Positions 1-64,000 of a stretch of DNA of 64,000 nucleotides are shown here, piece after piece. Each line of letters starts with the position of its first letter. Within the stretch, counting starts at the first letter, position 1. The stretch is from Acidovorax sp. 1608163 (GTDB lineage Bacteria; Pseudomonadota; Gammaproteobacteria; Burkholderiales; Burkholderiaceae_C). The notes under the pieces are model-generated. The model made no database searches. It was not told where the DNA came from and saw nothing but the letters and a program-made list of their open reading frames with translations. The position numbers were made by a program, and so were the translations under genes. The stretch spans positions 1,866,001 to 1,930,000 of the forward strand of contig NZ_CP033069.1 of NCBI RefSeq assembly GCF_003669015.1. Direction: 5' to 3'.

Positions 1-956
1 TCGTAGTTCACCACGGCAGGCAGCAGCGCAATGTCAATGCCCCGGGCGGCGAGGTCGGTGGTGACCACCACCTGCCAGCGTTCATCCTTGAATTCCTGCA
101 GCACTTGGGTGCGCGCGCCTTGGCTCAATCCGCCATGGAACGGTGATGCGTAGATGCCCGCTTTGTAGAGCTTTTCGGCAATGTGCTCTGCCGCATATTG
201 GGTGGCCACAAACACCAACACGCGCGACCATTGGTGTTGTTCGACCAGGTGCTTGAGCAACTGGGTGCGCCGGGGCGCATCCACGGCAATCGCACGCTGG
301 GCGATGTCTGGCTGTGTTTGATCGGTGGGGGCAATGTCCACGCGCACGGGCTCGCGCAGCAGGCTGTGGGCCAGTGCCTGCACCGGCGGGGCGAAGGTGG
401 CTGAGAAGAACAGGTTTTGCCTGCGCTCGGGCAGCAAGTTCAGCACCGCTTGTAACTCATCGGCAAATCCCAGGTCCAGCAGGCGGTCTGCTTCGTCCAG
501 CACCAGGTGCTGCACCTGGCCCAGCCGCAGGGCGTTGTGCTGCACCAGGTCCAGCAGGCGCCCCGGCGTGGCCACCACCACATCAGCCCCGCCGCGCAGG
601 CGCATCATCTGCGGGTTGATGGAAACGCCGCCGTACACCACGGCCACCTTGATGGGATGGGCCAGGCGTTGCGCCAGCAGGGTGATCACTTCACCGACCT
701 GCGAGGCCAGCTCGCGCGTAGGCACCAGTACCAGCACCTGGGTGTTGCGCTGCTGCGCTTCGGTTTGCAGCATCTGCAGCAGGGGCAGTGCAAAAGCGGC
801 GGTCTTGCCAGAACCTGTCTGGGCGCATGCCAGCAGGTCTTGCCTCTTCAAAACGACGGGAATGGCCGCTGCCTGTACCGGCGTGGGGGCCGTGAAGCCG
901 CTGGCTGCTGCCGCGTCGACGAGGGCAGGGGAGAGACCGAGAGAAGCAAAAGGCAT
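1..956 (-). CDS. rhlE: DEAD-box ATP-dependent RNA helicase, RhlE-like (3' end outside window)
   Basis: This gene runs off the left edge, so only about the first 318 residues are seen. The order is a Q motif (GFTAPTPVQ) near residue 20, Walker A AQTGSGKT, PTRELA, TPGR, the DEAD box in VLDEAD, FSAT, and motif V ARGID just before the edge. Motif VI and the C-terminal tail are missing only because of the cut. Such helicases unwind short RNA duplexes in ribosome assembly and RNA decay. I chose the ATG at 956 because it gives the usual RhlE opening (MPFASLGLSPALV). An in-frame ATG at 1040 would add 28 residues unlike the family. RhlE is the closest group by motif pattern, but the subfamily cannot be settled without the C-terminus. 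Confidence 0.9.
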   Translation of the reverse strand, partial: MPFASLGLSPALVDAAAASGFTAPTPVQAAAIPVVLKRQDLLACAQTGSGKTAAFALPLLQMLQTEAQQRNTQVLVLVPTRELASQVGEVITLLAQRLAHPIKVAVVYGGVSINPQMMRLRGGADVVVATPGRLLDLVQHNALRLGQVQHLVLDEADRLLDLGFADELQAVLNLLPERRQNLFFSATFAPPVQALAHSLLREPVRVDIAPTDQTQPDIAQRAIAVDAPRRTQLLKHLVEQHQWSRVLVFVATQYAAEHIAEKLYKAGIYASPFHGGLSQGARTQVLQEFKDERWQVVVTTDLAARGIDIALLPAVVNY

Positions 957-1256
957 GGCGTGTAGCGCTGGGGCGGCAGCAAGGTGGCGCGCAATGCGCG
1001 GTAGGGCAAAAGAAGCACTGGGGTGGTTGGCACCACCCATCGAGGGCTGGGCGACGCAGGCCCCCACCATGCCGTGCGGCTGGGTTGTCGGGAGACTGCG
1101 GCGGGGCGCGGAGTAGGCGCCGATCCCCCGATTGTGAGGCACAGGGTAACGGGTCGCGCCATGCCCTCGGGGTTTTCACGCATTGGGTCCTGTGCGCGGG
1201 CCTGCTGTGCGGGATCACGCCGATAATCGCTTCCCCATCGCATACGCACACACAAA
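957..1256. other. Divergent intergenic region with no recognised gene
   Basis: This 300-bp gap separates the helicase (minus) from the DUF2721 gene (plus), so it should hold promoters for both. I see no convincing -35/-10 pair, RNA gene or repeat. The short frames here are GC-rich shadows. Confidence 0.5.
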
Positions 1257-1715
1257 ATGAGCTTCGCCATAGAACCCGGAACCATTACCCACGGCATCCA
1301 GCTGGCCGTAGCCCCGGTGTTTTTGCTGACCGCCGTGGCCGGCATGATTGGCGCCGTGGCGGGGCGCCTGGCGCGCATCATTGACCGGGCCCGGGTGGTC
1401 GAGGACCGCGCGCGCAACTCCAGCGACACCGAGCACCACGACCGTGCCATGCTGGAGCTGGGCTACCTGCGCACCCGGGGGCGCCTGGCCAATGCCTGCA
1501 TTGGGCTGCTGACGCTGTGTGGCTTCCTGATCGGGGTCACCATCGTCCTGCTGTTTTTGGGGGAAACCATGGATTTCCGGGGGCACAGCTGGGCTGTGGC
1601 GAGCTTCTTGAGCGGGGTGATTTCATTTTTGATGGCGCTGGTGTTGTTTTTCACCGAGACAGTGATGGCCACGCGCCTGCTGAACTTTCAGCTGCTGAGT
1701 GCGCAGGGGAAGTGA
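1257..1715 (+). CDS. DUF2721 family membrane protein
   Basis: A 152-residue protein with a hydrophobic segment at about residues 15-36, a charged central stretch (RLARIIDRARVVEDRAR) and two more membrane segments near 83-105 and 115-137. Length and layout match the DUF2721 family of small inner-membrane proteins with no assigned function. It is followed after 2 bases by the SUI1-type gene and 3 bases later by a DUF3820 gene, so the three probably form one transcript. The family call rests on the overall pattern. Function is unknown. Confidence 0.8.
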   Translation: MSFAIEPGTITHGIQLAVAPVFLLTAVAGMIGAVAGRLARIIDRARVVEDRARNSSDTEHHDRAMLELGYLRTRGRLANACIGLLTLCGFLIGVTIVLLFLGETMDFRGHSWAVASFLSGVISFLMALVLFFTETVMATRLLNFQLLSAQGK

Positions 1716-1717
1716 CC

Positions 1718-2089
1718 ATGGCCTCGTTGCGTGATCTCAAAAGCCTGGGCGGCCTGGTCTATTCCACCGACCACGGCCGCATGTGCCCGGACTGCAGCCA
1801 GCCCCAGGCACAGTGTGTGTGCAAGCAAAACAAGCCCTTGCCCACGGGGGATGGCATCGTGCGGGTATCGCGAGAAACCAAAGGCCGGGGAGGCAAGGCC
1901 GTCACCCTGGTCAAAGGCGTGTTGCTGGATGCCACGGCGTTGGAGCAGTTGGGCAAACAGCTCAAAACCGCGTGTGGCACGGGCGGTACCGTCAAGGACG
2001 GGGTGATTGAGGTACAGGGCGACCACATTGACCGCGTGATGGCTGCGCTGCAAAAGCTGGGCCACAAGGTCAAGCGCGCGGGGGGCTGA
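1718..2089 (+). CDS. SUI1/YciH-type translation initiation factor
   Basis: A 123-residue protein with the SUI1 (eIF1-like) fold in its C-terminal 80 residues (RVSRETKGRGGKAVTLVKG, then the GTGGTVKDG turn). A small cysteine cluster (CPDCSQPQAQCVC) near residues 22-35 precedes it, as in bacterial YciH. Homologues act on the ribosome and help discriminate against poor start sites, though the role in bacteria is modest and non-essential. The ATG lies 2 bases after the stop of the DUF2721 gene, suggesting translational coupling. Confidence 0.88.
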   Translation: MASLRDLKSLGGLVYSTDHGRMCPDCSQPQAQCVCKQNKPLPTGDGIVRVSRETKGRGGKAVTLVKGVLLDATALEQLGKQLKTACGTGGTVKDGVIEVQGDHIDRVMAALQKLGHKVKRAGG

Positions 2090-2092
2090 TCC

Positions 2093-2314
2093 ATGGACAT
2101 TGCGGGCATGGACCCCGCCACACTCCAGCGGCTGGTGACTGTGCAAATGCCGTATGGCAAGCACAAGGGTTGTGTGATTGCCGATTTGCCTGGCAATTAC
2201 CTGAACTGGTTTGCGCGGGAAGGCTTCCCCCACAACGACCTGGGGCGTTTGTTGGCCCTGATGCACGAAATCGACCACAACGGGCTGACTGACCTGCTGG
2301 CGCCATTGCGTTAG
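2093..2314 (+). CDS. DUF3820 family protein
   Basis: A 73-residue soluble protein with the family pattern MPYGKHKG near residue 20, LPGNYLNWF near 33-41 and a C-terminal LL..MHEID stretch. The DUF3820 family has been named a putative quorum-sensing-regulated virulence factor in Pseudomonas, but no biochemical activity is established. The start is 3 bases after the SUI1 gene stop, consistent with the same transcript. Confidence 0.8.
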   Translation: MDIAGMDPATLQRLVTVQMPYGKHKGCVIADLPGNYLNWFAREGFPHNDLGRLLALMHEIDHNGLTDLLAPLR

Positions 2315-2406
2315 GGTTTGCGGTCAGTCGGGCCTCACGCGTTGGCCAGCGCCATAATCGCGGCAGCATCTATTCGGCATCTGTTTACCAACTTGAGGGA
2401 GTGCCA

Positions 2407-2580
2407 ATGAAAGGCAATATCGCAGCGATTGTGCTGGTCGTTTTGGGCGTGTTTTTCTTGCTGACCAACCTGGGGCTGATCAGCATCAGCCTGCGTGAGT
2501 TGTTGCGCGTGTGGTGGCCGGTGGCGCTCATTGCGGTGGGCTTGGCGCTGTTCTTTACCCCTGGCGGCAAAGGCCGATAA
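2407..2580 (+). CDS. Small membrane protein, LiaI/LiaF-like transmembrane region (DUF5668-like)
   Basis: A 57-residue protein: one hydrophobic segment (IAAIVLVVLGVFFLLTNLGL) at residues 5-24, a short polar link LRELLRVWW, then a second segment VALIAVGLALFF ending in GGKGR. The pattern of hydrophobic helix, N-LG-L, WP and GL is typical of the small two-helix DUF5668/LiaI-LiaF-TM domain. GAGGGAGTG lies just upstream as a possible ribosome binding site. Function is unknown; relatives are linked to envelope stress signalling. The 92-bp gap from the previous gene suggests its own promoter or a loose operon. Confidence 0.75.
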   Translation: MKGNIAAIVLVVLGVFFLLTNLGLISISLRELLRVWWPVALIAVGLALFFTPGGKGR

Positions 2581-2670
2581 ACCTGAGCAGAGGCCTTGAT
2601 CCAAGGCCATTGCACGCAGTGCTGGGCATGTGGGAGCGCTGACCGCCACGAAACCCCCTCAGTGGCAAGC

Positions 2671-2692
2671 GGCCTTTTGAACAGGCTCTTAG
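2671..2692. repeat. Short dispersed element, copy 1
   Basis: The core TTTGAACAGGCTCTTAG overlaps the stop codon of the hemoglobin gene. Related copies lie at 7138-7157 and 8001-8022. Two of the three overlap the stop of a minus-strand gene. Function unknown. Confidence 0.4.
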
Positions 2693-3114
2693 CCGTGCGC
2701 GTGGGGCTCCTGTGGCTCTGACGCTGCAAATGCAGGCAGGCTCCCAAAATACCCTCTGAACAAATTGCGGGCCACGCCATGGGCTGCCGCTTGCAAGCCG
2801 TGGGCCACCTCGGGGGCAAACAAGCGCGCGGTGTGCCCGTTCCAAAGGTGCACCCACGCTGCAAAATGGGCGGGGGTCACGTCCTGCAGCGACAGGTGCT
2901 TGTCCAGCACATTGCCTTTGAAGCTGCGGGTGCCCAACAGCACGGTGCTCCAAAAATCGACCAAACGGTGCAAGTGGGCATCCCACTGCCCATGCAGCGC
3001 CTTGTCAAACACCGGGCCCAGCAAGTCGTCCTTGCGCACATCCGCATAAAACGCATGCACCAGCTCGGTGATGCTTTCCTTGTCGGGGGTGCGGTGTGCG
3101 GTAGTGACTGGCAT
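2689..3114 (-). CDS. Group III truncated hemoglobin
   Basis: A 141-residue globin. It has the helix B region ELVHAFYADVRKDDLLGPVF, the conserved FWSTVLLGTRSF stretch of group III truncated hemoglobins, and a likely proximal His in PAHFAAW. Group III globins bind O2 and NO and are often co-regulated with NO defence. The ATG at 3114 lies 18 bp beyond the stop of the di-iron repair gene. A GTG at 3129 is possible and would add five residues. The neighbouring di-iron repair gene and divergent nsrR support a role in nitrosative stress, which is inference from context. Confidence 0.85.
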   Translation of the reverse strand: MPVTTAHRTPDKESITELVHAFYADVRKDDLLGPVFDKALHGQWDAHLHRLVDFWSTVLLGTRSFKGNVLDKHLSLQDVTPAHFAAWVHLWNGHTARLFAPEVAHGLQAAAHGVARNLFRGYFGSLPAFAASEPQEPHAHG

Positions 3115-3131
3115 GGGCGCAGTGTGCACGA

Positions 3132-3857
3132 TCAGTTGCAGCTACAAGCTGATGTACCGCAACCTTGCGTTGTGGCCGCTGCTTCAAACTGTGGGAACAA
3201 AACGTTGTTCTCCAGGTGAATGTGGTTGATCAGGTCTTCTCCCAACTGGGCAATGCCCGCATACAGGGCGCGCCAGGTGTTGCAGGCGCCTTGGGGTGGG
3301 GTGGCGTCGTTGGTCAGGGCATTGAGCTTGTCCAGCGATGCCCCGTGGTCTACATGCTCGGCGCGCATCATGCCAATGGGCTGGCCCACAAACGGATTGC
3401 CGCCCGCCTTGAGCATGGGGAACAACACGACCTCTTCCTTTTGCATGTGCGAGAGCAGTTCTTCGTGCATGGCCTCCAGGGTGTCGGCCAGGCCTGCAGG
3501 CACCAGCGGGTGGTCGCGGTGCACGGCTTCCACGCGGCGTGCCATGCGAATCAGCTCGGGCAGTTGCACGCGGTGCACTTCGTGGTAGCGCTCCAGAATG
3601 TGGTCGATCAGCTCTGTGGGCGATGTCACCCCAGGCAGGCTGCTGCTGCGCTGCAGTTGCGACAACTCTGCCAGCACGGCATCCACATCCAGCGATTTTT
3701 GGGTGGCCGCTTCGCGCAGGCTGACCTGGCCGCCGCAGCAAAAGTCCAACTTCAAGCGGCGAAAAATCGCGGTCGATCCCGGCAGTTGCACGGCGATCTG
3801 GCCAATGGCTTGCTCTGCGCTCAGGGCAGGTTGGGTTTCTTGAAGTCGAGCATTCAT
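3132..3857 (-). CDS. ytfE: Iron-sulfur cluster repair di-iron protein (RIC/YtfE/ScdA)
   Basis: A 241-residue protein. An N-terminal DUF542-type segment carries the signature DFCCGG (Cys40-Cys41). A hemerythrin-like helical bundle follows, with di-iron ligands in HEVHR, HEELLSHMQKEE, EHVDHG and HIHLENNVLFP. RIC proteins release iron for rebuilding Fe-S clusters damaged by NO and oxidants in the cytoplasm. I chose the ATG at 3857 because AAGGA lies about 8 bases upstream; an in-frame codon at 3902 would add 15 unsupported residues. The C-terminus is Cys-rich (CGTSACSCN). The divergent nsrR and AT-rich palindromic spacer suggest NsrR control. Confidence 0.93.
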   Translation of the reverse strand: MNARLQETQPALSAEQAIGQIAVQLPGSTAIFRRLKLDFCCGGQVSLREAATQKSLDVDAVLAELSQLQRSSSLPGVTSPTELIDHILERYHEVHRVQLPELIRMARRVEAVHRDHPLVPAGLADTLEAMHEELLSHMQKEEVVLFPMLKAGGNPFVGQPIGMMRAEHVDHGASLDKLNALTNDATPPQGACNTWRALYAGIAQLGEDLINHIHLENNVLFPQFEAAATTQGCGTSACSCN

Positions 3858-3871
3858 GGGGGATTCCTTTA

Positions 3872-3926
3872 AAGATTCATTTAATGTGAATATTTTATTC
3901 AATAAAATTCAGATAACAAGCATCTT
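3872..3926. promoter_or_regulatory. Candidate NsrR operator between ytfE and nsrR
   Basis: The 93-bp divergent spacer is strongly AT-rich. It contains AAGATTCATTTAATG with the inverted arms ATTCA and TGAAT, and a second half-site GCATCTTTT at 3920-3928 (AAAAGATGC on the minus strand). NsrR sites are AT-rich palindromes built on AAGATGYATTT. The match is by eye. It would place NsrR over the promoters of both genes. Confidence 0.5.
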
Positions 3927-3950
3927 TTAAATTGAGCCAGGACAAATTCC

Positions 3951-4442
3951 ATGCGCCTTACCCAATGGACGGACTACACCCTGCGTGTGCTGATGTACTG
4001 CGCGGCCACCCAGGGCCGCGAGCAGCCCGTGACCATCACCGAGGTGGCCGAGGGCTACGGCATATCGCGCAGCCATTTGATGAAGATCGTGCAAGAGCTG
4101 GCAGCACAAGGCCTGCTGGAGACCACGCGCGGGCGTGGGGGCGGCATGCGCCTGATGAAAGCCCCTGCCGAGATCAACCTGGGCGCCGTCGTGCGCCAGA
4201 CGGAGACGGACTTTCACCTTGTGGAGTGTTTTGACCCCAATGTGAACCAGTGCCGGCTGAGCGGTAACTGCAGACTCAAAGGGGTGTTGGGCGGTGCCAT
4301 CAATGCTTATCTGGCGGTGCTCGATGGCGTCACGCTGGCCGACTTGGTGGATGCACCCAACCCGAAGATGCTGGCGCAGCCCTTGATTCGGCGCAGCATG
4401 CGGGATGCGAAACCGGTGATGGGTCTGCCGATCAAGGGCTGA
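3951..4442 (+). CDS. nsrR: Rrf2-family NO-sensing repressor NsrR
   Basis: A 163-residue Rrf2 regulator. The N-terminal winged helix starts MRLTQWTDYTLRVLMY, with the recognition helix near ISRSHLMKIVQEL and wing GRGGGMRL. Three cysteines at 93, 101 and 107 (CFDPNVNQ-CRLSGN-C) match the [Fe-S] ligand arrangement of NsrR, whose cluster is lost on reaction with NO. It is divergent from ytfE and the truncated hemoglobin, its expected targets. A perfect hairpin just after the stop is a likely terminator. Confidence 0.9.
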   Translation: MRLTQWTDYTLRVLMYCAATQGREQPVTITEVAEGYGISRSHLMKIVQELAAQGLLETTRGRGGGMRLMKAPAEINLGAVVRQTETDFHLVECFDPNVNQCRLSGNCRLKGVLGGAINAYLAVLDGVTLADLVDAPNPKMLAQPLIRRSMRDAKPVMGLPIKG

Positions 4443-4445
4443 GGA

Positions 4446-4472
4446 AGCCTGCAGGCACTCTGCCTGCAGGCT
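4446..4472 (+). terminator. Perfect 12-bp hairpin after nsrR
   Basis: AGCCTGCAGGCA and TGCCTGCAGGCT pair perfectly around a 3-base loop (CTC), 3 bases after the nsrR stop. There is no clear T-run, so termination could be Rho-assisted. Each arm is itself partly palindromic. Confidence 0.55.
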
Positions 4473-4530
4473 CAATACCGGCCGCGTGTGAGGGACGTGT
4501 GAGCGGCCTGCCCAGGCGCCCTCGCTTCCT

Positions 4531-5574
4531 TTAGAAATCGTTGCTTTTGTCGACCAGCTCGTTGTAGGTCTTCAGCAACTTTTGGGGGCTGCCTTCCACC
4601 ATCCAGCCAGAGCCTGTTTGCATGATCATGCGGTCCCCCTCGTTGTAGGGCACTTTGTCGCGCACGCGGCGAAAGCGCTCTTTGGCTGTCTGGCGGAATT
4701 GCTCGGTGCTGCTCTCGAAAAAGCTCCAGTGGATATCGCGGCCGTCTTTGTGCGCTTTGGCATATGCCAACGATTCGTCGGCAAGGGCTTCATAGGCTGA
4801 CAGGCGTGTCTCGGCCATGGCCACATCAAACTTCTCTTCGCCCAGCAAGTTGACCAGGGCCTTGGCGCGCGCCATCAGGGCCATGCGGTAGTAGGTGTAC
4901 TGCTTGCCTTCGGTCTTTTCCACGTCGGCCAGTTTGGCTGCCAGCACCTTGTCGTTTTCTACATCCAACTGGTCAGAGAAAGCGCTGCTGGCTTTTTGGA
5001 ACGCCTCAAAGCTGGCCACCAGCGGGGCATGCATGGCCTTGCCTTTGGCGAACTTGTCGTCTTTGTAGTTGTCGCGGCTGTAGTAGTTGTTGGCCTCGGT
5101 CACCTGGGTGTCCATGGCGTCAAGCGCCTGAATGTAGGCGGCGCCCGCTGCATCCAGCGCGGGCATGGCGGGCTTTTGCGCGGCGGACGTGGCAAAGCTG
5201 GTTTTGCACTTTGCAGTGCTTTCGGGGTCGGTTTCGTACAGGCCGTACACCACGCTTTCGCGGCCTGTGGGGCCGGTCTTCATGTTTTTCACCCAGGTGG
5301 CGTAGCGCTCGATGGACTTGTGGGCTCTGCCATCCAGCCTGTTGTAGCAGCCGATGTAGTCCTGCAGCTTGGCGGCGGCGCTGGGTTCCTCCACAGGGGC
5401 CTTGGCGGGGGGCGTTGCAGCGGCGGGTTTGCCGCTGGCTGGCGCTTCGTTGACGGCGATGCTGGGCGCCACAGGGGCCTTGGCGGTGTCTTCAGATTTT
5501 GAGTTGCAGGCAAGCAAAGCCAGCAGCAGCGGTGCTGCCAACAGCGCACGGGTGGCGCAAGCGAAAGAGGTCAT
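4531..5574 (-). CDS. DUF3829 (YiiG-like) lipoprotein
   Basis: A 347-residue secreted protein. The ATG at 5574 begins a lipoprotein signal (MTSFACATRALLAAPLLLAL) with lipobox LLAC, so Cys24 should be the acylated residue. An Ala/Pro-rich linker follows to about residue 65. The rest is a helical domain opening KLQDYIGCYNRLDGRAHKSI, the DUF3829 signature. YiiG-type proteins are envelope lipoproteins of unknown function. An upstream in-frame extension to 5829 was rejected because it buries the signal peptide. It stands alone between nsrR (convergent) and serB. Confidence 0.8.
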   Translation of the reverse strand: MTSFACATRALLAAPLLLALLACNSKSEDTAKAPVAPSIAVNEAPASGKPAAATPPAKAPVEEPSAAAKLQDYIGCYNRLDGRAHKSIERYATWVKNMKTGPTGRESVVYGLYETDPESTAKCKTSFATSAAQKPAMPALDAAGAAYIQALDAMDTQVTEANNYYSRDNYKDDKFAKGKAMHAPLVASFEAFQKASSAFSDQLDVENDKVLAAKLADVEKTEGKQYTYYRMALMARAKALVNLLGEEKFDVAMAETRLSAYEALADESLAYAKAHKDGRDIHWSFFESSTEQFRQTAKERFRRVRDKVPYNEGDRMIMQTGSGWMVEGSPQKLLKTYNELVDKSNDF

Positions 5575-5915
5575 AAGGGCAGGGCGCAAAAGCGCAAATG
5601 AGGGTGGCAAAGTGGGGCGATGTGGCCCCGTGCGGGCGGATTGTGCCGACGCCTTTGCCTTGCCAAGGGCATTGCTTCCCTCTGAAGTGCAACAAGCTGT
5701 GCACTTTTCCTCAAACGCCCGCGCTAAGGCGGCACACCCTGTACTCCGCCTGAGGGATGTCCTGCATAACTCCCTGCGGTCTGTGATAGCGCGGCCTCGG
5801 GCGGTTCGCTGCGTTGCTTTTCTTGCCAATAGCCCAGCTATTGGCTGCCAAAAGACGCCTTGCGGCCCCTCCCGATCCCACTACCACCGCCTCGCGAGGG
5901 TGATGCAGGACATCC
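5575..5915. other. Gene-free spacer between serB and the DUF3829 gene
   Basis: A 341-bp gap between two minus-strand genes. The serB-proximal half is filled by an inverted-repeat element (5755-5915, listed separately). The other half (5575-5754) should hold the promoter of the DUF3829 gene. I recognise no gene here. Confidence 0.5.
5755..5915. repeat. Inverted-repeat element (REP/BIME-like) immediately after serB
   Basis: Perfect 13-bp arms GGATGTCCTGCAT (5755-5767) and ATGCAGGACATCC (5903-5915) bound the element. Similarity continues inward imperfectly (TCCCTGCGGT against ACCGCCTCGCGAGGG). A second perfect hairpin sits inside: GCCAATAGC, CCA, GCTATTGGC (5825-5845). The right arm touches the serB stop codon. 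The nested palindromes suggest a mobile or REP-type intergenic element rather than a gene. Confidence 0.55.
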
Positions 5916-6632
5916 TTAGCGGCTGAAGACTTCCAGCAACCTGTCCAGGCCGCCTTGGTTGATGGCCACTTTGGCCTGTGCGCGCACGGCGGGCTTGGCG
6001 TGGTAGGCCACAGACAGGCCCGCAACGCCCATCATGGGCAGGTCGTTGGCTCCATCGCCCACCGCAATCGCCTGCGATGGCGAGATGCCCATGAGCGAGG
6101 CCAGCTCCAGCAAGGTGCGGCGCTTTTCGGCACCGTCGCAGATGTCGCCCCAGGGCTGGTCCACCATGCGGCCGGTGAGCAAGCCGTTGTCCACCTCCAG
6201 CATGTTGGCGCGGGCAAAGTCGATACCCAGCCCTGCCTTCACTCGGTCGGCAAAGAAGGTGAAACCACCCGAGACCAGCAGCGTGGTCAGGCCAGCGGCC
6301 TTGGCGGCGGTGATGAGTTCTTGGGCGCCTGGGTTAAAGCGCAGGCGCTCTGCGAACACCTGCTCCATGTGTTGCACCGTCACGCCTTTGAGCAGGGCTA
6401 CGCGCTGGCGCAGGCTTTCCTTGTAATCGGTGATCAGGCCTTGCATGGCCGCTTCGGTGATGGCCGCCACTTCGGCCTTGCGGCCTGCTGCGTCGGCGAT
6501 CTCGTCCACGCACTCGATGTTGATGAGGGTGGAGTCCATGTCGAACGCGATCAGCTTGTAGCTGGACAGGGACAGGAGCGGGTCAATGCCCTGGACAACA
6601 AGGCCGGGGGCGAATTCGGTGGTGTTTTTCAT
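5916..6632 (-). CDS. serB: Phosphoserine phosphatase SerB
   Basis: A 238-residue HAD-family phosphatase for the last step of serine synthesis (phosphoserine to serine). Motif I is FDMDSTLINIE with the nucleophilic Asp near residue 31. SGGFTFF is motif II, a Lys in the ADRVKAG region follows, and GDGANDLPMM is motif III. The short N-terminus lacks the ACT domain of long SerB forms. I chose the ATG at 6632; an upstream codon at 6686 would add 18 unlikely residues. The gene is monocistronic and its stop codon abuts the inverted-repeat element. Confidence 0.93.
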   Translation of the reverse strand: MKNTTEFAPGLVVQGIDPLLSLSSYKLIAFDMDSTLINIECVDEIADAAGRKAEVAAITEAAMQGLITDYKESLRQRVALLKGVTVQHMEQVFAERLRFNPGAQELITAAKAAGLTTLLVSGGFTFFADRVKAGLGIDFARANMLEVDNGLLTGRMVDQPWGDICDGAEKRRTLLELASLMGISPSQAIAVGDGANDLPMMGVAGLSVAYHAKPAVRAQAKVAINQGGLDRLLEVFSR

Positions 6633-6894
6633 GGCAGGGCGCTTGAGGCAAATGCTGGAATCAGAACCCGTAATGGTATCGCCCATGGAATGCGGCTGGG
6701 CTGCGGCGAGGAAGCCAGAGCGTGGGCCGTGGAGTGCGGGCGGGCTTCACAGCCCAGCGTGCAAAGGAGTAAGGCGGCCGTGACCCGGTCCAGGTTGATA
6801 TTGACCGATTTGGCGGCATGTTTGTGGGGTAGCCTTGGCCATCCGCACATCCATCCTCAAGAGCCCGCGAGAGCCTTTACCGATCCGCCCTTAG

Positions 6895-7113
6895 ATGAAA
6901 ACCATTGACGAGATGTTGAACCTGGACCTGCTCACCCCTGAGCAGCATGCTGAAATCAGCGCGTGGATTGCACGCGCTGCTTCACCCGATGAGATTTTGC
7001 AGATGCCCGCCCCGCTGTGGCAGGCCGTCGAGCGTGCCAGCAAGGTGATGGGCATCGATGAGGACCTGCTGCGCCCGCCAGCGCTCGACTATGGCGCGCT
7101 GGCGCCCGGCTGA
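6895..7113 (+). CDS. Small conserved-looking protein of unknown function
   Basis: A 72-residue acidic protein (MKTIDEMLNLDLLTPEQH...) with no membrane segment and a predicted helical composition, divergent from serB. The clean ATG, codon use like its neighbours and the absence of a competing frame support it as a gene. No motif is recognised. The WQAVERASKVMGIDEDL stretch gives no known family. Confidence 0.6.
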   Translation: MKTIDEMLNLDLLTPEQHAEISAWIARAASPDEILQMPAPLWQAVERASKVMGIDEDLLRPPALDYGALAPG

Positions 7114-7137
7114 TGCGCCCTGGCCGCAGCGGTCTGC

Positions 7138-7157
7138 GCCTTTGAGCAGGTTCTTAT
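7138..7157. repeat. Short dispersed element, copy 2
   Basis: TTTGAGCAGGTTCTTA differs at two positions from the copy at 2671-2692 and likewise covers the stop codon of a minus-strand gene. Confidence 0.3.
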
Positions 7158-7555
7158 GCGGCAGCTGCGCTGGCCTCCGCCCCCGCAAACACTTCACGCG
7201 CTGCGGCCAGCCCGTTCAGCGCGGCCGGAAAGCCCGCGTAGACGGCCATCTGCATGAGGACTTCGACAATCTCTTCGCGGGTGACGCCGACGTTCAGTGC
7301 TGCCTGCAAATGCACTTTGAGTTGGGGTGTGGCGTTGCCTAGTGCCGTGAGCGCGGCCACCACGGCGATCTCGCGGCTGCGCAGGTCCAGGCCGGGGCGC
7401 GAATAAATGTCGCCAAACGGGAACTCGATCAGATAGCGGGCGAAGTCTGGCGCAATGTCGGCGAGGCTTGCCACGACGTGCTCACCGGCTTGGCCGTCGA
7501 TTTCGCGCAGCTTGGCGAGGCCCTGGAGGTAGCGGGGGTTGGTGTGTGGAGACAT
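7154..7555 (-). CDS. Carboxymuconolactone decarboxylase (AhpD-like) family protein
   Basis: A 133-residue all-helical protein of the CMD family. It has the [26 protein letters not shown] core and the usual [21 protein letters not shown] helix. It lacks a CxxC motif, so it is closer to 4-carboxymuconolactone decarboxylase-type enzymes than to AhpD peroxidases; the substrate is not clear. AAGGAAG precedes the ATG at 7555. It overlaps the upstream merR gene by 74 bp, so both are transcribed together and this protein is the likely output of that regulator. Confidence 0.85.
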
Positions 7556-7961
7556 GGGGGCTTCCTTGGCGGGTGGACGATGGTGTGTGGCGAAGGGAAG
7601 CTTCCAGGCCCTGGTAGTGCCCGATCTTGTCTTGCAGCACCTGCGCGGCTTGCTGCATCGCAGTGATCGTTGCCAGCACCTGCGCAAGATGCTGCTCCAG
7701 CAGTTCGCGCCGCTGCGAGGCGGTTGCATTCCCCTCGCTGCGCAGCCGTGCGAAGGCCTGCATCTGCCCGATGGGCATGCGGGTCTCGCGCAGGCGCAGC
7801 AGGAATCCGATCCATTCCATGTCCGACGCCGCATAGCGCCGCTGGCCGCCGGGCGCACGTGCCACGGGGGCAATCAAGCCCGCGCGCTCGTAGTAGCGCA
7901 GCGTGTGGACGGACAAGCCAGTGCGTTGAGCGACGTCGGTAATGGTGAGGAGGGATGCCAT
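7482..7961 (-). CDS. MerR-family transcriptional regulator
   Basis: A 159-residue regulator. The winged helix opens [29 protein letters not shown] with PGGQRRY and the usual central dimerisation helix ([19 protein letters not shown]) near residue 100. No cysteines sit in metal-binding positions, so it belongs to the organic or oxidative-signal type. The last 40 residues are Pro/Ser-rich, unlike the family, and overlap the next gene by 74 bp. The promoter just upstream has the 19-bp spacer diagnostic of MerR control, implying autoregulation and co-expression of the decarboxylase. Confidence 0.85.
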
Positions 7962-7968
7962 GGGAGGA

Positions 7969-7999
7969 ATTCTCGAAGTTGGAGTGCACTCTAAGTCAA
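7969..7999 (-). promoter_or_regulatory. MerR-type promoter/operator with 19-bp spacer
   Basis: On the minus strand, TTGACT (-35, plus coordinates 7994-7999) and GAGAAT (-10, 7969-7974) are separated by exactly 19 bp containing the palindromic GAGTGCACTC. The overlong spacer with a centred dyad is the hallmark of promoters remodelled by MerR regulators. It sits 8 bases from the merR start. Confidence 0.75.
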
Positions 8000-8000
8000 G

Positions 8001-8022
8001 CCCTTTGAACAGGCTCTTTGAG
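8001..8022. repeat. Short dispersed element, copy 3
   Basis: CCTTTGAACAGGCTCTTTG matches the copy at 2671-2692 and lies directly upstream of the merR -35 box. Confidence 0.35.
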
Positions 8023-8275
8023 CGCCTTACCCAAATCAGCGCACCAGCCCTGACCCCTCGGCCCATCGCAGCCTGTCAACGCATTGCAAGCCCAAGGGCA
8101 AACCGGGGCAGCGACGCCATGGGGCGGGGTGCCGCTTTTCCCAGGTCAGTGGGGGTTGGCGGGCTATCGCTGTGGCACAGAAGGGGTAGGGGGCGCCGCC
8201 CTGCGCAGGCTGCGCCAGTCTTTGCCCCTTGCGCCGAAGCCATGCGGGCCTGCCCGCTTGCCACGCAAGGGCGCT

Positions 8276-9256
8276 TTACTGCGGCACCAGCCCCGCCGCC
8301 TTCACCAGCTCGGCGTGGACCTTGATCTCCTGCGCGATGGCGTCCTTGAGCTGCTGGCTGGTGCCTGGCGCCACCTCCATGCCGCTGGCGGCGAGCTTCG
8401 CCCGGGTGTCCGGGTCGGCCAGGGCGGCGTGCGCTGCGCGCTGCAACTTGTCGATGATGGGCTGGGGCGTCTTGGCCGGGGCGAGCAGGCCCACCCAGGC
8501 GGAGAGGTTCATCTCTGGCGCACCCGCTTCGGCCATGGTGGGCGTTTGCGCCAGGGTGCCGGTGCGTTGCGCGGCCATCAGCCCCAGCGCGTGCAGCTTG
8601 CCCGACTGGATGTGCGGCAGCGCCTCGGGCAGCACGGCAAACAGCATGTCCACCGTGCCCGCCAGGGCGTCGTTGATGGCCGGGGCGCCACCCTTGTAGG
8701 GCACGTGCAGCAGATCGGTCTGGGTGCGGGTGGTGAACATCAGCCCCGCCAGGTGTTGCGGGCTGCCGTCGCCTGATGAGGCATAGGTCAGCTTGCCCGG
8801 TGCCGCCTTGGCGGCGGCGATCACGGCGGCCACGGTGGGAAACTTCTGCTTGTCCTTGACCACCAGTACCATGGGCTGGTTCACGAACTTGGTGATGGGC
8901 ACGAAGTCGGCCTCGGGGTCGTAGGGCAGGGTCTTGAAGATGCTCTTGTTCGTGGTGAGGAACGACGCGGGCGAGACCATGAGCGTGTAGCCGTCCGGCG
9001 CCGCGCGCGATACGAGCGGCGTACCGATCTGGCCTGAGGCCCCCGCCTTGTTGTCCACCACAAAGGCCTGGCCCAGTTCGGCCGCCATCTTCTGTGTGAC
9101 CACGCGCGCAATCATGTCGGCACTGCCGCCTGCTGGCAGGGCCACGATGACTTTGACGGGGCGATCGGGGTAGTTGCCTTGGGCCGAGGCAGTGGCTCCC
9201 GAGCACAGTGCCACCAAGGTGCAGGCCAGGGCCGGGATAAGACGCAGAAAGGGCAT
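8276..9256 (-). CDS. Bug/TctC-family tripartite tricarboxylate transporter substrate-binding protein
   Basis: A 326-residue periplasmic protein. The signal peptide is MPFLRLIPALACTLVALCSG..ASA, with cleavage near residue 26. The mature start YPDRPVKVIVALPAGGSADMIAR is the Bug signature, followed by the Bug core (GASGQIGTPLVSRAAPDGYT, PYDPEADFVPI, YKGGAPAINDALAG). Bug proteins capture carboxylates or amides for TctAB-type transport or signalling. No transporter genes are nearby, as is usual for the many orphan Bug genes of Comamonadaceae. The ATG at 9256 has GGGAG upstream; frame extension to 9370 would bury the signal. The ligand is unknown. Confidence 0.9.
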   Translation of the reverse strand: MPFLRLIPALACTLVALCSGATASAQGNYPDRPVKVIVALPAGGSADMIARVVTQKMAAELGQAFVVDNKAGASGQIGTPLVSRAAPDGYTLMVSPASFLTTNKSIFKTLPYDPEADFVPITKFVNQPMVLVVKDKQKFPTVAAVIAAAKAAPGKLTYASSGDGSPQHLAGLMFTTRTQTDLLHVPYKGGAPAINDALAGTVDMLFAVLPEALPHIQSGKLHALGLMAAQRTGTLAQTPTMAEAGAPEMNLSAWVGLLAPAKTPQPIIDKLQRAAHAALADPDTRAKLAASGMEVAPGTSQQLKDAIAQEIKVHAELVKAAGLVPQ

Positions 9257-9424
9257 GGAACAACTCCCAAAGGTAGACGAACACACAAGCCGGGTGCGCC
9301 CGCTGATGGGATGGCTGGCGTCCCCCGTCGCGGAGAAACCGCGTGTTCCACTCTCAAGCAATTCCTGCACCAGACAGGTTTCGCCTGCTGGGTGGTGCCC
9401 TTGGCGTGTCTTTGCGTGCTTCTC

Positions 9425-9472
9425 TTTTGATAGCTGCTAGCGCTTATTGAATAAGCGCTTCAGCCATTTTTT
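9425..9472 (+). repeat. Dispersed AGCGCTT hairpin repeat, copy 1
   Basis: TTTTGATAGCTGCTAGCGCTT, a short loop, then AAGCGCTT and CAGCCATTTTT. The stop codon of the CbiM-like gene (9460-9462) lies inside it. Copy 2 lies in the same orientation on the other side of that gene. Confidence 0.85.
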
Positions 9473-10134
9473 GCGTGCAGGTAGAGATCATCCGACCAGG
9501 TGGCCAACCACCCGGGCTTGAAGGCCACGAACACCGCACACAGCATGCCGGTGACCACCGCATCCCCCCAGGCCATCAGCCAGCGGGCGACCAGCGAGAG
9601 CTGATCGCCCACACCCGGCAGCGTATGGCCAGCCCACTGCGACAAGGTGCCCGCCACAAACAGGCACAGCGCCGTGCCCAAAAAACCCCGGCCCAGCACA
9701 TACACGAAGGCGCGCACGCCCGCGAGCGGCCGTGCCCCCGCCAGGCGGCGCAGCACCACGCCCAGCAGCAGCGCCAGCGTGGCTGGCACCACGCCCTGCC
9801 ACACGGCCATGCCCAGGGCGTCGTCCCACGCCAAGCCGGGCGAAAGCAATGCCGCGGTGGCGCCCACCGCGAGCAGCGTGGGCACCGCCAGCGGCCAGCC
9901 CAGCATGAGCAGCACCAGGCACGCGCCGGACCACTGCAGCTGCAGCGGCATGTGGTGCAGCGTGGGCAGGGCCCAGGCCCAGGGCAGCAAGACAAGGGTG
10001 GCGAGCAGTGGCGTCCACAGCGTGGCAGGTGCGCCCTGCGCCTCGTGCGCCAAGGGTTGGCGGCTGGCCAGCAGCCGCCAGGGGCGGGCCAGCAGCGCGA
10101 CAGCCAGGGCGATCAGGGCCAGAGCAGCTTCCAT
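9460..10134 (-). CDS. CbiM-like integral membrane protein (energy-coupling factor transporter permease-type, COG3235)
   Basis: A 224-residue, very hydrophobic protein with six or more membrane segments, a HHMPLQLQW motif near residue 60 and a C-terminal FKPGWLATWSDDLYL stretch. That ending resembles COG3235 proteins, which are distantly related to the CbiM substrate-binding subunit of cobalt/nickel ECF transporters. No ATPase or CbiQ partner is nearby, so transport of a metal is inference. The stop codon is provided by a dispersed repeat, and a second copy of that repeat lies just upstream of the start, so the gene is bracketed by direct repeats. Confidence 0.7.
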   Translation of the reverse strand: MEAALALIALAVALLARPWRLLASRQPLAHEAQGAPATLWTPLLATLVLLPWAWALPTLHHMPLQLQWSGACLVLLMLGWPLAVPTLLAVGATAALLSPGLAWDDALGMAVWQGVVPATLALLLGVVLRRLAGARPLAGVRAFVYVLGRGFLGTALCLFVAGTLSQWAGHTLPGVGDQLSLVARWLMAWGDAVVTGMLCAVFVAFKPGWLATWSDDLYLHAKNG

Positions 10135-10145
10135 TTAGATACTAT

Positions 10146-10198
10146 GATTTTGATAGCTGGTAGCGCTTGATGGATAAGCGCTAGGGGCCATTTTGATC
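10146..10198 (+). repeat. Dispersed AGCGCTT hairpin repeat, copy 2
   Basis: GATTTTGATAGCTGGTAGCGC, a TTGATGGAT loop region, AAGCGCTAGGGGCC and ATTTTGATCA. Located between the mfd 3' end and the start of the CbiM-like gene. Confidence 0.9.
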
Positions 10199-10212
10199 AT
10201 ATTTTTGAGGCG

Positions 10213-13200
10213 CTACGCCGCCACGGGTTGCCCCAGCGAGCGCAGGATGTCCCGCACCATCTGCGCGCGGTCCTTGGGGTCTTTGAGCTCGCGCTCGATG
10301 CGCAGCTTTTCGTTGCCCGCCAGCTTGATGTGCTTGTTCTTCTGGATCAGCTCAATGATGCGCATCGGCTCGATGGGCGGCTGGGGCTTGAAGGTGATAT
10401 TGATCACGCCGGGCGCCGCATCGACCTTCACCACGCCGTAGGGCTGGCTCAGCACGCGCAGGCGGTGCACGTCGATGAGGGTCTGGGCCTGCGGCGGCAA
10501 CTTGCCGAAGCGGTCCACGATCTCTTCGAGCAGGCCGTCGATCTGGTCGGGGTTCTTGGCCGTGGCCAGCTTCTTGTAGAACGACAGGCGCAGGTGCACG
10601 TCGCCGCAGTAGTCGTCGGGCAGCAGGGCGGGGGCGTGCAGGTTGATGTCGGTGGTGACCGACAGGGGGCTGAGCAGGTCCGGCTCCTTGCCGGCCTTGA
10701 GCGCCTTGACGGCTTCATTGAGCATCTCGTTGTACAGCTGAAAGCCCACCTCCAGCATGTTGCCGCTCTGGTTCTCGCCCAGCACCTCGCCGGCGCCGCG
10801 GATCTCCAGGTCGTGCATGGCCAGGTAGAAGCCGCTGCCCAGTTCCTCCATCTGCTGGATGGCATCGAGGCGCTGCGCGGCGTGCTTGGTCAGGCCCTCG
10901 GTGTCGGGCACCATGAGGTAGGCGTACGCCTGGTGGTGGCTGCGGCCCACGCGGCCGCGCAGCTGGTGCAGCTGTGCCAGGCCGAACTTGTCGGCGCGGC
11001 TCATGATGATGGTGTTGGCCGTGGGCACGTCGATGCCGGTCTCGATGATGGTCGAGCACAGCAGGATGTTGTAGCGCTGGGCCACGAAGTCGCGCATCAC
11101 GCGTTCGAGCTCGCGCTCGGGCATCTGGCCGTGGGCCACGGCGATGCGGGCCTCGGGCAATATCTCTTCGAGCTTCTGGCGGCGGTTCTCGATGGTCTCC
11201 ACCTCGTTGTGCAGAAAGTACACCTGCCCGCCGCGCTTCAATTCACGCAGCACCGCCTCGCGGATCACGCCCGTGCCCTCGTTGCGCACGAAGGTTTTGA
11301 TGGCCAGGCGCCGCTGCGGCGCGGTGGCGATGACCGACAGGTCGCGCAGGCCTTCGAGCGCCATGCCCAGCGTGCGCGGGATGGGCGTGGCCGTCAGCGT
11401 CAGCACGTCCACCTCGGCGCGCAGGGCCTTCATCTGCTCCTTGTGGCGCACGCCGAAGCGGTGCTCCTCGTCGATGATGAGCAGGCCCAGGTTGTGGAAC
11501 TTGGTGGACTCAGACAGCAGCTTGTGCGTGCCCACCACGATGTCCACCGTGCCGTCGCCAATGCCCTTGATGGCGGCGGTGATCTCCTTGCCCGAGCGAA
11601 AGCGCGACACCTCGGCCACCTTCACCGGCCATTTGCTGAAGCGGTCCACCAGCGTCTGGTAGTGCTGCTCTGCCAGCAGCGTGGTGGGCGCGAGGAAGGC
11701 CACCTGCTTGCCGCCGGTGACGGCCACGAAGGCCGCGCGCAGCGCCACCTCGGTCTTGCCAAAGCCCACGTCGCCGCAGACCAGGCGGTCCATGGGGCGG
11801 GGGCTGATCATGTCCTGGATCACAGCGTGGATGGCAGCGTTCTGATCGGCCGTTTCGTCAAAGCCAAAGTCGTTGGCAAAGGTCTCGTAGTCCTGCGGGC
11901 TGTAGCGGAAGGCATGGCCCTGGCGCAGTGCGCGGCGGGCGTAGATGTTGAGCAGCTCGGCCGCGCTGTCGCGCACCTGCTCGGCGGCCTTGCGTTTGGC
12001 CTTTTCCCACTGGCCGCTGCCCAGCTTGTGCAGCGGCGCTTCGTCGGCGGAAACGCCCGTGTAGCGGCTGATGAGCTGCAGCTGGCTCACGGGCACGTAG
12101 AGCACGGCCTTGTCGGCGTATTCCAGGTGCAAGAACTCCTGCATGGCGGGCGTGCCATCGGGGTTCTTGTTACCCACATCCATGTTGACGAGGCCGCGGT
12201 AGCGGCCAATGCCATGCTGGCTGTGCACCACGGGGTCGCCCACGTTCAGCTCGGCCAGGTCCTTGATCAGCGCCTCGACGTCGCTCACCTGCTCTTGCTT
12301 CTTGCGCCGGCGCGTGGTGGGGCCGGCGGCGAACAGCTCGGTCTCGGTCACGAAGTCGATGCCGTCCTCGATCCAGCTGAAGCCTACGGTGAGGCCGGCG
12401 GTGGCAATGCCCACCTTTTCGTCGGCCGTGCCCTGGAACTCGGCCAGCGAGTCGAAGGCTGGCGGGTTCACGCCGCTGGCGCGCAGAAAGTCGAGCAGGC
12501 TCTCGCGCCGGCCATCGCTTTCGGCCAGCAGCAGCACGCGGTGCTGGGTGTTGCGGATGTGGGCGTGCAAGCGGGCCAGCGGGTCTTCGGCGCCGCGGAC
12601 CACCGACAGGTCGCCCAGCTTGTGGAAGTGCGGGTTGTCATCCACGTCCTGCACGCCGGGGCGCAGTGACAGTTGGGCGTGCTCATTGGCGCGGGTGTAG
12701 AACTGGTCGGCCGAGAGAAACAGCGCCTCAGGCGGCAGCGCCGGGCGCTCGGGGTCGCCCTGTACCAGGCGAAAACGGTCTTTCGTGTCCTGCCAGAAAC
12801 GCTGAAAGGCGGGCTCCAGGTCGCCGTGCAGCACCACGGTGGCTTCGCCGCCCAGGTAGTCGAACACGGTGGCGGTCTCGTCGAAGAACAGCGGCAGGTA
12901 GTACTCGATGCCGGCCGTGGCCACGCCCGCGCCCATGTCCTTGTAGATACGGCTTTTGGTCGGGTCGCCTTCGAGCATCTCGCGCCAGCGGCTGCGGAAT
13001 TTGGCGCGCGCCTCGTCGTCCATGGGAAATTCGCGGCCGGGCAGCAGGCGCACCTCGGGCACGGGGTACAGGCTGCGCTGGCTGTCGGGGTCGAAGGTGC
13101 GGATGCTGTCGATCTCGTTGTCGAACAGGTCCACCCGGAAGGGCACCAGCGAGCCCATGGGGAACAGGTCGATCAGCCCGCCGCGCACCGCGTATTCGCC

Positions 13201-13686
13201 CGGGCTCACGACCTGCGAGACATGGCTGTACCCCGCCAGCGTGAGCTGGGCCTTGAACTTCGCCTCGTCGAGCTTTTGCTTGACCTTGAAGTGGAAGGTG
13301 TACCCCGCGAGGAAGGAGGGCGGTGCCAGCCGGTACAGCGCCGTGGTGGCGGGCACCAGCACCACGTCGGCCCCGGTGTCCTTGTCCTTCTGGCTGATGC
13401 GCCACAGCGTGGCCAGGCGCTCGCTGATCAGGTCCTGGTGCGGGCTGAAGGTGTCGTAGGGCAGCGTCTCCCAGTCGGGGAACAGGGCGCAGCGCAGGCC
13501 AGGTGCAAAGAACGCCATTTCCTCGATGAGGCGCTGCGCATCGGTGGCATCGGCCGCCACGATGGCGGTGGTGCGCCCTGCCGCCTTGTCGCGTTCTGCC
13601 AGGCGGGCCAGCAGCAGAGAGTCGGCGCTGCCCACGGGGCGGGGCAAGGAGAAACGTTTACCGGGAGTGAGTTTGGGGAGTTCCAT
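10213..13686 (-). CDS. mfd: Transcription-repair coupling factor Mfd
   Basis: A 1157-residue protein, the normal length. It removes RNA polymerase stalled at DNA damage and recruits UvrA. The N-terminal UvrB-like module (residues about 1-350) starts MELPKLTPGKRFSLPRP. The RNA polymerase-interacting Tudor-like domain lies near 490-560 (NVGDPVVHSQHGIGRYRGL). The RecG-like motor has Walker A GDVGFGKTEVA and DEEHRFGVRHK, ARITA-type helicase motifs (LLCSTIIETGIDVP, QLRGRVGRS), and the TRCF domain at the C-terminus. The ATG at 13686 was chosen because upstream in-frame sequence is antisense to ispD. It is divergent from ispD across a 96-bp promoter region. Confidence 0.97.
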   Translation of the reverse strand: MELPKLTPGKRFSLPRPVGSADSLLLARLAERDKAAGRTTAIVAADATDAQRLIEEMAFFAPGLRCALFPDWETLPYDTFSPHQDLISERLATLWRISQKDKDTGADVVLVPATTALYRLAPPSFLAGYTFHFKVKQKLDEAKFKAQLTLAGYSHVSQVVSPGEYAVRGGLIDLFPMGSLVPFRVDLFDNEIDSIRTFDPDSQRSLYPVPEVRLLPGREFPMDDEARAKFRSRWREMLEGDPTKSRIYKDMGAGVATAGIEYYLPLFFDETATVFDYLGGEATVVLHGDLEPAFQRFWQDTKDRFRLVQGDPERPALPPEALFLSADQFYTRANEHAQLSLRPGVQDVDDNPHFHKLGDLSVVRGAEDPLARLHAHIRNTQHRVLLLAESDGRRESLLDFLRASGVNPPAFDSLAEFQGTADEKVGIATAGLTVGFSWIEDGIDFVTETELFAAGPTTRRRKKQEQVSDVEALIKDLAELNVGDPVVHSQHGIGRYRGLVNMDVGNKNPDGTPAMQEFLHLEYADKAVLYVPVSQLQLISRYTGVSADEAPLHKLGSGQWEKAKRKAAEQVRDSAAELLNIYARRALRQGHAFRYSPQDYETFANDFGFDETADQNAAIHAVIQDMISPRPMDRLVCGDVGFGKTEVALRAAFVAVTGGKQVAFLAPTTLLAEQHYQTLVDRFSKWPVKVAEVSRFRSGKEITAAIKGIGDGTVDIVVGTHKLLSESTKFHNLGLLIIDEEHRFGVRHKEQMKALRAEVDVLTLTATPIPRTLGMALEGLRDLSVIATAPQRRLAIKTFVRNEGTGVIREAVLRELKRGGQVYFLHNEVETIENRRQKLEEILPEARIAVAHGQMPERELERVMRDFVAQRYNILLCSTIIETGIDVPTANTIIMSRADKFGLAQLHQLRGRVGRSHHQAYAYLMVPDTEGLTKHAAQRLDAIQQMEELGSGFYLAMHDLEIRGAGEVLGENQSGNMLEVGFQLYNEMLNEAVKALKAGKEPDLLSPLSVTTDINLHAPALLPDDYCGDVHLRLSFYKKLATAKNPDQIDGLLEEIVDRFGKLPPQAQTLIDVHRLRVLSQPYGVVKVDAAPGVINITFKPQPPIEPMRIIELIQKNKHIKLAGNEKLRIERELKDPKDRAQMVRDILRSLGQPVAA

Positions 13687-13782
13687 GCGGGACGGTGTCT
13701 GCAACCCCGGGGCACCCCCTGGGGCGCGGTGCGCGCACGGGCCGGGTGGATCGGGGAGTGGAGATTCTAGAATGAGCCCCTC

Positions 13783-14649
13783 ATGACTGCACCGCTCCTG
13801 CCCACAGCCCCTGTTCCTTTGTCTGCCCACGGCCGTTTCTGGGGCCTGGTGCCCTGCGCGGGCATGGGCCTGCGTGCGGTGTCTGCAGGGGGCGTGGCGG
13901 GCGCAGTGCCTGCGGCGCAGACGCTTCCCAAGCAGTACCACTTGGTGGCTGGGCAGCCCATGGTGCTGCACACCCTGGCCGCATTCGCCGGGGTGGGGCG
14001 CCTGCTGGGCACCCTGGTGGCCGTGGCGGCGGGCGACCATTTTCTGGACGCTTATACACACCCCTCTTTTTTCAAGGTGGAGTGTGGGGGCCCCACGCGG
14101 GCCGACACAGTGCTGGGCGGGCTCAAGGCATTGCGGGAGCGGGGCGCGCAGCCTGAGGACTGGGTGCTGGTGCACGACGCGGCCCGCTGCCTCATCACCA
14201 CCGCCTTGATCGACACCCTGATCGATACCTGCGCCAACGACGGGGTGGGAGGGCTTTTGGCGCACAAGCTGGCCGACACCCTCAAGACCTCCATCGACGG
14301 CCCTGGTGGCGTGCGGGTGGCCACCACGGTGGACCGCAGCGACAAGTGGCTGGCGCAAACGCCGCAGATGTTCCGTATCGGCCCGCTGATGGCTGCGATC
14401 GAGCGCATTGGCCCCAGCGTGACCGATGAGGCCAGCGCCATGGAGGCCATGGGCCTGCACCCCCGGCTGGTGCCTGGTGGCGCGCAGAACTTCAAGGTGA
14501 CCTACCCGGATGACTTTGCACTGGCGGGTGCCGTATTGGCCCAGCGCGGCCACGGCACCACGCTGGAGCGCTTTGGCGGCCTGCGTGGGCTGCCCCCATG
14601 GATGGGTGACACCCATTTGTGTTCAAGAACATCAAGCCGTTCACGCTGA
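13783..14649 (+). CDS. ispD: 2-C-methyl-D-erythritol 4-phosphate cytidylyltransferase IspD
   Basis: A 288-residue enzyme of the non-mevalonate isoprenoid pathway (MEP + CTP to CDP-ME). The nucleotide-binding loop PCAGMGLR (near residue 25), LPKQYHLVAGQPMVLHTL, GGPTRADTVLGGL, VHDAARCL and the TDEASAMEAMG region are all present. The protein is longer than the typical 230 residues. About 15 extra residues lie between the loop and LPKQY, and the C-terminal tail runs into a REP-like palindrome that provides the stop codon. ispF follows about 160 bp downstream, so the pair is likely transcribed together. Confidence 0.94.
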   Translation: MTAPLLPTAPVPLSAHGRFWGLVPCAGMGLRAVSAGGVAGAVPAAQTLPKQYHLVAGQPMVLHTLAAFAGVGRLLGTLVAVAAGDHFLDAYTHPSFFKVECGGPTRADTVLGGLKALRERGAQPEDWVLVHDAARCLITTALIDTLIDTCANDGVGGLLAHKLADTLKTSIDGPGGVRVATTVDRSDKWLAQTPQMFRIGPLMAAIERIGPSVTDEASAMEAMGLHPRLVPGGAQNFKVTYPDDFALAGAVLAQRGHGTTLERFGGLRGLPPWMGDTHLCSRTSSRSR

Positions 14650-14688
14650 GCTTGTCGAAGCGCCGCGCAAGGCTTCGACAAGCTCAGC
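14645..14688. repeat. REP-like palindrome between ispD and ispF
   Basis: GCTGAGCTTGTCGAAGC and GCTTCGACAAGCTCAGC form a perfect 17-bp inverted repeat around a 10-base spacer. The CTTCGACAAGCTCAG core is a palindromic repeat that I recall as common in intergenic regions of many proteobacteria. The ispD stop codon lies inside the left arm. Confidence 0.8.
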
Positions 14689-14808
14689 CCGAACGGGTTG
14701 GTTTCTGATGGGCTGAGCGCGTATTCGTCTGAGTGGCGCTGCCCGCACAGCGGGCGCAGGTTGTTGTTTTCTTTTTGATTGGCCCTGCAACGGGCAGAGA
14801 GCGATGTG

Positions 14809-15288
14809 ATGAATTTCAGGATTGGTGAGGGTTGGGATGTGCATGCATTGGTGCCTGGCCGCCCCTTGGTCATTGGCGGGTTGACGATTGAGCACAGCAT
14901 GGGCTTGCTGGGCCACTCGGACGCCGATGTGCTGCTGCACGCCATCACCGACGCCATCTTGGGCGCCGCTGCGCTAGGCGACATTGGCACGCACTTCCCT
15001 GACACCGACCCTGCATTCCGTGGGGCCGACTCGTCGGTGTTGCTGGCCGAAGCAGGCCGCCGCGTGCGGGCTGCAGGGTTTGAGATTGCCAATGTGGACA
15101 GCACCGTGGTGGCCCAGGCTCCACGCCTGGCGGCCCATATCCCCGGCATGCGCGCCTGTATTGCGCAGGCCCTGGGCCTGGCGCCCGATCAGGTCAACGT
15201 GAAGGCCAAGACGGCCGAGCGCCTGGGGCCGGTGGGCCAGGGCCTGGCGATGGAGGCGCGTGCGGCCACCTTGGTGTACCGCCGCTGA
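14809..15288 (+). CDS. ispF: 2-C-methyl-D-erythritol 2,4-cyclodiphosphate synthase IspF
   Basis: A 159-residue enzyme that cyclises CDP-ME 2-phosphate to MEcPP. The zinc-site motif GWDVHAL (Asp and His near residues 9-11), [27 protein letters not shown] and [14 protein letters not shown] are all present. The ATG at 14809 fits the family start ([12 protein letters not shown]); a TTG 30 bases upstream is in frame but not supported. It lies downstream of ispD, as in most proteobacteria. The next 2.4 kb have a different base composition. Confidence 0.95.
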
Positions 15289-15542
15289 GTAGATGGGGCG
15301 AGAGCTCGGTATTCCTTGCCAACAAAGTCTGAGACAGTCATACGGGCGCGGTGAGGCGTTGCAGGACGATCTTTCGCTGCAAACGTCTGAAACAGGTGCT
15401 CCTTGGGGACTCACCTATAAGCAGTCGCGGCATCTATGTCTGAGACAGCGCGAAGGTCCGTTTCAGGCTCACAAGCGACGGGGCCGCGAGTGAGTACTAT
15501 CGGCCACTACCCGTCATTCAAACAAGTTGGGACCAACGGAGA

Positions 15543-15935
15543 ATGTGCGTTAAAAAACTAATTGCTGGCGCTTTCCTCGTGCTCACACTTTTAAGCTGTG
15601 GAAAGTCCCAAGAAGCGCAGTCCACTATCGCCATCCAGCGCACAGCTCCCTCAGGTGAACAAGCTCTGGCGGTAGGCGAGATGGTCAGCTTCTCTATTGA
15701 AGTTCGGGCTCAGAACTTCAGTGGCCCGGCTCATGTGGGTCTCGTGATTCAATCGGCAGACCGGACAGTTTTGGCTACGTTAGACCCAGTACCAATAGCT
15801 CCTGGAAAGAGCGTGCAATTGGAAGCTTCCGTGACTGTTCCCAAGACGACGTCGATCCAAGTCTTCACACCTCTGTTCCTAGGTGATACGGCGCAAACCT
15901 CAGTCTTAGACACCCGGATCTACAAAGTGCTCTAG
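15543..15935 (+). CDS. Putative lipoprotein of unknown function
   Basis: A 130-residue protein with a classic lipoprotein signal (MCVKKLIAGAFLVLTLLSCG, lipobox LLSC with Cys19). The mature part is about 110 residues rich in beta-strand-forming residues (VSFSIEVRAQNFSGPAHVGLV, SVQLEASVTVP), suggesting an immunoglobulin-like sandwich. It begins an island of lower GC than its neighbours. No family is recognised. GGGACC/GGAGA just upstream may be the ribosome binding site. Confidence 0.65.
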   Translation: MCVKKLIAGAFLVLTLLSCGKSQEAQSTIAIQRTAPSGEQALAVGEMVSFSIEVRAQNFSGPAHVGLVIQSADRTVLATLDPVPIAPGKSVQLEASVTVPKTTSIQVFTPLFLGDTAQTSVLDTRIYKVL

Positions 15936-16033
15936 GCAGCGACAGCCTACGGCCAGGAGCGGCCGCTCGTCGATACCGCTCAGTCCGCTCGCAAGCGGAC
16001 ATTCGCTACGGGAAATCACACATCACATTGCCT

Positions 16034-16513
16034 ATGCAACAGTCCAGCGCACTTGCCGACCTCGATGCTCTACTGGAGAAATCCGATCTGGACTCTTCCG
16101 ATTGGGCTGAGTACGAGTACAAGGACGGCGATACGCTCCTCGCGAAGCTGAATGCAGAAGACCGGGCTGTACTATTCCGCTCGGCGAAGGTGAGGCCAGC
16201 GAACTGGCGCGGATGCTTGATCAGCATTCTTCATCCATCAAATGCAGACGAACGTCATGAGCTATTGGGCGCGCTAGAAGACTCAGACGACGAAGTTGCC
16301 TATAACGCTCTCAGTCGCATCTACTTTTTTTGCGGGTTCATTGACTCGGAGAAGAAGGGCGTGTTGGAAGACAGCCGGTGCCGTGTCGATGGCCTGCGGG
16401 AAAGAGTAAGACAGGATCGAATCGTCATGCTAAGGATGCAACATCTCTCTCAAGCGAGCCCGCGCTTCACTTCCTATTGGCGTGTGCTGGTCGATGCCGC
16501 AGGCGAGGGCTGA
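16034..16513 (+). CDS. Hypothetical protein in AT-richer island
   Basis: A 159-residue acidic, mostly helical protein beginning MQQSSALADLDALLEKSDLDS. There is no signal peptide, membrane segment or known motif. The leucine- and acid-rich helices could be HEAT-like, as in some small immunity proteins, but this is only an impression. The ATG at 16034 was preferred to a TTG two codons upstream. It sits between two other orphans in a region unlike the flanking genes. Confidence 0.55.
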   Translation: MQQSSALADLDALLEKSDLDSSDWAEYEYKDGDTLLAKLNAEDRAVLFRSAKVRPANWRGCLISILHPSNADERHELLGALEDSDDEVAYNALSRIYFFCGFIDSEKKGVLEDSRCRVDGLRERVRQDRIVMLRMQHLSQASPRFTSYWRVLVDAAGEG

Positions 16514-17028
16514 TTCACCCACTTCGGCATCACCACAGTACAGCGAGATGCATGCCGCAGGCGCCCGTGCGCACGAGGTTCGGAGCCAAGCATAAAGCGA
16601 TGGCCACAACGCACTCGATTCGTCTCTGATAGTTGCGGGCCTTTTCTGCCTTTCCTTCCATGAAGCAAGGCAGATCGGCCATCTCATTTACAAAAGATTG
16701 AGTAGTCCGTCCGAGTAAATGGAAGCCTGCTAAATAGATGCGAGGAAGACCGCAACGGGCCCAGAGTCGCCATTCCGAAACGCCACCCGTAAGCAGCTAT
16801 CAACTTACTGCAGCGGCCGTTTGAAATCTCGGTGTCTGCCTACGGCAAGCTATAGTTTGCCGACTTAACGCATGCTAGGTTTCATGGAGTTTTTCTACTT
16901 GGATGTTTGAGCAGGTCATCCTTTGTAAACTTGCGCTGCAAGCCGCCTCCAGGAGAAATAATTTTACAGAATATCGCGCAGGTTTTACGTCCTGAATTGC
17001 TCCAAATGTTAAAAGGATTATTAATCCA
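16514..17028. other. 515-bp gene-free stretch inside the AT-richer island
   Basis: I find no supported gene. The base composition drops towards the right, ending in very AT-rich sequence before the next gene (AAAAGGATTATTAATCC). A short hairpin CGGCAA-N8-TTGCCG lies around 16842-16861. The stretch could contain a decayed gene or the promoter of the next one. Confidence 0.4.
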
Positions 17029-17484
17029 ATGAGAGAAATAGTAGGTAGATCATTTTTTGGTTACGCTGCAAAATGTAATAATTTAAAGGAGATCCTAGCA
17101 TTTTTAAGCGACATCACTGGGGATGATGCCACCAAAGCTACAGTTGCTTTTGGAATGCTTCTTTCGGCAAATTCTACTGAAGGTGGCGAGTATCGATCTG
17201 ATGCTTTAGCGGTTCTAAATAGCCTTGCTTATGCGAAAGCCGAATTGGATTCGGCGCGATGCCATACTTTTCCGACTATTGATGTTACGAGCGACATTCT
17301 TTATTCGGCACAAAAATATGCCGATGAAAATACAATTCCATGTAACGAGTGGCCAACCTCAGAAGACATTGTAAAAAACGTTTTGGAAACAGCAAAAAAA
17401 TATACTGTAGTTAAAGAATGGCAAAAACTAATTAAAAATGAAAATGGGGTAGTTGTCGGCGTCAAATCAATTGAAGCGATTTAA
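17029..17484 (+). CDS. Hypothetical protein, horizontally acquired
   Basis: A 151-residue protein with many Lys and Asn codons (AAA, AAT, ATT), in sharp contrast to the GC-rich third positions of the surrounding genome. It is a clear sign of recent transfer. AGGA 12 bases before the ATG is a plausible ribosome binding site. The sequence looks helical and soluble (NNLKEILAFLSDITGDDATKA; ETAKKYTVVKEWQKLI). No family is recognised. An immunity or antitoxin role could be guessed from size and setting, but no partner toxin is visible. Confidence 0.6.
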   Translation: MREIVGRSFFGYAAKCNNLKEILAFLSDITGDDATKATVAFGMLLSANSTEGGEYRSDALAVLNSLAYAKAELDSARCHTFPTIDVTSDILYSAQKYADENTIPCNEWPTSEDIVKNVLETAKKYTVVKEWQKLIKNENGVVVGVKSIEAI

Positions 17485-17715
17485 CATGGCAATCGATCGG
17501 ACTGGTCGCGATGCGACTGTGTTCTTTATGACTATTTAATATGGTGGGCGATCATCTGCTCATCTCGACGTTGAGCGCCCGCTGTCATTTGAGCTGACCG
17601 GCTGCTCCTGGCCGATAGTACGCATTCGCCGTAGATCAGTGGATGACGGAACCCGCTGCATCGTGATCGCTACTACTGGGTCATGTCTCTCAGACTCTAT
17701 TGCCAGTGAACCCCT

Positions 17716-17740
17716 GGGCGATCCCGCATGAGGATCGCCC
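17716..17740 (-). terminator. Hairpin downstream of the histidine kinase gene
   Basis: GGGCGATCC and GGATCGCCC pair perfectly (9 bp) around a 7-base loop, 15 bp beyond the kinase stop codon. No T-run follows on the minus strand, so a Rho-independent function is uncertain. Confidence 0.45.
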
Positions 17741-17755
17741 GCTGCGCTGCCGTGG

Positions 17756-19285
17756 TCAGGCTTGGTCTTGCGCCCGCTTGCGGGGCAATTGGCGCTTGAT
17801 GGCCGGGCGCTGCAGGCGCTGCTTGGGGTCCACGCCTGCGGGCAGCTCTGTGGCCCGCTGCAGCTGGATGTGGGCCACCAGCCCGCCGGTGCTGGAGTTG
17901 GCCAGCGCAAAGATGCCACCCATGCGCTGCACGGTCTTGTCCACAATCGACAAGCCCAAGCCCGCACCTGCCGCTGCCGTGCGGGCCGAGTCGCCACGGA
18001 AAAACGGCTTGGTCAGGTTGGACAACTGCTCAGGCGGCACACCTGCACCGTGGTCGCGCAGCTTGAGCAGCACCCAGCTCTCGCGGCCCTTGGCGGCAAT
18101 GTCTACGCTGGTCACGCCGGTGTCGGCCGCTTTGCCGTAGCGGCGGGCGTTTTCCAGCAGGTTCGAGATCACCCGTGCCAATTCCACTTCGTCGGCTAGC
18201 ACGTTCAGGTCTTCGGGCACCTGCATGGTGATTTGCAGCTCCCGGTGGTCTTGCACCGCGTAGACGCACGATGACACCACCGCGTGCAGGTTCACCGGGG
18301 TCAACGTCACATGGTCGGGGCGGGCGTAGTCCAGAAATTTGTCGATGGTGGCGTCGAGCTGAACGATGTCGGCCACCATGTGCTCGCGGGCGATGTCGTC
18401 TGTCACGCTCATTTCGGTCTCCAGCCGCAGGCGGGCCAGGGGCGTGCGCAGATCGTGCGAGATGCCGGCCAGCATCACGGCGCGGTCTTGCTCCAGCTTG
18501 GCCAGCTTTTGCGCCATGCGGTTAAAGCCGATGTTCACCTCGCGGATCTCGCTGGTCACCACCTCTTCATCGAGGTGGCTGGCGGCAAAGTCGCCGTCGC
18601 GCACGCGGTTGGCGGCATACGACAGTTGCTTGAGCGGGCGGTTGATCAGCCGCGCAATGGCAGCTGCCCCGGCCAGAGACAGGGCTCCGGCGGTGATGAG
18701 CCAGATGAGCCAGGTGCGCCCGCCTGCAGGGCTGAAGCGCGAGCGGTCCATCAGCAGCCAGTTGGGGTCGCCATTGATGTTGAAGCCCACCCACAGGCCG
18801 TTCTCGCCATTCACGTTCTGGGCCACGATGGTGTCGGGGCCCAGGCGGGCGGTGAGTTCTTCGGTCAGGCGGTTGCCCAGGGCGTTGCCATCGAGCAGCG
18901 TGAACTTGTCGCCCGGCTCGCGGGGCAGGATGCGCACGCCTTCCTGGTCGGCCATGGTCTTGATGAGCGAGACGCGCGCGATGGCGTCCGAGTGCACCAG
19001 GGCGGCCCGGCTCAGGTTGACCAGCGAAGCGATTTGCTGGGCCGTGTGCAGGGTGCGGGGTTCAAACTCCAGCGCCCGCAAGGTTTGCAGCCATGCCAGG
19101 ATGCTGCCCACCAGCAAGAGCGCCAGCAAAAAGAAAGTGCGCCAAAACAGATTCAGACCCACGCGAGCGCGTTGCTCGCGTGCGATGCGCAGCGACGACT
19201 CCAGCGGTGCAGGGCTGGTGGCGTCGGCGGGCGGTCCTTCGTGTGTGCGCCTGCGGGGCCTGGGCTTGCCTTCAGGCTTGTTCAT
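17756..19285 (-). CDS. envZ: Sensor histidine kinase, EnvZ-like
   Basis: A 509-residue inner-membrane kinase. A basic, Pro-rich N-terminus is followed by TM1 (about residues 48-67), a periplasmic loop of about 125 residues, and TM2 (about 193-213). HAMP follows (about 214-267), then the dimerisation domain with the H-box SHDLRTPLARL (phospho-accepting His near 276), and the HATPase with N-box NLLENARRYG, G1 DHGAGVPP, F-box and G2 GAGLGLSIV. PLKQLSYAANRVRDGDF is typical EnvZ/RisS HAMP sequence. It forms an operon with the response-regulator gene 6 bp upstream. The stimulus is unknown; osmolarity or acid is known for relatives. Confidence 0.9.
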   Translation of the reverse strand: MNKPEGKPRPRRRTHEGPPADATSPAPLESSLRIAREQRARVGLNLFWRTFFLLALLLVGSILAWLQTLRALEFEPRTLHTAQQIASLVNLSRAALVHSDAIARVSLIKTMADQEGVRILPREPGDKFTLLDGNALGNRLTEELTARLGPDTIVAQNVNGENGLWVGFNINGDPNWLLMDRSRFSPAGGRTWLIWLITAGALSLAGAAAIARLINRPLKQLSYAANRVRDGDFAASHLDEEVVTSEIREVNIGFNRMAQKLAKLEQDRAVMLAGISHDLRTPLARLRLETEMSVTDDIAREHMVADIVQLDATIDKFLDYARPDHVTLTPVNLHAVVSSCVYAVQDHRELQITMQVPEDLNVLADEVELARVISNLLENARRYGKAADTGVTSVDIAAKGRESWVLLKLRDHGAGVPPEQLSNLTKPFFRGDSARTAAAGAGLGLSIVDKTVQRMGGIFALANSSTGGLVAHIQLQRATELPAGVDPKQRLQRPAIKRQLPRKRAQDQA

Positions 19286-19291
19286 CGTGAA

Positions 19292-20023
19292 TTAGCTCGT
19301 TCCGTCCGGTACAAAAACATAGCCCACACCCCACACGGTCTGGATGTAGCGGGGCGCCGCAGCGTCCACTTCCACCAGCTTGCGCAGGCGCGACACCTGG
19401 ACGTCCAGGCTGCGGTCAAAGGGCTCAAATTCGCGCCCGCGTGCCAGCAAAGCCAGCTTTTCGCGCGACAGCGGCTGGCGCGGGTGGCGCACCAGGGCCT
19501 TGAGCATAGCGAATTCACCGGTGGTCAACGGCAACTCTTCGCCGTTGCGCTGCAAGGCGCGGGTGCCCAGGTCAAACGTGAAGGGGCCAAAGGTGACCAC
19601 TTCGTTGTCGCCCGAGGGGGCGCCGGGGGCTTCTTGCGCGGGGCGGCGGCGCAGCACGGCGTGGATGCGGGCCAGCAGTTCGCGGGGGTTGAAGGGCTTG
19701 CCCAGGTAGTCGTCGGCGCCCACTTCCAGGCCCACGATGCGGTCCACGTCCTCGCCCTTGGCGGTGAGCATGATGATGGGGGTGCGGTCGTTGGCGGCGC
19801 GCAGGCGGCGGCAGATGGACAGGCCGTCTTCGCCAGGCATCATCAGGTCCAGCACGATGATGTCTACGGTTTCGCGCAGCAGCAGGCGGTTCAGCGCCTT
19901 GCCGTCTTCTGCCACCATGACTTCAAAGCCTTCTTGCGTCAGGTAGCGGCGCAGCAGGTCGCGGATGCGTGCATCGTCATCCACCACCAGAACTTTGTCG
20001 GTGCGATTGGTTGTAGTGGCCAT
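19292..20023 (-). CDS. ompR: OmpR-family response regulator
   Basis: A 243-residue regulator. The receiver domain has VVDDDARIR, phospho-acceptor Asp in IIVLDLMMPGEDG (near residue 59), Thr in MLTAKGE and Lys in YLGKPFNP. The winged-helix DNA-binding domain (about residues 145-243) ends in RSLDVQVSRLRKLVE and IQTVWGVGYVFVP. The layout and high similarity to OmpR/RisA sequences support the symbol. It is transcribed with the EnvZ-like kinase. An inverted pair TTGTAACAG/CTGTTACAA lies upstream and may be its own operator. Confidence 0.92.
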   Translation of the reverse strand: MATTTNRTDKVLVVDDDARIRDLLRRYLTQEGFEVMVAEDGKALNRLLLRETVDIIVLDLMMPGEDGLSICRRLRAANDRTPIIMLTAKGEDVDRIVGLEVGADDYLGKPFNPRELLARIHAVLRRRPAQEAPGAPSGDNEVVTFGPFTFDLGTRALQRNGEELPLTTGEFAMLKALVRHPRQPLSREKLALLARGREFEPFDRSLDVQVSRLRKLVEVDAAAPRYIQTVWGVGYVFVPDGTS

Positions 20024-20041
20024 ATTGCTCTCAAGTCCAAT

Positions 20042-20117
20042 TTGTAACAGAGCCGATTCTGACCAAGTTGGGCGCCGAAGTTCGGCTTTTACCCCCGGGT
20101 TTGACCAACTGTTACAA
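20042..20117. promoter_or_regulatory. Inverted pair TTGTAACAG...CTGTTACAA upstream of ompR
   Basis: Perfect 9-bp inverted arms at 20042-20050 and 20109-20117, 58 bp apart, in the divergent spacer before ompR. GTTACA-type half-sites are typical of OmpR-family binding. Autoregulation, and possible control of the divergent SIMPL gene, is inference. Confidence 0.45.
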
Positions 20118-20252
20118 GTTTTGCCCCAGCGTCAACCCTGTCTGACACAGCTTTGCGGCGCGCGCCTACACACTGGGGGTTGGCGTGCGGATAGGCGTTT
20201 TGGGCATGGTGCCCAGGCGGGCTGTTCACCGCACCTGAAAGGTCATGGGTTG

Positions 20253-20978
20253 ATGAAAAATGCTATTCGTTTGGTAGCTGCCAGCGCTTTGCTGGCAAGC
20301 GCTGGGGCTGTTTTTGCTCAAAATGGAGCGGCCGTGGCAGTGGCCGCTGAGCCGCGCAATGTGGTGCAGTTGTCTGCCGCAGGTTTGGTGGAGGTGCAGC
20401 AGGATGTGCTGGTGATCACCCTCACGGCCAGCAAGGACGCCCCCACGCTGGCTGTGGCCCAGACGCAGCTCAAGCAGGCGCTGGATGCGGCCCTGACGGA
20501 AGCCAAGGCCAGCGCACAGGCCGGGCAGATGGACGTGACCACGGGCTCGTTCAGCCTGTCGCCGCGCTATAGCAAGGACCAAAAAATCGTGGGTTGGCAG
20601 GGGCAGGCCGAGTTGACGCTGCAGGGGCGTGATTTCGCTCGCATCACTACCGTTGCAGGCAAGCTCCAGACCATGGCGGTGAGCAACGTGATGTTCACCC
20701 TATCGCGGGAGTCCCGTGCCAAGGCCGAGAGTGAGGCCCAATCCCAGGCCATTGAGCAATTCAAGAGCCGCGCAGGGGAGTTGTCGAAAGCCTTTGGCTT
20801 TGCGGGCTATGGGTTGCGCGAGGTGAGCGTGTCGGGCCAAGGCATTAGCGTGGCGCCGATGGGCATGCGGCTGTCGCGCGAGAAAATGATGTCGTTCTCT
20901 GCGGATGCCCCTGTGCCCGTGCAGCCAGGGCGTGAGCAGGTCAGCATCAGCGTGTCGGGCACGGTGCAGATGCGCTGA
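20253..20978 (+). CDS. SIMPL domain (DUF541) periplasmic protein
   Basis: A 241-residue secreted protein. The signal peptide MKNAIRLVAASALLASAGAVFA ends in AVFA-Q. The SIMPL/DUF541 domain follows (VVQLSAAGLVEVQQDVLVITLTAS near residues 37-60; REVSVSGQGISVAP). Family members such as YggE lessen oxidative stress or form periplasmic assemblies; the mechanism is unclear. Most of the signal-peptide coding sequence matches the dispersed AGCGCTT repeat in its reading direction, suggesting that a repeat insertion was recruited to encode it. Divergent from ompR. Confidence 0.88.
   Translation: MKNAIRLVAASALLASAGAVFAQNGAAVAVAAEPRNVVQLSAAGLVEVQQDVLVITLTASKDAPTLAVAQTQLKQALDAALTEAKASAQAGQMDVTTGSFSLSPRYSKDQKIVGWQGQAELTLQGRDFARITTVAGKLQTMAVSNVMFTLSRESRAKAESEAQSQAIEQFKSRAGELSKAFGFAGYGLREVSVSGQGISVAPMGMRLSREKMMSFSADAPVPVQPGREQVSISVSGTVQMR
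20262..20324 (+). repeat. Dispersed AGCGCTT repeat, copy 3 (inside a signal peptide coding region)
   Basis: TGCTAT, TTTGGTAGCTGCCAGCGCTT, a loop, CAAGCGCTGGGGCTG and TTTTTGCTCAAAAT. The order of blocks equals that of the copy before pssA. It encodes roughly residues 4-24 of the SIMPL protein. Confidence 0.7.
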
Positions 20979-21000
20979 CCGCGACGTTGGCCCGCGCGGC

Positions 21001-21327
21001 TCAGTCCAAAGCTGCGCGCAGCGCCTCGTCCACCTCGGCCCGGGTGGTGGGGCGCACGGCGCGGGCCCGTTCTTGCCCCTCTTTCAAAACGATGAGCGTC
21101 GGCCACAGCTTGACCTTGTAGCTGCGCCCCAGGCGCTGGCCGGGCCCATCTTCCACCTTGATGTGCTGCACTTGGGGCAGACCTTGCAGCGCCTGTTCGA
21201 TCAGCGACTGGGCGCCTGTGCAATGCGGGCACCAGGGGGTGCCGAATTCGAGCACCGTGGTGCCTTGCAGCGTGTCCACCGCAGCGCGGGTGGGCGCCTC
21301 GGCCAGGTGTTGGGCGGTATATGGCAT
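21001..21327 (-). CDS. Thioredoxin-like protein
   Basis: A 108-residue thioredoxin-fold protein with active site TPWCPHC (Cys34-Pro-His-Cys37 region, as in DsbA/PDI rather than the CGPC of thioredoxin). cis-Pro in LWPTLIVLKEG and the usual edge strand are present. It has no signal peptide, so it is cytoplasmic. Its start lies 15 bp after the restored stop of moeA, so it is the last gene of the molybdenum cofactor operon. The redox partner is unknown. Confidence 0.87.
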   Translation of the reverse strand: MPYTAQHLAEAPTRAAVDTLQGTTVLEFGTPWCPHCTGAQSLIEQALQGLPQVQHIKVEDGPGQRLGRSYKVKLWPTLIVLKEGQERARAVRPTTRAEVDEALRAALD

Positions 21328-21342
21328 GGCGCGGGTCCTCGG

Positions 21343-22694
21343 TTAAATGACGCCGTCAAACACCATCACATCCACCGCATCCCCCACTGCCACATTGCCC
21401 TGCTGATGGTGCAGCACGATGAGCCCATTGGCCTGCACCATGGAGCTGAGCACGCCCGAGCCCTGGTTGCCAGTGGTGCGCACTTGCAGGCTGCCGTCGG
21501 GGCGGTGGTGACGGTGCCGCGCTGGTATTCGGTGCGGCCGGGCTTTTTGCGGATGGCTTCGGTACTGATGGCGCGCAGCAGGGGCGGGGCAGGGCGGGTG
21601 CTGCCCATCATGCGCAGCAGGGCCGGGCGCACAAAGGCCAAGAAGGTCACCATCACCGCCACCGGGTTGCCCGGCAGGCCAAACAGAATGGCGCCACCAG
21701 GGTTGGCGTCGATATCATTTTGATAGCTGCCAGCGCTTGCCAATGGTGCGCTAGAGGCTGATTTGGCCTCAAGATTTTGTGCTGCAATGCGCCCCACGGC
21801 CATGGGGCGGCCGGGGCGCATGGCGATGCGCCAGAAGGCCACGTCGCCCAGCTTTTTCATCATGGCGCGGGTGTGGTCGGCCTCGCCCACGCTCACGCCG
21901 CCGCTGGTGATGATGGCGTCGGCGCGCTGTGCCGCCTCGGTGAAGGCGGCTTCGAGCAGGGCCGGGTCGTCGCGCACCACGCCCATGTCGATCACCTCGA
22001 CGCCCAGGCGGCAAAGCAGGCCAAACACCGTGTAGCGGTTGCTGTCGTACACGGCGCCTTCGCGCGGGGGCTCGCCCAGGCTCAGGATTTCGTCGCCGGT
22101 CGAGAAGTAAGCCACCCGCAGGCGGCGCGACACGGTCACCGTCTTCAGCCCCAGGCTGGCCACCAGGCCCAGTGCGGCGGGGGTGAGCAGCTCGCCCCGC
22201 GCCAGGGCCACGCCGCCTTCCATCAGGTCCTCGCCCTTGAAGCGGCGGTTATCGCCCAGGCGCAGCACATCGGCTGCGATGGTGATGTGCTCGCCCTGGG
22301 CGGTGGTGAACTCTTGCGGCACCACCGTGTCCAGCCCGGCGGGCATGATGGCGCCGGTCATGATCTTCACGCATTCGCCCGGCTGCACTGCGCCTGCCCA
22401 GGCCTTGCCCGCTAGGGCCGTGCCCACGTTGCGCAGCGTCAGCGGCTGGCCTGCCACCAGTTGGTTGCCCGCAAAGGCATAGCCGTCCATGGCCGAGTTG
22501 TCGTGGGGCGGCACGCTGATGGGCGAGATCACATCGCACGCCAGCACGCGGCCCAGGGCCTCGAAGATGCCGACTTCTTGCGTGCCCTCCACGGGCTGCA
22601 CCAGGGCCTGCAAAAACGCGTTGACCTGGTCTGCGTGCAGGGCCTGGGGGTCGTAGCCTGCCAGTTCGGCGGCAATCTGGGCGATGGATTTCAT
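21343..22694 (-). pseudogene. moeA: Molybdopterin molybdenumtransferase MoeA, apparent C-terminal frameshift
   Basis: MoeA inserts molybdate into molybdopterin. The reading frame from ATG 22694 is typical through about residue 380: DNSAMDGYA, MTGAIMPAGLDTVVPQE, FSTGDEI, YDSNRYT, SGGVSVGEADH, LPGNPVAVMVTF. At a run of four G (plus strand 21499-21502) the frame changes. The unshifted frame gives a Cys/Trp-rich tail ending at 21366. Adding one base in the run restores a normal domain IV (DGSLQVRTTGNQGSGVLSSM, NGLIVLHHQQGNV) ending in TAA at 21343. About 22 residues just before GGAILFGLPGNP derive from an in-frame dispersed repeat. A sequencing error in the run is the main alternative to a real mutation. 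Confidence 0.85.
21715..21778 (+). repeat. Dispersed AGCGCTT repeat, copy 4 (inside moeA)
   Basis: ATTTTGATAGCTGCCAGCGC, TTGCCAATGGT loop, GCGCTAGAGGCTG. It lies within moeA and is translated in frame on the opposite strand as an extra, low-complexity Ser/Ala segment (AKSASSAPLASAGSYQND). Confidence 0.85.
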
Positions 22695-22756
22695 GCGAAA
22701 ACGGTGGTTGGGTCGGGGAGTCAAAACGGCGCGTTGCCCCTTGTGCGGGCCGTGCT

Positions 22757-23350
22757 CTAGGTTGCGGGCGTTGCGGTGGCGATGGTGACCGATGGGGTGG
22801 GCGCCGAGGGTAGCAAAAGCAGCATGTGCAGTTTGTCGTATGGCACACCGTTCACCACGATCGCGCCCGGCAGCAGGCCCCAGGCGCGAAAGCCCGCCTG
22901 CTCGTACAGCCGCACCACATGGGTGTTGCTGGCCGTGACGGTGAGCACCAGTTGCGTCAGCCCCGGCACTTGCCGTGCCAACTGGATGCAGGCTGCCACC
23001 AGTTGCTGCCCAATGCCACGGCGCTGGGCCTGGGGCGACACCATCATGCCCACCACCACGGCGCAGTGCTGCTGTTTGGTGCGCTGCTCGCGTTCGCAGC
23101 CTACACAGCCCAGCAGGGCGCCGCTGTCGTCAAACGCACCCAGAAAGAACTGGCCCGACGGGGGGTTGCCAAACCGCTCCACATAGCTTTCGGCAGACCG
23201 ACCCACCGAGGATTCGTAGTCGGAGGTGAACGCATCGGGCGCGCTGCGTAGGGCTTCGTCGCGCAAGGCCTTGTAGGCCACGGCATCGCTGGCCTGCAGG
23301 GGGCGTATCTGCACGGCAGTGCGCTCCAAGGTGGCACCTGGGTGTGGCAT
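22757..23350 (-). CDS. GNAT family N-acetyltransferase
   Basis: A 197-residue protein with the GNAT fold: IRPLQASDAVAYKALRDEAL at the start, and the acetyl-CoA motif A VSPQAQRRGIGQQLV near residues 104-118. VTASNTHVVRLYEQAGFRAWG is motif B, followed by a hydrophobic tail. It begins 2 bases after the mobA stop and precedes moeA by 62 bp, so it is co-transcribed with molybdenum cofactor genes. Its substrate is unknown and it may have no direct role in that pathway. Confidence 0.85.
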   Translation of the reverse strand: MPHPGATLERTAVQIRPLQASDAVAYKALRDEALRSAPDAFTSDYESSVGRSAESYVERFGNPPSGQFFLGAFDDSGALLGCVGCEREQRTKQQHCAVVVGMMVSPQAQRRGIGQQLVAACIQLARQVPGLTQLVLTVTASNTHVVRLYEQAGFRAWGLLPGAIVVNGVPYDKLHMLLLLPSAPTPSVTIATATPAT

Positions 23351-23352
23351 GG

Positions 23353-23979
23353 TCAGCTGGCGCGTTCCAGCGCCTGCAGCTCGGCCAGCGTGTTGGCGTT
23401 GAAGAACGCCTTGGGGTCGTCACCGGGTTGGTCAAACGGCACCACGGCGCAAGGGTGCAGGGCCGTCCAGGCGTCAATCTTGCGGCCCCCAGCCTGGGTG
23501 AAGCGCACCAGGCTTTCCAGCAGGTCCACCCGCAGCAGGCAAAACACCGGCTGCGTGCGCACGGTAGTCTGGCCGGTGCCGTCGTCCTCAGGGGCGGCCG
23601 CCATGGCGATGTCTGCTTGTTGCGCGTCAGCCGCCTGTGCCATGCGGGCGGCCAAGTCCAGCGGAAACAGCGGGGTATCGCACGGCACCGTCAGCAGCCA
23701 GGGGGTTTCGCAGTGTTCCAGCCCAGTCAAAAAACCGGCCAGCGGGCCTGCGTAGTCGTTGCTGGCATCGGGCCACACAGGGGCGCCAAACGACTCATAG
23801 GCCGCCAGATTGCGGTTGGCATTGACCAATGAGGCGCCCACCTGCATCTGCAGCCGCATCAGGGTGTGCAACGCCAGCGGCAGGCCGCGGAAGTTCTGCA
23901 GGCCTTTGTCCACCCCGCCCATGCGGGTGCCTCGGCCCCCGGCGAGGACGAGGCCGGTGATGTTTTGGGTGTCAATCAT
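23353..23979 (-). CDS. mobA: Molybdenum cofactor guanylyltransferase MobA
   Basis: A 208-residue enzyme that transfers GMP to molybdopterin to form the MGD cofactor. [19 protein letters not shown] near residues 11-29 is the nucleotide-binding loop. [21 protein letters not shown] and [16 protein letters not shown] follow the family. It is second in the moaA-mobA-GNAT-moeA-thioredoxin cluster. MGD is needed by nitrate reductases and other DMSO-reductase family enzymes. Confidence 0.93.
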
Positions 23980-24063
23980 TGGTGTTCTTTAACTCTTCAA
24001 AGGACCGCAAGCCAGAGTTTCCCGTGGCCTTGGCGCTAGAACTGCGTAAGCCAGGGCAGCCAA

Positions 24064-24150
24064 GCCAGGGCCGCCCCGCCGCGAGGGCTGCGTCCCCCTT
24101 CCCGCGCGCAGCGCGAGAGAAGGGGGAAGCGACGCAGTCGCTCAGGGGGT
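24064..24150. repeat. GC-rich dispersed repeat, copy A (after moaA)
   Basis: The blocks GGGCCGCCCCGCCGCG, GCGTCCCCCTT, AGGGGGAAGCG and GTCGCTCAGGGGGTT match the copy at 28522-28586 in order and spacing. CCCCCTT and AAGGGGG can pair as a hairpin. It lies within 10 bp of the moaA stop codon. Confidence 0.8.
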
Positions 24151-24159
24151 TGTGCCATG

Positions 24160-25296
24160 TCATCCACCGATATAGCTCATCTCCACCCGCCGCGTGCCCG
24201 TGCTGGCATCGGCGGGCAGGCTGCTGCGCAATTCCGAATACCGGTCGCTGCGCTGCTGCCAGATGGGAGCGATGGCTGCGGCAATGTCGGCATCGCTGGC
24301 GCCGCTGCGCAGCAGGCTGCGCAGGTCATGCCCTTGGGATGCGAACAGGCACAGGTACAGCTTGCCCTCGGTGGACAGGCGGGCGCGGTTGCAGTCGTGG
24401 CAAAACGCCTGCGTCACGCTGCTGATGACGCCCACCTCGCCCAGCGCGCGGTCGTACTGCCCGCTGGCATCGGCATAGCCCCAGCGCTCGGCGGTTTCAC
24501 CGGGGCTGCTGGGCGACAGGGGCACCAGCGGCAGCTCGGCGCGCAGGCGCGCGATCAGCTCGGCCGAAGGCAGCACCTCGTCCATGCGCCAGCCATTGGT
24601 GGCGCCCACGTCCATGTATTCGATGAAGCGCAGCGTAGTGCCTGTGCCGCGAAAGTGGCGGGCCATGGGCAAGATTTCATGGTCATTGGTGCCGCGCTTG
24701 ACCACCATGTTCACCTTGATCTGCGACAGCCCCGCCGCCTGTGCGGCATCGATGCCTGCCAGCACATCGGCCACCGGAAAGTCCACGTCGTTCATGCGGC
24801 GGAAGACTGCGTCGTCCAGCCCGTCCAGGCTCACCGTCACGCGGTTCAAGCCCGCCTCCTTCAACGCCTTGGCCTTGCGTGCCAGCAGCGATCCGTTGGT
24901 GGTGAGCGTGAGGTCCGGCGCCTTGCCGTCCACCGTGCGCAGCTGCGCCAGTTGGGCGATGAGGTCTTCGATGTTTTTGCGCAGCAGCGGCTCGCCGCCC
25001 GTGAGGCGAATCTTGCGCACCCCGTGCGCCAGAAACAGCGACGCCAGCCGCGTGATTTCTTCAAAGCTCAGCAGCGCGCTGTGGGGCAGGTAGGGGTAGT
25101 CCTTGTCGAACACTTCCTTGGGCATGCAGTAGTTGCAGCGGAAGTTGCAGCGGTCCGTCACGCTGATGCGCAGGTCGCGCAGCGGGCGCCCCAGGGTGTC
25201 CACCAGCAAGCCAGTGGCCTGCGAGGGGTGCAAAGGAACCAGGGCTGCCAAGTCAGCGCGGCGCAGGTCCACCAGGGGAATGACACGTTCAGCCAT
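24160..25296 (-). CDS. moaA: GTP 3',8-cyclase MoaA
   Basis: A 378-residue radical SAM enzyme for the first step of molybdopterin synthesis. The N-terminal cluster CNFRCNYC (near residues 51-58) binds the SAM cluster. GGEPLL and the C-terminal cluster C-HDC...C ([19 protein letters not shown], then CLFASQG) bind the second cluster. It ends in the two-glycine tail (SYIGG) that is essential in MoaA. The ATG at 25296 was chosen over an upstream frame extension. It is the first gene of the cofactor operon; an FNR-like box lies 55 bp upstream. Confidence 0.95.
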
Positions 25297-25350
25297 GGCC
25301 GAATTGTGCCCGAAGGCCTGTTTCCCACACCAGGCAAGTCCTTCATTGTC

Positions 25351-25364
25351 TTGATCCGCGTCAA
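25351..25364. promoter_or_regulatory. FNR/ANR-like box between moaA and the PilJ-domain gene
   Basis: TTGATCCGCGTCAA matches the FNR consensus TTGAT-N4-ATCAA at 9 of 10 positions. It lies in the divergent spacer, 55 bp from the moaA start and 153 bp from the other. Anaerobic control of molybdenum cofactor synthesis would make physiological sense. Confidence 0.5.
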
Positions 25365-25516
25365 GACGCGAGCGGGTTGTGCACTTGGCTGGATCTTCGC
25401 CTTGGGCTGCTGGCGGCATATTGATCTGGCGCAAGGGAGTAGGTTGACATTGTCATGACAATTCCATGACCTTCAAGGGTTTACCCCAGTTACTCTGACA
25501 GAAAGCAGGCACCGTC

Positions 25517-26356
25517 ATGACATGCAGCAATCCAACCGTGGTTCCGTGGTCGCGCCAACGTCGGCGCCTTGTGCAATGGGTGACGGCGGGCGTGGTGTTG
25601 CCCACCTGGGCGGCCTCCGTGCAGGCGCAGATGGCGTTGTCTGCGGCCATCAACGTGTCGGGCTCGTTCCGGGCGATGTCGCAGCGCATGGCCAAGGCCT
25701 ATTGCCAGCAGCATTTGGGCGTGATGCCCGATGTCGCCCTGGAAGCGTTGGCCAAGGCGCGCAAGCAGGCGCAGGCCGGGGCCGCAGACCTGGCCAAAGG
25801 GTCTACTGCGGGGGCCTGGCCTGCCGAGCTGAGCCGGCAGCTGGAAGAAGTGCAAAAGCAGTACAACATCTTGAACACGCTCACGGCGGTGGCGCCTTCC
25901 AAGGCATCGGCCGTGGCGGTGGCCGAGCAGGCCGACCGCATGATGGCTGCGGCGCAGACCGCCACCGAGGCGCTGGAAAAGCTGGCTCGCGCACCCAGCG
26001 CCAAGCTTGTGGGTTTGGCTGGGCGCCAGCGCATGCTGTCGCAGCGCATGGCCAAGCACTATTTCTTGATGGCTGCGGGCGTGGAGCCCAAGGCATCGCA
26101 AACCCAAATGAATGCCGACGCCGCCGAGTTCAAACAGGCGCTGCAAGCCCTGGCGGCAGCGCCAGTGTCCACCGCCGCCATCCGCACCGAGCTGGACCTG
26201 GGCCAGGCCCAGTGGCTGTTTTTTGAAACCGCCATGCGCCGCAACCCCGATGCCCAGGGCATGTCTGCTGTGGCCACCACCAGCGAGCGCTTGCTGGAGG
26301 TGACGGACCGGCTGACCTCGTTGTACGACGCGGCCCTGCGCGAAGTGCTGGGCTGA
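25517..26356 (+). CDS. Secreted protein with PilJ-type (type IV pili methyl-accepting) sensor domain
   Basis: A 279-residue protein. The N-terminus (SRQRRRLVQWVTAGVVLPTWAASVQA) is a signal peptide with a run of arginines that could be Tat-type. Two PilJ sensory repeats follow: NVSGSFRAMSQRMAKAYCQQ near residue 46 and VGLAGRQRMLSQRMAKHYFLMAAG near 165, each containing the repeated SQRMAK motif. Unlike PilJ or NarX, no membrane anchor or signalling domain follows, so it is a free periplasmic binding domain. The shared spacer with moaA suggests a link to nitrate physiology, which is inference. Confidence 0.8.
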   Translation: MTCSNPTVVPWSRQRRRLVQWVTAGVVLPTWAASVQAQMALSAAINVSGSFRAMSQRMAKAYCQQHLGVMPDVALEALAKARKQAQAGAADLAKGSTAGAWPAELSRQLEEVQKQYNILNTLTAVAPSKASAVAVAEQADRMMAAAQTATEALEKLARAPSAKLVGLAGRQRMLSQRMAKHYFLMAAGVEPKASQTQMNADAAEFKQALQALAAAPVSTAAIRTELDLGQAQWLFFETAMRRNPDAQGMSAVATTSERLLEVTDRLTSLYDAALREVLG

Positions 26357-26380
26357 GACCGAGAGGGGCGCCTGGTGGTT

Positions 26381-27025
26381 TTACCGCGGCAGCAGCGTGT
26401 ATTCCAGCGCCCAGAAGTGCTGCCATTCATGGACCTGCGCGTCGGCTGTGCCATGTGCCACGCAAGCCAGAAGCTCTTCGCGCTCAGGGAAGTTCTTCAG
26501 CACCCGGTGCGCAGAGCCATCGCGTAGCGGGCGTTGCTGATAGGTGTCGCCATCGGCATCACGCTCTGAAATCGGGGTGCTGCTGCCCGGCACATACCGG
26601 TTGTCCATGAAAACGACCTTGGCCCCTGGCTGCAGCACGCCGTGCAGCCCTTGCAGAAACGTCGCAATGCGCTGGCGTGGAATGTGAGACCACCAGAACC
26701 CCGCAAAAGCCGCATCCCAGGGGCGCTGCTCCAGCGTGGCCAGTTGGTAGGCATCGCCCTGCACCAGCGTGACATTGGCTGGCACCCGTGTGCGGGCGAT
26801 CTCCAGCGTTTGCGGGGCCCCGTCCATGGCCAGCACGGCATGCGCCTGGGGGGCGTAGAACTGCGTCCAGTAGCCGGTGCCGCAGGCAATCTCCAGCACG
26901 TTGCGCCCGGCCAATACGGTGGGCAGCCAGTCTTCCATCTGGCGCAGATCGGCCTGCCGCTCGGGCTTGGCGTAGATCTGGTCGTATTCCTTGGCGCGGG
27001 CGGCGTAGTAGTCCTGCATGGTCAT
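26381..27025 (-). CDS. Class I SAM-dependent methyltransferase
   Basis: A 214-residue protein with the SAM-binding motif I VLEIACGTGYWTQFY near residues 43-57. The acidic residue of motif II is in VLAMDGA, and QGDAYQLA and the strand 4 region follow. The family is a small-molecule or quinone-type methyltransferase group; the substrate is not evident. The start may be at 27025 or two codons later (MQDYYAARAKEYD). It begins 8 bp after the SDR stop, so it is in the same transcript. Confidence 0.85.
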   Translation of the reverse strand: MTMQDYYAARAKEYDQIYAKPERQADLRQMEDWLPTVLAGRNVLEIACGTGYWTQFYAPQAHAVLAMDGAPQTLEIARTRVPANVTLVQGDAYQLATLEQRPWDAAFAGFWWSHIPRQRIATFLQGLHGVLQPGAKVVFMDNRYVPGSSTPISERDADGDTYQQRPLRDGSAHRVLKNFPEREELLACVAHGTADAQVHEWQHFWALEYTLLPR

Positions 27026-27033
27026 TTGGGGGG

Positions 27034-27795
27034 TTACACGCAGCGCGCCCCGTCCACCTCAATGCATACGCCGCTGATGAAGGCGGCCTCATCGCTGGCC
27101 AAGTACAGCGCCGCATTCGCCACGTCTTGTGCGGTGGAGAAACGCCCCAGCGGGATGGTGGCCAGGAACTTGGCGCGGCGGGCTTCGTCCACCGGGCCGC
27201 CTGCAAATTCCGCTGCCAGCCCGGTGTCGGGGTTGAAGACGGGGTTCAGGCAGTTGACGCGGATGTTGTCGGGCCCCAGCTCGGCCGCCATCGACTTGCT
27301 GATGGTGATGACCGCGCCCTTGGAGCCGTTGTACCAGGTCAGGCCCGGGCGGGGGCGCAGTCCGGCGGTGGAGGCAATGTTGATGAGGCTGCCGCCGCCT
27401 GCGCGTCGCAGTGCGGGCACGGCGTGGATGGCGCTGAGGTAGATGCTTTTGACGTTGATGGCGAAGACCTTGTCGAACTCTTCTTCGCTCACCTCCAGCA
27501 TGGGGCGGTTGCGGTGCGTCCAGCCCGCGTTGTTCACCATGGCGTCCAGCTTGCCGAACAGGCGCTCGGCCTCTGCCACCAAGGCCTGGACTTGGGCGGA
27601 TTGCGTGACATCGGCCTGGAAGAAGGCGGCCTTGCCCCCGGCCGCCGTGATCTCTGCCACCACGCGCTGGCCGCCTGCGGTGTTGATGTCGTTGACCAGC
27701 ACGTTGGCGCCTTCTTCGGCCAGGCGCTTGGCAATGCCTTCGCCAATGCCATTGCCAGCGCCGGTGACGATGATGGATTTGTTCTGCACGCGCAT
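27034..27795 (-). CDS. SDR family oxidoreductase (glucose 1-dehydrogenase/FabG type)
   Basis: A 253-residue classical short-chain dehydrogenase. TGAGNGIGEGIAKRL near residue 11 is the cofactor loop. VNDIN (acidic residue after strand 2) favours NAD. NNAGW, the catalytic Ser in NIAST and the YNGSK Tyr/Lys pair near residues 155-159 follow. GGAG lies about 10 bases upstream of the ATG at 27795. It sits with a methyltransferase, a DUF2889 gene and an aldehyde dehydrogenase on the same strand, suggesting a catabolic operon for an alcohol or aldehyde. The substrate is unknown. Confidence 0.9.
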   Translation of the reverse strand: MRVQNKSIIVTGAGNGIGEGIAKRLAEEGANVLVNDINTAGGQRVVAEITAAGGKAAFFQADVTQSAQVQALVAEAERLFGKLDAMVNNAGWTHRNRPMLEVSEEEFDKVFAINVKSIYLSAIHAVPALRRAGGGSLINIASTAGLRPRPGLTWYNGSKGAVITISKSMAAELGPDNIRVNCLNPVFNPDTGLAAEFAGGPVDEARRAKFLATIPLGRFSTAQDVANAALYLASDEAAFISGVCIEVDGARCV

Positions 27796-27828
27796 GCGGG
27801 GTCTCCTGGTAAAGGGTGGTTTGCTCTG

Positions 27829-27883
27829 CTTTTGATAGCTTGTTGCGCTTGATTGGTAAGCGCTAGAGGCTCTTTTTGATTGA
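27829..27883 (+). repeat. Dispersed AGCGCTT repeat, copy 5
   Basis: CTTTTGATAGCTTGTTGCGCTT, a loop, TAAGCGCTAGAGGC, TCTTTTTGAT. The stop codon of the DUF2889 gene (27863-27865) lies inside it, so the last few residues of that protein come from the repeat. Confidence 0.85.
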
Positions 27884-28456
27884 AGGGTGCGATGGGCTGG
27901 AGGGCTGCACATTGGCCGACCCGCGCCCGTAGAACTGCGGGAAATACTCTTTGACCCCGTTGCCCTCAAAGTCCCACCCTGTGCACTGGCCCAGATGGCG
28001 GGGCGGGGTGTCCGGGTCACCACCGCCAAAGGCTGCGGGCAGGGTCTGGAAGGCGGCGGTTGCCATGTTGAACAGCAGCTCGCGCAGGTGGGTACAGCTG
28101 GCCACGCCGCCAAGGTGCTGCGCAATGGCCTGCCGCCAGCCGCGCGCCATGCAGGTGCCGACCATGCCTTGCAGTGCGGGGCGGGCCTGGGGGCAGTCTT
28201 GCAGCGGGTGGGCATCCATGGCGGCCTCGATGGCGTGCACCACCAGTTGCCGGTCGATGGTGACGCGCAGCCACATGTGGTGAATGGGGTCGCCCGCCAT
28301 GCGAACGCCTTCGCGCCTGAAGGAGGGCATGTCATGCGCCTTGCTGTCGTGCAGCTCGGCCTCGATGTCCCATAGCCCGTCTTCGCGCTCGTAGCCCTGG
28401 TAGGTCACGCGGCGGATATGGCTGGCTTTGCGGGGGGCGGGGGAGAGCAGGGGCAT
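27863..28456 (-). CDS. DUF2889 family protein
   Basis: A 197-residue soluble protein. HIRRVTYQGYEREDGLWDIEAEL near residues 13-35 is the DUF2889 signature, followed by GDPIHHMWLRVTID and CTHLRELLFNMA. DUF2889 genes often lie beside dehydrogenase or acyl-CoA catabolic genes, but their function is not known. The C-terminal residues SIKKSL and the TAG stop are encoded by a dispersed repeat, so the ancestral stop has probably been replaced. Confidence 0.82.
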   Translation of the reverse strand: MPLLSPAPRKASHIRRVTYQGYEREDGLWDIEAELHDSKAHDMPSFRREGVRMAGDPIHHMWLRVTIDRQLVVHAIEAAMDAHPLQDCPQARPALQGMVGTCMARGWRQAIAQHLGGVASCTHLRELLFNMATAAFQTLPAAFGGGDPDTPPRHLGQCTGWDFEGNGVKEYFPQFYGRGSANVQPSSPSHPSIKKSL

Positions 28457-28521
28457 GCGTTTCTATCGTGGCTGGTAGCGAGAGATTGAAACTGGCGCGG
28501 TCTTAGCGAGTGCTGCCGCGC

Positions 28522-28586
28522 AAGGGCCGCCCCGCCGCGCTGGCGGCGTCCCCCTGTAGGGGGAAGACGCGAAGCGGCTCAGGGGG
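28522..28586. repeat. GC-rich dispersed repeat, copy B (after aldehyde dehydrogenase)
   Basis: AAGGGCCGCCCCGCCGCG, GCGTCCCCCT, AGGGGGAAGACGC, AGCGGCTCAGGGGG, directly abutting the aldehyde dehydrogenase stop (28587-28589). GCGTCCCCCT can pair with AGGGGGAAGACGC, so a terminator function is plausible. Confidence 0.8.
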
Positions 28587-30020
28587 TTATTCATGTTTGA
28601 TGGCGACGGTCTTCAGGGTGGTGAAGCCATACAGCGCCTCAAACCCCTTCTCGCGCCCGTAGCCGCTGGATTTGACGCCGCCAAACGGCAGCTCCACCCC
28701 GCCGCCCGCGCCGTAGTTGTTGATGAACACCTGCCCGCTGTGTACCCGTTTGGCCATGCGGAACTGGCGGGCACCGTCGCGCGTCCAGATGCCTGCCACC
28801 AGCCCAAACTGCGTGGCGTTGGCGAGTTCCACCGCGTGGTCTTCGTCCTGGAAGGCCATGGCGCAGAGCACGGGGCCAAACACTTCTTCCTGCGCCAGGC
28901 GGTGGCCCACGGGCACATCGCGCAGCAGCGTGGGGGCTTGGTAGAAGCCGCCTTCAGGGGCCTCGTCCACCACCACGCCTTGCGCCACCATGGGGATGCC
29001 TGCGACTTGTGCGTCCGACAAAAAGTCCCACACGCGCTGCTGCTGGCTTTGGCGGATCAGCGGGCCCACGTCCAGGTCCATGGCGGCGGGGCCTACGCGC
29101 AGCTTTTCAAAAGCGTGGCCCAGGCGCTCCAGCAGGGGCTCGTAGATGAGCGAGTCGATCAGCACGCGCGATCCGGCCGAGCAGGTCTGCCCGGCGTTTT
29201 GCACGATGGCGTTGAGCACCACCGGCACAGCGGCGTCCAGGTCGGCATCGGCAAAGATGATTTGGGGGCTCTTGCCGCCCAGCTCCAGCGTCACGGGGCA
29301 GTGGCGCTCGGCGGCCACCTGCTGGATGAGCGTGCCCACCTTGGGGCTGCCGGTGAAGCTGATGTGGTCGATGCCGGGGTGGCGCGCCAGTGCGTCGCCC
29401 ACCTCGTGGCCGTAGCCGGTGACGATGTTGATGGCGCCCGGCGGAAAGCCCACCTCGGCCGCCAGTTGCGCCACGCGGATGAGCGACAGGCAGGCGTCTT
29501 CAGCAGGCTTCACAACGCACACATTGCCCGCCGCCAGCGCGCCGCCCACGCTGCGGCCAAAGATCTGCATGGGGTAGTTCCACGGGATGATGTGGCCGGT
29601 GACGCCATGCGGCTCGCGCCAGGTGAGCACGCTGTAGCCGTCCAGGTAGGGGATGGTTTCGCCATGCAGCTTGTCGCAGGCCCCGGCGTAGAACTCAAAG
29701 TAGCGCGCCAGCGCCAGGGCATCGGCACGGGCTTGTTTGGTGGGCTTACCGCAGTCGCGCTGCTCCAGCGCCGTCAGCTCGTCGGCATGTTCCAGCACCT
29801 TGGCCGAGAGCTTTTGCAGCAGCCGCCCCCGGTCTGCCGGGGCCATGCGTTGCCACACCGCGTGGTAGCACTGGCGCGCAGCGTGCACGGCCGTGTCGAT
29901 GTCGGCGGCATTGCTGCGCTGAATGTCGTCAAAGGGCTGGCCGTCAGAAGGATCCACCACCGCAAGCGTGCGGCCGGAGGCAGACGGAACGGAGGCGTTG
30001 GCGATGTAGTTCAGTTGCAT
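28587..30020 (-). CDS. NAD(P)-dependent aldehyde dehydrogenase (betaine-aldehyde/gamma-aminobutyraldehyde type)
   Basis: A 477-residue aldehyde dehydrogenase superfamily enzyme. The cofactor region WNYPMQIF, GNVCVVKPAE and FTGSPKVGT are present. The catalytic Glu is in LELGGKSP near residue 250 and the nucleophilic Cys in NAGQTCSAGSR near 285. PFGGVKSSGYGREKG is at the C-terminus. An in-frame ATG at 30035 is an alternative start. It lies with an SDR, consistent with oxidation of an alcohol to an acid in two steps. The IS5-family element inserted just upstream of its start, so its promoter region may be altered. Confidence 0.9.
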   Translation of the reverse strand: MQLNYIANASVPSASGRTLAVVDPSDGQPFDDIQRSNAADIDTAVHAARQCYHAVWQRMAPADRGRLLQKLSAKVLEHADELTALEQRDCGKPTKQARADALALARYFEFYAGACDKLHGETIPYLDGYSVLTWREPHGVTGHIIPWNYPMQIFGRSVGGALAAGNVCVVKPAEDACLSLIRVAQLAAEVGFPPGAINIVTGYGHEVGDALARHPGIDHISFTGSPKVGTLIQQVAAERHCPVTLELGGKSPQIIFADADLDAAVPVVLNAIVQNAGQTCSAGSRVLIDSLIYEPLLERLGHAFEKLRVGPAAMDLDVGPLIRQSQQQRVWDFLSDAQVAGIPMVAQGVVVDEAPEGGFYQAPTLLRDVPVGHRLAQEEVFGPVLCAMAFQDEDHAVELANATQFGLVAGIWTRDGARQFRMAKRVHSGQVFINNYGAGGGVELPFGGVKSSGYGREKGFEALYGFTTLKTVAIKHE

Positions 30021-30062
30021 GGTGCCATTCTGCATAGAAATCGAATGCGTGCTTACTATTAA

Positions 30063-30078
30063 ACAAATGGACCGCTAG
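30063..30078 (-). repeat. Dispersed AGCGCTT repeat, copy 6, left fragment (split by IS)
   Basis: ACAAATGGACCGCTAG is the left end of a repeat copy. The remainder resumes at 31266 on the other side of the insertion sequence. Joining the two parts with one CTAG gives an ordinary repeat in reverse orientation. Confidence 0.7.
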
Positions 30079-31265
30079 GGATTCTCTGCACGAATCCCCG
30101 TGCGAGATGCTTGAGCAAGCCTGCTGCCAGGACAATACGCTCATGAAGCAAAGCAGCCTGGGCCTGAGCAATACCACCAAGCGCACGCGTAAGCGCGAGT
30201 TCCTTGATGCGATGGAGTTGGTGGTGCCCTGGGCCGAGTTGCTCTCGCTCATTGAGCCCTACGCCCCAGAGATCGGACGCCGGGGCCAGCAGCCCTTTGC
30301 AGTGCAGACCCTGCTGCGTATCCATTTCATGCAGCAGTGGTTCAAGCTCAGCGATCCAGCCATGGAAGAGGCGCTGCACGACGTGCCAGCCTTTCGGGAC
30401 TTTGCGGGCCTATCGCACTGGGACGAGCACATCCCCAGTGAATCGAGCATCCTGCGTTTTCGGCATCTGCTAGAGCGCCACAAGCTGGCCGATCAGATCC
30501 TCGCTACGGTTAATGCCCTTCTGCAAGCCAAAGGGCTGCAACTCAAAGCAGGCACGGTGGTGGATGCCACGCTCATTGCAGCGCCGACATCCACCAAAAA
30601 CGAAGGCAAGGCGCGAGACCCCGAGATGCACCAAAGCAAGAAGGGCAACGAGTGGTACTTTGGTATGAAGGTTCACATCGGGGTGGACGCCGAATCGGGC
30701 TTGGTGCACAGCGTGCGAGGCACCAGCGGCAATGTGAGCGACGTGATCGAAGCCAACAGTCTGCTGCACGGGCAAGAAACGGATGCCTTTGGCGATGCGG
30801 GCTATCAAGGGGTAGACAAGCGGGCCGATGCCAACAAGAACGTACGCTGGCATGTGGCCATGCGCCCAGGGTTGCGTCGAGCCCTGAACAAAGACAAACC
30901 TGTAGATGCGCTGATCGAGCAACTTGAACGCACCAAGGCGAGCATCCGGGCCAAGGTGGAGCACCCGTTCAGGGTGCTCAAGCAGCAGTTCGGATACGTG
31001 AAGGTGCGCTACCGAGGGCTCAAGAAGAACTCGGCGCAGATCGTCACACTGTTTGCGTTGGGGAATCTGTGGATGGCAAGGCACAAGCTGCTGGCGAGCA
31101 TGGGGAAAGTGCGCGTGCAGGGAGCGTGACGCCCAAGTACCAGGGGCCAATGGCCCCCGCACAGCGTCTGAGGGTGCCCTGCTCACGCCAAAGTTACTCA
31201 ACGCGAGTGCTTTTTACTTCGCACATCACCGTGGCACAACCAGAACCGATTCGTGAAGAGCCTCC
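30079..31265 (+). mobile_element. IS5-family insertion sequence, apparently complete
   Basis: Imperfect terminal inverted repeats GGATTCTCTGCACGAATC (left) and GGAGGCTCTTCACGAATC (right end, read inward) differ at three positions. A 4-bp target duplication CTAG flanks the element at 30075-30078 and 31266-31269, as expected for the IS5 group. The length of 1187 bp is normal. It contains one intact transposase gene and is inserted inside a dispersed repeat. Confidence 0.88.
30143..31129 (+). CDS. IS5-family DDE transposase
   Basis: A 328-residue transposase. The N-terminal DUF772-type region is KRTRKREFLDAMELVVPWAELL through FRHLLERHKLADQIL. The catalytic Asp residues are in TVVDATLIAA and FGDAGYQG, and the Glu is in the Y..R-x3-E-x6-K signature (RAKVEHPFRVLK). 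All three DDE residues are intact, so the element may be active. The start is ATG 30143, since an upstream frame extension to 30107 lacks family similarity. Confidence 0.93.
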   Translation: MKQSSLGLSNTTKRTRKREFLDAMELVVPWAELLSLIEPYAPEIGRRGQQPFAVQTLLRIHFMQQWFKLSDPAMEEALHDVPAFRDFAGLSHWDEHIPSESSILRFRHLLERHKLADQILATVNALLQAKGLQLKAGTVVDATLIAAPTSTKNEGKARDPEMHQSKKGNEWYFGMKVHIGVDAESGLVHSVRGTSGNVSDVIEANSLLHGQETDAFGDAGYQGVDKRADANKNVRWHVAMRPGLRRALNKDKPVDALIEQLERTKASIRAKVEHPFRVLKQQFGYVKVRYRGLKKNSAQIVTLFALGNLWMARHKLLASMGKVRVQGA

Positions 31266-31308
31266 CTAGCGCCTGTAAAACAAGCGACAGCAGCTATTGT
31301 TTTGATAG
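31266..31308 (-). repeat. Dispersed AGCGCTT repeat, copy 6, right fragment (split by IS)
   Basis: CTAGCGCCTGTAAAACAAGCG, then ACAGCAGCTATTGTTTTGATAG, the right part of the interrupted copy in reverse orientation. Confidence 0.75.
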
Positions 31309-31325
31309 TGAGGGTGGGTGAGGTC

Positions 31326-32033
31326 TCACGCGTAGATGCGCCGCAGTCCGGCCAGGTCCATGATCTCCACCTCGCCGCGCTGCACGCGCACCAGCTGGCG
31401 CGCTTCCAGGTCTTTGAGGATCTGGTTGGTGGTCTGGCGCGAGATCGACAGCATTTGCGATAGCTGCTCTTGCGACAGCGCAATCACCCGGCGGGTCAGG
31501 CCCCCGGCGTTCCACTGGCCGTAGCCCTCGGCCATCATCACCAGCCTGCGGGCCAGGCGCTGTGGGGCGGGCAGCAGGGCGGCGTCTTCCAGCGCGATGA
31601 AGGCGGTGCGCAGCTTGTCGGTCACCAGCAGGGCCAGGGCGTGCCAGTGCTCGGGGTGGGTGCGCAGCCAGTCTTGCAGGGCGTCGTGGGGCACGTGCAG
31701 CAGGGTGCATGGCTCGGCCGCCACGGCGTCGTGGCTGCGGGCGTTGCCGTCAAACACCGATATTTCGCCAAACCACTGGGGCGGCTCCAGCCGGGTGAGC
31801 AGGGCCGAGCGCGCATCGTCGGCCCGCCCGCCGGTGCCTGACACGCTGAGCGCACCGCGCAGCACGGCGTACAGCCCACAGGGCGCATCGCCCCGCAAAA
31901 ACAGCGCCTGGCCTACGGCCAGCTGGCGGATGCGGCCCATGCGGATCAGGGCGTCAGAAAAATCAGAGGGCAGCTGGGCAAACCAGCGGCCCGATTGGAG
32001 TGCCAAAAGGTGGTCGGAGACTTCGGTCGTCAT
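31326..32033 (-). CDS. Crp/Fnr-family transcriptional regulator (Crp type)
   Basis: A 235-residue regulator. The cyclic-nucleotide-binding-like beta barrel (about residues 10-135) contains GDAPCGLYAVLRGALSVSG and WFGEISVFDG. The C-terminal winged helix has the recognition region LSQEQLSQMLSISRQTTNQILKDLE. It lacks the N-terminal cysteine cluster of FNR, so it does not sense oxygen by an Fe-S cluster. The cAMP-binding Arg pattern is not clear and the ligand is unknown. The start ATG 32033 was preferred to a TTG three codons upstream. Monocistronic. Confidence 0.88.
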   Translation of the reverse strand: MTTEVSDHLLALQSGRWFAQLPSDFSDALIRMGRIRQLAVGQALFLRGDAPCGLYAVLRGALSVSGTGGRADDARSALLTRLEPPQWFGEISVFDGNARSHDAVAAEPCTLLHVPHDALQDWLRTHPEHWHALALLVTDKLRTAFIALEDAALLPAPQRLARRLVMMAEGYGQWNAGGLTRRVIALSQEQLSQMLSISRQTTNQILKDLEARQLVRVQRGEVEIMDLAGLRRIYA

Positions 32034-32255
32034 GCAGGTCAAGAAAAGCAGCGGGCTTTGGCGGGGCCGGTGAGGCCGTTCAGGCGGTTAAGGCCAAAAA
32101 TGGCGGGTAAGGCCGTGGTGTCGTGGGGGCAGAGGTGATGGCGGTGAGGAGGTCAGTAGCAGGGCGGGCGCCGATTTTTGTCGGCTGCACGACAGACGTT
32201 AGCGCCATTCACGCCAGACATTCGATCCTGCGCAAAACAACGAACGGAGACACCC

Positions 32256-32780
32256 ATGAAAACCCTGATCGACCACCTGGCCCAGTACGCCGCCTACCAC
32301 CGCGACCCCCGCAACATCCATACCCATTTTGTGGGCGTGCCCATGATCATGTTTGCGGTGGTGTTGCTGCTCTCGCGCCCCGTGTGGTGGGTGGCGGGAG
32401 TGCCCGCCAGCCCTGCGCTGGTGTGTGCGGTGGCGGCGGGCGCCTTTTACCTGCGGCTGGACTTGCGCCTGGGGCTGGTGATGGCGGCCCTGCTGGCCGC
32501 CATGCTGGCGCTGGCCCAGGCCATGGCGCCGCTGGCCACCACAGCGTGGCTGCTGTGGGGCGTGGGCCTGTTTACCGTGGGCTGGGTGATCCAGTTTGTG
32601 GGGCATTACTACGAAGGGCGCAAACCCGCGTTTGTGGACGACATCATGGGCTTGCTGGTGGGGCCGCTGTTTGTGGTGGCCGAGTGGGGCTTTGCGCTGG
32701 GCCTGCGCAAAGAGGTGCAGGCAGCCATTGAACAGCGCAGCGGCCCGGTGCGCCTGCGTGACCTGGGCCGGGCGGCTTGA
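32256..32780 (+). CDS. DUF962 (Mpo1/YGL010w-like) membrane protein
   Basis: A 174-residue protein with GGAGA 8 bases upstream of ATG 32256. The family signature YAAYHRDPRNIHTHFVGVPMI lies at residues 11-31, with a second conserved motif IQFVGHYYEGRKPAF, and four membrane helices between and after. Yeast Mpo1 is a dioxygenase for 2-hydroxy fatty acids using a His-rich Fe site. The conserved HTHFVG and GHYYEGR histidines here are compatible with this. Bacterial function is untested. Confidence 0.86.
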   Translation: MKTLIDHLAQYAAYHRDPRNIHTHFVGVPMIMFAVVLLLSRPVWWVAGVPASPALVCAVAAGAFYLRLDLRLGLVMAALLAAMLALAQAMAPLATTAWLLWGVGLFTVGWVIQFVGHYYEGRKPAFVDDIMGLLVGPLFVVAEWGFALGLRKEVQAAIEQRSGPVRLRDLGRAA

Positions 32781-32817
32781 TGGGCTGCAGCCTTCTCACT
32801 TCGAAGACGGAGTGTGG

Positions 32818-32873
32818 ATGAAAATGCCCGCTAGCGCTCAATGGTCAAGCGCTAGCAGCTATGAATTTGGTAG
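32818..32873 (-). repeat. Dispersed AGCGCTT repeat, copy 7
   Basis: AAAATGCCCGCTAGCGCT, loop, CAAGCGCTAGCAGCTAT, GAATTTGGTAGC, in reverse orientation between the convergent DUF962 and metal-hydrolase genes. Confidence 0.88.
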
Positions 32874-32903
32874 CGGCGGGTATGTGTCTGGATGCAGACA
32901 GCG

Positions 32904-33728
32904 TCAGCCCCGCTCGCCCACCAGCGTGAAGCGGCTGCGGTTGCGCTGCAGCCATTCGCCAGACAGCGGGCTGGCTTGCTGGCTGGGGTGAAAGTCGCGG
33001 CGCAGGTAGGCCTTCCAGGGGCGCCAGGTGTGGCGCACCAGCCCGGCGGGGCCCATCAGCGTGCGCCATGCGCTGGCCCAGGTGCTGGGCCGGTACAGGC
33101 TGCCATCGCGGTGCAGGTTGTGCACGGTTTGGCGCGTCACATCCAGCACAAACATGAGCGTGGTGCGCCGAAACCAGACGATGCGCCAGCGGTGGTCGCC
33201 ACCCAGCGCCTGGTAGATGTCAAACGCGGTGTTCTTGTGCTCGGCCTCTTCGGCGCTGTGCCACAGCCACAGGGTTTGCAGGCGCTCTTCGCTGCCTTCG
33301 AGCATGTCGGGGTGGCCCAGCAGCCATTCGGCCAGCACGGCCGTGAAGTGTTCATTGGCCGCTGTGACGGCCAGGGCGTGGCGCGGGTCCAGGCCTTCAA
33401 ATTGTTTGCGCTGCTTTTCGATGGACTGGGCCCACAGGTTGCGCAGCCCGCGCTGCTCCAGGTGGCTGTTGAACAGGCCATGGATGCGGCGGTGTGTGGC
33501 CTCTTGCCCGATAAAACCGCGCACCTCGCTGGCATAGCGGGCGTGCTGCTCGGGGGGCATGGATTTGTGGCCATCTCGCACGGCATCGATGAAGAACTGC
33601 TCGCCCATCGGAAAGCTCATCGACAGCGCATTGAACAGCGCCGTGCGAAACGCATCGCCCCCGCACCAGTGCTGCGCCATGGGCTGGGCCAGGTCAATCA
33701 ACAGGCGGCGAACGACCAGTTCGGTCAT
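32904..33728 (-). CDS. Metal-dependent hydrolase-like protein (PF10118 type)
   Basis: A 274-residue all-helical protein. His/Glu motifs typical of this family are present: FPMGEQFFIDAVR, FIGQEATHRRIHGLFN, AANEHFTAVLAEW and WHSAEEAEHKNTAFD. These could bind a di-metal site like ferritin-type proteins. The family is annotated as predicted metal-dependent hydrolase without a known substrate. GGAGA lies upstream of ATG 33728. Monocistronic. Confidence 0.85.
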   Translation of the reverse strand: MTELVVRRLLIDLAQPMAQHWCGGDAFRTALFNALSMSFPMGEQFFIDAVRDGHKSMPPEQHARYASEVRGFIGQEATHRRIHGLFNSHLEQRGLRNLWAQSIEKQRKQFEGLDPRHALAVTAANEHFTAVLAEWLLGHPDMLEGSEERLQTLWLWHSAEEAEHKNTAFDIYQALGGDHRWRIVWFRRTTLMFVLDVTRQTVHNLHRDGSLYRPSTWASAWRTLMGPAGLVRHTWRPWKAYLRRDFHPSQQASPLSGEWLQRNRSRFTLVGERG

Positions 33729-33885
33729 GGCTGTGTCTCCTTCAAACAGTAACGCACGCACTGCCATCGTGAAGAGGGCGGGCGCAGGCGTCAATCAATG
33801 TTTGCGCAAGACGCTGCGCCCGCCGCCTATGGCTTGATGCGAATCAGGCGGATCGCCCCCGTGCGCATGGAGGGCCTGTGCGCCA

Positions 33886-35967
33886 TCACCCCCCGTGGAA
33901 CTTGACCACCAGCGGCACGATGAGCAGCGCCACGATGTTGATGATCTTGATCAGCGGATTGATGGCCGGGCCTGCGGTGTCCTTGTAGGGGTCGCCCACC
34001 GTGTCGCCCGTCACGGCGGCCTTGTGCGCCTCAGAGCCCTTGCCGCCGTGGTGGCCGTCTTCGATGTACTTCTTGGCGTTGTCCCACGCGCCGCCGCCCG
34101 TGCACATGCTGATGGCCACAAACAGCCCCGTGACGATGGTGCCCATCAGCAGCCCGCCCAGCGCCTTGGGGCCCAGCAGCAGGCCCACCACCACGGGCAC
34201 GACCACAGGCAGCAGGCTGGGGACCACCATCTCCTTGATGGCGGCGGTGGTGAGCATGTCCACTGCCTTGCCGTACTCGGGCTTGCCGGTGCCGTCCATG
34301 ATGCCGGGGATGGTGCTGAACTGGCGGCGCACCTCCACCACCACGGCACCGGCGGCGCGGCCCACGGCCTCCATGGCCATCGCGCCAAACAGGTAGGGGA
34401 TGAGGCCGCCGATGAACAGGCCCACGATGACCAGCGGGTCCGACAGGTCGAACGTGATGACGCGGCCGTAGCTTTCGAGCTTGTGCGTGTAGTCGGCAAA
34501 CAGCACCAGCGCGGCCAGCCCGGCCGAGCCGATGGCGTAGCCCTTGGTCACGGCCTTGGTGGTGTTGCCCACGGCGTCCAGCGGGTCGGTGATGTCGCGC
34601 ACGCTGCTGGGCAGCTCGGCCATCTCGGCAATACCGCCCGCGTTGTCGGTGATGGGGCCATAGGCATCCAGCGCCACCACGATGCCCGCCATGCTTAGCA
34701 TGGACATGGCGGCCACCGCAATGCCATACAGCCCGGCCAACTGGTAGGCCGAGAGGATGGCCAGGCACACAAAGATCACCGGCCAGGCGGTGGACCGCAT
34801 CGACACGCCCAGGCCCGCAATGATGTTGGTGCCGTGGCCTGTGGTGGATGCCTGGGCGATGTGCTGCACGGGCGAGTATTGCGTGCCGGTGTAGAACTCG
34901 GTGATCCACACCAGCGCGGCCGTCAGCACCAGCCCGGTGGCGCAGGCGCCGAACAGCTTCATCTGGCTGCCGCTGGCGGCGATGGCGTTGTCCGGAATGA
35001 TCCACACCGTGACGAAGTAAAAGGCAATGAGCGACAGCACCCCCGCAATCGCCAGCCCCTTGTACAGCGCAGGCATCACGTTCTTCATGCCCGGCGTGGC
35101 CTTGACGAAAAAGCAGCCAATGATGGACGCAATGATGGACACGGCCCCCAGCGCCAGGGGGTAGACCACGGCGCTCACGGCGGCAGAGCCCACCAGCAGG
35201 GCCCCCAGCACCATGGTGGCGATCAGCGTCACGGCATAGGTCTCGAACAGGTCGGCCGCCATGCCGGCACAGTCGCCCACGTTGTCGCCCACGTTGTCGG
35301 CAATCACGGCGGGGTTGCGCGGGTCGTCTTCGGGGATGCCTGCTTCGACCTTACCCACCAGGTCTGCGCCCACGTCGGCGCCCTTGGTGAAGATGCCGCC
35401 GCCCAGGCGCGCAAAGATGGAAATGAGCGACGAGCCAAATGCAAACCCGATCAGCGGGTTGAGCAGCGTGGCCAGATGGGCCGTGGGCGTGAGGTTGCCG
35501 TTGCCCGCCAGGAACCAGAAGAACCCGGTGACGCCCAAGAGGCCCAGCCCCACCACCAGCATGCCAGTGATGGCCCCGCCGCGAAACGCCACATCGAGCG
35601 CCGGGCCAATGCCCTGTGTGGCCGCCTGCGCCGTGCGCACGTTGGCCTTCACCGAGACATTCATGCCGATGAAGCCGCAGGCCCCCGAGAGCACCGCGCC
35701 CACCACGAAGCCCACCGCCGTGGTGCCGTCCAGGAAGATGCCAATGAGAACCGCCAGCACCACGCCGACGATGGCGATGGTCTTGTACTGGCGTGCGAGG
35801 TAGGCCGCAGCGCCCGCCTGGATGGCGGCTGCGATCTCCTGCATGCGGGCGTTGCCAGGGTCTTTGGCCAGGATCCAGCCCCGGGCCCAGATGCCGTAGG
35901 CCACGGCCACCAGTCCGCAGACCAGGGCGAGAAGAAGGGGAGGGGTCATTGCTGCGCTATCAGCCAT
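33886..35967 (-). CDS. hppA: Membrane-bound H+-translocating pyrophosphatase HppA
   Basis: A 693-residue protein with about 16 membrane helices that hydrolyses pyrophosphate and pumps protons. The catalytic stretch [20 protein letters not shown] near residues 190-210, [19 protein letters not shown] and the C-terminal [15 protein letters not shown] are present. The Lys in [10 protein letters not shown] marks the K+-independent subtype (Ala in K+-dependent enzymes). GGAG precedes the ATG. It is divergent from the soluble pyrophosphatase gene ppa, so two enzymes for the same substrate share a promoter region. Confidence 0.96.
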
Positions 35968-36208
35968 TCGGTGCTCCTATGAATGCAGTTGCACGGATGG
36001 AAACACGACGCATCGGTGGTGCTTCCGCTGCGTTGCTTCCTCGGGCCCCGCGCTGCAGGGCCGATTGGCCAACGTGCTCAATTTACAGCCAAAGCCCCAA
36101 ATGCAAGCGGGTAGAAAGGGGTGTGCCCCTAAAATCAGGGTTAATCCCGACGCAATATGGCATGCCATGCTTCGCGGGTTACCGTTGCTAACCACTATTT
36201 TTAAAGAC

Positions 36209-36745
36209 ATGTCCCTCAACAACGTCACCCCCGGCAAGAACCTTCCAGAGTCCTTCAACGTGGTCATCGAAATCCCGATGAATGCGGACCCGATCAAGTA
36301 CGAAGTAGACAAGGAGTCGGGCGCCATTTTTGTGGACCGTTTCATGACCACGGCCATGCACTACCCCACCAACTATGGCTACGTGCCCCAGACCCTGTCG
36401 GGCGACGGTGACCCAGTGGACGTGCTGGTGATCACGCCTTATCCCCTGCACCCTGGTGTGGTGGTGACTTGCCGCCCTCTGGGCATCCTGATGATGGAAG
36501 ACGAGGCTGGTGTGGATGGCAAGGTCATCGCGGTGCCCACTTCCAAGATCCTGCCCATGTACGACCACTGGAAGAACATTGACGACGTGAACGGCATGCG
36601 CCGCAACGCCATCGCTCACTTCTTCGAGCACTACAAAGACCTGGAAAAGGGCAAGTGGGTCAAGGTGCTGGGCTGGGAAGGCATTGACGCCGCCAAGAAG
36701 GAAATCACCGACGGCGTGGCCAACTACCAAAAGACCCAGGCCTGA
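36209..36745 (+). CDS. ppa: Soluble inorganic pyrophosphatase Ppa
   Basis: A 178-residue family I enzyme. The metal-binding signature [10 protein letters not shown] near residues 65-74, plus [19 protein letters not shown] and [13 protein letters not shown], are present. It removes pyrophosphate from biosynthesis in the cytoplasm and is normally essential. The start ATG 36209 gives [11 protein letters not shown]; the upstream in-frame stretch is not family-like. A strong terminator follows at 36821. Confidence 0.96.
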
Positions 36746-37272
36746 TCGTTCAGGCGCTTGCGCCCCGCAGAGGCTTGAATCAGGCCTCTGTGAATCCTTC
36801 CATTCTTCCGATGGAACCAATGCACGCAGTACCGCGTGCATTTTTTTTGCCTGGCCGCAGCCCAGCGCCGCCTGTAGTGCTGGGTTGTGCCCCTGCGGAG
36901 TGCGCTTTGGTCGATGCTTGCTCCACGTCAAACACTACCCAAACACCTTGCTGAGGCGTACGATGGTTTGTATATATTTGATAAATGCGAATCGCTATTT
37001 TTAACAATTTATACATCGCGTCGCTGCGATAGCTTGGCTTTCTAAGCGGTTAATATTGTCATTCAATGTTTAAATTGATAAAATTGATGCAAATGTAAAA
37101 AATTTGAAGCATAATCCATATGCGCGTGTCTCTTCACCTGTGAGTGCGCGAGCGATAACAGTGGATTGCCTGGAGGCCGCAGTATGGACGCGGTGCTCGA
37201 CCGGAGACAGCATCCGTGCCTTGAGGGGGCAGGGTGGCAGGTGCAGGCAAGCCTTTTTTGCAGAGAACTACC
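36746..37272. other. Intergenic region between ppa and the chemoreceptor gene
   Basis: 527 bp with a hairpin at 36768-36790 (CAGAGGC/GCCTCTG), a strong terminator at 36821-36848, then a markedly AT-rich stretch (about 36940-37110) upstream of the chemoreceptor that should contain its promoter. I did not find a convincing sigma-28 promoter. No gene seen. Confidence 0.5.
36821..36848 (+). terminator. Rho-independent terminator after ppa
   Basis: TGCACGC, 6-base loop, GCGTGCA, followed by eight T. Confidence 0.85.
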
Positions 37273-39417
37273 ATGAATCAACTCAAAATCGGTACCCGCT
37301 TGGGATTGGCCTTTGGCCTTGTCTTGCTGATCACGGCCCTGCTTGCCACGCTGGGCGTTTGGCGCTTGTCCACACTCAAAGAGGCGACGGCCCGAATCGC
37401 GTCTGTTGACATTGAGCGCAATGAACTGGCGATCCATTGGAAGGCCGCGATCAATCTGAACTGGGTGCGTGCCTCGGCGGCACTCAAGACCTCGGATGCG
37501 GGCTACATCACCGCGCTGGGCAATGAAATGGCGGCGACCACCAAGGACGTGTCTGAGAAGCAGAAGACGCTTGAAGCCCTGATGGAGGGGGCTCGGGGCA
37601 AAGAGTTGATGGCCAAAGTGGCCGCTGAGCGCAAAGTGTATGTGGATGCACGGGCCAAGTTGCTGGAGCGCAAGAAGACCGGCGAAGACGTCTTTGCCCT
37701 GGTGGACAGCGAGCTGCGCCCCCTGGCCCAAAACTACATCAAAGCCCTGGACAACGTGACCGACTACACCAAGGCAGAGCTGGACGCTTTTGAGACGTCT
37801 GTCATCAGTGGGACCGAGACAAGCCAATGGACGCTGGGTGTGGGGGCCGGTGTGTCTTTGCTGATGGGGCTGCTGTTTGCCGTGTGGGCTACGCGTTCCA
37901 TCACCACCCCGGTGCAGCGCGCGGTAGAGGCAGCCGAAGAAATCAGCCGGGGCAATTTGTCGATCGACATTGACGCCCAGGGCAAGGACGAGCCTGCCCG
38001 CCTGCTGCACGCCCTGGCGGAGATGCAGCAAAGCCTGTCGCGCATCGTGGGCCATGTGCGTGAAGGCTCTGAGAACGTGGCGACGGCCTCGTCAGAAATT
38101 GCCCAGGGCAACAACGACCTGAGTGCGCGCACCGAGCAGCAAGCCAGTGCCTTGCAGCAGACCGCCGCATCGATGGAGCAACTCAATTCCACCGTGCGCC
38201 AGAACGCGGACAACGCCCGCCAGGCCAACCAGTTGGCCATGAGTGCGTCCACCGTGGCTGTGCAAGGTGGCGATGTGGTGGGCCAGGTGGTTGAGACCAT
38301 GAAGGGCATCAACGACAGCTCGCGCAAGATCAGCGACATCATTGGTGTGATCGATGGCATTGCCTTCCAGACCAACATCCTGGCTTTGAACGCAGCGGTG
38401 GAAGCCGCCCGCGCGGGTGAGCAAGGCCGTGGCTTTGCCGTGGTGGCCAGCGAGGTGCGCAGCCTGGCCGGTCGCTCGGCTGAGGCGGCCAAGCAGATCA
38501 AGACGCTGATCAACGACAGCGTGGAGCGAGTGGAGCAGGGCACCGCGTTGGTGGATCAGGCTGGCAACACCATGACCGAGGTGGTGGGCGCCATCAAGCG
38601 CGTGACGGACCTGATGGGTGAGATCAGTGCGGCCAGCAACGAACAAAGCCAGGGCGTGAGCCAGGTGGGCGAAGCCGTGACGCAGATGGACCAAGTCACG
38701 CAGCAGAACGCTGCCTTGGTGGAAGAAATGGCCGCCGCGGCCAGCAGCCTGAACAACCAGGCGCAAGACTTGGTGAGCACGGTGGCGTTTTTCAAGCTCT
38801 CGCCCGCCGATGAGCAAAGCGCCCAGGCCCACCGTGCGCAGGCTGCGGCACCACGCGCGCACTTTGCTTCGGCCCGCGTGGCGGCACCTGCGGCCAAGGC
38901 CTTGGGTCGCAGCGCAGGTGGTAGCGGGCATGGCGGCGCCTCTTTGGGCGTGAATCTGGACAACGCCATTCAAGCCCATGCCAATTGGCGCGCCAAGCTG
39001 CGCACGGCTGTGACGCAGCGCGAGAGCTTGGACGCCGACACAGTGTCGCGCGACGATTGCTGTGAGCTGGGCAAGTGGCTGCATGGCGCTGGCGGCTCCC
39101 AATACGGCGGCAAGCCTTCGTTTGTGAATTTGTTGGAGTCGCACCGCCAGTTCCACCAAGAAGCTGGCAAGGTGGCGCGCCTGATCAATCAGAGGGCTTA
39201 CGAAGAAGCCGAAAAACAGTTGGAGAACAACACAGGCTTTTCCAATGCGTCGCAAAAAGTGGGTACTGCCGTGATCCAACTGGCCAAGGAGTTGAAGGTC
39301 AAGATGGCTGCTGCGTCCGCTCCCAAGGCGGCTGCGCCTGTGCGCCAAGTGCCTTTCAGCAGTGCGGCCAAGCCCAAAGCGGCTGGGGGCGACGATGGGG
39401 ATTGGGAGTCGTTCTGA
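37273..39417 (+). CDS. Methyl-accepting chemotaxis protein with C-terminal CZB domain
   Basis: A 714-residue chemoreceptor. TM1 is near residues 9-31, followed by a four-helix periplasmic ligand domain to about 190, TM2 near 191-212 and HAMP to about 265. The signalling helices have the conserved tip [20 protein letters not shown]. The C-terminal extension contains a chemoreceptor zinc-binding (CZB) domain: [21 protein letters not shown] and [11 protein letters not shown] carry the His/Cys ligands. Known CZB domains bind zinc and sense HOCl through the Cys. The chain ends in DWESF, close to the NWETF CheR/CheB tether. No che genes are nearby. Confidence 0.93.
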
Positions 39418-39489
39418 CAGCGCTTAGCCCTGAGGGCTCAGACCCTTGGGGTTTTGCTGGAGGCTGTATTCGCCAGCGTTGAAGGTTGT

Positions 39490-39520
39490 AAGGCCGGTGC
39501 ATGATGCCCCGGCCTTTTTT
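39490..39520 (+). terminator. Rho-independent terminator after the chemoreceptor gene
   Basis: AAGGCCGG, 11-base loop, CCGGCCTT and a T-run. It lies between convergent genes and could act in one direction only, since the A-run on the other side is short. Confidence 0.85.
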
Positions 39521-39544
39521 CTGTGCGATGGGTTGAATGGGACG

Positions 39545-40801
39545 TTACCCGGGTGCCGGTCCGGTCGCTTGGCGAAAGGGCGTTCGCTCTTGCAGTGACT
39601 CCAGGTATTCGCCAATGCCTTCGCCCTCACGCTCCAAAAAGCGCTCGACTGCATCGGCAAAGGCGGGGTGCGCCAACCAGTGGGCGCTGTGGGTTTGCAC
39701 CGGCAGCAAGGCCCGGGCCATTTTGTGCTCGCCCTGGGCACCGCCTTCAAAGCGGTACGCGCCCTGCTCAATGCACCACTGCAAGGGCTGGTAGTAGCAG
39801 GCCTCAAAGTGCAGGCAGTCCACGCGCTCCAGTGCGCCCCAATAGCGGCCATAGGCCACAAGTTCTTGGTCATTTTTGCCGCTGGCGCTTGATTCATAAG
39901 CGCTGATAGCTATCAAACTGCTAGCAATAGGGGCGCCGTCTCGCTCGGCGATGAACAACAACCAAGCGTCGGGCAGGTGCTGTGCCATCTCGGCAAAGAA
40001 GGCGCGGCTGAGGTAGGGCGGGTTGCCATGCTCTAGGTAGGTGCGCTCGTAGCAGCGGTAGAAAAAATCCCAATCTGCCTGGCTGATGGCGCGGCCTTGC
40101 GAGCTGCGGAACTGCACGCCCGCATCGGCCACACGGCGGCGCTCTTGCCGGATTTTTTTGCGCTTGTCTTGGCTGAGGTGGGCCAAGAAGTCATCAAAAC
40201 TGGTGAAGGGACTGTGGGAGGGTGGCAATGTGGTGCCTGGGCCTGATGCATTTGCGGGCTCAGGGCGTGCGTTCTGCCAGTGGAATTGCACGGTGTGGCG
40301 CAGCATCAGGCCTTGTTCAGCGCAGGCTGCGGTGTCTTGTTCGCTGGCAAACAGCACATGCAGGGATGAGATGCCTTCGTCCACGCACCATTGCCGGGCT
40401 GCTTGCACCAGCAGCGTCAGGGCGGCATCGTCGCGCGCCAGCAAGCGGCTTCCGGGTACAGGCGTGAAGGGCACGGCCACCACGGCCTTGGGGTAGTAAG
40501 GCACGCCGTGCTGCTCGTAGGCATTGGCCCAGGCCCAGTCAAACACGTACTCGCCGTACGAGTGGTCTTTCAGGTACAGCGGGCAGGCGGCCATCAGCAC
40601 GTCGTTGTCCCACAGCGAGATGAAGCGCGGCGTCCAGCCCGTGCGCGGGGTGGCGCTGCCGCTGCGCTCCAGGGCCGAAAGGTACTCGTGGCGCATGAAC
40701 GGCGTGGCATGGGTTTGCTGGGCCAGCAGCGCATTCCAGGGCTCTGCGGGCAGGTCGAGCACGCTGGGGTGTACGCGGGCGATAATGTGCGACTCAGCCA
40801 C
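39545..40801 (-). CDS. FemAB/GNAT-like protein (COG3146, predicted N-acyltransferase)
   Basis: A 418-residue protein of the COG3146 group. FMRHEYLSALERSGSA near residues 35-50, FDWAWANAYEQHGVPYYPK, DKRKKIRQERRRV, YGRYWGALERVDCLHFEACYYQPLQWCIE and FEGGAQGEHKMARALLPV are family motifs. The fold is a tandem GNAT as in FemAB peptidyl transferases; the substrate is not known. The start is GTG at 40801. A dispersed repeat is inserted in frame (about 39871-39919), adding roughly 14 residues just before YGRYWG. Divergent from nadE. Confidence 0.83.
   Translation of the reverse strand: MAESHIIARVHPSVLDLPAEPWNALLAQQTHATPFMRHEYLSALERSGSATPRTGWTPRFISLWDNDVLMAACPLYLKDHSYGEYVFDWAWANAYEQHGVPYYPKAVVAVPFTPVPGSRLLARDDAALTLLVQAARQWCVDEGISSLHVLFASEQDTAACAEQGLMLRHTVQFHWQNARPEPANASGPGTTLPPSHSPFTSFDDFLAHLSQDKRKKIRQERRRVADAGVQFRSSQGRAISQADWDFFYRCYERTYLEHGNPPYLSRAFFAEMAQHLPDAWLLFIAERDGAPIASSLIAISAYESSASGKNDQELVAYGRYWGALERVDCLHFEACYYQPLQWCIEQGAYRFEGGAQGEHKMARALLPVQTHSAHWLAHPAFADAVERFLEREGEGIGEYLESLQERTPFRQATGPAPG
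39871..39919 (-). repeat. Dispersed AGCGCTT repeat, copy 8 (inside a coding gene)
   Basis: CATTTTTGCCGCTGGCGCTT, loop, ATAAGCGCTGATAGCTATCAAA. It encodes an in-frame segment rich in Ser and Ala (AISAYESSASGKND) in the FemAB-like protein. Confidence 0.85.
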
Positions 40802-40905
40802 GGCGTGCCTTGGGGGAGCAGGGACCCAAACAGGGTGCTTGCCTCTGCTTTACAGGGCCTGCGTGGGCGTTGTCCAACCAGGCCTGCGGGGCCTTCTTCA
40901 GTTCC

Positions 40906-42973
<2,068 letters not shown>

Positions 42974-42981
42974 TGCACTGG

Positions 42982-43005
42982 CCCTCTCTGCTGCTGCAGA
43001 GGGGG
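42982..43005 (+). terminator. Hairpin after glnB
   Basis: CCCTCTCTGC, TGCT, GCAGAGGGGG forms a 10-bp stem (one wobble) 8 bases after the stop, without a T-run. It lies between convergent transcripts. Confidence 0.5.
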
Positions 43006-43078
43006 TGCTCAGCGGAGCCTGCTCAATGGCAGAGCCCTCCGTGCGGCGTGCTTTGCCCTAGGGCGCTGCTCAACAAGC

Positions 43079-43672
43079 TCAGATGACCGAGCGCAGCGGG
43101 GTGGGGGCCTGGTCGGGTCCCGATGCCTGCACGAGATTGCACAGCAGGGGCTCTGCCGATGTGTCGGCCTGCAGCAGTGCCATCTGCCAGTCCCCCATAA
43201 AGCCACTGGCCACGCTGGTGCGCAAAAAGGCCAGCAAACCGTCGTAGTAGCCCGCCACGTTCAGCAGGCCCAGGGGCTTGCCGTGGTAGCCGAGCTGGCG
43301 CCAGGTCCACACCTCAAACAGCTCTTCAAACGTGCCAATGCCGCCTGGCAGCGCGACAAAGGCATCACTGCGTTCGGCCATCATGGCCTTGCGCTCGTGC
43401 ATGGTTTGCACAATGTGCAGTTCATCGCATTCGCGGTTGGCCAGTTCCTTGTCCACCAAGGCTTGCGGGATGACCCCGACCACACGGCCCCCTGCCAGGC
43501 GTGTGGCCTCGGCCACCACCCCCATGAGTCCGCCGCGCCCGCCGCCATAGACCAGCTGCCCTCCATGCTCGCCAATCCATTGCCCTACGGCTTGGGCGGC
43601 TTGGGCAAATGCGGGGTTCTCGCCGGGGCGGGAGCCGCAATACACACAAATGGAAAAAGCGGGGCTAGCCAT
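43079..43672 (-). CDS. LOG family (TIGR00730) Rossmann-fold protein
   Basis: A 197-residue protein with the cytokinin riboside 5'-monophosphate phosphoribohydrolase (LONELY GUY) signature PGGIGTFEEL near residues 115-124, and GGGRGGLMG. In bacteria these proteins cleave nucleoside monophosphates; their cellular role is often unclear. The start ATG 43672 overlaps the end of dgkA by 8 bp, indicating translational coupling. Confidence 0.9.
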   Translation of the reverse strand: MASPAFSICVYCGSRPGENPAFAQAAQAVGQWIGEHGGQLVYGGGRGGLMGVVAEATRLAGGRVVGVIPQALVDKELANRECDELHIVQTMHERKAMMAERSDAFVALPGGIGTFEELFEVWTWRQLGYHGKPLGLLNVAGYYDGLLAFLRTSVASGFMGDWQMALLQADTSAEPLLCNLVQASGPDQAPTPLRSVI

Positions 43673-44075
43673 GGAAGAACCTTTGAAAGAGGGCTGCGGC
43701 CCAGATGCCGCCACAGAGCAAGAGCGCCAACAGCACCGCAGCGCTGCCCATGTCCTTGGCGCGTTTGGACAAATCGTGCCACTCGGGGCCAATGCGGTCG
43801 ATGGCTGTTTCAATGCCTGTGTTGAGCAACTCCACAATCATCACAATGATGACCGACCCCGCCAGCAGGGCTACCTCTACCCATGACTTGCCCAGCCAGC
43901 AGGCCACTGGCAGCAGCACAATGGCCGCGAGGGCTTCCTGGCGGAAGGCTGTTTCCTGCCAACCGGCCTTCAGGCCTTCGATGGAATAGCCTGCGGCGTG
44001 CCATACCCGGTTCAGGCCCGTGCGGCTTTTTTGGAGGTTGGCGGGGTTGGAGGAGTGGGGTGGCGTGGATGGCAT
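43665..44075 (-). CDS. dgkA: Diacylglycerol kinase DgkA
   Basis: A 136-residue inner-membrane enzyme that recycles diacylglycerol to phosphatidic acid. RVWHAAGYSIEGLKAGWQETAFRQE is the amphipathic start, followed by helices VVIMIVELLNTGIETAIDRIG (catalytic Glu/Asn) and KDMGSAAVLLALLL. ATG 44075 was chosen; an upstream frame extension is not family-like. The last 8 bp overlap the LOG gene. Confidence 0.94.
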   Translation of the reverse strand: MPSTPPHSSNPANLQKSRTGLNRVWHAAGYSIEGLKAGWQETAFRQEALAAIVLLPVACWLGKSWVEVALLAGSVIIVMIVELLNTGIETAIDRIGPEWHDLSKRAKDMGSAAVLLALLLCGGIWAAALFQRFFHG

Positions 44076-44124
44076 GCGCAGGGATGTGTTAACCAGGCGC
44101 GCATGGATGCGCGCAGCTGGGTTT

Positions 44125-44664
44125 TTATTTTTTAGCTTGGACAAAATGCACCAGACGGGTGCCTGCCAATGCATCGTGCCAGAACTGCTGGGTGGGATGG
44201 AATCGGCTCAAAATGGCCCATACGGCCACCCAGCCTGCCAGTAGCACCAGCACTTCCAGCACCGGAATGCCGGTGGAGTAAGCCGCCAACGGAGGCAAAA
44301 ACCACACCCAGCAGAGCACGTACCGCAGCAGGGCGCGTGTTTGCGTGATGGCTTGGCCAGAGGGGCTTACCACGCGGATGTGCCAGGTTTTTTGCGCCAG
44401 CGTTTGCCCTTTGGCCCAGAACCATGCGAAGTAGATCCCAAACACGATGAACAGAAAGCCCATGCGCAGGTAGCGATTGTCCAGTGCATGGCGAGATTGG
44501 CTGAGCGTATCAAACAGATACGACGCAATGAATACAACACCAAACATCAAGATGCCCTCGTACAGCCAGCAGGCCATGCGCCGCTTCAGGCTGGGGGCTT
44601 GCTGTGAGGCGGAGGCGAACGGAGACGAAGGCTGGGGCACAGTGAAATCAGGACGGGCGGACAT
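44125..44664 (-). CDS. RDD family membrane protein
   Basis: A 179-residue protein with the RDD domain: RRMACWLYEGILMFGVVF (basic start of the first helix), FAWFWAKGQTLAQKTWHIRVV, and two further helices. RDD proteins have been linked to transport and osmotic response, but function is not assigned here. It is the last gene in a minus-strand series with DUF3106, DUF3619 and the sigma factor gene. Confidence 0.88.
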   Translation of the reverse strand: MSARPDFTVPQPSSPFASASQQAPSLKRRMACWLYEGILMFGVVFIASYLFDTLSQSRHALDNRYLRMGFLFIVFGIYFAWFWAKGQTLAQKTWHIRVVSPSGQAITQTRALLRYVLCWVWFLPPLAAYSTGIPVLEVLVLLAGWVAVWAILSRFHPTQQFWHDALAGTRLVHFVQAKK

Positions 44665-44676
44665 GCCGCAAGCGTA

Positions 44677-45558
44677 TCACTGCGGTTGGTAGCCCAGATC
44701 TTCGGGGCGAGCGGGCGCGGTGGCAGGCTCTGGTGCACTGGATGTGGGGGCCAGCGGTGGCAGGGACGAGCCCGTTGCCGAAGGAATGGTGACGGGATTT
44801 GTCTCCACGACCACCGGTGCTGAAGGGCTTGAAGCGGCATCCGAGGGCGTCGCAACGGCTGCAGGTGTAACCATGGGGCGGGGTGTGTGAGGGTCCACCG
44901 GCGTAATTTTGGGCGGGTTGGCGCGTGCCGGGCCTGCCTGTGTTGCGGCTGGAACCTTGGCCAGCTTTTGCGGGGCCACCGGCCGCAAGGCGGTGGCCGC
45001 ACCTGCGGGTTTGGCGGGCGCGTCGGCCGCCAATAGCCGTTTTTCTTCTTCGCTCAGGGCCTGGTAGGCCTCCCACTGTGCCCGCTTTTCGCTGGGGTCT
45101 AGGCGTTGCGCATCGGCGTAGTTCAATCGCGCCTGGCTGCGCTGGCGCCCACTCAAATTGGCCCACTCGGTCATCCGGTTGTGGAGTTTGTCCTGCTCTT
45201 CGGCCGGAAGGGCTGCAAAGGTTTGGGACAGAGCCAGCCAGCGGCGTTTTTGACTCTCGCTCAGTACAGCCCAGCGCTCTGCCAACGGGTAGAGGGCCAA
45301 TTTTTGCGGTGTGGTCAGGGTTTCCCAACCTGGTCCGGAGGCAATTTCAGCAAGCGTATCCGGGGTGCGGTCCGCGTTTGCCATGTTCGCCGGGCGTGCA
45401 TTGATGGGCTTGGGATTGGGGGCGGGCAGCAGCGTACTGGGCGCCATCAGCACATATTGCGCCACTGGAAAGCTGCCTGCCGCCACGGCGCCCAAAAGCA
45501 CCAAAGCCAGCACGATGGCTGGCATGTTGGTGGGCGCAACGGTCTTGTCTGTGTGCAT
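44677..45558 (-). CDS. DUF3106 domain protein
   Basis: A 293-residue protein with one N-terminal membrane anchor (residues about 13-37). The DUF3106 region (about 75-175) has regularly spaced WETLTTPQKLALYPLAERWAVLSESQKRRWL repeats. A long Pro/Ala/Thr-rich C-terminal tail has low complexity. The repeated Q/K-W/R pattern resembles periplasmic LTXXQ proteins. It sits between DUF3619 and RDD genes and is probably exported, with a role in envelope stress inferred from the sigma factor operon. Confidence 0.8.
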   Translation of the reverse strand: MHTDKTVAPTNMPAIVLALVLLGAVAAGSFPVAQYVLMAPSTLLPAPNPKPINARPANMANADRTPDTLAEIASGPGWETLTTPQKLALYPLAERWAVLSESQKRRWLALSQTFAALPAEEQDKLHNRMTEWANLSGRQRSQARLNYADAQRLDPSEKRAQWEAYQALSEEEKRLLAADAPAKPAGAATALRPVAPQKLAKVPAATQAGPARANPPKITPVDPHTPRPMVTPAAVATPSDAASSPSAPVVVETNPVTIPSATGSSLPPLAPTSSAPEPATAPARPEDLGYQPQ

Positions 45559-45590
45559 GCAGGGCGCGTAGTGTGGGGTATCCGGCAGGG

Positions 45591-46037
45591 TCAGTTGCGC
45601 GCGGTGGCCGAGGTTTTGAGGAATTGCATGAACCCAGGATCGGTATAGGCCTCTGGCGGCAAGTCATCCGTCAAAAGGGCTGCATCCACTTCGGCCACTT
45701 CATTCAGGCCATTTTCATCTTGCGCGATGTTGATGGCGAAAAGTCCAATCACCAGTGCCATCAGAGGAATGGCCGACACCATGGCATTCCACCAGCCGCC
45801 GTCGCCGCCGCGACCCAAAATCGCGCTAGAGCCAGATCGCAGAACGACCGGCGCAGGCGCTGCCTTGCGGACAGGCGCAACCACCTTGCGCTTGGCCAGG
45901 GCTTGTACGCGTGCCGCGCGCAGGCGCTCGGTAATGTCGTAAGGCAAGTCATCGGTGCCCTGCGCCATTCTGGCCGCAATGCGGCGCGCAAATTGGTCTG
46001 CAGCTGCTTCGGTAGCGTGGTTTGGTGCGGTGTTCAT
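45591..46037 (-). CDS. DUF3619 protein, candidate anti-sigma factor
   Basis: A 148-residue protein: a soluble N-terminal domain (ADQFARRIAARMAQGTDDLP...ERLRAARVQALAKRK), a single membrane helix near 88-105 (WWNAMVSAIPLMALVIGLFAI) and a short C-terminal acidic tail. The ATG overlaps the sigma-factor stop codon in the sequence TCAT (ATGA on the coding strand), so it is translationally coupled. Placement and topology are those of an anti-sigma factor, which is inference; the DUF3619 family itself is uncharacterised. Confidence 0.82.
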   Translation of the reverse strand: MNTAPNHATEAAADQFARRIAARMAQGTDDLPYDITERLRAARVQALAKRKVVAPVRKAAPAPVVLRSGSSAILGRGGDGGWWNAMVSAIPLMALVIGLFAINIAQDENGLNEVAEVDAALLTDDLPPEAYTDPGFMQFLKTSATARN

Positions 46038-46603
46038 AACTCGATTCCTTTGGCCTTCAGTGCCTTGCTCAGGGTCTGGATGGCTCTGAAGCAGTGCGTT
46101 TTCACGCTGCCTTCTGAGCAACCCATTGCGGCAGCTGTCTCTGCAACATCCATTTCTTCCCAGTAACGCATGAGGAATGCTTCCCGTTGACGTGTTGGCA
46201 ATTCTTGGATCTCTGCCTCAATTTCCCGAAAGGTCTGTGCTCTGGTGGTCTCGTCTTCTGCACTTGCGGCACGCTCACCGTTGTCGGGGCCTGAGTATGC
46301 CTCCAGCAGATCAAAATCCATGCCATCTTCGCCGGGGCCTTCGAAGTCGCTCATGTTCGAAAACAGTGCGTTGCGCGTTTTTTGGCGCCGAAACCAGTCC
46401 AGGGTGCAGTTGGACAGGATGCGCTGAAAAAGCATGGGCAGCTCTGCGGCGGGCTTGTCCCCATAGTGCTCCGACAGCTTGAGCATGCTGTCCTGCACGA
46501 TGTCCAGGGCCGCTTCCTCATTGCGAACGTGGTAAAGCGAGCGCTTGAAAGCGCGCTTTTCTACACTTTTGAGGAAATCGGAGAGTTCTTGTTCAGTTGC
46601 CAA
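46034..46603 (-). CDS. ECF-type RNA polymerase sigma factor
   Basis: A sigma-70 family protein of about 189 residues with region 2 (VEKRAFKRSLYHVRNEEAALDIVQDSMLKLSE) and region 4 (ELPTRQREAFLMRYWEEMDVAETAAAMGCSEGSVKTHCFRAIQTL). A TTG at 46603 gives a start close to that of relatives (ATEQELSDFLK); a TTG at 46642 would add 13 residues. No clear ribosome binding site distinguishes them. It heads an operon with DUF3619 (ATGA overlap), DUF3106 and RDD genes. It is divergent from ilvB, with an inverted pair GATTATCGCA/TGCGATAATC in the spacer. Confidence 0.88.
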   Translation of the reverse strand: MATEQELSDFLKSVEKRAFKRSLYHVRNEEAALDIVQDSMLKLSEHYGDKPAAELPMLFQRILSNCTLDWFRRQKTRNALFSNMSDFEGPGEDGMDFDLLEAYSGPDNGERAASAEDETTRAQTFREIEAEIQELPTRQREAFLMRYWEEMDVAETAAAMGCSEGSVKTHCFRAIQTLSKALKAKGIEL

Positions 46604-46656
46604 GACAAATGGGCCCGGGAATGGTGCGCGATCTGCGACCAAAAGGAGGGTCTACG

Positions 46657-46738
46657 AAGCTGCGCAGCTTTCGATTATCGCATTTTTGATGTTTTTTTTG
46701 AAATGCATCGTGTGTATGTGTGTTGCAGTGCGATAATC
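46657..46738. promoter_or_regulatory. Palindromes between the sigma-factor gene and ilvB
   Basis: A perfect 14-bp palindrome AAGCTGCGCAGCTT (46657-46670) is followed by a 10-bp inverted pair GATTATCGCA (46673-46682) and TGCGATAATC (46729-46738). The spacing suggests a divergent promoter region with an operator, though no known regulator fits. Confidence 0.45.
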
Positions 46739-46887
46739 CGAAAGCAATTCAAAAGGCAAACGGGTCACGGTCCGGCGCGGTAATCATCCCGCCCATGTCC
46801 TTGGCCTCAAGTTCCAAGCTGGCTTCACAAGAGCACTCGCAAGGAGCACCCAAGGTTTTTCGTCAGAGAAATTCACAAAGGTTGATC

Positions 46888-48672
46888 ATGGAAATTTCCA
46901 AAGCAGAACTCAACGTGGCCGCTGCCGCCGCGCAAGCCTCCACCGCTGGCTCGCTGGAGTTGATGGGTTCCGAGATTCTCGTCAAATCGCTGCAAGCAGA
47001 GAATGTGCAATACATCTGGGGCTACCCCGGTGGTGCTGTTCTCTACATCTACGACGCCCTCTACAAACAAGACACCATTCAGCACGTTTTGGTGCGCCAT
47101 GAGCAGGCCGCTGTGCATGCCGCTGATGGCTACGCCCGTGCCACTGGGGAAGTGGGCGTGGCGCTGGTGACTTCGGGTCCTGGTTTGACGAATGCCGTGA
47201 CTGGCATTGCCACGGCGTACATGGACAGCATCCCCATGGTCATCATCTCTGGTCAGGTGCCCACAGCGGCGATCGGACTGGATGCCTTCCAAGAATGCGA
47301 CACAGTGGGCATTACCCGCCCTATCGTCAAACACAATTTTCTGGTCAAAGATCCCCGCGATCTGGCCATGACGCTCAAAAAGGCCTTCCACATCGCACGC
47401 ACAGGCCGTCCGGGGCCTGTGGTGGTGGATATCCCCAAGGACGTTTCCTTTAAGAAGGTGTCTTACACGGGCTACCCGCAGAGCGTGGAAATGCGCTCTT
47501 ACAACCCTGTGCGCAAGGGCCACAGTGGTCAGATCCGCAAAGCCTTGCAACTGCTGCTGGCGGCCAAGCGCCCCTACATCTACACAGGCGGCGGTGTGCT
47601 TTTGGGCAACGCCACCAACGAGTTGCGCACGCTGGTGGACATGCTGGGTTACCCCGTCACCAACACGCTGATGGGCCTGGGCGCCTATCCTGCTTCAGAC
47701 CGCAAATTCCTGGGCATGCTGGGCATGCACGGCACCATCGAAGCCAACAACGCCATGCAGAACTGCGATGTGTTGCTGGCGGTGGGGGCGCGCTTTGATG
47801 ACCGAGTGATCGGCAATCCCAAGCACTTCGCCCAGAACGACCGCAAGATCATCCACATCGATATCGACCCCTCCAGCATCTCCAAGCGCGTGAAGGTGGA
47901 TGTGCCCATCGTGGGCGATGTGAAGGATGTGCTGACCGAGTTGATCTCCATGATCCGCGAGAGCAGCACGCGTCCCGACGCAGGTGCCCTGTCTGCATGG
48001 TGGGACACGATCGAGGCCTGGCGCAGCCGCAACTGCCTCAAGTACGACATGGGCTCGCCCGAGGTGATCAAGCCGCAGTACGTGGTGGAAACGCTCTGGA
48101 ACATGACCAAGGATGCGGATGCCTACGTCACGTCCGATGTGGGGCAGCACCAGATGTGGGCGGCGCAGTACTACCGGTTTGACGAGCCGCGCCGCTGGAT
48201 CAACTCCGGCGGCCTGGGCACCATGGGTGTGGGCATTCCTTACGCTATGGGCATCAAGCTGGCCAAGCCGGATTCCGAGGTGTTCTGCATCACGGGTGAA
48301 GGCTCGGTGCAGATGAACATCCAAGAGTTGTCTACCTGCCTGCAGTACAACACGCCGATCAAGATCTGCGCGTTGAACAATCGGTACCTGGGCATGGTGC
48401 GCCAGTGGCAAGAGATCGAATACTCGGGCCGCTACAGCCACAGCTACATGGATGCGCTGCCTAACTTTGTGAAACTGGCAGAGGCCTATGGTCACGTGGG
48501 CTTGCTCATCGAGCGCCCTCAGGATGTGGAGCCAGCCTTGCGCGAAGCCCGCAGGCTCAAGGACCGCACGGTGTTCCTGGACTTCCGTACCGATCCCACG
48601 GAGAACGTGTTCCCCATGGTGCAAGCCGGCAAGGGCATTACCGAAATGTTGCTGGGGTCGGAAGACCTTTAA
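46888..48672 (+). CDS. ilvB: Acetolactate synthase large subunit IlvB
   Basis: A 594-residue TPP-dependent enzyme, the first common step of valine, isoleucine and leucine synthesis. The TPP Glu is in [18 protein letters not shown] near residue 75. [20 protein letters not shown], the FAD region and the C-terminal pyrophosphate motif [15 protein letters not shown] follow; GDG is usual, here [23 protein letters not shown] is also typical. I chose the ATG at 46888; an in-frame ATG at 46795 would add 31 residues without family support. ilvN and ilvC follow. Confidence 0.95.
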
Positions 48673-48673
48673 G

Positions 48674-48729
48674 CCAAATCGGCCTCCAGCGCTTATTTGA
48701 CAAGCGCTAGCAGCTATCTAATGGATAGC
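48674..48729 (-). repeat. Dispersed AGCGCTT repeat, copy 10 (between ilvB and ilvN)
   Basis: GCCTCCAGCGCTT, loop, CAAGCGCTAGCAGCTATC, then TAATGGATAGCA, in reverse orientation right after the ilvB stop. A hairpin here could affect the ratio of ilvB to ilvN mRNA. Confidence 0.88.
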
Positions 48730-48810
48730 ATTTCTTGACGAATCTATTGCCTGCCAAGTCTGCGCATTACCGTGCGCAGGGGAGGGCAGCGAAAAGAGGA
48801 ATCCATCACC

Positions 48811-49302
48811 ATGAAACACATCATTGCCGTTTTGCTGGAAAACGAACCCGGTGCGCTGTCGCGCGTCGTGGGTCTTTTCTCTGCCCGTGGCTACAACATT
48901 GAATCCCTCACCGTGGCGCCCACAGAGGATCCATCGCTTTCGCGCATGACGATCCAGACCACGGGTTCCGACGATGTGATCGAGCAGATCACCAAGCACC
49001 TGAACCGCCTCATCGAAGTGGTCAAGGTGGTCGATCTCACCGAAGGCGCCTACACCGAGCGCGAGCTCATGATGGTGAAGGTGCGTGCGGTGGGCAAGGA
49101 GCGCGAGGAGATGAAGCGCATGGCCGACATTTTCCGTGGCCGCATCATTGATGTGACCGAGAAAAGCTACACCATCGAGCTGACGGGCGACCAGTCCAAG
49201 AACGATGCGTTCCTGCAGGCCATCGACCGCACCGCCATTCTCGAAACCGTCCGCACTGGTGCCAGTGGCATTGGCCGCGGCGAGCGCATTCTGCGCGTGT
49301 GA
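48811..49302 (+). CDS. ilvN: Acetolactate synthase small subunit IlvN (IlvH type)
   Basis: A 163-residue regulatory subunit. The N-terminal ACT domain (HIIAVLLENEPGALSRVVGLFSARGYNIESL) mediates valine feedback, and the C-terminal ALS_ss_C domain (ELMMVKVRAVGKEREEMKRMADIFRGRIIDV) contacts IlvB. AAAGAGGAA lies just upstream. The 138-bp gap to ilvB is occupied by a dispersed repeat. Confidence 0.95.
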   Translation: MKHIIAVLLENEPGALSRVVGLFSARGYNIESLTVAPTEDPSLSRMTIQTTGSDDVIEQITKHLNRLIEVVKVVDLTEGAYTERELMMVKVRAVGKEREEMKRMADIFRGRIIDVTEKSYTIELTGDQSKNDAFLQAIDRTAILETVRTGASGIGRGERILRV

Positions 49303-49377
49303 CGGATTGGCTTTCGACCGGTTTGCGTCGTGGGGTAGCGTGCCGTGCCAAAGCACTGTCTGCGACTCCCCGCCTAG

Positions 49378-50478
<1,101 letters not shown>

Positions 50479-50499
50479 TTCTTCCGGTGTGAAGCATCC

Positions 50500-50523
50500 A
50501 AAGGCCACTTCGGTGGCCTTTTT
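50500..50523 (+). terminator. Rho-independent terminator after ilvC
   Basis: AAAGGCCAC, TTCG tetraloop, GTGGCCTTTTT: a stable stem with a U-run. Confidence 0.92.
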
Positions 50524-50626
50524 CATTGGCTCCATCGGCAGGGTTGGCAGAGGCTACACTGCCTCTTTCGTCTGGCTGGCGGAGTGGTCTGGCGATGGGT
50601 GTGGCGCTTCCGCGTCCTTGGATTGA

Positions 50627-50686
50627 TTTGCTATAAATATAATAGCTGTTTGCGCTTGCCTATAAAGCGCTGGAGGTCTGTTTGAT
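50627..50686 (+). repeat. Dispersed AGCGCTT repeat, copy 11 (supplies pssA ribosome binding site)
   Basis: TTTGCTATAAATATAATAGC, TGTTTGCGCTT, loop, AAAGCGCTGGAGGTCTG, TTTGATG. The TGGAGG of this copy is placed 8 bases before the pssA ATG, an ideal Shine-Dalgarno position. The AT-rich left end also resembles a -10 region (TATAAT at 50634-50642 area). Confidence 0.85.
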
Positions 50687-51518
50687 GCATGATGGCAATA
50701 AGCCCAGCGACAACGCCGGTGTCATGGTTCGCAAGCGTCGCAAGGGCATTTACATCCTGCCCAATCTGTTCACGCTGGCGGCGTTGTTCGGTGGCTTTTA
50801 TTCCATCGTTATGGCGATGAATGGACGCTTCGATATGGCTGCCGTGGGTGTTTTTTGTGCGATGGTGCTGGACAGCCTGGATGGGCGGGTCGCTCGGATG
50901 ACCAACACCCAGAGCGCGTTTGGCGAGCAGATGGACTCGCTGTCTGACATGGTGTCGTTTGGTGCCGCACCGGCTTTGATTGCCTATGAGTGGTCGCTGC
51001 AAGGCCTGGGACGTTGGGGTTGGATTGCAGCGTTTGTGTACTGCGCCTGCGCCGCGCTGCGTTTGGCGCGCTTCAACGTGAACACCGGCGTGGTGGACAA
51101 GCGCTATTTTCAGGGGCTGCCTTCACCCGCTGCGGCGGCCTTGGTGGCTGGCTTTATCTGGCTGATGACCGAGTTGGGCGTGCATCCAGGCGAAGATGCA
51201 TGGCTGAGTTGGTCGCAGATCACCTGGGTGATGTTTGCGTTCACCCTGTACTCAGGCCTCACCATGGTGACCAATGTGCCGTTTTACAGCTTCAAAGATA
51301 TCCAGATGAAAAAGAGCGTGCCCTTTGCCGCCATCGTGTTGATTGCGCTGGGTATTGCCATCATCAACATCCACCCACCAATTGTGCTGTTTGGCGTGTT
51401 TGTGTTGTACGGCGTGAGTGGCTATGGCGTCTACGCATGGCGCAAAGCCAAAGGGCAGCACAGCAGTGTGATCAGCACCTCTACCGATGAGCCGGACGAG
51501 CGTGGACTTCACAAGTGA
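50685..51518 (+). CDS. pssA: CDP-diacylglycerol-serine O-phosphatidyltransferase PssA
   Basis: A 277-residue membrane enzyme that makes phosphatidylserine, the precursor of phosphatidylethanolamine. The CDP-alcohol motif DSLDGRVAR-N8-GEQMDSLSD is complete near residues 65-90, with about six to seven membrane helices. The soluble N-terminus is basic (VRKRRKGIYILPN). The ATG at 50685 follows GGAGG from a dispersed repeat. It is the only gene between ilvC and leuA, a placement that is common in betaproteobacteria. Confidence 0.94.
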   Translation: MHDGNKPSDNAGVMVRKRRKGIYILPNLFTLAALFGGFYSIVMAMNGRFDMAAVGVFCAMVLDSLDGRVARMTNTQSAFGEQMDSLSDMVSFGAAPALIAYEWSLQGLGRWGWIAAFVYCACAALRLARFNVNTGVVDKRYFQGLPSPAAAALVAGFIWLMTELGVHPGEDAWLSWSQITWVMFAFTLYSGLTMVTNVPFYSFKDIQMKKSVPFAAIVLIALGIAIINIHPPIVLFGVFVLYGVSGYGVYAWRKAKGQHSSVISTSTDEPDERGLHK

Positions 51519-51557
51519 AAGTGTCCGTGGTTGTGGACTTGTGCTACATTGCAACGC

Positions 51558-51611
51558 ATGAATATGTTCGCTCTGGCTCTACTGCTACCTCCCCACGGGC
51601 GGAGACAGTAG
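51558..51611 (+). CDS. leuL: Leucine-rich leader peptide of the leuA attenuator
   Basis: A 17-codon frame, MNMFALALLLPPHGRRQ, that contains four leucines within six residues (ALALLL), using CTG and CTA codons. CTA is rare in GC-rich genomes, so ribosome stalling at low leucyl-tRNA is likely. It overlaps a pause hairpin (CTACTG/CAGTAG and CTCC/GGAG) and precedes a strong terminator, then leuA. This is the classic architecture of transcription attenuation for leucine synthesis. Confidence 0.82.
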   Translation: MNMFALALLLPPHGRRQ

Positions 51612-51666
51612 GCGCACGCGCACACTTTTCCACAAAGGCCCGTATGCAACCGCAGCGGGCCTTTTT
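51579..51666 (+). promoter_or_regulatory. Transcription attenuator of leuA (pause hairpin and terminator)
   Basis: Pause stem: CTACTG (51579-51584) pairs with CAGTAG (51606-51611), extended by CTCC with GGAG. Terminator stem: AAAGGCCCG (51634-51642) pairs with CGGGCCTTT (51656-51664), followed by T. The leader stop codon lies inside the pause hairpin. When leucyl-tRNA is scarce the ribosome should stall in the leucine codons and prevent the terminator, allowing leuA expression. Confidence 0.8.
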
Positions 51667-51725
51667 CATTGGGCGACAGTTTTTGAGCGTTGCGGGCTAA
51701 CCCCACCAGTACCAGGAGAAACGAC

Positions 51726-53264
51726 ATGGCAGACAAACTCATCATTTTTGACACCACCTTGCGCGATGGCGAGCAATCCCCCGGCGCGTCCATGACCAAG
51801 GACGAGAAGCTGCGCATTGCGCGCCAGCTGGAGCGCCTGAAGGTGGATGTGATCGAAGCCGGATTTGCTGCCAGCTCCAACGGCGACTTTGAGGCGGTGC
51901 AGGCGATTGCCAATGCCATCAAGGACTCCACGATTTGCTCGTTGTCGCGTGCCAACGACCGCGACATCGCGCGCGCTGCAGAGGCGCTCAAAGGGGCCAA
52001 CTCCGCTCGCATTCACACCTTCATCGCAACGTCTCCATTGCACATGGAGAAGAAGCTGCGCATGACACCCGAGCAAGTGCTGGAACAGGCCAAGCAGTCT
52101 GTGCGATTCGCACGCAACCTGGTGGCCGACATTGAATTCAGCCCCGAAGACGGCTATCGCAGCGAACCCGACTTTTTGTGCCGTGTGCTGGAGGCCGTGA
52201 TTGCCGAGGGCGCCACCACCATCAATGTCCCGGACACCGTGGGTTATGCCATTCCAGAGTTGTACGGTAACTTCATCAAGACGTTGCGTGAACGCATCCC
52301 GAACAGCGACAAAGCCGTCTGGTCGGTGCATTGCCACAACGACTTGGGCATGGCAGTGGCCAACTCGCTGGCCGGTGTGAAGATTGGCGGTGCGCGCCAA
52401 GTGGAGTGCACGATCAATGGCCTGGGTGAGCGCGCAGGCAACTGCTCGCTGGAAGAAGTGGTCATGGCGATCAAGACGCGCCGCGACTATTTCAACCTGG
52501 ATCTTGGCATTGACACCCAGCACATTGTGGCGGCCAGCCGCATGGTGAGCCAAACCACGGGTTTTGTGGTGCAGCCCAACAAGGCTGTGGTGGGCGCGAA
52601 TGCCTTTGCGCACGCATCGGGCATTCACCAGGATGGCGTGCTCAAGGCCCGTGACACCTACGAAATCATGCGCGCGGAAGATGTGGGCTGGAGTGCCAAC
52701 AAAATTGTGCTGGGCAAGCTCAGCGGCCGCAATGCATTCAAGCAGCGGCTTCAAGAGCTGGGCGTGAGTCTGGACAGTGAGACAGAAATCAACACGGCCT
52801 TCACCCGCTTCAAGGAGCTTGCCGATCGCAAGAGCGAGATTTTTGACGAGGACATTCTGGCCCTGGTGAGCGATGAAAGCGTAACCAGCGAGCGCGAGCA
52901 GTACGGGTTTGTGTCACTGTTCCAGCAAAGCGAGACGGGTGAACAGCCCAGGGCGCGTGTCGTTTTCACTGTCGACGGCACCGAAGTGCATGGCGAGTCG
53001 GTTGGCAATGGCCCTGTGGACGCCTCGTTGAAAGCCATTGAGTCCCACGTCAAGAGTGGTGCGGAGATGGTGCTGTACTCGGTCAATGCCATCAGTGGAT
53101 CGACAGAGAGCCAAGGCGAAGTGACGGTGCGATTGCAGAACAGCGGCCGGGTTGTGAATGGGGTGGGGGCGGACCCGGACATCGTGGTGGCTTCCGCCAA
53201 GGCGTACCTGAGCGCTCTGAACAAGTTACAAAGTAAAGCGGACAGGGTGGCGGCGCAGGGTTGA
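51726..53264 (+). CDS. leuA: 2-isopropylmalate synthase LeuA
   Basis: A 512-residue enzyme, the first committed step of leucine synthesis. [13 protein letters not shown] near residues 8-20 provides the metal and substrate Arg/Asp. The [13 protein letters not shown] metal histidines lie near residue 200, and HASGIHQDG follows. The C-terminal LeuA regulatory domain for leucine feedback is at about 385-505. ATG 51726 follows a GGAG. Control is by the upstream attenuator. A strong terminator follows. Confidence 0.96.
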
Positions 53265-53295
53265 GTAAGCAATTTATAATTCAACCAATTTCATT

Positions 53296-53334
53296 AAAAG
53301 TCGTGCAAGGTATTGATCTTGCGCGACTTTTTTT
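53296..53334 (+). terminator. Rho-independent terminator after leuA
   Basis: AAAGTCGTGCAAG, 7-base loop, CTTGCGCGACTTT with a T-run: near-perfect stem with one mismatch. Confidence 0.92.
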
Positions 53335-53379
53335 GATTCTGTACACTGCAACACATTTACTAACGTTTGGAGCACTTGG

Positions 53380-54507
53380 ATGCACCATCGCCTTCGCACC
53401 GCAGTGAGCCGGGCTCTCTCTGTAATCAGCCTTGTTGTCATCAGTTCTGCGTTGGTGGCTCCGGCAGCCGATGCCGCTGAGCGCAAGCGTGTGACCGTCA
53501 AAAAAGCGGCACCTTCCGCGACGGCTGCTACCAAAAAGACGGCAGACACTCGCCGTGTTGCGGCCGTGTCGCGCACTGCCGACCGCCCCGCCAAGGGGCG
53601 AACCCGCGTTGCTGCGCAGGCTTCCGAGCGTTCTTCCAAGGTGCAGGCCGCATCGCGCGCCGCTATCGTGCCTGCCAAGTTGTCGTTTGGCCAAATGGCC
53701 GGACTGCACGAGGTCTCCGATCCTCTGGACCTCAAGTCCAGCGTGGCTTTGGTGATTGATCAGGACACCCATGAGGTCCTGATCAGCAAAAATGACCATG
53801 CCGTGTTGCCCATTGCCTCGCTGACCAAGCTGATGACAGGCTTGATCATCAGCCAGGCGCACCTGCCCATGGATGAGCCCATCACCATCACGCAAGATGA
53901 TGTGGACACTGAAAAGGGCAGCCGCTCCCGTCTGAGCGTTGGCACCACGCTGACCCGTGGCGAGATGATGCATCTGGCCTTGATGTCTAGCGAGAACCGC
54001 GCTGCACATGCCTTAGGGCGCACCTACCCTGGTGGACTGAGTGCCTTTGTGGGCCTGATGAATGCCAAGGCGCGCGCTATTGGCATGGCCGATACGCGTT
54101 ACGTTGAGCCTACGGGGCTGTCCAGCCAAAACCAATCCAGTGCCCGTGATTTGGCCACCTTGGTCAATGTCGCCCATGGCGACCCTATGCTGCGCGAACT
54201 TTCCACATCACCCAGCTACGAAGTGGCGGTGGGGCGCAAGACGCTTCAGTACAACAACACCAATGGTCTGGTGAAAAATCCCACATGGGATATCGGGCTG
54301 CAGAAGACGGGTTATATCTCTGAAGCTGGGCGCTGCCTGGTTATGCAAGCCGAAATTGCGGGTCGCAAGTTGATCATGGTGTTTTTGGATTCTGCGGGTA
54401 AGTTCAGCCGCCTGGGTGACGCAGAGCGTGTGAGGCACTGGGTGGAGTCCGCTTCATCGTTTGGTGGCAGCGGCTCTAAAGTCGTGGCGAAGGGTGGGCA
54501 CGGCTGA
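53380..54507 (+). CDS. pbpG: D-alanyl-D-alanine endopeptidase PbpG (PBP7-type)
   Basis: A 375-residue periplasmic peptidase that trims peptidoglycan crosslinks. After a signal peptide (about residues 1-32) comes a long Lys/Arg/Ala-rich linker, then the S11 catalytic domain. The Ser motif is SLTK (Ser near 147), SEN near 206, and KTG near 308. The positively charged linker may bind peptidoglycan. The promoter region is just downstream of the leuA terminator. Confidence 0.92.
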   Translation: MHHRLRTAVSRALSVISLVVISSALVAPAADAAERKRVTVKKAAPSATAATKKTADTRRVAAVSRTADRPAKGRTRVAAQASERSSKVQAASRAAIVPAKLSFGQMAGLHEVSDPLDLKSSVALVIDQDTHEVLISKNDHAVLPIASLTKLMTGLIISQAHLPMDEPITITQDDVDTEKGSRSRLSVGTTLTRGEMMHLALMSSENRAAHALGRTYPGGLSAFVGLMNAKARAIGMADTRYVEPTGLSSQNQSSARDLATLVNVAHGDPMLRELSTSPSYEVAVGRKTLQYNNTNGLVKNPTWDIGLQKTGYISEAGRCLVMQAEIAGRKLIMVFLDSAGKFSRLGDAERVRHWVESASSFGGSGSKVVAKGGHG

Positions 54508-54551
54508 GCGTCGCGAGGTGGGGAGTCTTCCCCGACTTGGGATTCATTGAG

Positions 54552-54583
54552 TTGAGCCTGTGCGCTGAGAGCGGCAGGCTCAA
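54552..54583 (+). terminator. Hairpin after pbpG
   Basis: TTGAGCCTG, 14-base loop, CAGGCTCAA: perfect 9-bp stem followed by TTCATTT. Confidence 0.6.
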
Positions 54584-54659
54584 TTCATTTGTTATCGACC
54601 ATTTTTGCTATGCATTCCTTGCCACTGCGCACCGAGGCCCATGGATGTGGGTTGCGCGC

Positions 54660-55490
54660 TCAGCCTTTGGTGCGGACGATGGTCTGTTGTGGTGTTGCCA
54701 GTGATTGGCTGCGCTCTGGTGAGTAGCCCAGAGCCAACGAGATTTCTTGGGCCGTCGATTGAAGTTTGGCGAGCCAGCCCTCATCCAGCCGGTCTGCGGG
54801 GGCGGAGATCGAGAGCCCTGCCACCAGCTTGCCTTGGTCATCGTAGACCCCAGCGGCCATGCATCTCACCCCCAGTTCCAGTTCCTCATTGTCCCGGGCA
54901 ATCCCATATTGGCGCGCCTTCGCGAGTTCTCTCTCAAGGATGGGCAACTGGGTAATGCTGTTGCGGGTGTGGCCTGCCAGACCTGTGCGGGTGGCGTAGG
55001 CTCGTACACGCTGTGGGTCTTCCAGTGCAAGGAACAGTTTGCCGGTAGATGTCAGATGCAGAGGGGCTCTGCCGCCAATGGCCCGGACCACCTGCATACC
55101 TGAGCGCTCGCTGTAGGCGCGCTCGATATAAACAATCTCGTCGCCCTGCCGCATGCTCAGGTTCACGGGCTGCTGGATCAGTTTGTGCAAGTTGCGCATG
55201 GGCGCCAACGCCGCATCGCGCACACTCAACCGGGCTTTGACCAGGTTACCGAGCTCTAGCAGGCGCATGCCCAACCGGTAGCTGCCAGACTCTGGTCTGT
55301 CTACAAACCTGCCGATGGTCAGGTCATTCAGGATGCGATGGGTGGTGGATGGGTGCAACCCTGTCTTCTCGCTGATCTCTTTAAGAGAAATCGCGTCCTC
55401 TCGTGAGGCCAGGACATCAATCAACGTGAACATGCGTTCGAGCACCTGAACGCTGGGCTTTGCTGGGACGTCGGGGTCTGATTTTTTCAT
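54660..55490 (-). CDS. IclR-family transcriptional regulator
   Basis: A 276-residue regulator. The N-terminal winged helix is SVQVLERMFTLIDVLASREDAISLKEISEKTGLHPSTTHRILNDL. The C-terminal IclR effector domain (about residues 90-260) includes HLTSTGKLFLA and GVRCMAAGVYDDQGKLVAGLSISAP. The ligand is unknown; homologues regulate catabolic genes. It is alone on its strand, with convergent pbpG on its left and bpt/aat, also minus, upstream. Confidence 0.9.
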   Translation of the reverse strand: MKKSDPDVPAKPSVQVLERMFTLIDVLASREDAISLKEISEKTGLHPSTTHRILNDLTIGRFVDRPESGSYRLGMRLLELGNLVKARLSVRDAALAPMRNLHKLIQQPVNLSMRQGDEIVYIERAYSERSGMQVVRAIGGRAPLHLTSTGKLFLALEDPQRVRAYATRTGLAGHTRNSITQLPILERELAKARQYGIARDNEELELGVRCMAAGVYDDQGKLVAGLSISAPADRLDEGWLAKLQSTAQEISLALGYSPERSQSLATPQQTIVRTKG

Positions 55491-55771
55491 GGGCGGTAAT
55501 GCAGCATATGCCGTGGCATCTTACCTTGTGAAATGCGAAGCGAAGGCCCTGTTTGGCTGGGCATTTGTTGGCAATTTCTCAAGGGGCACACTGCAGTCTT
55601 TGCGGCATGGGGCAAAGTGCGACGTGCAGTGAATACACGGCGAATAGCTTGGGCTGAAATGGCGCATGGGCTTCAAACCTGGGGGCTCCTAAGGCTTGAA
55701 CGGGCAGGCGCTCCAAAGAGGCATTCCACCCGTTCCTGCCGATTGCGTTTCAGCGAGGCCGCCCATAGGCT

Positions 55772-56515
55772 TCAGAGGCTGCCTGTGCGTTGCCAGCCTT
55801 GGTCTTCCAGGGTTTCGTGGGGCATGAAGCGAGCTTTGTAGTTCATTTTTTGGCTTTGCTCGATCCAATACCCGAGATACACGTAGGGCAAGTGGAGTGC
55901 CCGGGCTTGCTCTATTTGCCACAAGACGTTGTAGGTGCCGTAGCTGCAGTTGGGCTCTGGCTCATAAAACGTGTAAACGGCAGAGATTCCGTCGTCTAGC
56001 ACGTCCAGTATGGACACCATTTTGAGGGCCCCTGGATTGCCATCCGGCATGGGTTCTCTGAACTCTACGAGGCGGGAGTTCACCCTGCTTTGCAGCAGGA
56101 ATTGGGTGTATTGGTCAATATTGTCCTGGTCCATGCCGCCACCCGCATGTCTTCCTTTTTGGTAGCGTTGGTACAGCTGGTAGTGCTCTGGCACAAAGCA
56201 AAGCCGAAGCACTTGGGCCTGAAGCGCGATATGGCGAGCGTGAGCACGTTTTTGGCTTCTGTCGGGCTTGAACTCTGCTGCCAAAACCCGCAGGGGCTTG
56301 CATGCATGGCAGCCATCGCAATACGGTCGATAGGTGAACATACCGCTGCGCCGAAACCCTTTGGCTACCAAGTCGGAGTACAGCGTGTTCTGAATCAGGT
56401 GGCTGGGGGTTGCGACCTGAGAGCGTGCCAGTCGATCTGGGAGATAGCTGCAAGGGTAGGGTGCTGTCGCGTAGTACTGCAGGGCTTGCAGTGGGAGTTC
56501 GTTCAGGTGCGTCAT
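55772..56515 (-). CDS. bpt: Aspartate/glutamate leucyltransferase Bpt (bacterial ATE)
   Basis: A 247-residue enzyme that attaches Leu to N-terminal Asp or Glu, marking proteins for ClpSAP degradation. The N-terminal domain has [13 protein letters not shown] and [16 protein letters not shown] (Cys pairs). The C-terminal GNAT-like domain has [25 protein letters not shown] and the [22 protein letters not shown] ending. The start ATG 56515 is 10 bp after the aat stop. The upstream in-frame extension lies inside aat and was rejected. Confidence 0.93.
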
Positions 56516-56525
56516 GCCGGGATGG

Positions 56526-57266
56526 TCAGTTGGGCAACAACTGTGACCAGTATACGGACTTGAACCCCCATGGGATCTCTGGCTGTCTGTGCAGCTTTTG
56601 AATGCCCGTAAGGAACAGGTCTCGGGGCATCTCCTTGGCACCAAGCGATGCCAGGTGGCGGGTGTTTTGCTGGCAGTCAATCCACGGAATTCCATGCTCG
56701 CGCGCAATGCAGACCAGTGCCGCCAGCGCAATTTTTGAGGCATCGGTGGCATAGGCAAACATTGACTCTCCAAACACAGCCTTGCCCAAGGCGATGCAAT
56801 AAAGGCCGCCCACCAGTTTTCCGTCGATCCAGGTTTCTACACTGTGGGCGATGCCTTCGTTGTGGAGTTGTTCGTACGCTTGCACCATGGATGGCAAGAT
56901 CCATGTGCCGCTTTGGCCGGTGCGTTCGCGGGTGGCGCAGGCATGGATGACGGAGGAGAAGGCGCTATCGACTCGAATGGAGCAGTGGGGGGCATCGCGA
57001 AATTTGCGCAATGTCTTGCGCAGAGAGGGGTGCAGTTTGAAGTCGCTTGTATTCAAAACCATGCGTGGGTCGGGAGCCCACCAGAGAATCGGCTGCCCTT
57101 CGCTGAACCAGGGGAAGGTGCCTTGCGCATAGGCCTTGCGAAGGGTGGATGTGTTCAGTGCACCGCCCGCCGCGAGTAGTCCGGGGGCTGGGGTGCCCAT
57201 TCCCCATGCGCAATCCGGAGTGGGCATGGGATCATTGGGTTCGAGCCAGGGTAGGTGTGATTCCAT
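56526..57266 (-). CDS. aat: Leucyl/phenylalanyl-tRNA-protein transferase Aat
   Basis: A 246-residue enzyme that adds Leu or Phe to N-terminal Lys or Arg, the partner N-degron step to Bpt. [46 protein letters not shown] is the family signature (residues 26-70). [20 protein letters not shown] and [16 protein letters not shown] complete it. It is followed by bpt after 10 bp, so both N-degron enzymes are co-expressed. Confidence 0.95.
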
Positions 57267-57350
57267 CGGGCGAAGGGGGTTTGTGCGGGAGTGCGGGAAG
57301 TATTGCCAGATGATCGAAGAATAATGGAACGCGTGCAGTAGCGATGGGGC

Positions 57351-57383
57351 AAAAAAAAACCCTGCACCGTGGGGTGCAGGGTT
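57351..57383 (-). terminator. Rho-independent terminator of the tRNA-Asn transcript
   Basis: On the minus strand, AACCCTGCACC, 4-base loop, GGTGCAGGGTT and a run of T (9 A on the plus strand): an 11-bp stem directly after the first tRNA gene. Confidence 0.92.
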
Positions 57384-57388
57384 TATAT

Positions 57389-57464
57389 TGGCTCCTCGAC
57401 CTGGGCTCGAACCAGGGACCTACGGATTAACAGTCCGGCGCTCTACCGACTGAGCTATCGAGGA
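57389..57464 (-). tRNA. tRNA-Asn (anticodon GTT), copy 1
   Basis: A 76-nt tRNA with acceptor arm TCCTCGA/TCGAGGA, discriminator G and encoded CCA. The D-arm region is TAGCTCAGTCGGTAGAGC, the anticodon loop CTGTTAA (GTT, asparagine) and the T-loop GGTTCGAGCC. Its 3' end is next to the terminator. Confidence 0.97.
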
Positions 57465-57513
57465 ATAATCGGTATGTATTGCTTTACTTAGATGTGTAAA
57501 GCATTTGAATTCT

Positions 57514-57589
57514 TGGCTCCTCGACCTGGGCTCGAACCAGGGACCTACGGATTAACAGTCCGGCGCTCTACCGACTGAGCTATCGAGGA
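57514..57589 (-). tRNA. tRNA-Asn (anticodon GTT), copy 2
   Basis: Identical to copy 1 over all 76 nt, separated from it by a 49-bp spacer in the same orientation. Both are probably processed from one precursor. Confidence 0.97.
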
Positions 57590-57659
57590 ACAAGACTTAG
57601 ATTATATACACAAAATTATGCCGATCTCAAGAGATTGGGCATTTCGTGAAAAACAAGGC

Positions 57660-58073
57660 TCAGGGCTCAGGCCTTCTCCACAGCCAAACGAGTACGAGCA
57701 CCATGCATGTGATGGCTGTGGCCGCAGCCCAGCGTGCTGTGTGGCTGAGTAGCAGGATCACGGTGCTGGATGACATCACTGCGGTCGCAGCCCATTTGGC
57801 GTGGCGGCTTACACAACCTCCATTAGCCCAGTTGCGCAGCATAGGGCCAAACAGGCGGTGATTCCACAGCCACCGATACAGGCGCGGCGAACTTTTGCCT
57901 GCGGCCCAGGCCGCCATCAAAATGAACACCGTAGTGGGCAAGCCGGGAATAAAGATACCCAGAATGCCCAGCCCCAAATTGGCCAAAGCAAAAAGCAGAA
58001 GTAGCCACCGGGCGACGAGAGGCAAGGGCCTTGGTTGGACCGGAACTGCTTCGCTTTTTCTTTGAGGCTCCAT
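57660..58073 (-). CDS. DUF454 (YbaN-like) inner-membrane protein
   Basis: A 137-residue membrane protein with the DUF454 signature LGLGILGIFIPGLPTTVFILMAAWAAGKSSPRLYRWL (residues about 28-64) and three to four helices. E. coli YbaN belongs to this group; its function is unknown. The start may be ATG 58073 or 58088; I chose the inner one. It is on the minus strand upstream of the two tRNA-Asn genes. Confidence 0.86.
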   Translation of the reverse strand: MEPQRKSEAVPVQPRPLPLVARWLLLLFALANLGLGILGIFIPGLPTTVFILMAAWAAGKSSPRLYRWLWNHRLFGPMLRNWANGGCVSRHAKWAATAVMSSSTVILLLSHTARWAAATAITCMVLVLVWLWRRPEP

Positions 58074-58192
58074 TGGCGCATTGTGCATGCCTGCACAGCA
58101 CGGTCTGCGTTGACACACCGCTCCTGCTCAAGGCCCTTGGTCACAGGCCGCGGTTGTGATGCTTTCGTGCGAGTTGAGTCGCTGTGAGGGGG

Positions 58193-59476
58193 CTAAACCT
58201 TGTCCAGCGCCTGCACCAGGTCCGCCTGCAGGTCGTCGATGTGCTCGATGCCCACCGACAGGCGCACCATGCTCTCGCTCACGCCCGCCTTGGCCAGCTC
58301 TTCGGGATTGAGCTGGCGGTGCGTGGTCGATGCGGGGTGTGTGGCCAGCGACTTGGCATCGCCGATGTTGACCAGGCGGGTGAAGAGCTGCAGCGCGTCC
58401 AGGAAGCGCGCACCGGCCGCCCGCGGGTCGGCGTCGGTGCTCTTGAGCCCGAAGCTCAGGATGCCGGATGCCTTGCCGCCCGACTGCCGCTGCACCAGCG
58501 CGTGGTCCGGGTGGTCCGGCAGGCCGGCGTAGCGCACCCATTCCACCTTGAAGTGGCTTTGCAGGTACTTCGCCAGTGCCAGCGTGTTGTCGCAGATGCG
58601 GTCCATGCGCAGGGCCAGGGTCTCGATGCCTTGCAGGATCAAAAACGCACTCTGTGGCGACAGCGCCGCGCCGGTATTGCGCAGCGGCACCACGCGCGCG
58701 CGGCCGATGAAGGCGGCGGGGCCCAGGGCCTCGGTGTAGACCACGCCGTGGTAGCTCACGTCGGGCTCGTTCAGGCGCGGGAAGCGGGCCTTGTGTTCGG
58801 CCCATGGGAACTTGCCGCTGTCCACGATGGCGCCGCCCACGCTGTTGCCGTGGCCGCCCAGGTACTTGGTGAGCGAGTGCACCACGATGTCGGCGCCGTG
58901 CTCGATGGGGCGCAGCAGGTAGGGGCTGGGCACCGTGTTGTCCACGATCAAGGGAATGCCGTGCGCATGGGCCACATCGGCCAGCGCGCGGATGTCGGTC
59001 ACGTTGCCCAGCGGGTTGCCGATGGACTCGATGAAGATCGCCTTGGTGCGCGCGTCGATGTGCTGTGCAAAGCTGGCCGGGTCGCGCGGGTCGGCAAAGC
59101 GGGTGGTGATGCCCTGCTGGGGCAGCGTGTGCGCAAACAGGTTGTAGGTGCCGCCGTAGAGCGTGCTGGCCGACACGATGTTGTCGCCCGCCTCGGCAAT
59201 GGTCTGGATGGCGTAGGTGATGGCCGCCATGCCCGAGGCCACGGCCAGCGCCGCAATGCCGCCTTCGAGCGCCGCGACGCGCTTTTCCAGCACGTCGGTC
59301 GTCGGGTTCATGATGCGGGTGTAGATGTTGCCCGGCACCTTCAAATCGAACAGGTCCGCGCCGTGCTGCGCGCTGTCGAAGGCGTAGGCCACCGTCTGGT
59401 AGATGGGAACGGCCACGGCCTTGGTGGTGGGGTCGGGCGAGTAGCCTGCGTGGACGGCAAGGGTTTCGATCTTCAT
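58193..59476 (-). CDS. metY: O-acetylhomoserine aminocarboxypropyltransferase MetY
   Basis: A 427-residue PLP enzyme of the Cys/Met metabolism family that makes homocysteine from O-acetylhomoserine and sulfide. [24 protein letters not shown] is the typical start. [34 protein letters not shown], the Schiff-base Lys in [12 protein letters not shown] near residue 206 and [12 protein letters not shown] at the end are all present. Clean family length. The start ATG 59476 has GGGAG about 12 bases upstream. The long GC-rich leader contains two strong hairpins. Confidence 0.93.
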
Positions 59477-59520
59477 GCGGAGGGGTCTCCCGTTGGATGG
59501 AATGAGAACGCTGACACGGG

Positions 59521-59578
59521 CGCCTGCGGCACGGTGTGTACGCAGGCGGCAGCTGCCATTCTTGCACCGGGACGGTGC
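59521..59578 (-). promoter_or_regulatory. Two leader hairpins upstream of metY
   Basis: Perfect stem CGCCTGCG (59521-59528) with CGCAGGCG (59541-59548), and perfect stem GCACCG (59564-59569), GGA, CGGTGC (59573-59578). Both lie 44-103 bases before the metY start. They do not match any SAM riboswitch consensus I know and may be an unknown leader or simply GC-rich structure. Confidence 0.35.
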
Positions 59579-59692
59579 GCATGGGTCGAATCGTTGGCTA
59601 TGAGCTTATGCGCTCGGCGCAGGCTGCATGCAGGCCCAATGCGGGGTCGATGCAGGACGGCCGCAGGCGCATTACGGCCTGCGAATGTTGAA

Positions 59693-59749
59693 TGAAAAAT
59701 GCCTGTACCGCTTGATGGACAAGCGCCAGCAGCTACTATTTCGATAGCG
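59693..59749 (-). repeat. Dispersed AGCGCTT repeat, copy 12 (supplies rlhA stop)
   Basis: TGAAAAATGCCTGTACCGCTT, loop, CAAGCGCCAGCAGCTACTAT, TTCGATAGCG, in reverse orientation. The stop codon of rlhA (59736-59738) is inside it. Confidence 0.85.
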
Positions 59750-61769
59750 AATTGCCCGTGGGCCGCGCGCGGTAGAACTGCAGCGGCACGGCCAGCGCCT
59801 CGGTCTCCTTGGCGTGCTGGTTCAGCACCGACTTCTTCATCTTGCCCACCACGTGCATCTCGCACGGCTTGCAGTCAAAGCGCAGGGTGAGCTTTTCCTT
59901 GCCGTTGATCAGCATCAACGGCTCGGCCTTGATGGTGCCCTGCACGCCCGTCACGCCCTTGGCCTGCTTGGGGCACAGGCTCATCGAAAAGCGCACGCAG
60001 TGCTTGGTGATCATCAGGCTGACTTCGCCTTCTTCCTCGTGCGCCTCATACGCCGCATCGATCACCTTCACGCCGTGGCGCACGTAGAAGTCGTGCGCCT
60101 TCTGGTTGAAAACGTTGCCCAGGAACGAGAGCGTGTCTTCGGGGTAGGGCACGGGCGGCTCCACCGGCACCGCACGTTGCAGGCGCGCAAAGTTGCGGGC
60201 GCGGCAGTCTTCCAGGTCGGCCAGCGCGTCGCGGCGCAGCGCGTTGAGGACGGAGGCGGGCACGAACCAGGGCTCGGACAGTTGCAGCGCAATGTCGTGT
60301 ACCGCAAAGATGGTGGCGCCGAAGCGGCCCAGCTGCTCGCGCAGGCTGGCTTCGGCCTTGGCAGCGTCGGTGGCGCTCTGGTGGGGTTGCTCTACGTCAG
60401 CGCAGCCCACGTTGCCGTCTTCGTCGGTCAGCATCAGGCTGAAGCCGGCCGGCGTTTCGCTCAGGTGCGCCCACAGGCCGATGCGGCGGTCGCTGGATTT
60501 TTTCTCGAGCGTGCGCACCCAGTCCATGTCGCGGTTGCGGTTGACCTCGGTGCCCTTGCGCAGGTCCTTGAAGCCGTCCATCGGGTCCTTAGGATACACG
60601 CGCCACTGGCCCACGCTGCGCGCTGACACGGGCTCGGCCACGTTGATGGCCATGCCCACCAGCTCCTTGTGCAGGTCGTAGTAGCACAGGCCGTCGCCGT
60701 TGTGCAGCACGGTGGCCGGGTCGCTCACTTCCAGCTCGACGAAGTCCGGGCCCACCTTGGTCACCCAGCCGATGGCCTGGCCCGGGTTCTTGGGGGTGTC
60801 GAAGGCGCCGATGTCTTCCTTGCGGCCGGTCACGAAGTAGTCGGTGAACTCGCGGTTGAAGTTCTGCAGCGGGTCGGGCGTGAAGGTGAAGGTGGTGGCG
60901 CCGCTGGACGATCGCGACAGTGGCCGGCCCGCGCTCTCGCGCTCTTCCAGAATCTCGTCGATCAGTGTGCGGTAGTGGGCAGTGATGTTCTTCACGTAGC
61001 CCATGTCCTTGTAGCGCCCCTCGATCTTGAAGCTGCGCACGCCGGCGTCGATGAGCGCGCGCAGGTTGTCGCTCTGGTTGTTGTCCTTCATGGAGAGCAC
61101 GTGCTTGTCGTGCGCAATGAAGCGGCCCTGCGCGTCGGTCACCTGATAGGGCAGGCGGCAGGCCTGGCTGCAGTCACCCCGGTTGGCGCTGCGGCCGGTC
61201 TGCGCATGGCTGATGTTGCACTGGCCGCTGTAGGCCACGCACAGCGCGCCGTGGATGAAGAACTCGATGTTGGCCCGCCCCGGCGCATCCACCGGCCCCA
61301 GCGCCTTGTGCACGGCGGCGATCTGCTGCACCGTGAGCTCGCGCGCCAGCACGATCTGCGACAGGCCCGCGTCCTGCAGGAAGCGCGCCTTCTCGGGCGT
61401 GCGGATGTCCGTCTGGGTGCTGGCGTGCAGCTGGATGGGCGGCATGTCGGCAAGCGCCAGCAGGCCCATGTCCTGGATGATGAGCGCATCGGCTCCGGCC
61501 TCGTACACCTGCCAGGCCATGCGGCGCGCGGCTTCGAGTTCGTCGTCGCGCAAGATGGTGTTCAGGGTGATGAAGATGCGGCTATTGAACCGGTGCGCGT
61601 GCTTCACGAGGCGCTCGATGTCCCGGATGTCGTTGCCCGCGCCGGCCCGTGCGCCGAAGGCGGGGCCGCCGATGTAGACGGCATCGGCGCCGTGGTTGAT
61701 GGCTTCGATGCCGATGTCGGCGTCGCGCGCGGGCGACAGCAGTTCAAGCTGGTGGGGCAGGAGGGACAT
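59736..61769 (-). CDS. rlhA: U32-family 23S rRNA hydroxylation protein RlhA
   Basis: A 677-residue U32 family protein, the size of YdcP/RlhA. RlhA introduces 5-hydroxycytidine at 23S rRNA position 2501 with iron and prephenate. The U32 signature (FIHGALCVAYSGQCNISH through RGDCSQACRLPY) carries the four cysteines of the cluster site. DNNQSDNLRALIDAGVRSFKIEGRYKDMGYV and a C-terminal CXXC-type pair (DCKPCEM) follow. The last residues (SLSK) and the stop are contributed by a dispersed repeat. Monocistronic. Confidence 0.9.
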   Translation of the reverse strand: MSLLPHQLELLSPARDADIGIEAINHGADAVYIGGPAFGARAGAGNDIRDIERLVKHAHRFNSRIFITLNTILRDDELEAARRMAWQVYEAGADALIIQDMGLLALADMPPIQLHASTQTDIRTPEKARFLQDAGLSQIVLARELTVQQIAAVHKALGPVDAPGRANIEFFIHGALCVAYSGQCNISHAQTGRSANRGDCSQACRLPYQVTDAQGRFIAHDKHVLSMKDNNQSDNLRALIDAGVRSFKIEGRYKDMGYVKNITAHYRTLIDEILEERESAGRPLSRSSSGATTFTFTPDPLQNFNREFTDYFVTGRKEDIGAFDTPKNPGQAIGWVTKVGPDFVELEVSDPATVLHNGDGLCYYDLHKELVGMAINVAEPVSARSVGQWRVYPKDPMDGFKDLRKGTEVNRNRDMDWVRTLEKKSSDRRIGLWAHLSETPAGFSLMLTDEDGNVGCADVEQPHQSATDAAKAEASLREQLGRFGATIFAVHDIALQLSEPWFVPASVLNALRRDALADLEDCRARNFARLQRAVPVEPPVPYPEDTLSFLGNVFNQKAHDFYVRHGVKVIDAAYEAHEEEGEVSLMITKHCVRFSMSLCPKQAKGVTGVQGTIKAEPLMLINGKEKLTLRFDCKPCEMHVVGKMKKSVLNQHAKETEALAVPLQFYRARPTGNSLSK

Positions 61770-61984
61770 AGGTAGCGATTATCCCAGGGAGTGTCTGAGG
61801 AGACTCAATGCCCTTTTGCATGCCCTTGGGTCGCCTCTACTATCAGGCACTTTAATGGTGCAGGAATGCTGCGTTAGCGTGGCCTCAACTTGGGCTGTAT
61901 GAATACAGCGGCTGTTATGCTCGGCGCGCTGTGCGCCCCAAACCAGTGCGTTCGGCTGTTTCACTGACTCTGGAGATTCTCACT

Positions 61985-63139
61985 GTGTCGCGCTCTTCTC
62001 TGCCTCTTTTCTCCCTCTCCGCCCTGGCTGCTGTTGCTGTGGGCTCGTTGATTTCTGCGGGGGCTATGGCCCAGGATGTGCAGGTGGTCAAGATTGCCCA
62101 TGCGGGGCCCGTCTCTGGTGGCATTGCCCACATTGGCAAAGACACAGAAAACGGTGTTCGTCTTGCGATTGATGATTTGAATGCCCAAAACCTCGTGATT
62201 GGTGGCAAGAAGATCAAGTTCGAGATTGCTGCCGAGGACGATGCAGGGGACCCGCGTCAAGCTACCGCCGTGGCTCAAAAGCTGTGTGATCAGCGTGTAG
62301 CCGGTGTGGTCGGTCATCTGCAGTCAGGAACGTCCATTCCAGCCTCGGCCATTTATGCCAAGTGCGACTTGCCCCACATCACGGCCTCTGCGTCAAACCC
62401 CGATCTGACGAAGCCTGGGCACAAGACCACCTTCCGTCTGATTGCCAATGACAATGCGCTGGGTGCCGCCTTGGGATTGTTTGGTGCAGACCATTTGAAA
62501 ATCAAATCAGTGGTGATCATTGATGACCGCACGGCCTATGGCCAAGGTGTCGCTTCGGTTTTCAAGGCCACGGCGCTGCAAAAGGGGCTGAAAGTTGTGA
62601 GCGAAGAGTTCACAAACGACAAGGCGACGGATTTCATGGCCATCTTGACGTCCATTAAGAACAAGAAGCCTGATGCCATTTTTTATGGAGGGCTGGATGC
62701 CCAAGCTGGGCCCATGTTGCGTCAGATGGAGCAGTTGGGTCTTGGGGACGTAAAGTTCTTTGGTGGTGACGCACTGTGCACCGAAAAGCTGCCAGAGTTG
62801 TCGGGCAAGACCCCTGCGCTCAAGAACGTGACTTGCGCCACGGGTGGGGCTTCGATTGGAAAGATGCAGGGTGGCGCCGAGTGGAAGAAGCGTTATGACG
62901 CTAAGTTCCCTGACCAGTTCCAGATATACAGCCCTTACGCGTATGACGCAGCCATGGTGTTGGCGGATGCCATGAAGCGCGCTAACTCGGTGGACCCCAA
63001 AGTGTTTGTCCCGCTGATTTCCAAGGCAGAGTACAAGGGCGTCACTGCGAACATTGCTTTCACAGCCAAGGGCGAGTTGACTACCCCTGCTGTGACGCTT
63101 TACACATACAAAGATGGAAGTCGCGTTGCTCTTAACTGA
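61985..63139 (+). CDS. Branched-chain amino acid ABC transporter substrate-binding protein (LivJ-like)
   Basis: A 384-residue periplasmic protein. The signal peptide (SRSSLPLFSLSALAAVAVGS..AMA) is followed by VVKIAHAGPVSGGIAHIGKDTENGVRLAIDDLNAQ, the Leu/Ile/Val-binding fold. GVVGHLQSGTSIPASAIYA and YSPYAYDAAMVLADAM are family motifs. The start is the GTG at 61985, with GGAG 13 bases before; the upstream GTG at 61931 would bury the signal. No permease or ATPase genes are in the window. The ligand is inferred from family only. Confidence 0.9.
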   Translation: MSRSSLPLFSLSALAAVAVGSLISAGAMAQDVQVVKIAHAGPVSGGIAHIGKDTENGVRLAIDDLNAQNLVIGGKKIKFEIAAEDDAGDPRQATAVAQKLCDQRVAGVVGHLQSGTSIPASAIYAKCDLPHITASASNPDLTKPGHKTTFRLIANDNALGAALGLFGADHLKIKSVVIIDDRTAYGQGVASVFKATALQKGLKVVSEEFTNDKATDFMAILTSIKNKKPDAIFYGGLDAQAGPMLRQMEQLGLGDVKFFGGDALCTEKLPELSGKTPALKNVTCATGGASIGKMQGGAEWKKRYDAKFPDQFQIYSPYAYDAAMVLADAMKRANSVDPKVFVPLISKAEYKGVTANIAFTAKGELTTPAVTLYTYKDGSRVALN

Positions 63140-63159
63140 TTGAAGTACATTCCGCTACG

Positions 63160-63188
63160 AACGACCGCCTCGGCGGTCGTTTCTGTTT
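63160..63188 (+). terminator. Rho-independent terminator after the binding-protein gene
   Basis: AACGACCGCC, TC, GGCGGTCGTT and a T-rich tail (TTTCTGTTT): an almost loop-free hairpin. Confidence 0.88.
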
Positions 63189-63323
63189 CTGGTCACTATT
63201 GGCGGAGGTCCCTGAAGCGATGCTTGTTTTCTTGTAGTCGGTGGCTGCCGCCGGATGAGCAACGGTTTGGGTGAAGATGTGGGATGCAGAGGATTGATGT
63301 TTTGTCCAAAAACCTTCGTCTGC

Positions 63324-63353
63324 TTGATTTGTGCTCTAAAACGGTGCTATGAT
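63324..63353 (+). promoter_or_regulatory. rRNA promoter P1
   Basis: TTGATT, 18-bp spacer, TATGAT, followed by AGAGGGCTTCGCT. The downstream block (GGCT..GCT) is shared with P2 and P3. Confidence 0.7.
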
Positions 63354-63424
63354 AGAGGGCTTCGCTACTGAGACGGTTTAGATTGTTAAGGTGGCGAAGG
63401 GGATTGCAGAAAGTTAGGTTTTTG

Positions 63425-63454
63425 TTGTCGGCGGGTTAAAAACTGTTGTACAAT
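63425..63454 (+). promoter_or_regulatory. rRNA promoter P2
   Basis: TTGTCG, 18-bp spacer, TACAAT, followed by CAAAGGCTGCGCT. Its -10 lies 101 bp after that of P1. Confidence 0.7.
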
Positions 63455-63524
63455 CAAAGGCTGCGCTAAATGCGGTGGTTGTTCTGAAAAGGGTAATTGC
63501 TGCAAACTGCAAAGACCCTCAAGT

Positions 63525-63554
63525 TTGACAGGACTTTAAAACTTGTGCTAGAAT
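63525..63554 (+). promoter_or_regulatory. rRNA promoter P3
   Basis: TTGACA (perfect -35), 18-bp spacer, TAGAAT, followed by TCAAGGCTCAGCT. Its -10 lies 100 bp after that of P2. Confidence 0.75.
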
Positions 63555-63783
63555 TCAAGGCTCAGCTGATTGCAGCTAAGTCGGGAAAATAAAGAAAACT
63601 TCGGTTGCTTTGTGATCCGGTTCATTAAAAATATACAGCCGATAAGCGTGGGCGTTTGATGGCGAGTGCCAAGTTCTTTGGAACTAGTGCTTAGCACTAC
63701 AAACGCTCATGAGAATAGAAGTGAAGTTCACTTCAATTCCGTTTTTATGAGTTAAGTCGAAAGACTTTAAATTTATCAAGATC

Positions 63784-64000
63784 GAACTGTAGAGTTTGAT
63801 CCTGGCTCAGATTGAACGCTGGCGGCATGCCTTACACATGCAAGTCGAACGGTAACAGGTCTTCGGATGCTGACGAGTGGCGAACGGGTGAGTAATACAT
63901 CGGAACGTGCCCGATCGTGGGGGATAACGAAGCGAAAGCTTTGCTAATACCGCATAAGATCTAAGGATGAAAGCAGGGGACCGCAAGGCCTTGCGCGAAC
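63784..64000 (+). rRNA. 16S ribosomal RNA, 5' end (gene continues past window)
   Basis: Conserved start AGAGTTTGATCCTGGCTCAG followed by ATTGAACGCTGGCGGCATGC, the betaproteobacterial helix region, and the V1-V2 sequence with GGTAACAGGTCTTCGGATG, typical of Acidovorax-like Comamonadaceae. The 5' end is placed by alignment to the E. coli first base and may be off by a few bases. Confidence 0.97.

Follow-up and report, generated by a model that had tools for sequence, protein, structure and literature searches.

REP-like repeats are usually regarded as elements that come and go. For REPs it has been proposed (PMC8266576) that the AG within the GTAG tag picks out the CT at which the DNA is cut. 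Two unnamed motifs are given in one section of PMC5217627: GCTTAT(N)5AAGCG of Acidovorax ebreus, with 114 copies and 44 convergent vs 4 divergent gaps, and ATAGCT(N)22CAAAAG of Polaromonas naphthalenivorans, with 125 copies. The repeat described here, noticed in a 64-kb window (the whole stretch of DNA that was analysed), gives a common identity to these motifs published separately for Acidovorax and Polaromonas. We take it to be an ancient, solitary REP-like family of ~66 bp, and among the genomes covered here it was confined to the GTDB family of the bacterium itself. The earlier note on this DNA knew of no name for it; none was found in the open-licence literature, among the matches listed, and a search of PMC3733652 for betaproteobacterial names gave no hit.

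Results

Copies in the window and on the chromosome

A dispersed repeat in both orientations had been claimed for the window, and a covariance model, R1, matched it at all of the positions named, as 11 strong copies (6 on the plus and 5 on the minus strand) and one weak copy (Table 1). As R1 was built from the 11 strong copies, their scores of 51–71 bits are high by construction. The conserved part of every copy extends ~5 bases to the left and ~4 to the right of the bounds in the table. The entry "30063/31266" of the earlier note did contain the repeat, as one copy that an insertion sequence of 1.2 kb has split in two, CTAG standing at both junctions (30075 and 31266); the element there comprises ~31266–31308, the remainder of the R1 match being the end of the insertion sequence. 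The observation that no transposase gene accompanies the copies held in the window.

Table 1. Copies of the repeat and features beside them in the 64-kb window
Feature	Position	Strand	Evidence
Repeat copy	9419..9476	+	R1 61.4 bits
Repeat copy	10142..10199	+	R1 71.4 bits
Copy, in frame at start of SIMPL-domain gene (20253-20978 +)	20263..20320	+	R1 59.8 bits; PF04402
Copy in MoeA-like gene (21366-22694 -), in frame, antisense	21712..21769	+	R1 63.6 bits; PF03453, PF00994
Intergenic copy	27824..27881	+	R1 60.1 bits
Tail end of split copy, left of insertion sequence	30056..30074	-	sequence reading
Insertion sequence inside copy, DDE transposase ORF 30143-31129 +	30075..31265	+	PF01609, PF05598; inverted ends
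Split copy, head and core	31251..31308	-	R1 51.1 bits
Intergenic copy	32816..32873	-	R1 64.1 bits
Copy in FemAB-like gene (39545-40801 -), in frame, sense	39867..39924	-	R1 56.4 bits; PF04339
Weak copy, probably decayed	41626..41683	-	R1 25.8 bits
Site A copy, between ilvI and ilvH RNA motif/ilvH gene	48671..48728	-	R1 71.1 bits
ilvH RNA motif, beside site A copy	48737..48804		Rfam
Site B copy, between ilvC region and CDP-alcohol phosphatidyltransferase gene	50631..50688	+	R1 63 bits
CDP-alcohol phosphatidyltransferase gene	50685..51518	+	PF01066
Repeat copy	59690..59747	-	R1 62.6 bits

The repeat is real and far above chance. The 5.05 Mb genome has 427 matches to GATAGCTGCTAGCGCTT with up to 2 mismatches, vs 0 for the reversed control; ATAGCTGCTAGCGCTT gave 549 vs 1 for its control. 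From 106 distinct copies in 864 kb we put the chromosome total at ~600, not a handful. These 106 copies are mostly intergenic and solitary, are spread widely around the chromosome, and include no inverted pairs or BIMEs, the closest two being 666 bp apart. No existing Rfam family contains the repeat as far as the copies were matched: none gave an Rfam hit over the whole window at the gathering score, or within 48600–50750 at E up to 1. A tRNA-derived origin, suggested by likeness to the eye, was dropped, as no Rfam tRNA match appeared in that interval at the same E. Plasmid or phage carriers were likewise rejected (at E 0.01, a one-copy query matched 4 of 72,556 plasmid records and none of the 50,697 from phages), as was a replication-strand polarity suggested by the first matches listed: the copies in 41 stretches showed no link to GC skew or position.

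Anatomy and folding

The ~66 bp element consists of a fixed head, TTGCTAT-N7-(A/G)TAGCTGCT (also written GCTAT-N7-ATAGC-TGCT), a fixed tail, GGCC-N-ATTTTG...AAAA, and between them a core of ~32 bases that forms a hairpin in some genera. In a column profile of the 94 ungapped copies out of the 106, the most invariant bases were C1 (93/94), T2 (94/94) and A14, G15 and C16 (94/94 each). Positions 12–15 read (A 76/G 13/T 5)(T 83/G 11)AG; the AG is thus invariant and GTAG a minority.

Compensating changes in the arms had been taken to suggest selection for the hairpin. In the same 94 copies, Watson-Crick pairing at the variable positions stayed at the level obtained by column shuffling (pair 20–42, 57 observed vs 55.8, p 0.41; pair 21–41, 57 vs 55.4, p 0.28; pair 19–43, 64 vs 66.2, p 0.96). 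Compensating changes therefore do not exceed chance, selection for the hairpin on that ground is unsupported, and we abandoned covariation among paralogs as proof of the hairpin. Folding was compared with shuffles in eight genera; genera are numbered here, the window's copies being of g1. Mean z for the core was –2.0 in g1, –2.1 in g38 (only 3 copies) and –2.4 in g65 (only 2 copies), and –0.40 to 0.24 in g30, g34, g58, g100 and g89, where cores (4 to 9 copies per genus) folded no better than shuffles. Because this is so in five of the eight sampled genera, the hairpin is unsupported as the family's defining feature, and the conserved head and tail extend to genera with other cores.

Being short, non-coding, dispersed and present in both orientations, the element could be a MITE of the ordinary kind, belonging to an insertion sequence with a DDE transposase. 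Its head and tail, however, are not reverse complements of each other in the profile, so that terminal inverted repeats are absent, flanking duplication was not recognised, and the window's own DDE insertion sequence, which lies within a copy, has ends of unrelated sequence. We consider this origin extremely unlikely.

A role in RNA, with the hairpin serving as transcription terminator, mRNA stabiliser or translation control, would fit the over-representation of convergent gaps (22/70, p 0.008), the many copies that begin within tens of bases of a stop codon, and site B, where the tail of the copy provides GGAGG, a Shine-Dalgarno sequence, directly upstream of the ATG. Yet copies in co-directional gaps were 23 sense vs 19 antisense, an absence of bias that does not suit the fixed orientation of an intrinsic terminator, and neither the missing covariation nor the five genera lacking a stable fold agrees with such a role, which we judge very unlikely.

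Range and genus-specific cores

Head and tail together were frequent in genera with a differing core, often one without a stable fold, and outside the bacterium's own GTDB family the head fell to chance level. The suspicion that the family is common in Comamonadaceae was borne out. Most of the ~32-base core differs among genera, each sampled genus bearing its own version of the element's middle part. Cores were assigned to their own genus in 114 of 132 cases, a count in which some tested copies also sat in the reference set; in later core-typing, reference cores with at least 28 of 32 matching bases were taken out (five, six). Inside genera the number of core matches can collapse (206 to 2 and 264 to 4), with no apparent substitute in that search.

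By analogy with the dialects of uptake sequences, the copies might serve the host as binding sites, recognised by a DNA-binding or chromosome-organising protein whose specificity drifts between genera. At orthologous sites the head and arms can still be recognised where the loops have diverged, it is sequence and not pairing that is conserved, and the wide spread around the chromosome would suit such a protein. Set against this are the divergence of most of the core among genera, the presence of copies in frame within genes and at signal peptides, and the collapses in number just described. We think this reading rather unlikely.

Addresses within and between genera

Of 24 testable orthologous junctions in three congeners, 23 retain the copy, the single exception being the aconitase of one congener (G240). 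The addresses are therefore old and largely inherited, and recent movement was hardly seen. Copies lie in frame in unrelated genes (FemAB-like, MoeA-like, aconitase and SIMPL); in the SIMPL gene the copy looks, by eye from the translation, as if it encodes a signal peptide. The FemAB-like gene has its copy at the identical base and frame in g1, g30, g34, g38 and g65, and the MoeA-like and SIMPL genes also gave cross-genus address matches. At five shared addresses, three of them intragenic, 11 of the 14 copies from other genera have the core type of their own genus, and in 11 of the 14 the paralogs of the same genus are a closer match than the g1 copy found there; the three that do not fit their genus are N_G222, N_G181 and S_G222.

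Genus versions of the element might instead have re-inserted independently at favoured, head-like targets, in which case conversion between copies would be unneeded. In genomes lacking the element, the FemAB site encodes the peptide IA(S/T/C)SL(I/V)A and the aconitase site encodes residues much like those of the element, so that at both sites the head overlaps with sequence of the host. The G100 copy, displaced by about ten bases, is an independent insertion within the FemAB linker, and ~600 copies make chance sharing of an intergenic gap not rare. On the other hand, the same base and frame at FemAB in at least five genera, together with the MoeA-like and SIMPL matches, would demand very strict targeting, and gains and losses are rare within the genus, as the retained junctions indicate. 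No clean empty site with a flanking duplication was found, empty and filled sites not being alignable to the base. Repeated insertion strikes us as doubtful.

Search for a partner enzyme

The earlier note had proposed a MITE- or REP-like family moved in trans, perhaps by a RAYT-type transposase. Of this, the REP-like dispersal stands. One RAYT transposase of the genome (L002) is bordered by a different REP, and the genome's other RAYT type showed no linkage to the element. In high-copy genomes, 30 RAYT loci (6 without a recognised frame) yielded 24 frames, of which 5 had a copy overlapping or within 300 bp, vs a background of 136 of 681 own genes. Linkage is thus unsupported for either type.

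By a tally made by hand, Y1_Tnp (PF01797) was present in 29 of 34 genomes with at least 33 g1-core matches vs 160 of 216 others (p 0.20), and in 52 of 58 genomes with at least 10 head matches vs 137 of 192 others (p 0.005, uncorrected for shared ancestry). This association with head count is the sole result favouring a Y1 enzyme. Three g85 species have 111–162 core matches yet no Y1_Tnp match; one of them has a 26-bit match to NF047646.

Discussion

The number of copies, their anatomy and range, the retention of addresses within the genus and the genus-typed cores at shared addresses were established directly. To account for them we tentatively favour an ancient solitary REP-like family that spread as single strands, settled at fixed addresses and had its cores rewritten by copy-to-copy conversion. 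The element would first have spread as single-stranded DNA, probably cut by an HUH enzyme (Y1, RAYT-like), with the invariant CT as cut site and the invariant AG, 12–13 bases on, as its guide. Addresses would later have become largely fixed and then inherited. Within a lineage, new core variants would overwrite old copies at existing addresses, by conversion between copies through the shared head and tail; this overwriting would explain why old addresses, even those in frame within genes, bear a core peculiar to each genus. What we infer in this explanation is which enzyme acted, how it cut, and that copies were converted rather than inserted repeatedly. A templated form of replacement, in which a putative enzyme would home a ~30-base cassette genome-wide between the fixed ends, is a possibility that we hold with slightly less confidence.

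Different species share inherited places, as do different genera for several of them, but what stands there changes in step within each genus. Dispersed bacterial repeats thus offer a direct test of concerted evolution here. The short repeats serve as linkers within proteins and, probably, as a signal peptide. If overwriting is correct, successive core variants would sweep genomes in place and, genus by genus, change even these coding segments. The sites at which a replacing enzyme, if one exists, would write its short sequences are preset and number in the hundreds.

Rickettsia palindromic elements also insert in frame into unrelated genes; as described in PMC10969869, they are ~150 bp and mainly genic, whereas the present element is ~66 bp and mainly intergenic. 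BRE is likewise a dispersed repeat, reported for Bordetella and Comamonadaceae, and differs by its description in PMC3110155 (~90 bp, average 69% GC, often tandem); present copies are mostly below 55% GC, and none of the 106 lies less than 666 bp from another. The A. ebreus motif fits g1 copies, such as that at 9419, and shares with the present family the avoidance of divergent gaps, and the Polaromonas motif matches a g89 copy exactly. The section of PMC5217627 in question lists the two separately, with no head, tail, mutual link or comparison of addresses. The closest likeness in kind is to REP/BIME elements with their RAYTs, which are also short, intergenic and present in hundreds of copies, with a tag before a foldable core, invariant CT and AG, and lineage-specific cores. 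Unlike these, the present family has a tag that is mostly ATAG, not GTAG, an extra conserved CTAT block upstream and, in five sampled genera, a core without a stable hairpin, and its copies are solitary, without BIMEs or a linked RAYT, at old shared addresses.

Copy number and anatomy of the element

R1, a covariance model trained on the window's 11 good copies, recovered all of them and a weak twelfth in the window. The earlier note had given one copy a double coordinate, 30063/31266, and rightly so: it is a single copy, interrupted by a DDE-transposase insertion sequence (PF01609). On the chromosome (one contig, 5,045,878 bases; window at 1866001–1930000, GC 62%), GATAGCTGCTAGCGCTT with ≤2 mismatches matched 427 times compared to 0 for the reversed control. 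R1 reported at least 150 matches, a floor, since only the best 150 of 5020 candidates were scored and all 150 were reported. Direct inspection of 864 kb (the window and 40 spaced stretches of 20 kb each) yielded 123 matches at 106 distinct places, which scales up to ~600 copies per genome. The 106 copies were solitary, with a minimum spacing of 666 bp, and showed no visible link with replication strand in this sample.

The profile was drawn from the 94 ungapped copies among the 106, with the C of CTAT as position 1. Counts out of 94 were G0 75, C1 93, T2 94, A3 80 and T4 69, followed by mainly AT-rich positions 5–11 and then A12 76, T13 83, A14 94, G15 94, C16 94 and T17 90. The core had GCGCTT at 22–27, a loop at 28–34 and AAGCGCTAG at 35–43, followed by GGC at 45–47, two unconstrained positions, W T T T at 50–53 and a less strongly conserved A-rich end around 59–62. 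The element is thus ~66 bp long, exceeding the hairpin. The compensating arm changes from which selection for the hairpin had been proposed occurred at chance level among the 94 copies: pairing at the variable pairs matched column shuffling, and CTAT/ATAG pairing was likewise no better. Sequence, rather than pairing, is conserved among these copies.

Coordinates of copies and neighbouring features (L-numbers are other stretches of the same genome)
Feature	Stretch	Position	Strand	Remark
Weak twelfth copy	window	41626		
Copy in SIMPL-domain protein gene	window	20263		in frame; apparent signal peptide (by eye)
Copy in MoeA-like gene	window	21712		in frame
Copy in FemAB-like gene	window	39867		in frame
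Copy in aconitase gene	L027	6352		in frame
Copy	L028	18268		apparent signal peptide (by eye)
Copy	L009	9749		apparent signal peptide (by eye)
Copy	L031	2766		apparent signal peptide (by eye)
Copy	L026	12337		apparent signal peptide (by eye)
ilvI-ilvH copy	window	48671-48728	-	
Copy before CDP-alcohol phosphatidyltransferase gene	window	50631-50688	+	
Same copy with GGAGG and ATG	window	50631-50700		
Insertion sequence	window	30075-31265		inserted in CTAG within a copy; CTAG at either junction
Second dispersed repeat	window	24040-24156, 28480-28597		~100 bp, GC-rich
Third repeat	window	14625-14708		inverted repeat centred on TTCGACAAGCTCAG
tRNA gene tandem pair	window	57388-57593		near-identical, 99% across 81 bases
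YafM-like RAYT gene between GTAGGTCGGGTTA REPs	L002	1256-1365, 1919-1965		small separate REP system

Placement relative to genes

With genes from a simple codon-usage caller (approximate starts; coding fraction 0.795) and stretch-end copies excluded, 26 of 96 copies overlapped a called gene, far below chance. Seventy copies lay between two called genes, 42 in co-directional (23 sense, 19 antisense), 22 in convergent and 6 in divergent gaps, against 267, 80 and 87 background gaps of ≥50 bp, respectively; convergent gaps were enriched in copies (p 0.008) and divergent gaps depleted (p 0.016). Copies lay in frame in the four genes of the table, and five copies coincided with apparent signal peptides (by eye). 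Residues 1–23 of the SIMPL-domain protein, MKNAIRLVAASALLASAGAVFAQ, are almost entirely copy-encoded and, by eye, look like a signal peptide. Upstream of the CDP-alcohol phosphatidyltransferase ATG, here and in orthologs of several genomes, the copy tail provides GGAGG, for which reason the element at this site may have been co-opted for translation control.

Age of addresses

We compared 19 copies (11 from the window, 8 strong ones from the next 80 kb, omitting 41626 and two other weak copies) with three congeners, giving 57 pairs. Of these, 21 pairs, spread over 8 addresses, had two matchable flanks, and the element was present in all 21 (14 via the head pattern, 7 by eye). At the aconitase address it was present in G076 and G169 and absent from G240, so that 23 of 24 congener junctions kept the copy. 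Loops had diverged, head and arms were still recognisable, and flank identity was 72–93%. At the ilvI-ilvH site, 30 genomes of other genera comprised 17 with a clear copy, 4 with a partial one and 9 with none (by eye). The addresses of the copies are old.

Core variants in other genera

Across 250 genomes of the GTDB family, ATAGCTGCTAGCGCTT with 2 mismatches occurred 0 to 652 times per genome (549 in our genome compared to 1 for the control) and could collapse within a genus (206 versus 2 in genus g108; 264 versus 4 in g115). Among the matches listed (80 of 107), exact copies of a 37-base pattern came from Acidovorax, Simplicispira, Paenacidovorax, Giesbergeria, Comamonas and Extensimonas, and from metagenome bins with less exact names. 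Outside the family, 290 genomes of the order included 7 with 1–2 matches to CTATNNNNNNNATAGCTGCT, which is chance level.

The head alone, CTATNNNNNNNATAGCNNCT, was common in genera poor in cores of type g1, the genus of our genome: for example, genomes G033, G057, G219 and G029 had 336, 326, 255 and 221 heads (controls, 0–2 per strand) and 11, 5, 5 and 3 such cores. Head-matched copies there had the same head and tail, about equal length and a different core, such as TGCTTAGGCAATAAATACGCCGGCTA in g30, TGCTCCCGCGATATTCTATTGG in g58 and TGCTAGCGCAG...CTGCGC in g38. Similarity-based assignment against the other copies placed 114 of 132 cores (a few of the 132 probably non-elements) in their own genus. 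The g1 cores folded better than shuffles (mean z −1.96; 40 of 68 copies folded), as did those of g38 (−2.10, 3 copies) and g65 (−2.44, 2 copies); those of g30, g34, g58, g100 and g89 folded no better (means −0.40 to 0.24; 4–9 copies each). Some of the latter can be given bulged stems by eye, which the folding energies do not support.

Proposed core replacement at shared addresses

Five addresses (the ilvI-ilvH, CDP-alcohol phosphatidyltransferase, FemAB-like, MoeA-like and SIMPL sites) were compared with our own copy. Tested genera were those with sampled reference cores, the gene-match search was partly in our copy's orientation only, and reference cores sharing ≥28/32 bases with a tested copy were removed. 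Eleven of 14 other-genus copies best fitted their own genus among eight, and 11 of 14 were nearer to own-genus paralogs than to the g1 copy of the same address; the misfits were N_G222, N_G181 and S_G222, named by genome. Against a one-in-eight expectation p = 3e-8, which assumes an independence that data from five addresses in seven genomes lack. Excluding the FemAB-like copy of G100, ~ten bases off, left 10 of 13.

The FemAB-like gene was the clearest case, with CAGGCAATAAATACGCCGGCTAGAGG in G029 (g30), CCAATAAATACATGGGCTGATGG in G033 (g34) and AGCGCTTATGAATCAAGCGCC in our genome at the identical base and frame. The head has been superimposed on coding sequence: element-free genomes (G003, G243, G194, G147, G057) encode the near-identical peptide IA(S/T/C)SL(I/V)A, mainly in GC-rich codons; our genome spells it ATT GCT AGC AGT TTG ATA GCT. 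Judged by sequence similarity, cores appear to be replaced at shared addresses; the main rival reading is repeated insertion at favoured head-like targets. Some addresses lacked the element: ilvI-ilvH was empty in G029, G057, G181 and G233, the CDP-alcohol phosphatidyltransferase site in G057 and G181, and FemAB in G057.

Proposed mechanism and candidate enzymes

Read from the anatomy, the invariant CT, the AG and the foldable core would match the needs of Y1 single-strand cutting: a Y1 enzyme would cut a single strand at CT, with AG 12–13 bases on, before a core foldable in some genera. For REPs, the AG of the GTAG tag is proposed to guide the choice of CT, and in one system this was tested (PMC8266576). 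A second process is required because addresses are shared yet cores are genus-typed. Copy-to-copy conversion via head and tail would swap the core in place, and would explain same base, same frame and new core. As explanations, an RNA-level role and a drifting host DNA-binding protein are less likely than conversion or repeated insertion.

Y1_Tnp was present in 189 of the 250 genomes, and our genome encodes two such proteins. L002 (178 aa; NF047646, 194 bits) is bracketed by GTAGGTCGGGTTA...TAACCCGAC palindromes, its own REP, which had one additional place in the 864 kb. L001 (232 aa) scored 70 bits, under the curated cut-off of 80, and is similar to matches in most high-copy genomes. At E 0.001, NF047646 matched in 32 of 34 such genomes, exceeding the cut-off in 15 of them. 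A copy lay ≤300 bp from, or overlapped, 5 of 24 RAYT genes of high-copy genomes compared to 136 of 681 genes of our genome. Since this adjacency is like background and L002 has its own REP, no partner enzyme is demonstrated; an L001-type enzyme is a candidate partner, favoured by a weak association of Y1_Tnp with head count.

Comparison with known repeats

The element has a REP-like build and differs from REPs in the features tested, linked RAYT and BIME organisation. Compared by description, BRE (PMC3110155) is unlike the element in its length, GC content and tandem arrangement. BRE may be the second repeat of the window, GGGCCGCCCCGCCGCG...AAGGGGGAAGCG...CTCAGGGGGTT, which occurred at ~16–24 places in the 864 kb and at many in congeners; the third repeat occurred at ~16. 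In the open-licence papers searched, no name for the element family was found. PMC5217627 presents two potential novel motifs separately, GCTTAT(N)5AAGCG of Acidovorax ebreus and ATAGCT(N)22CAAAAG of Polaromonas naphthalenivorans. Both fit within this element family, and the latter agrees letter for letter with a g89 copy.
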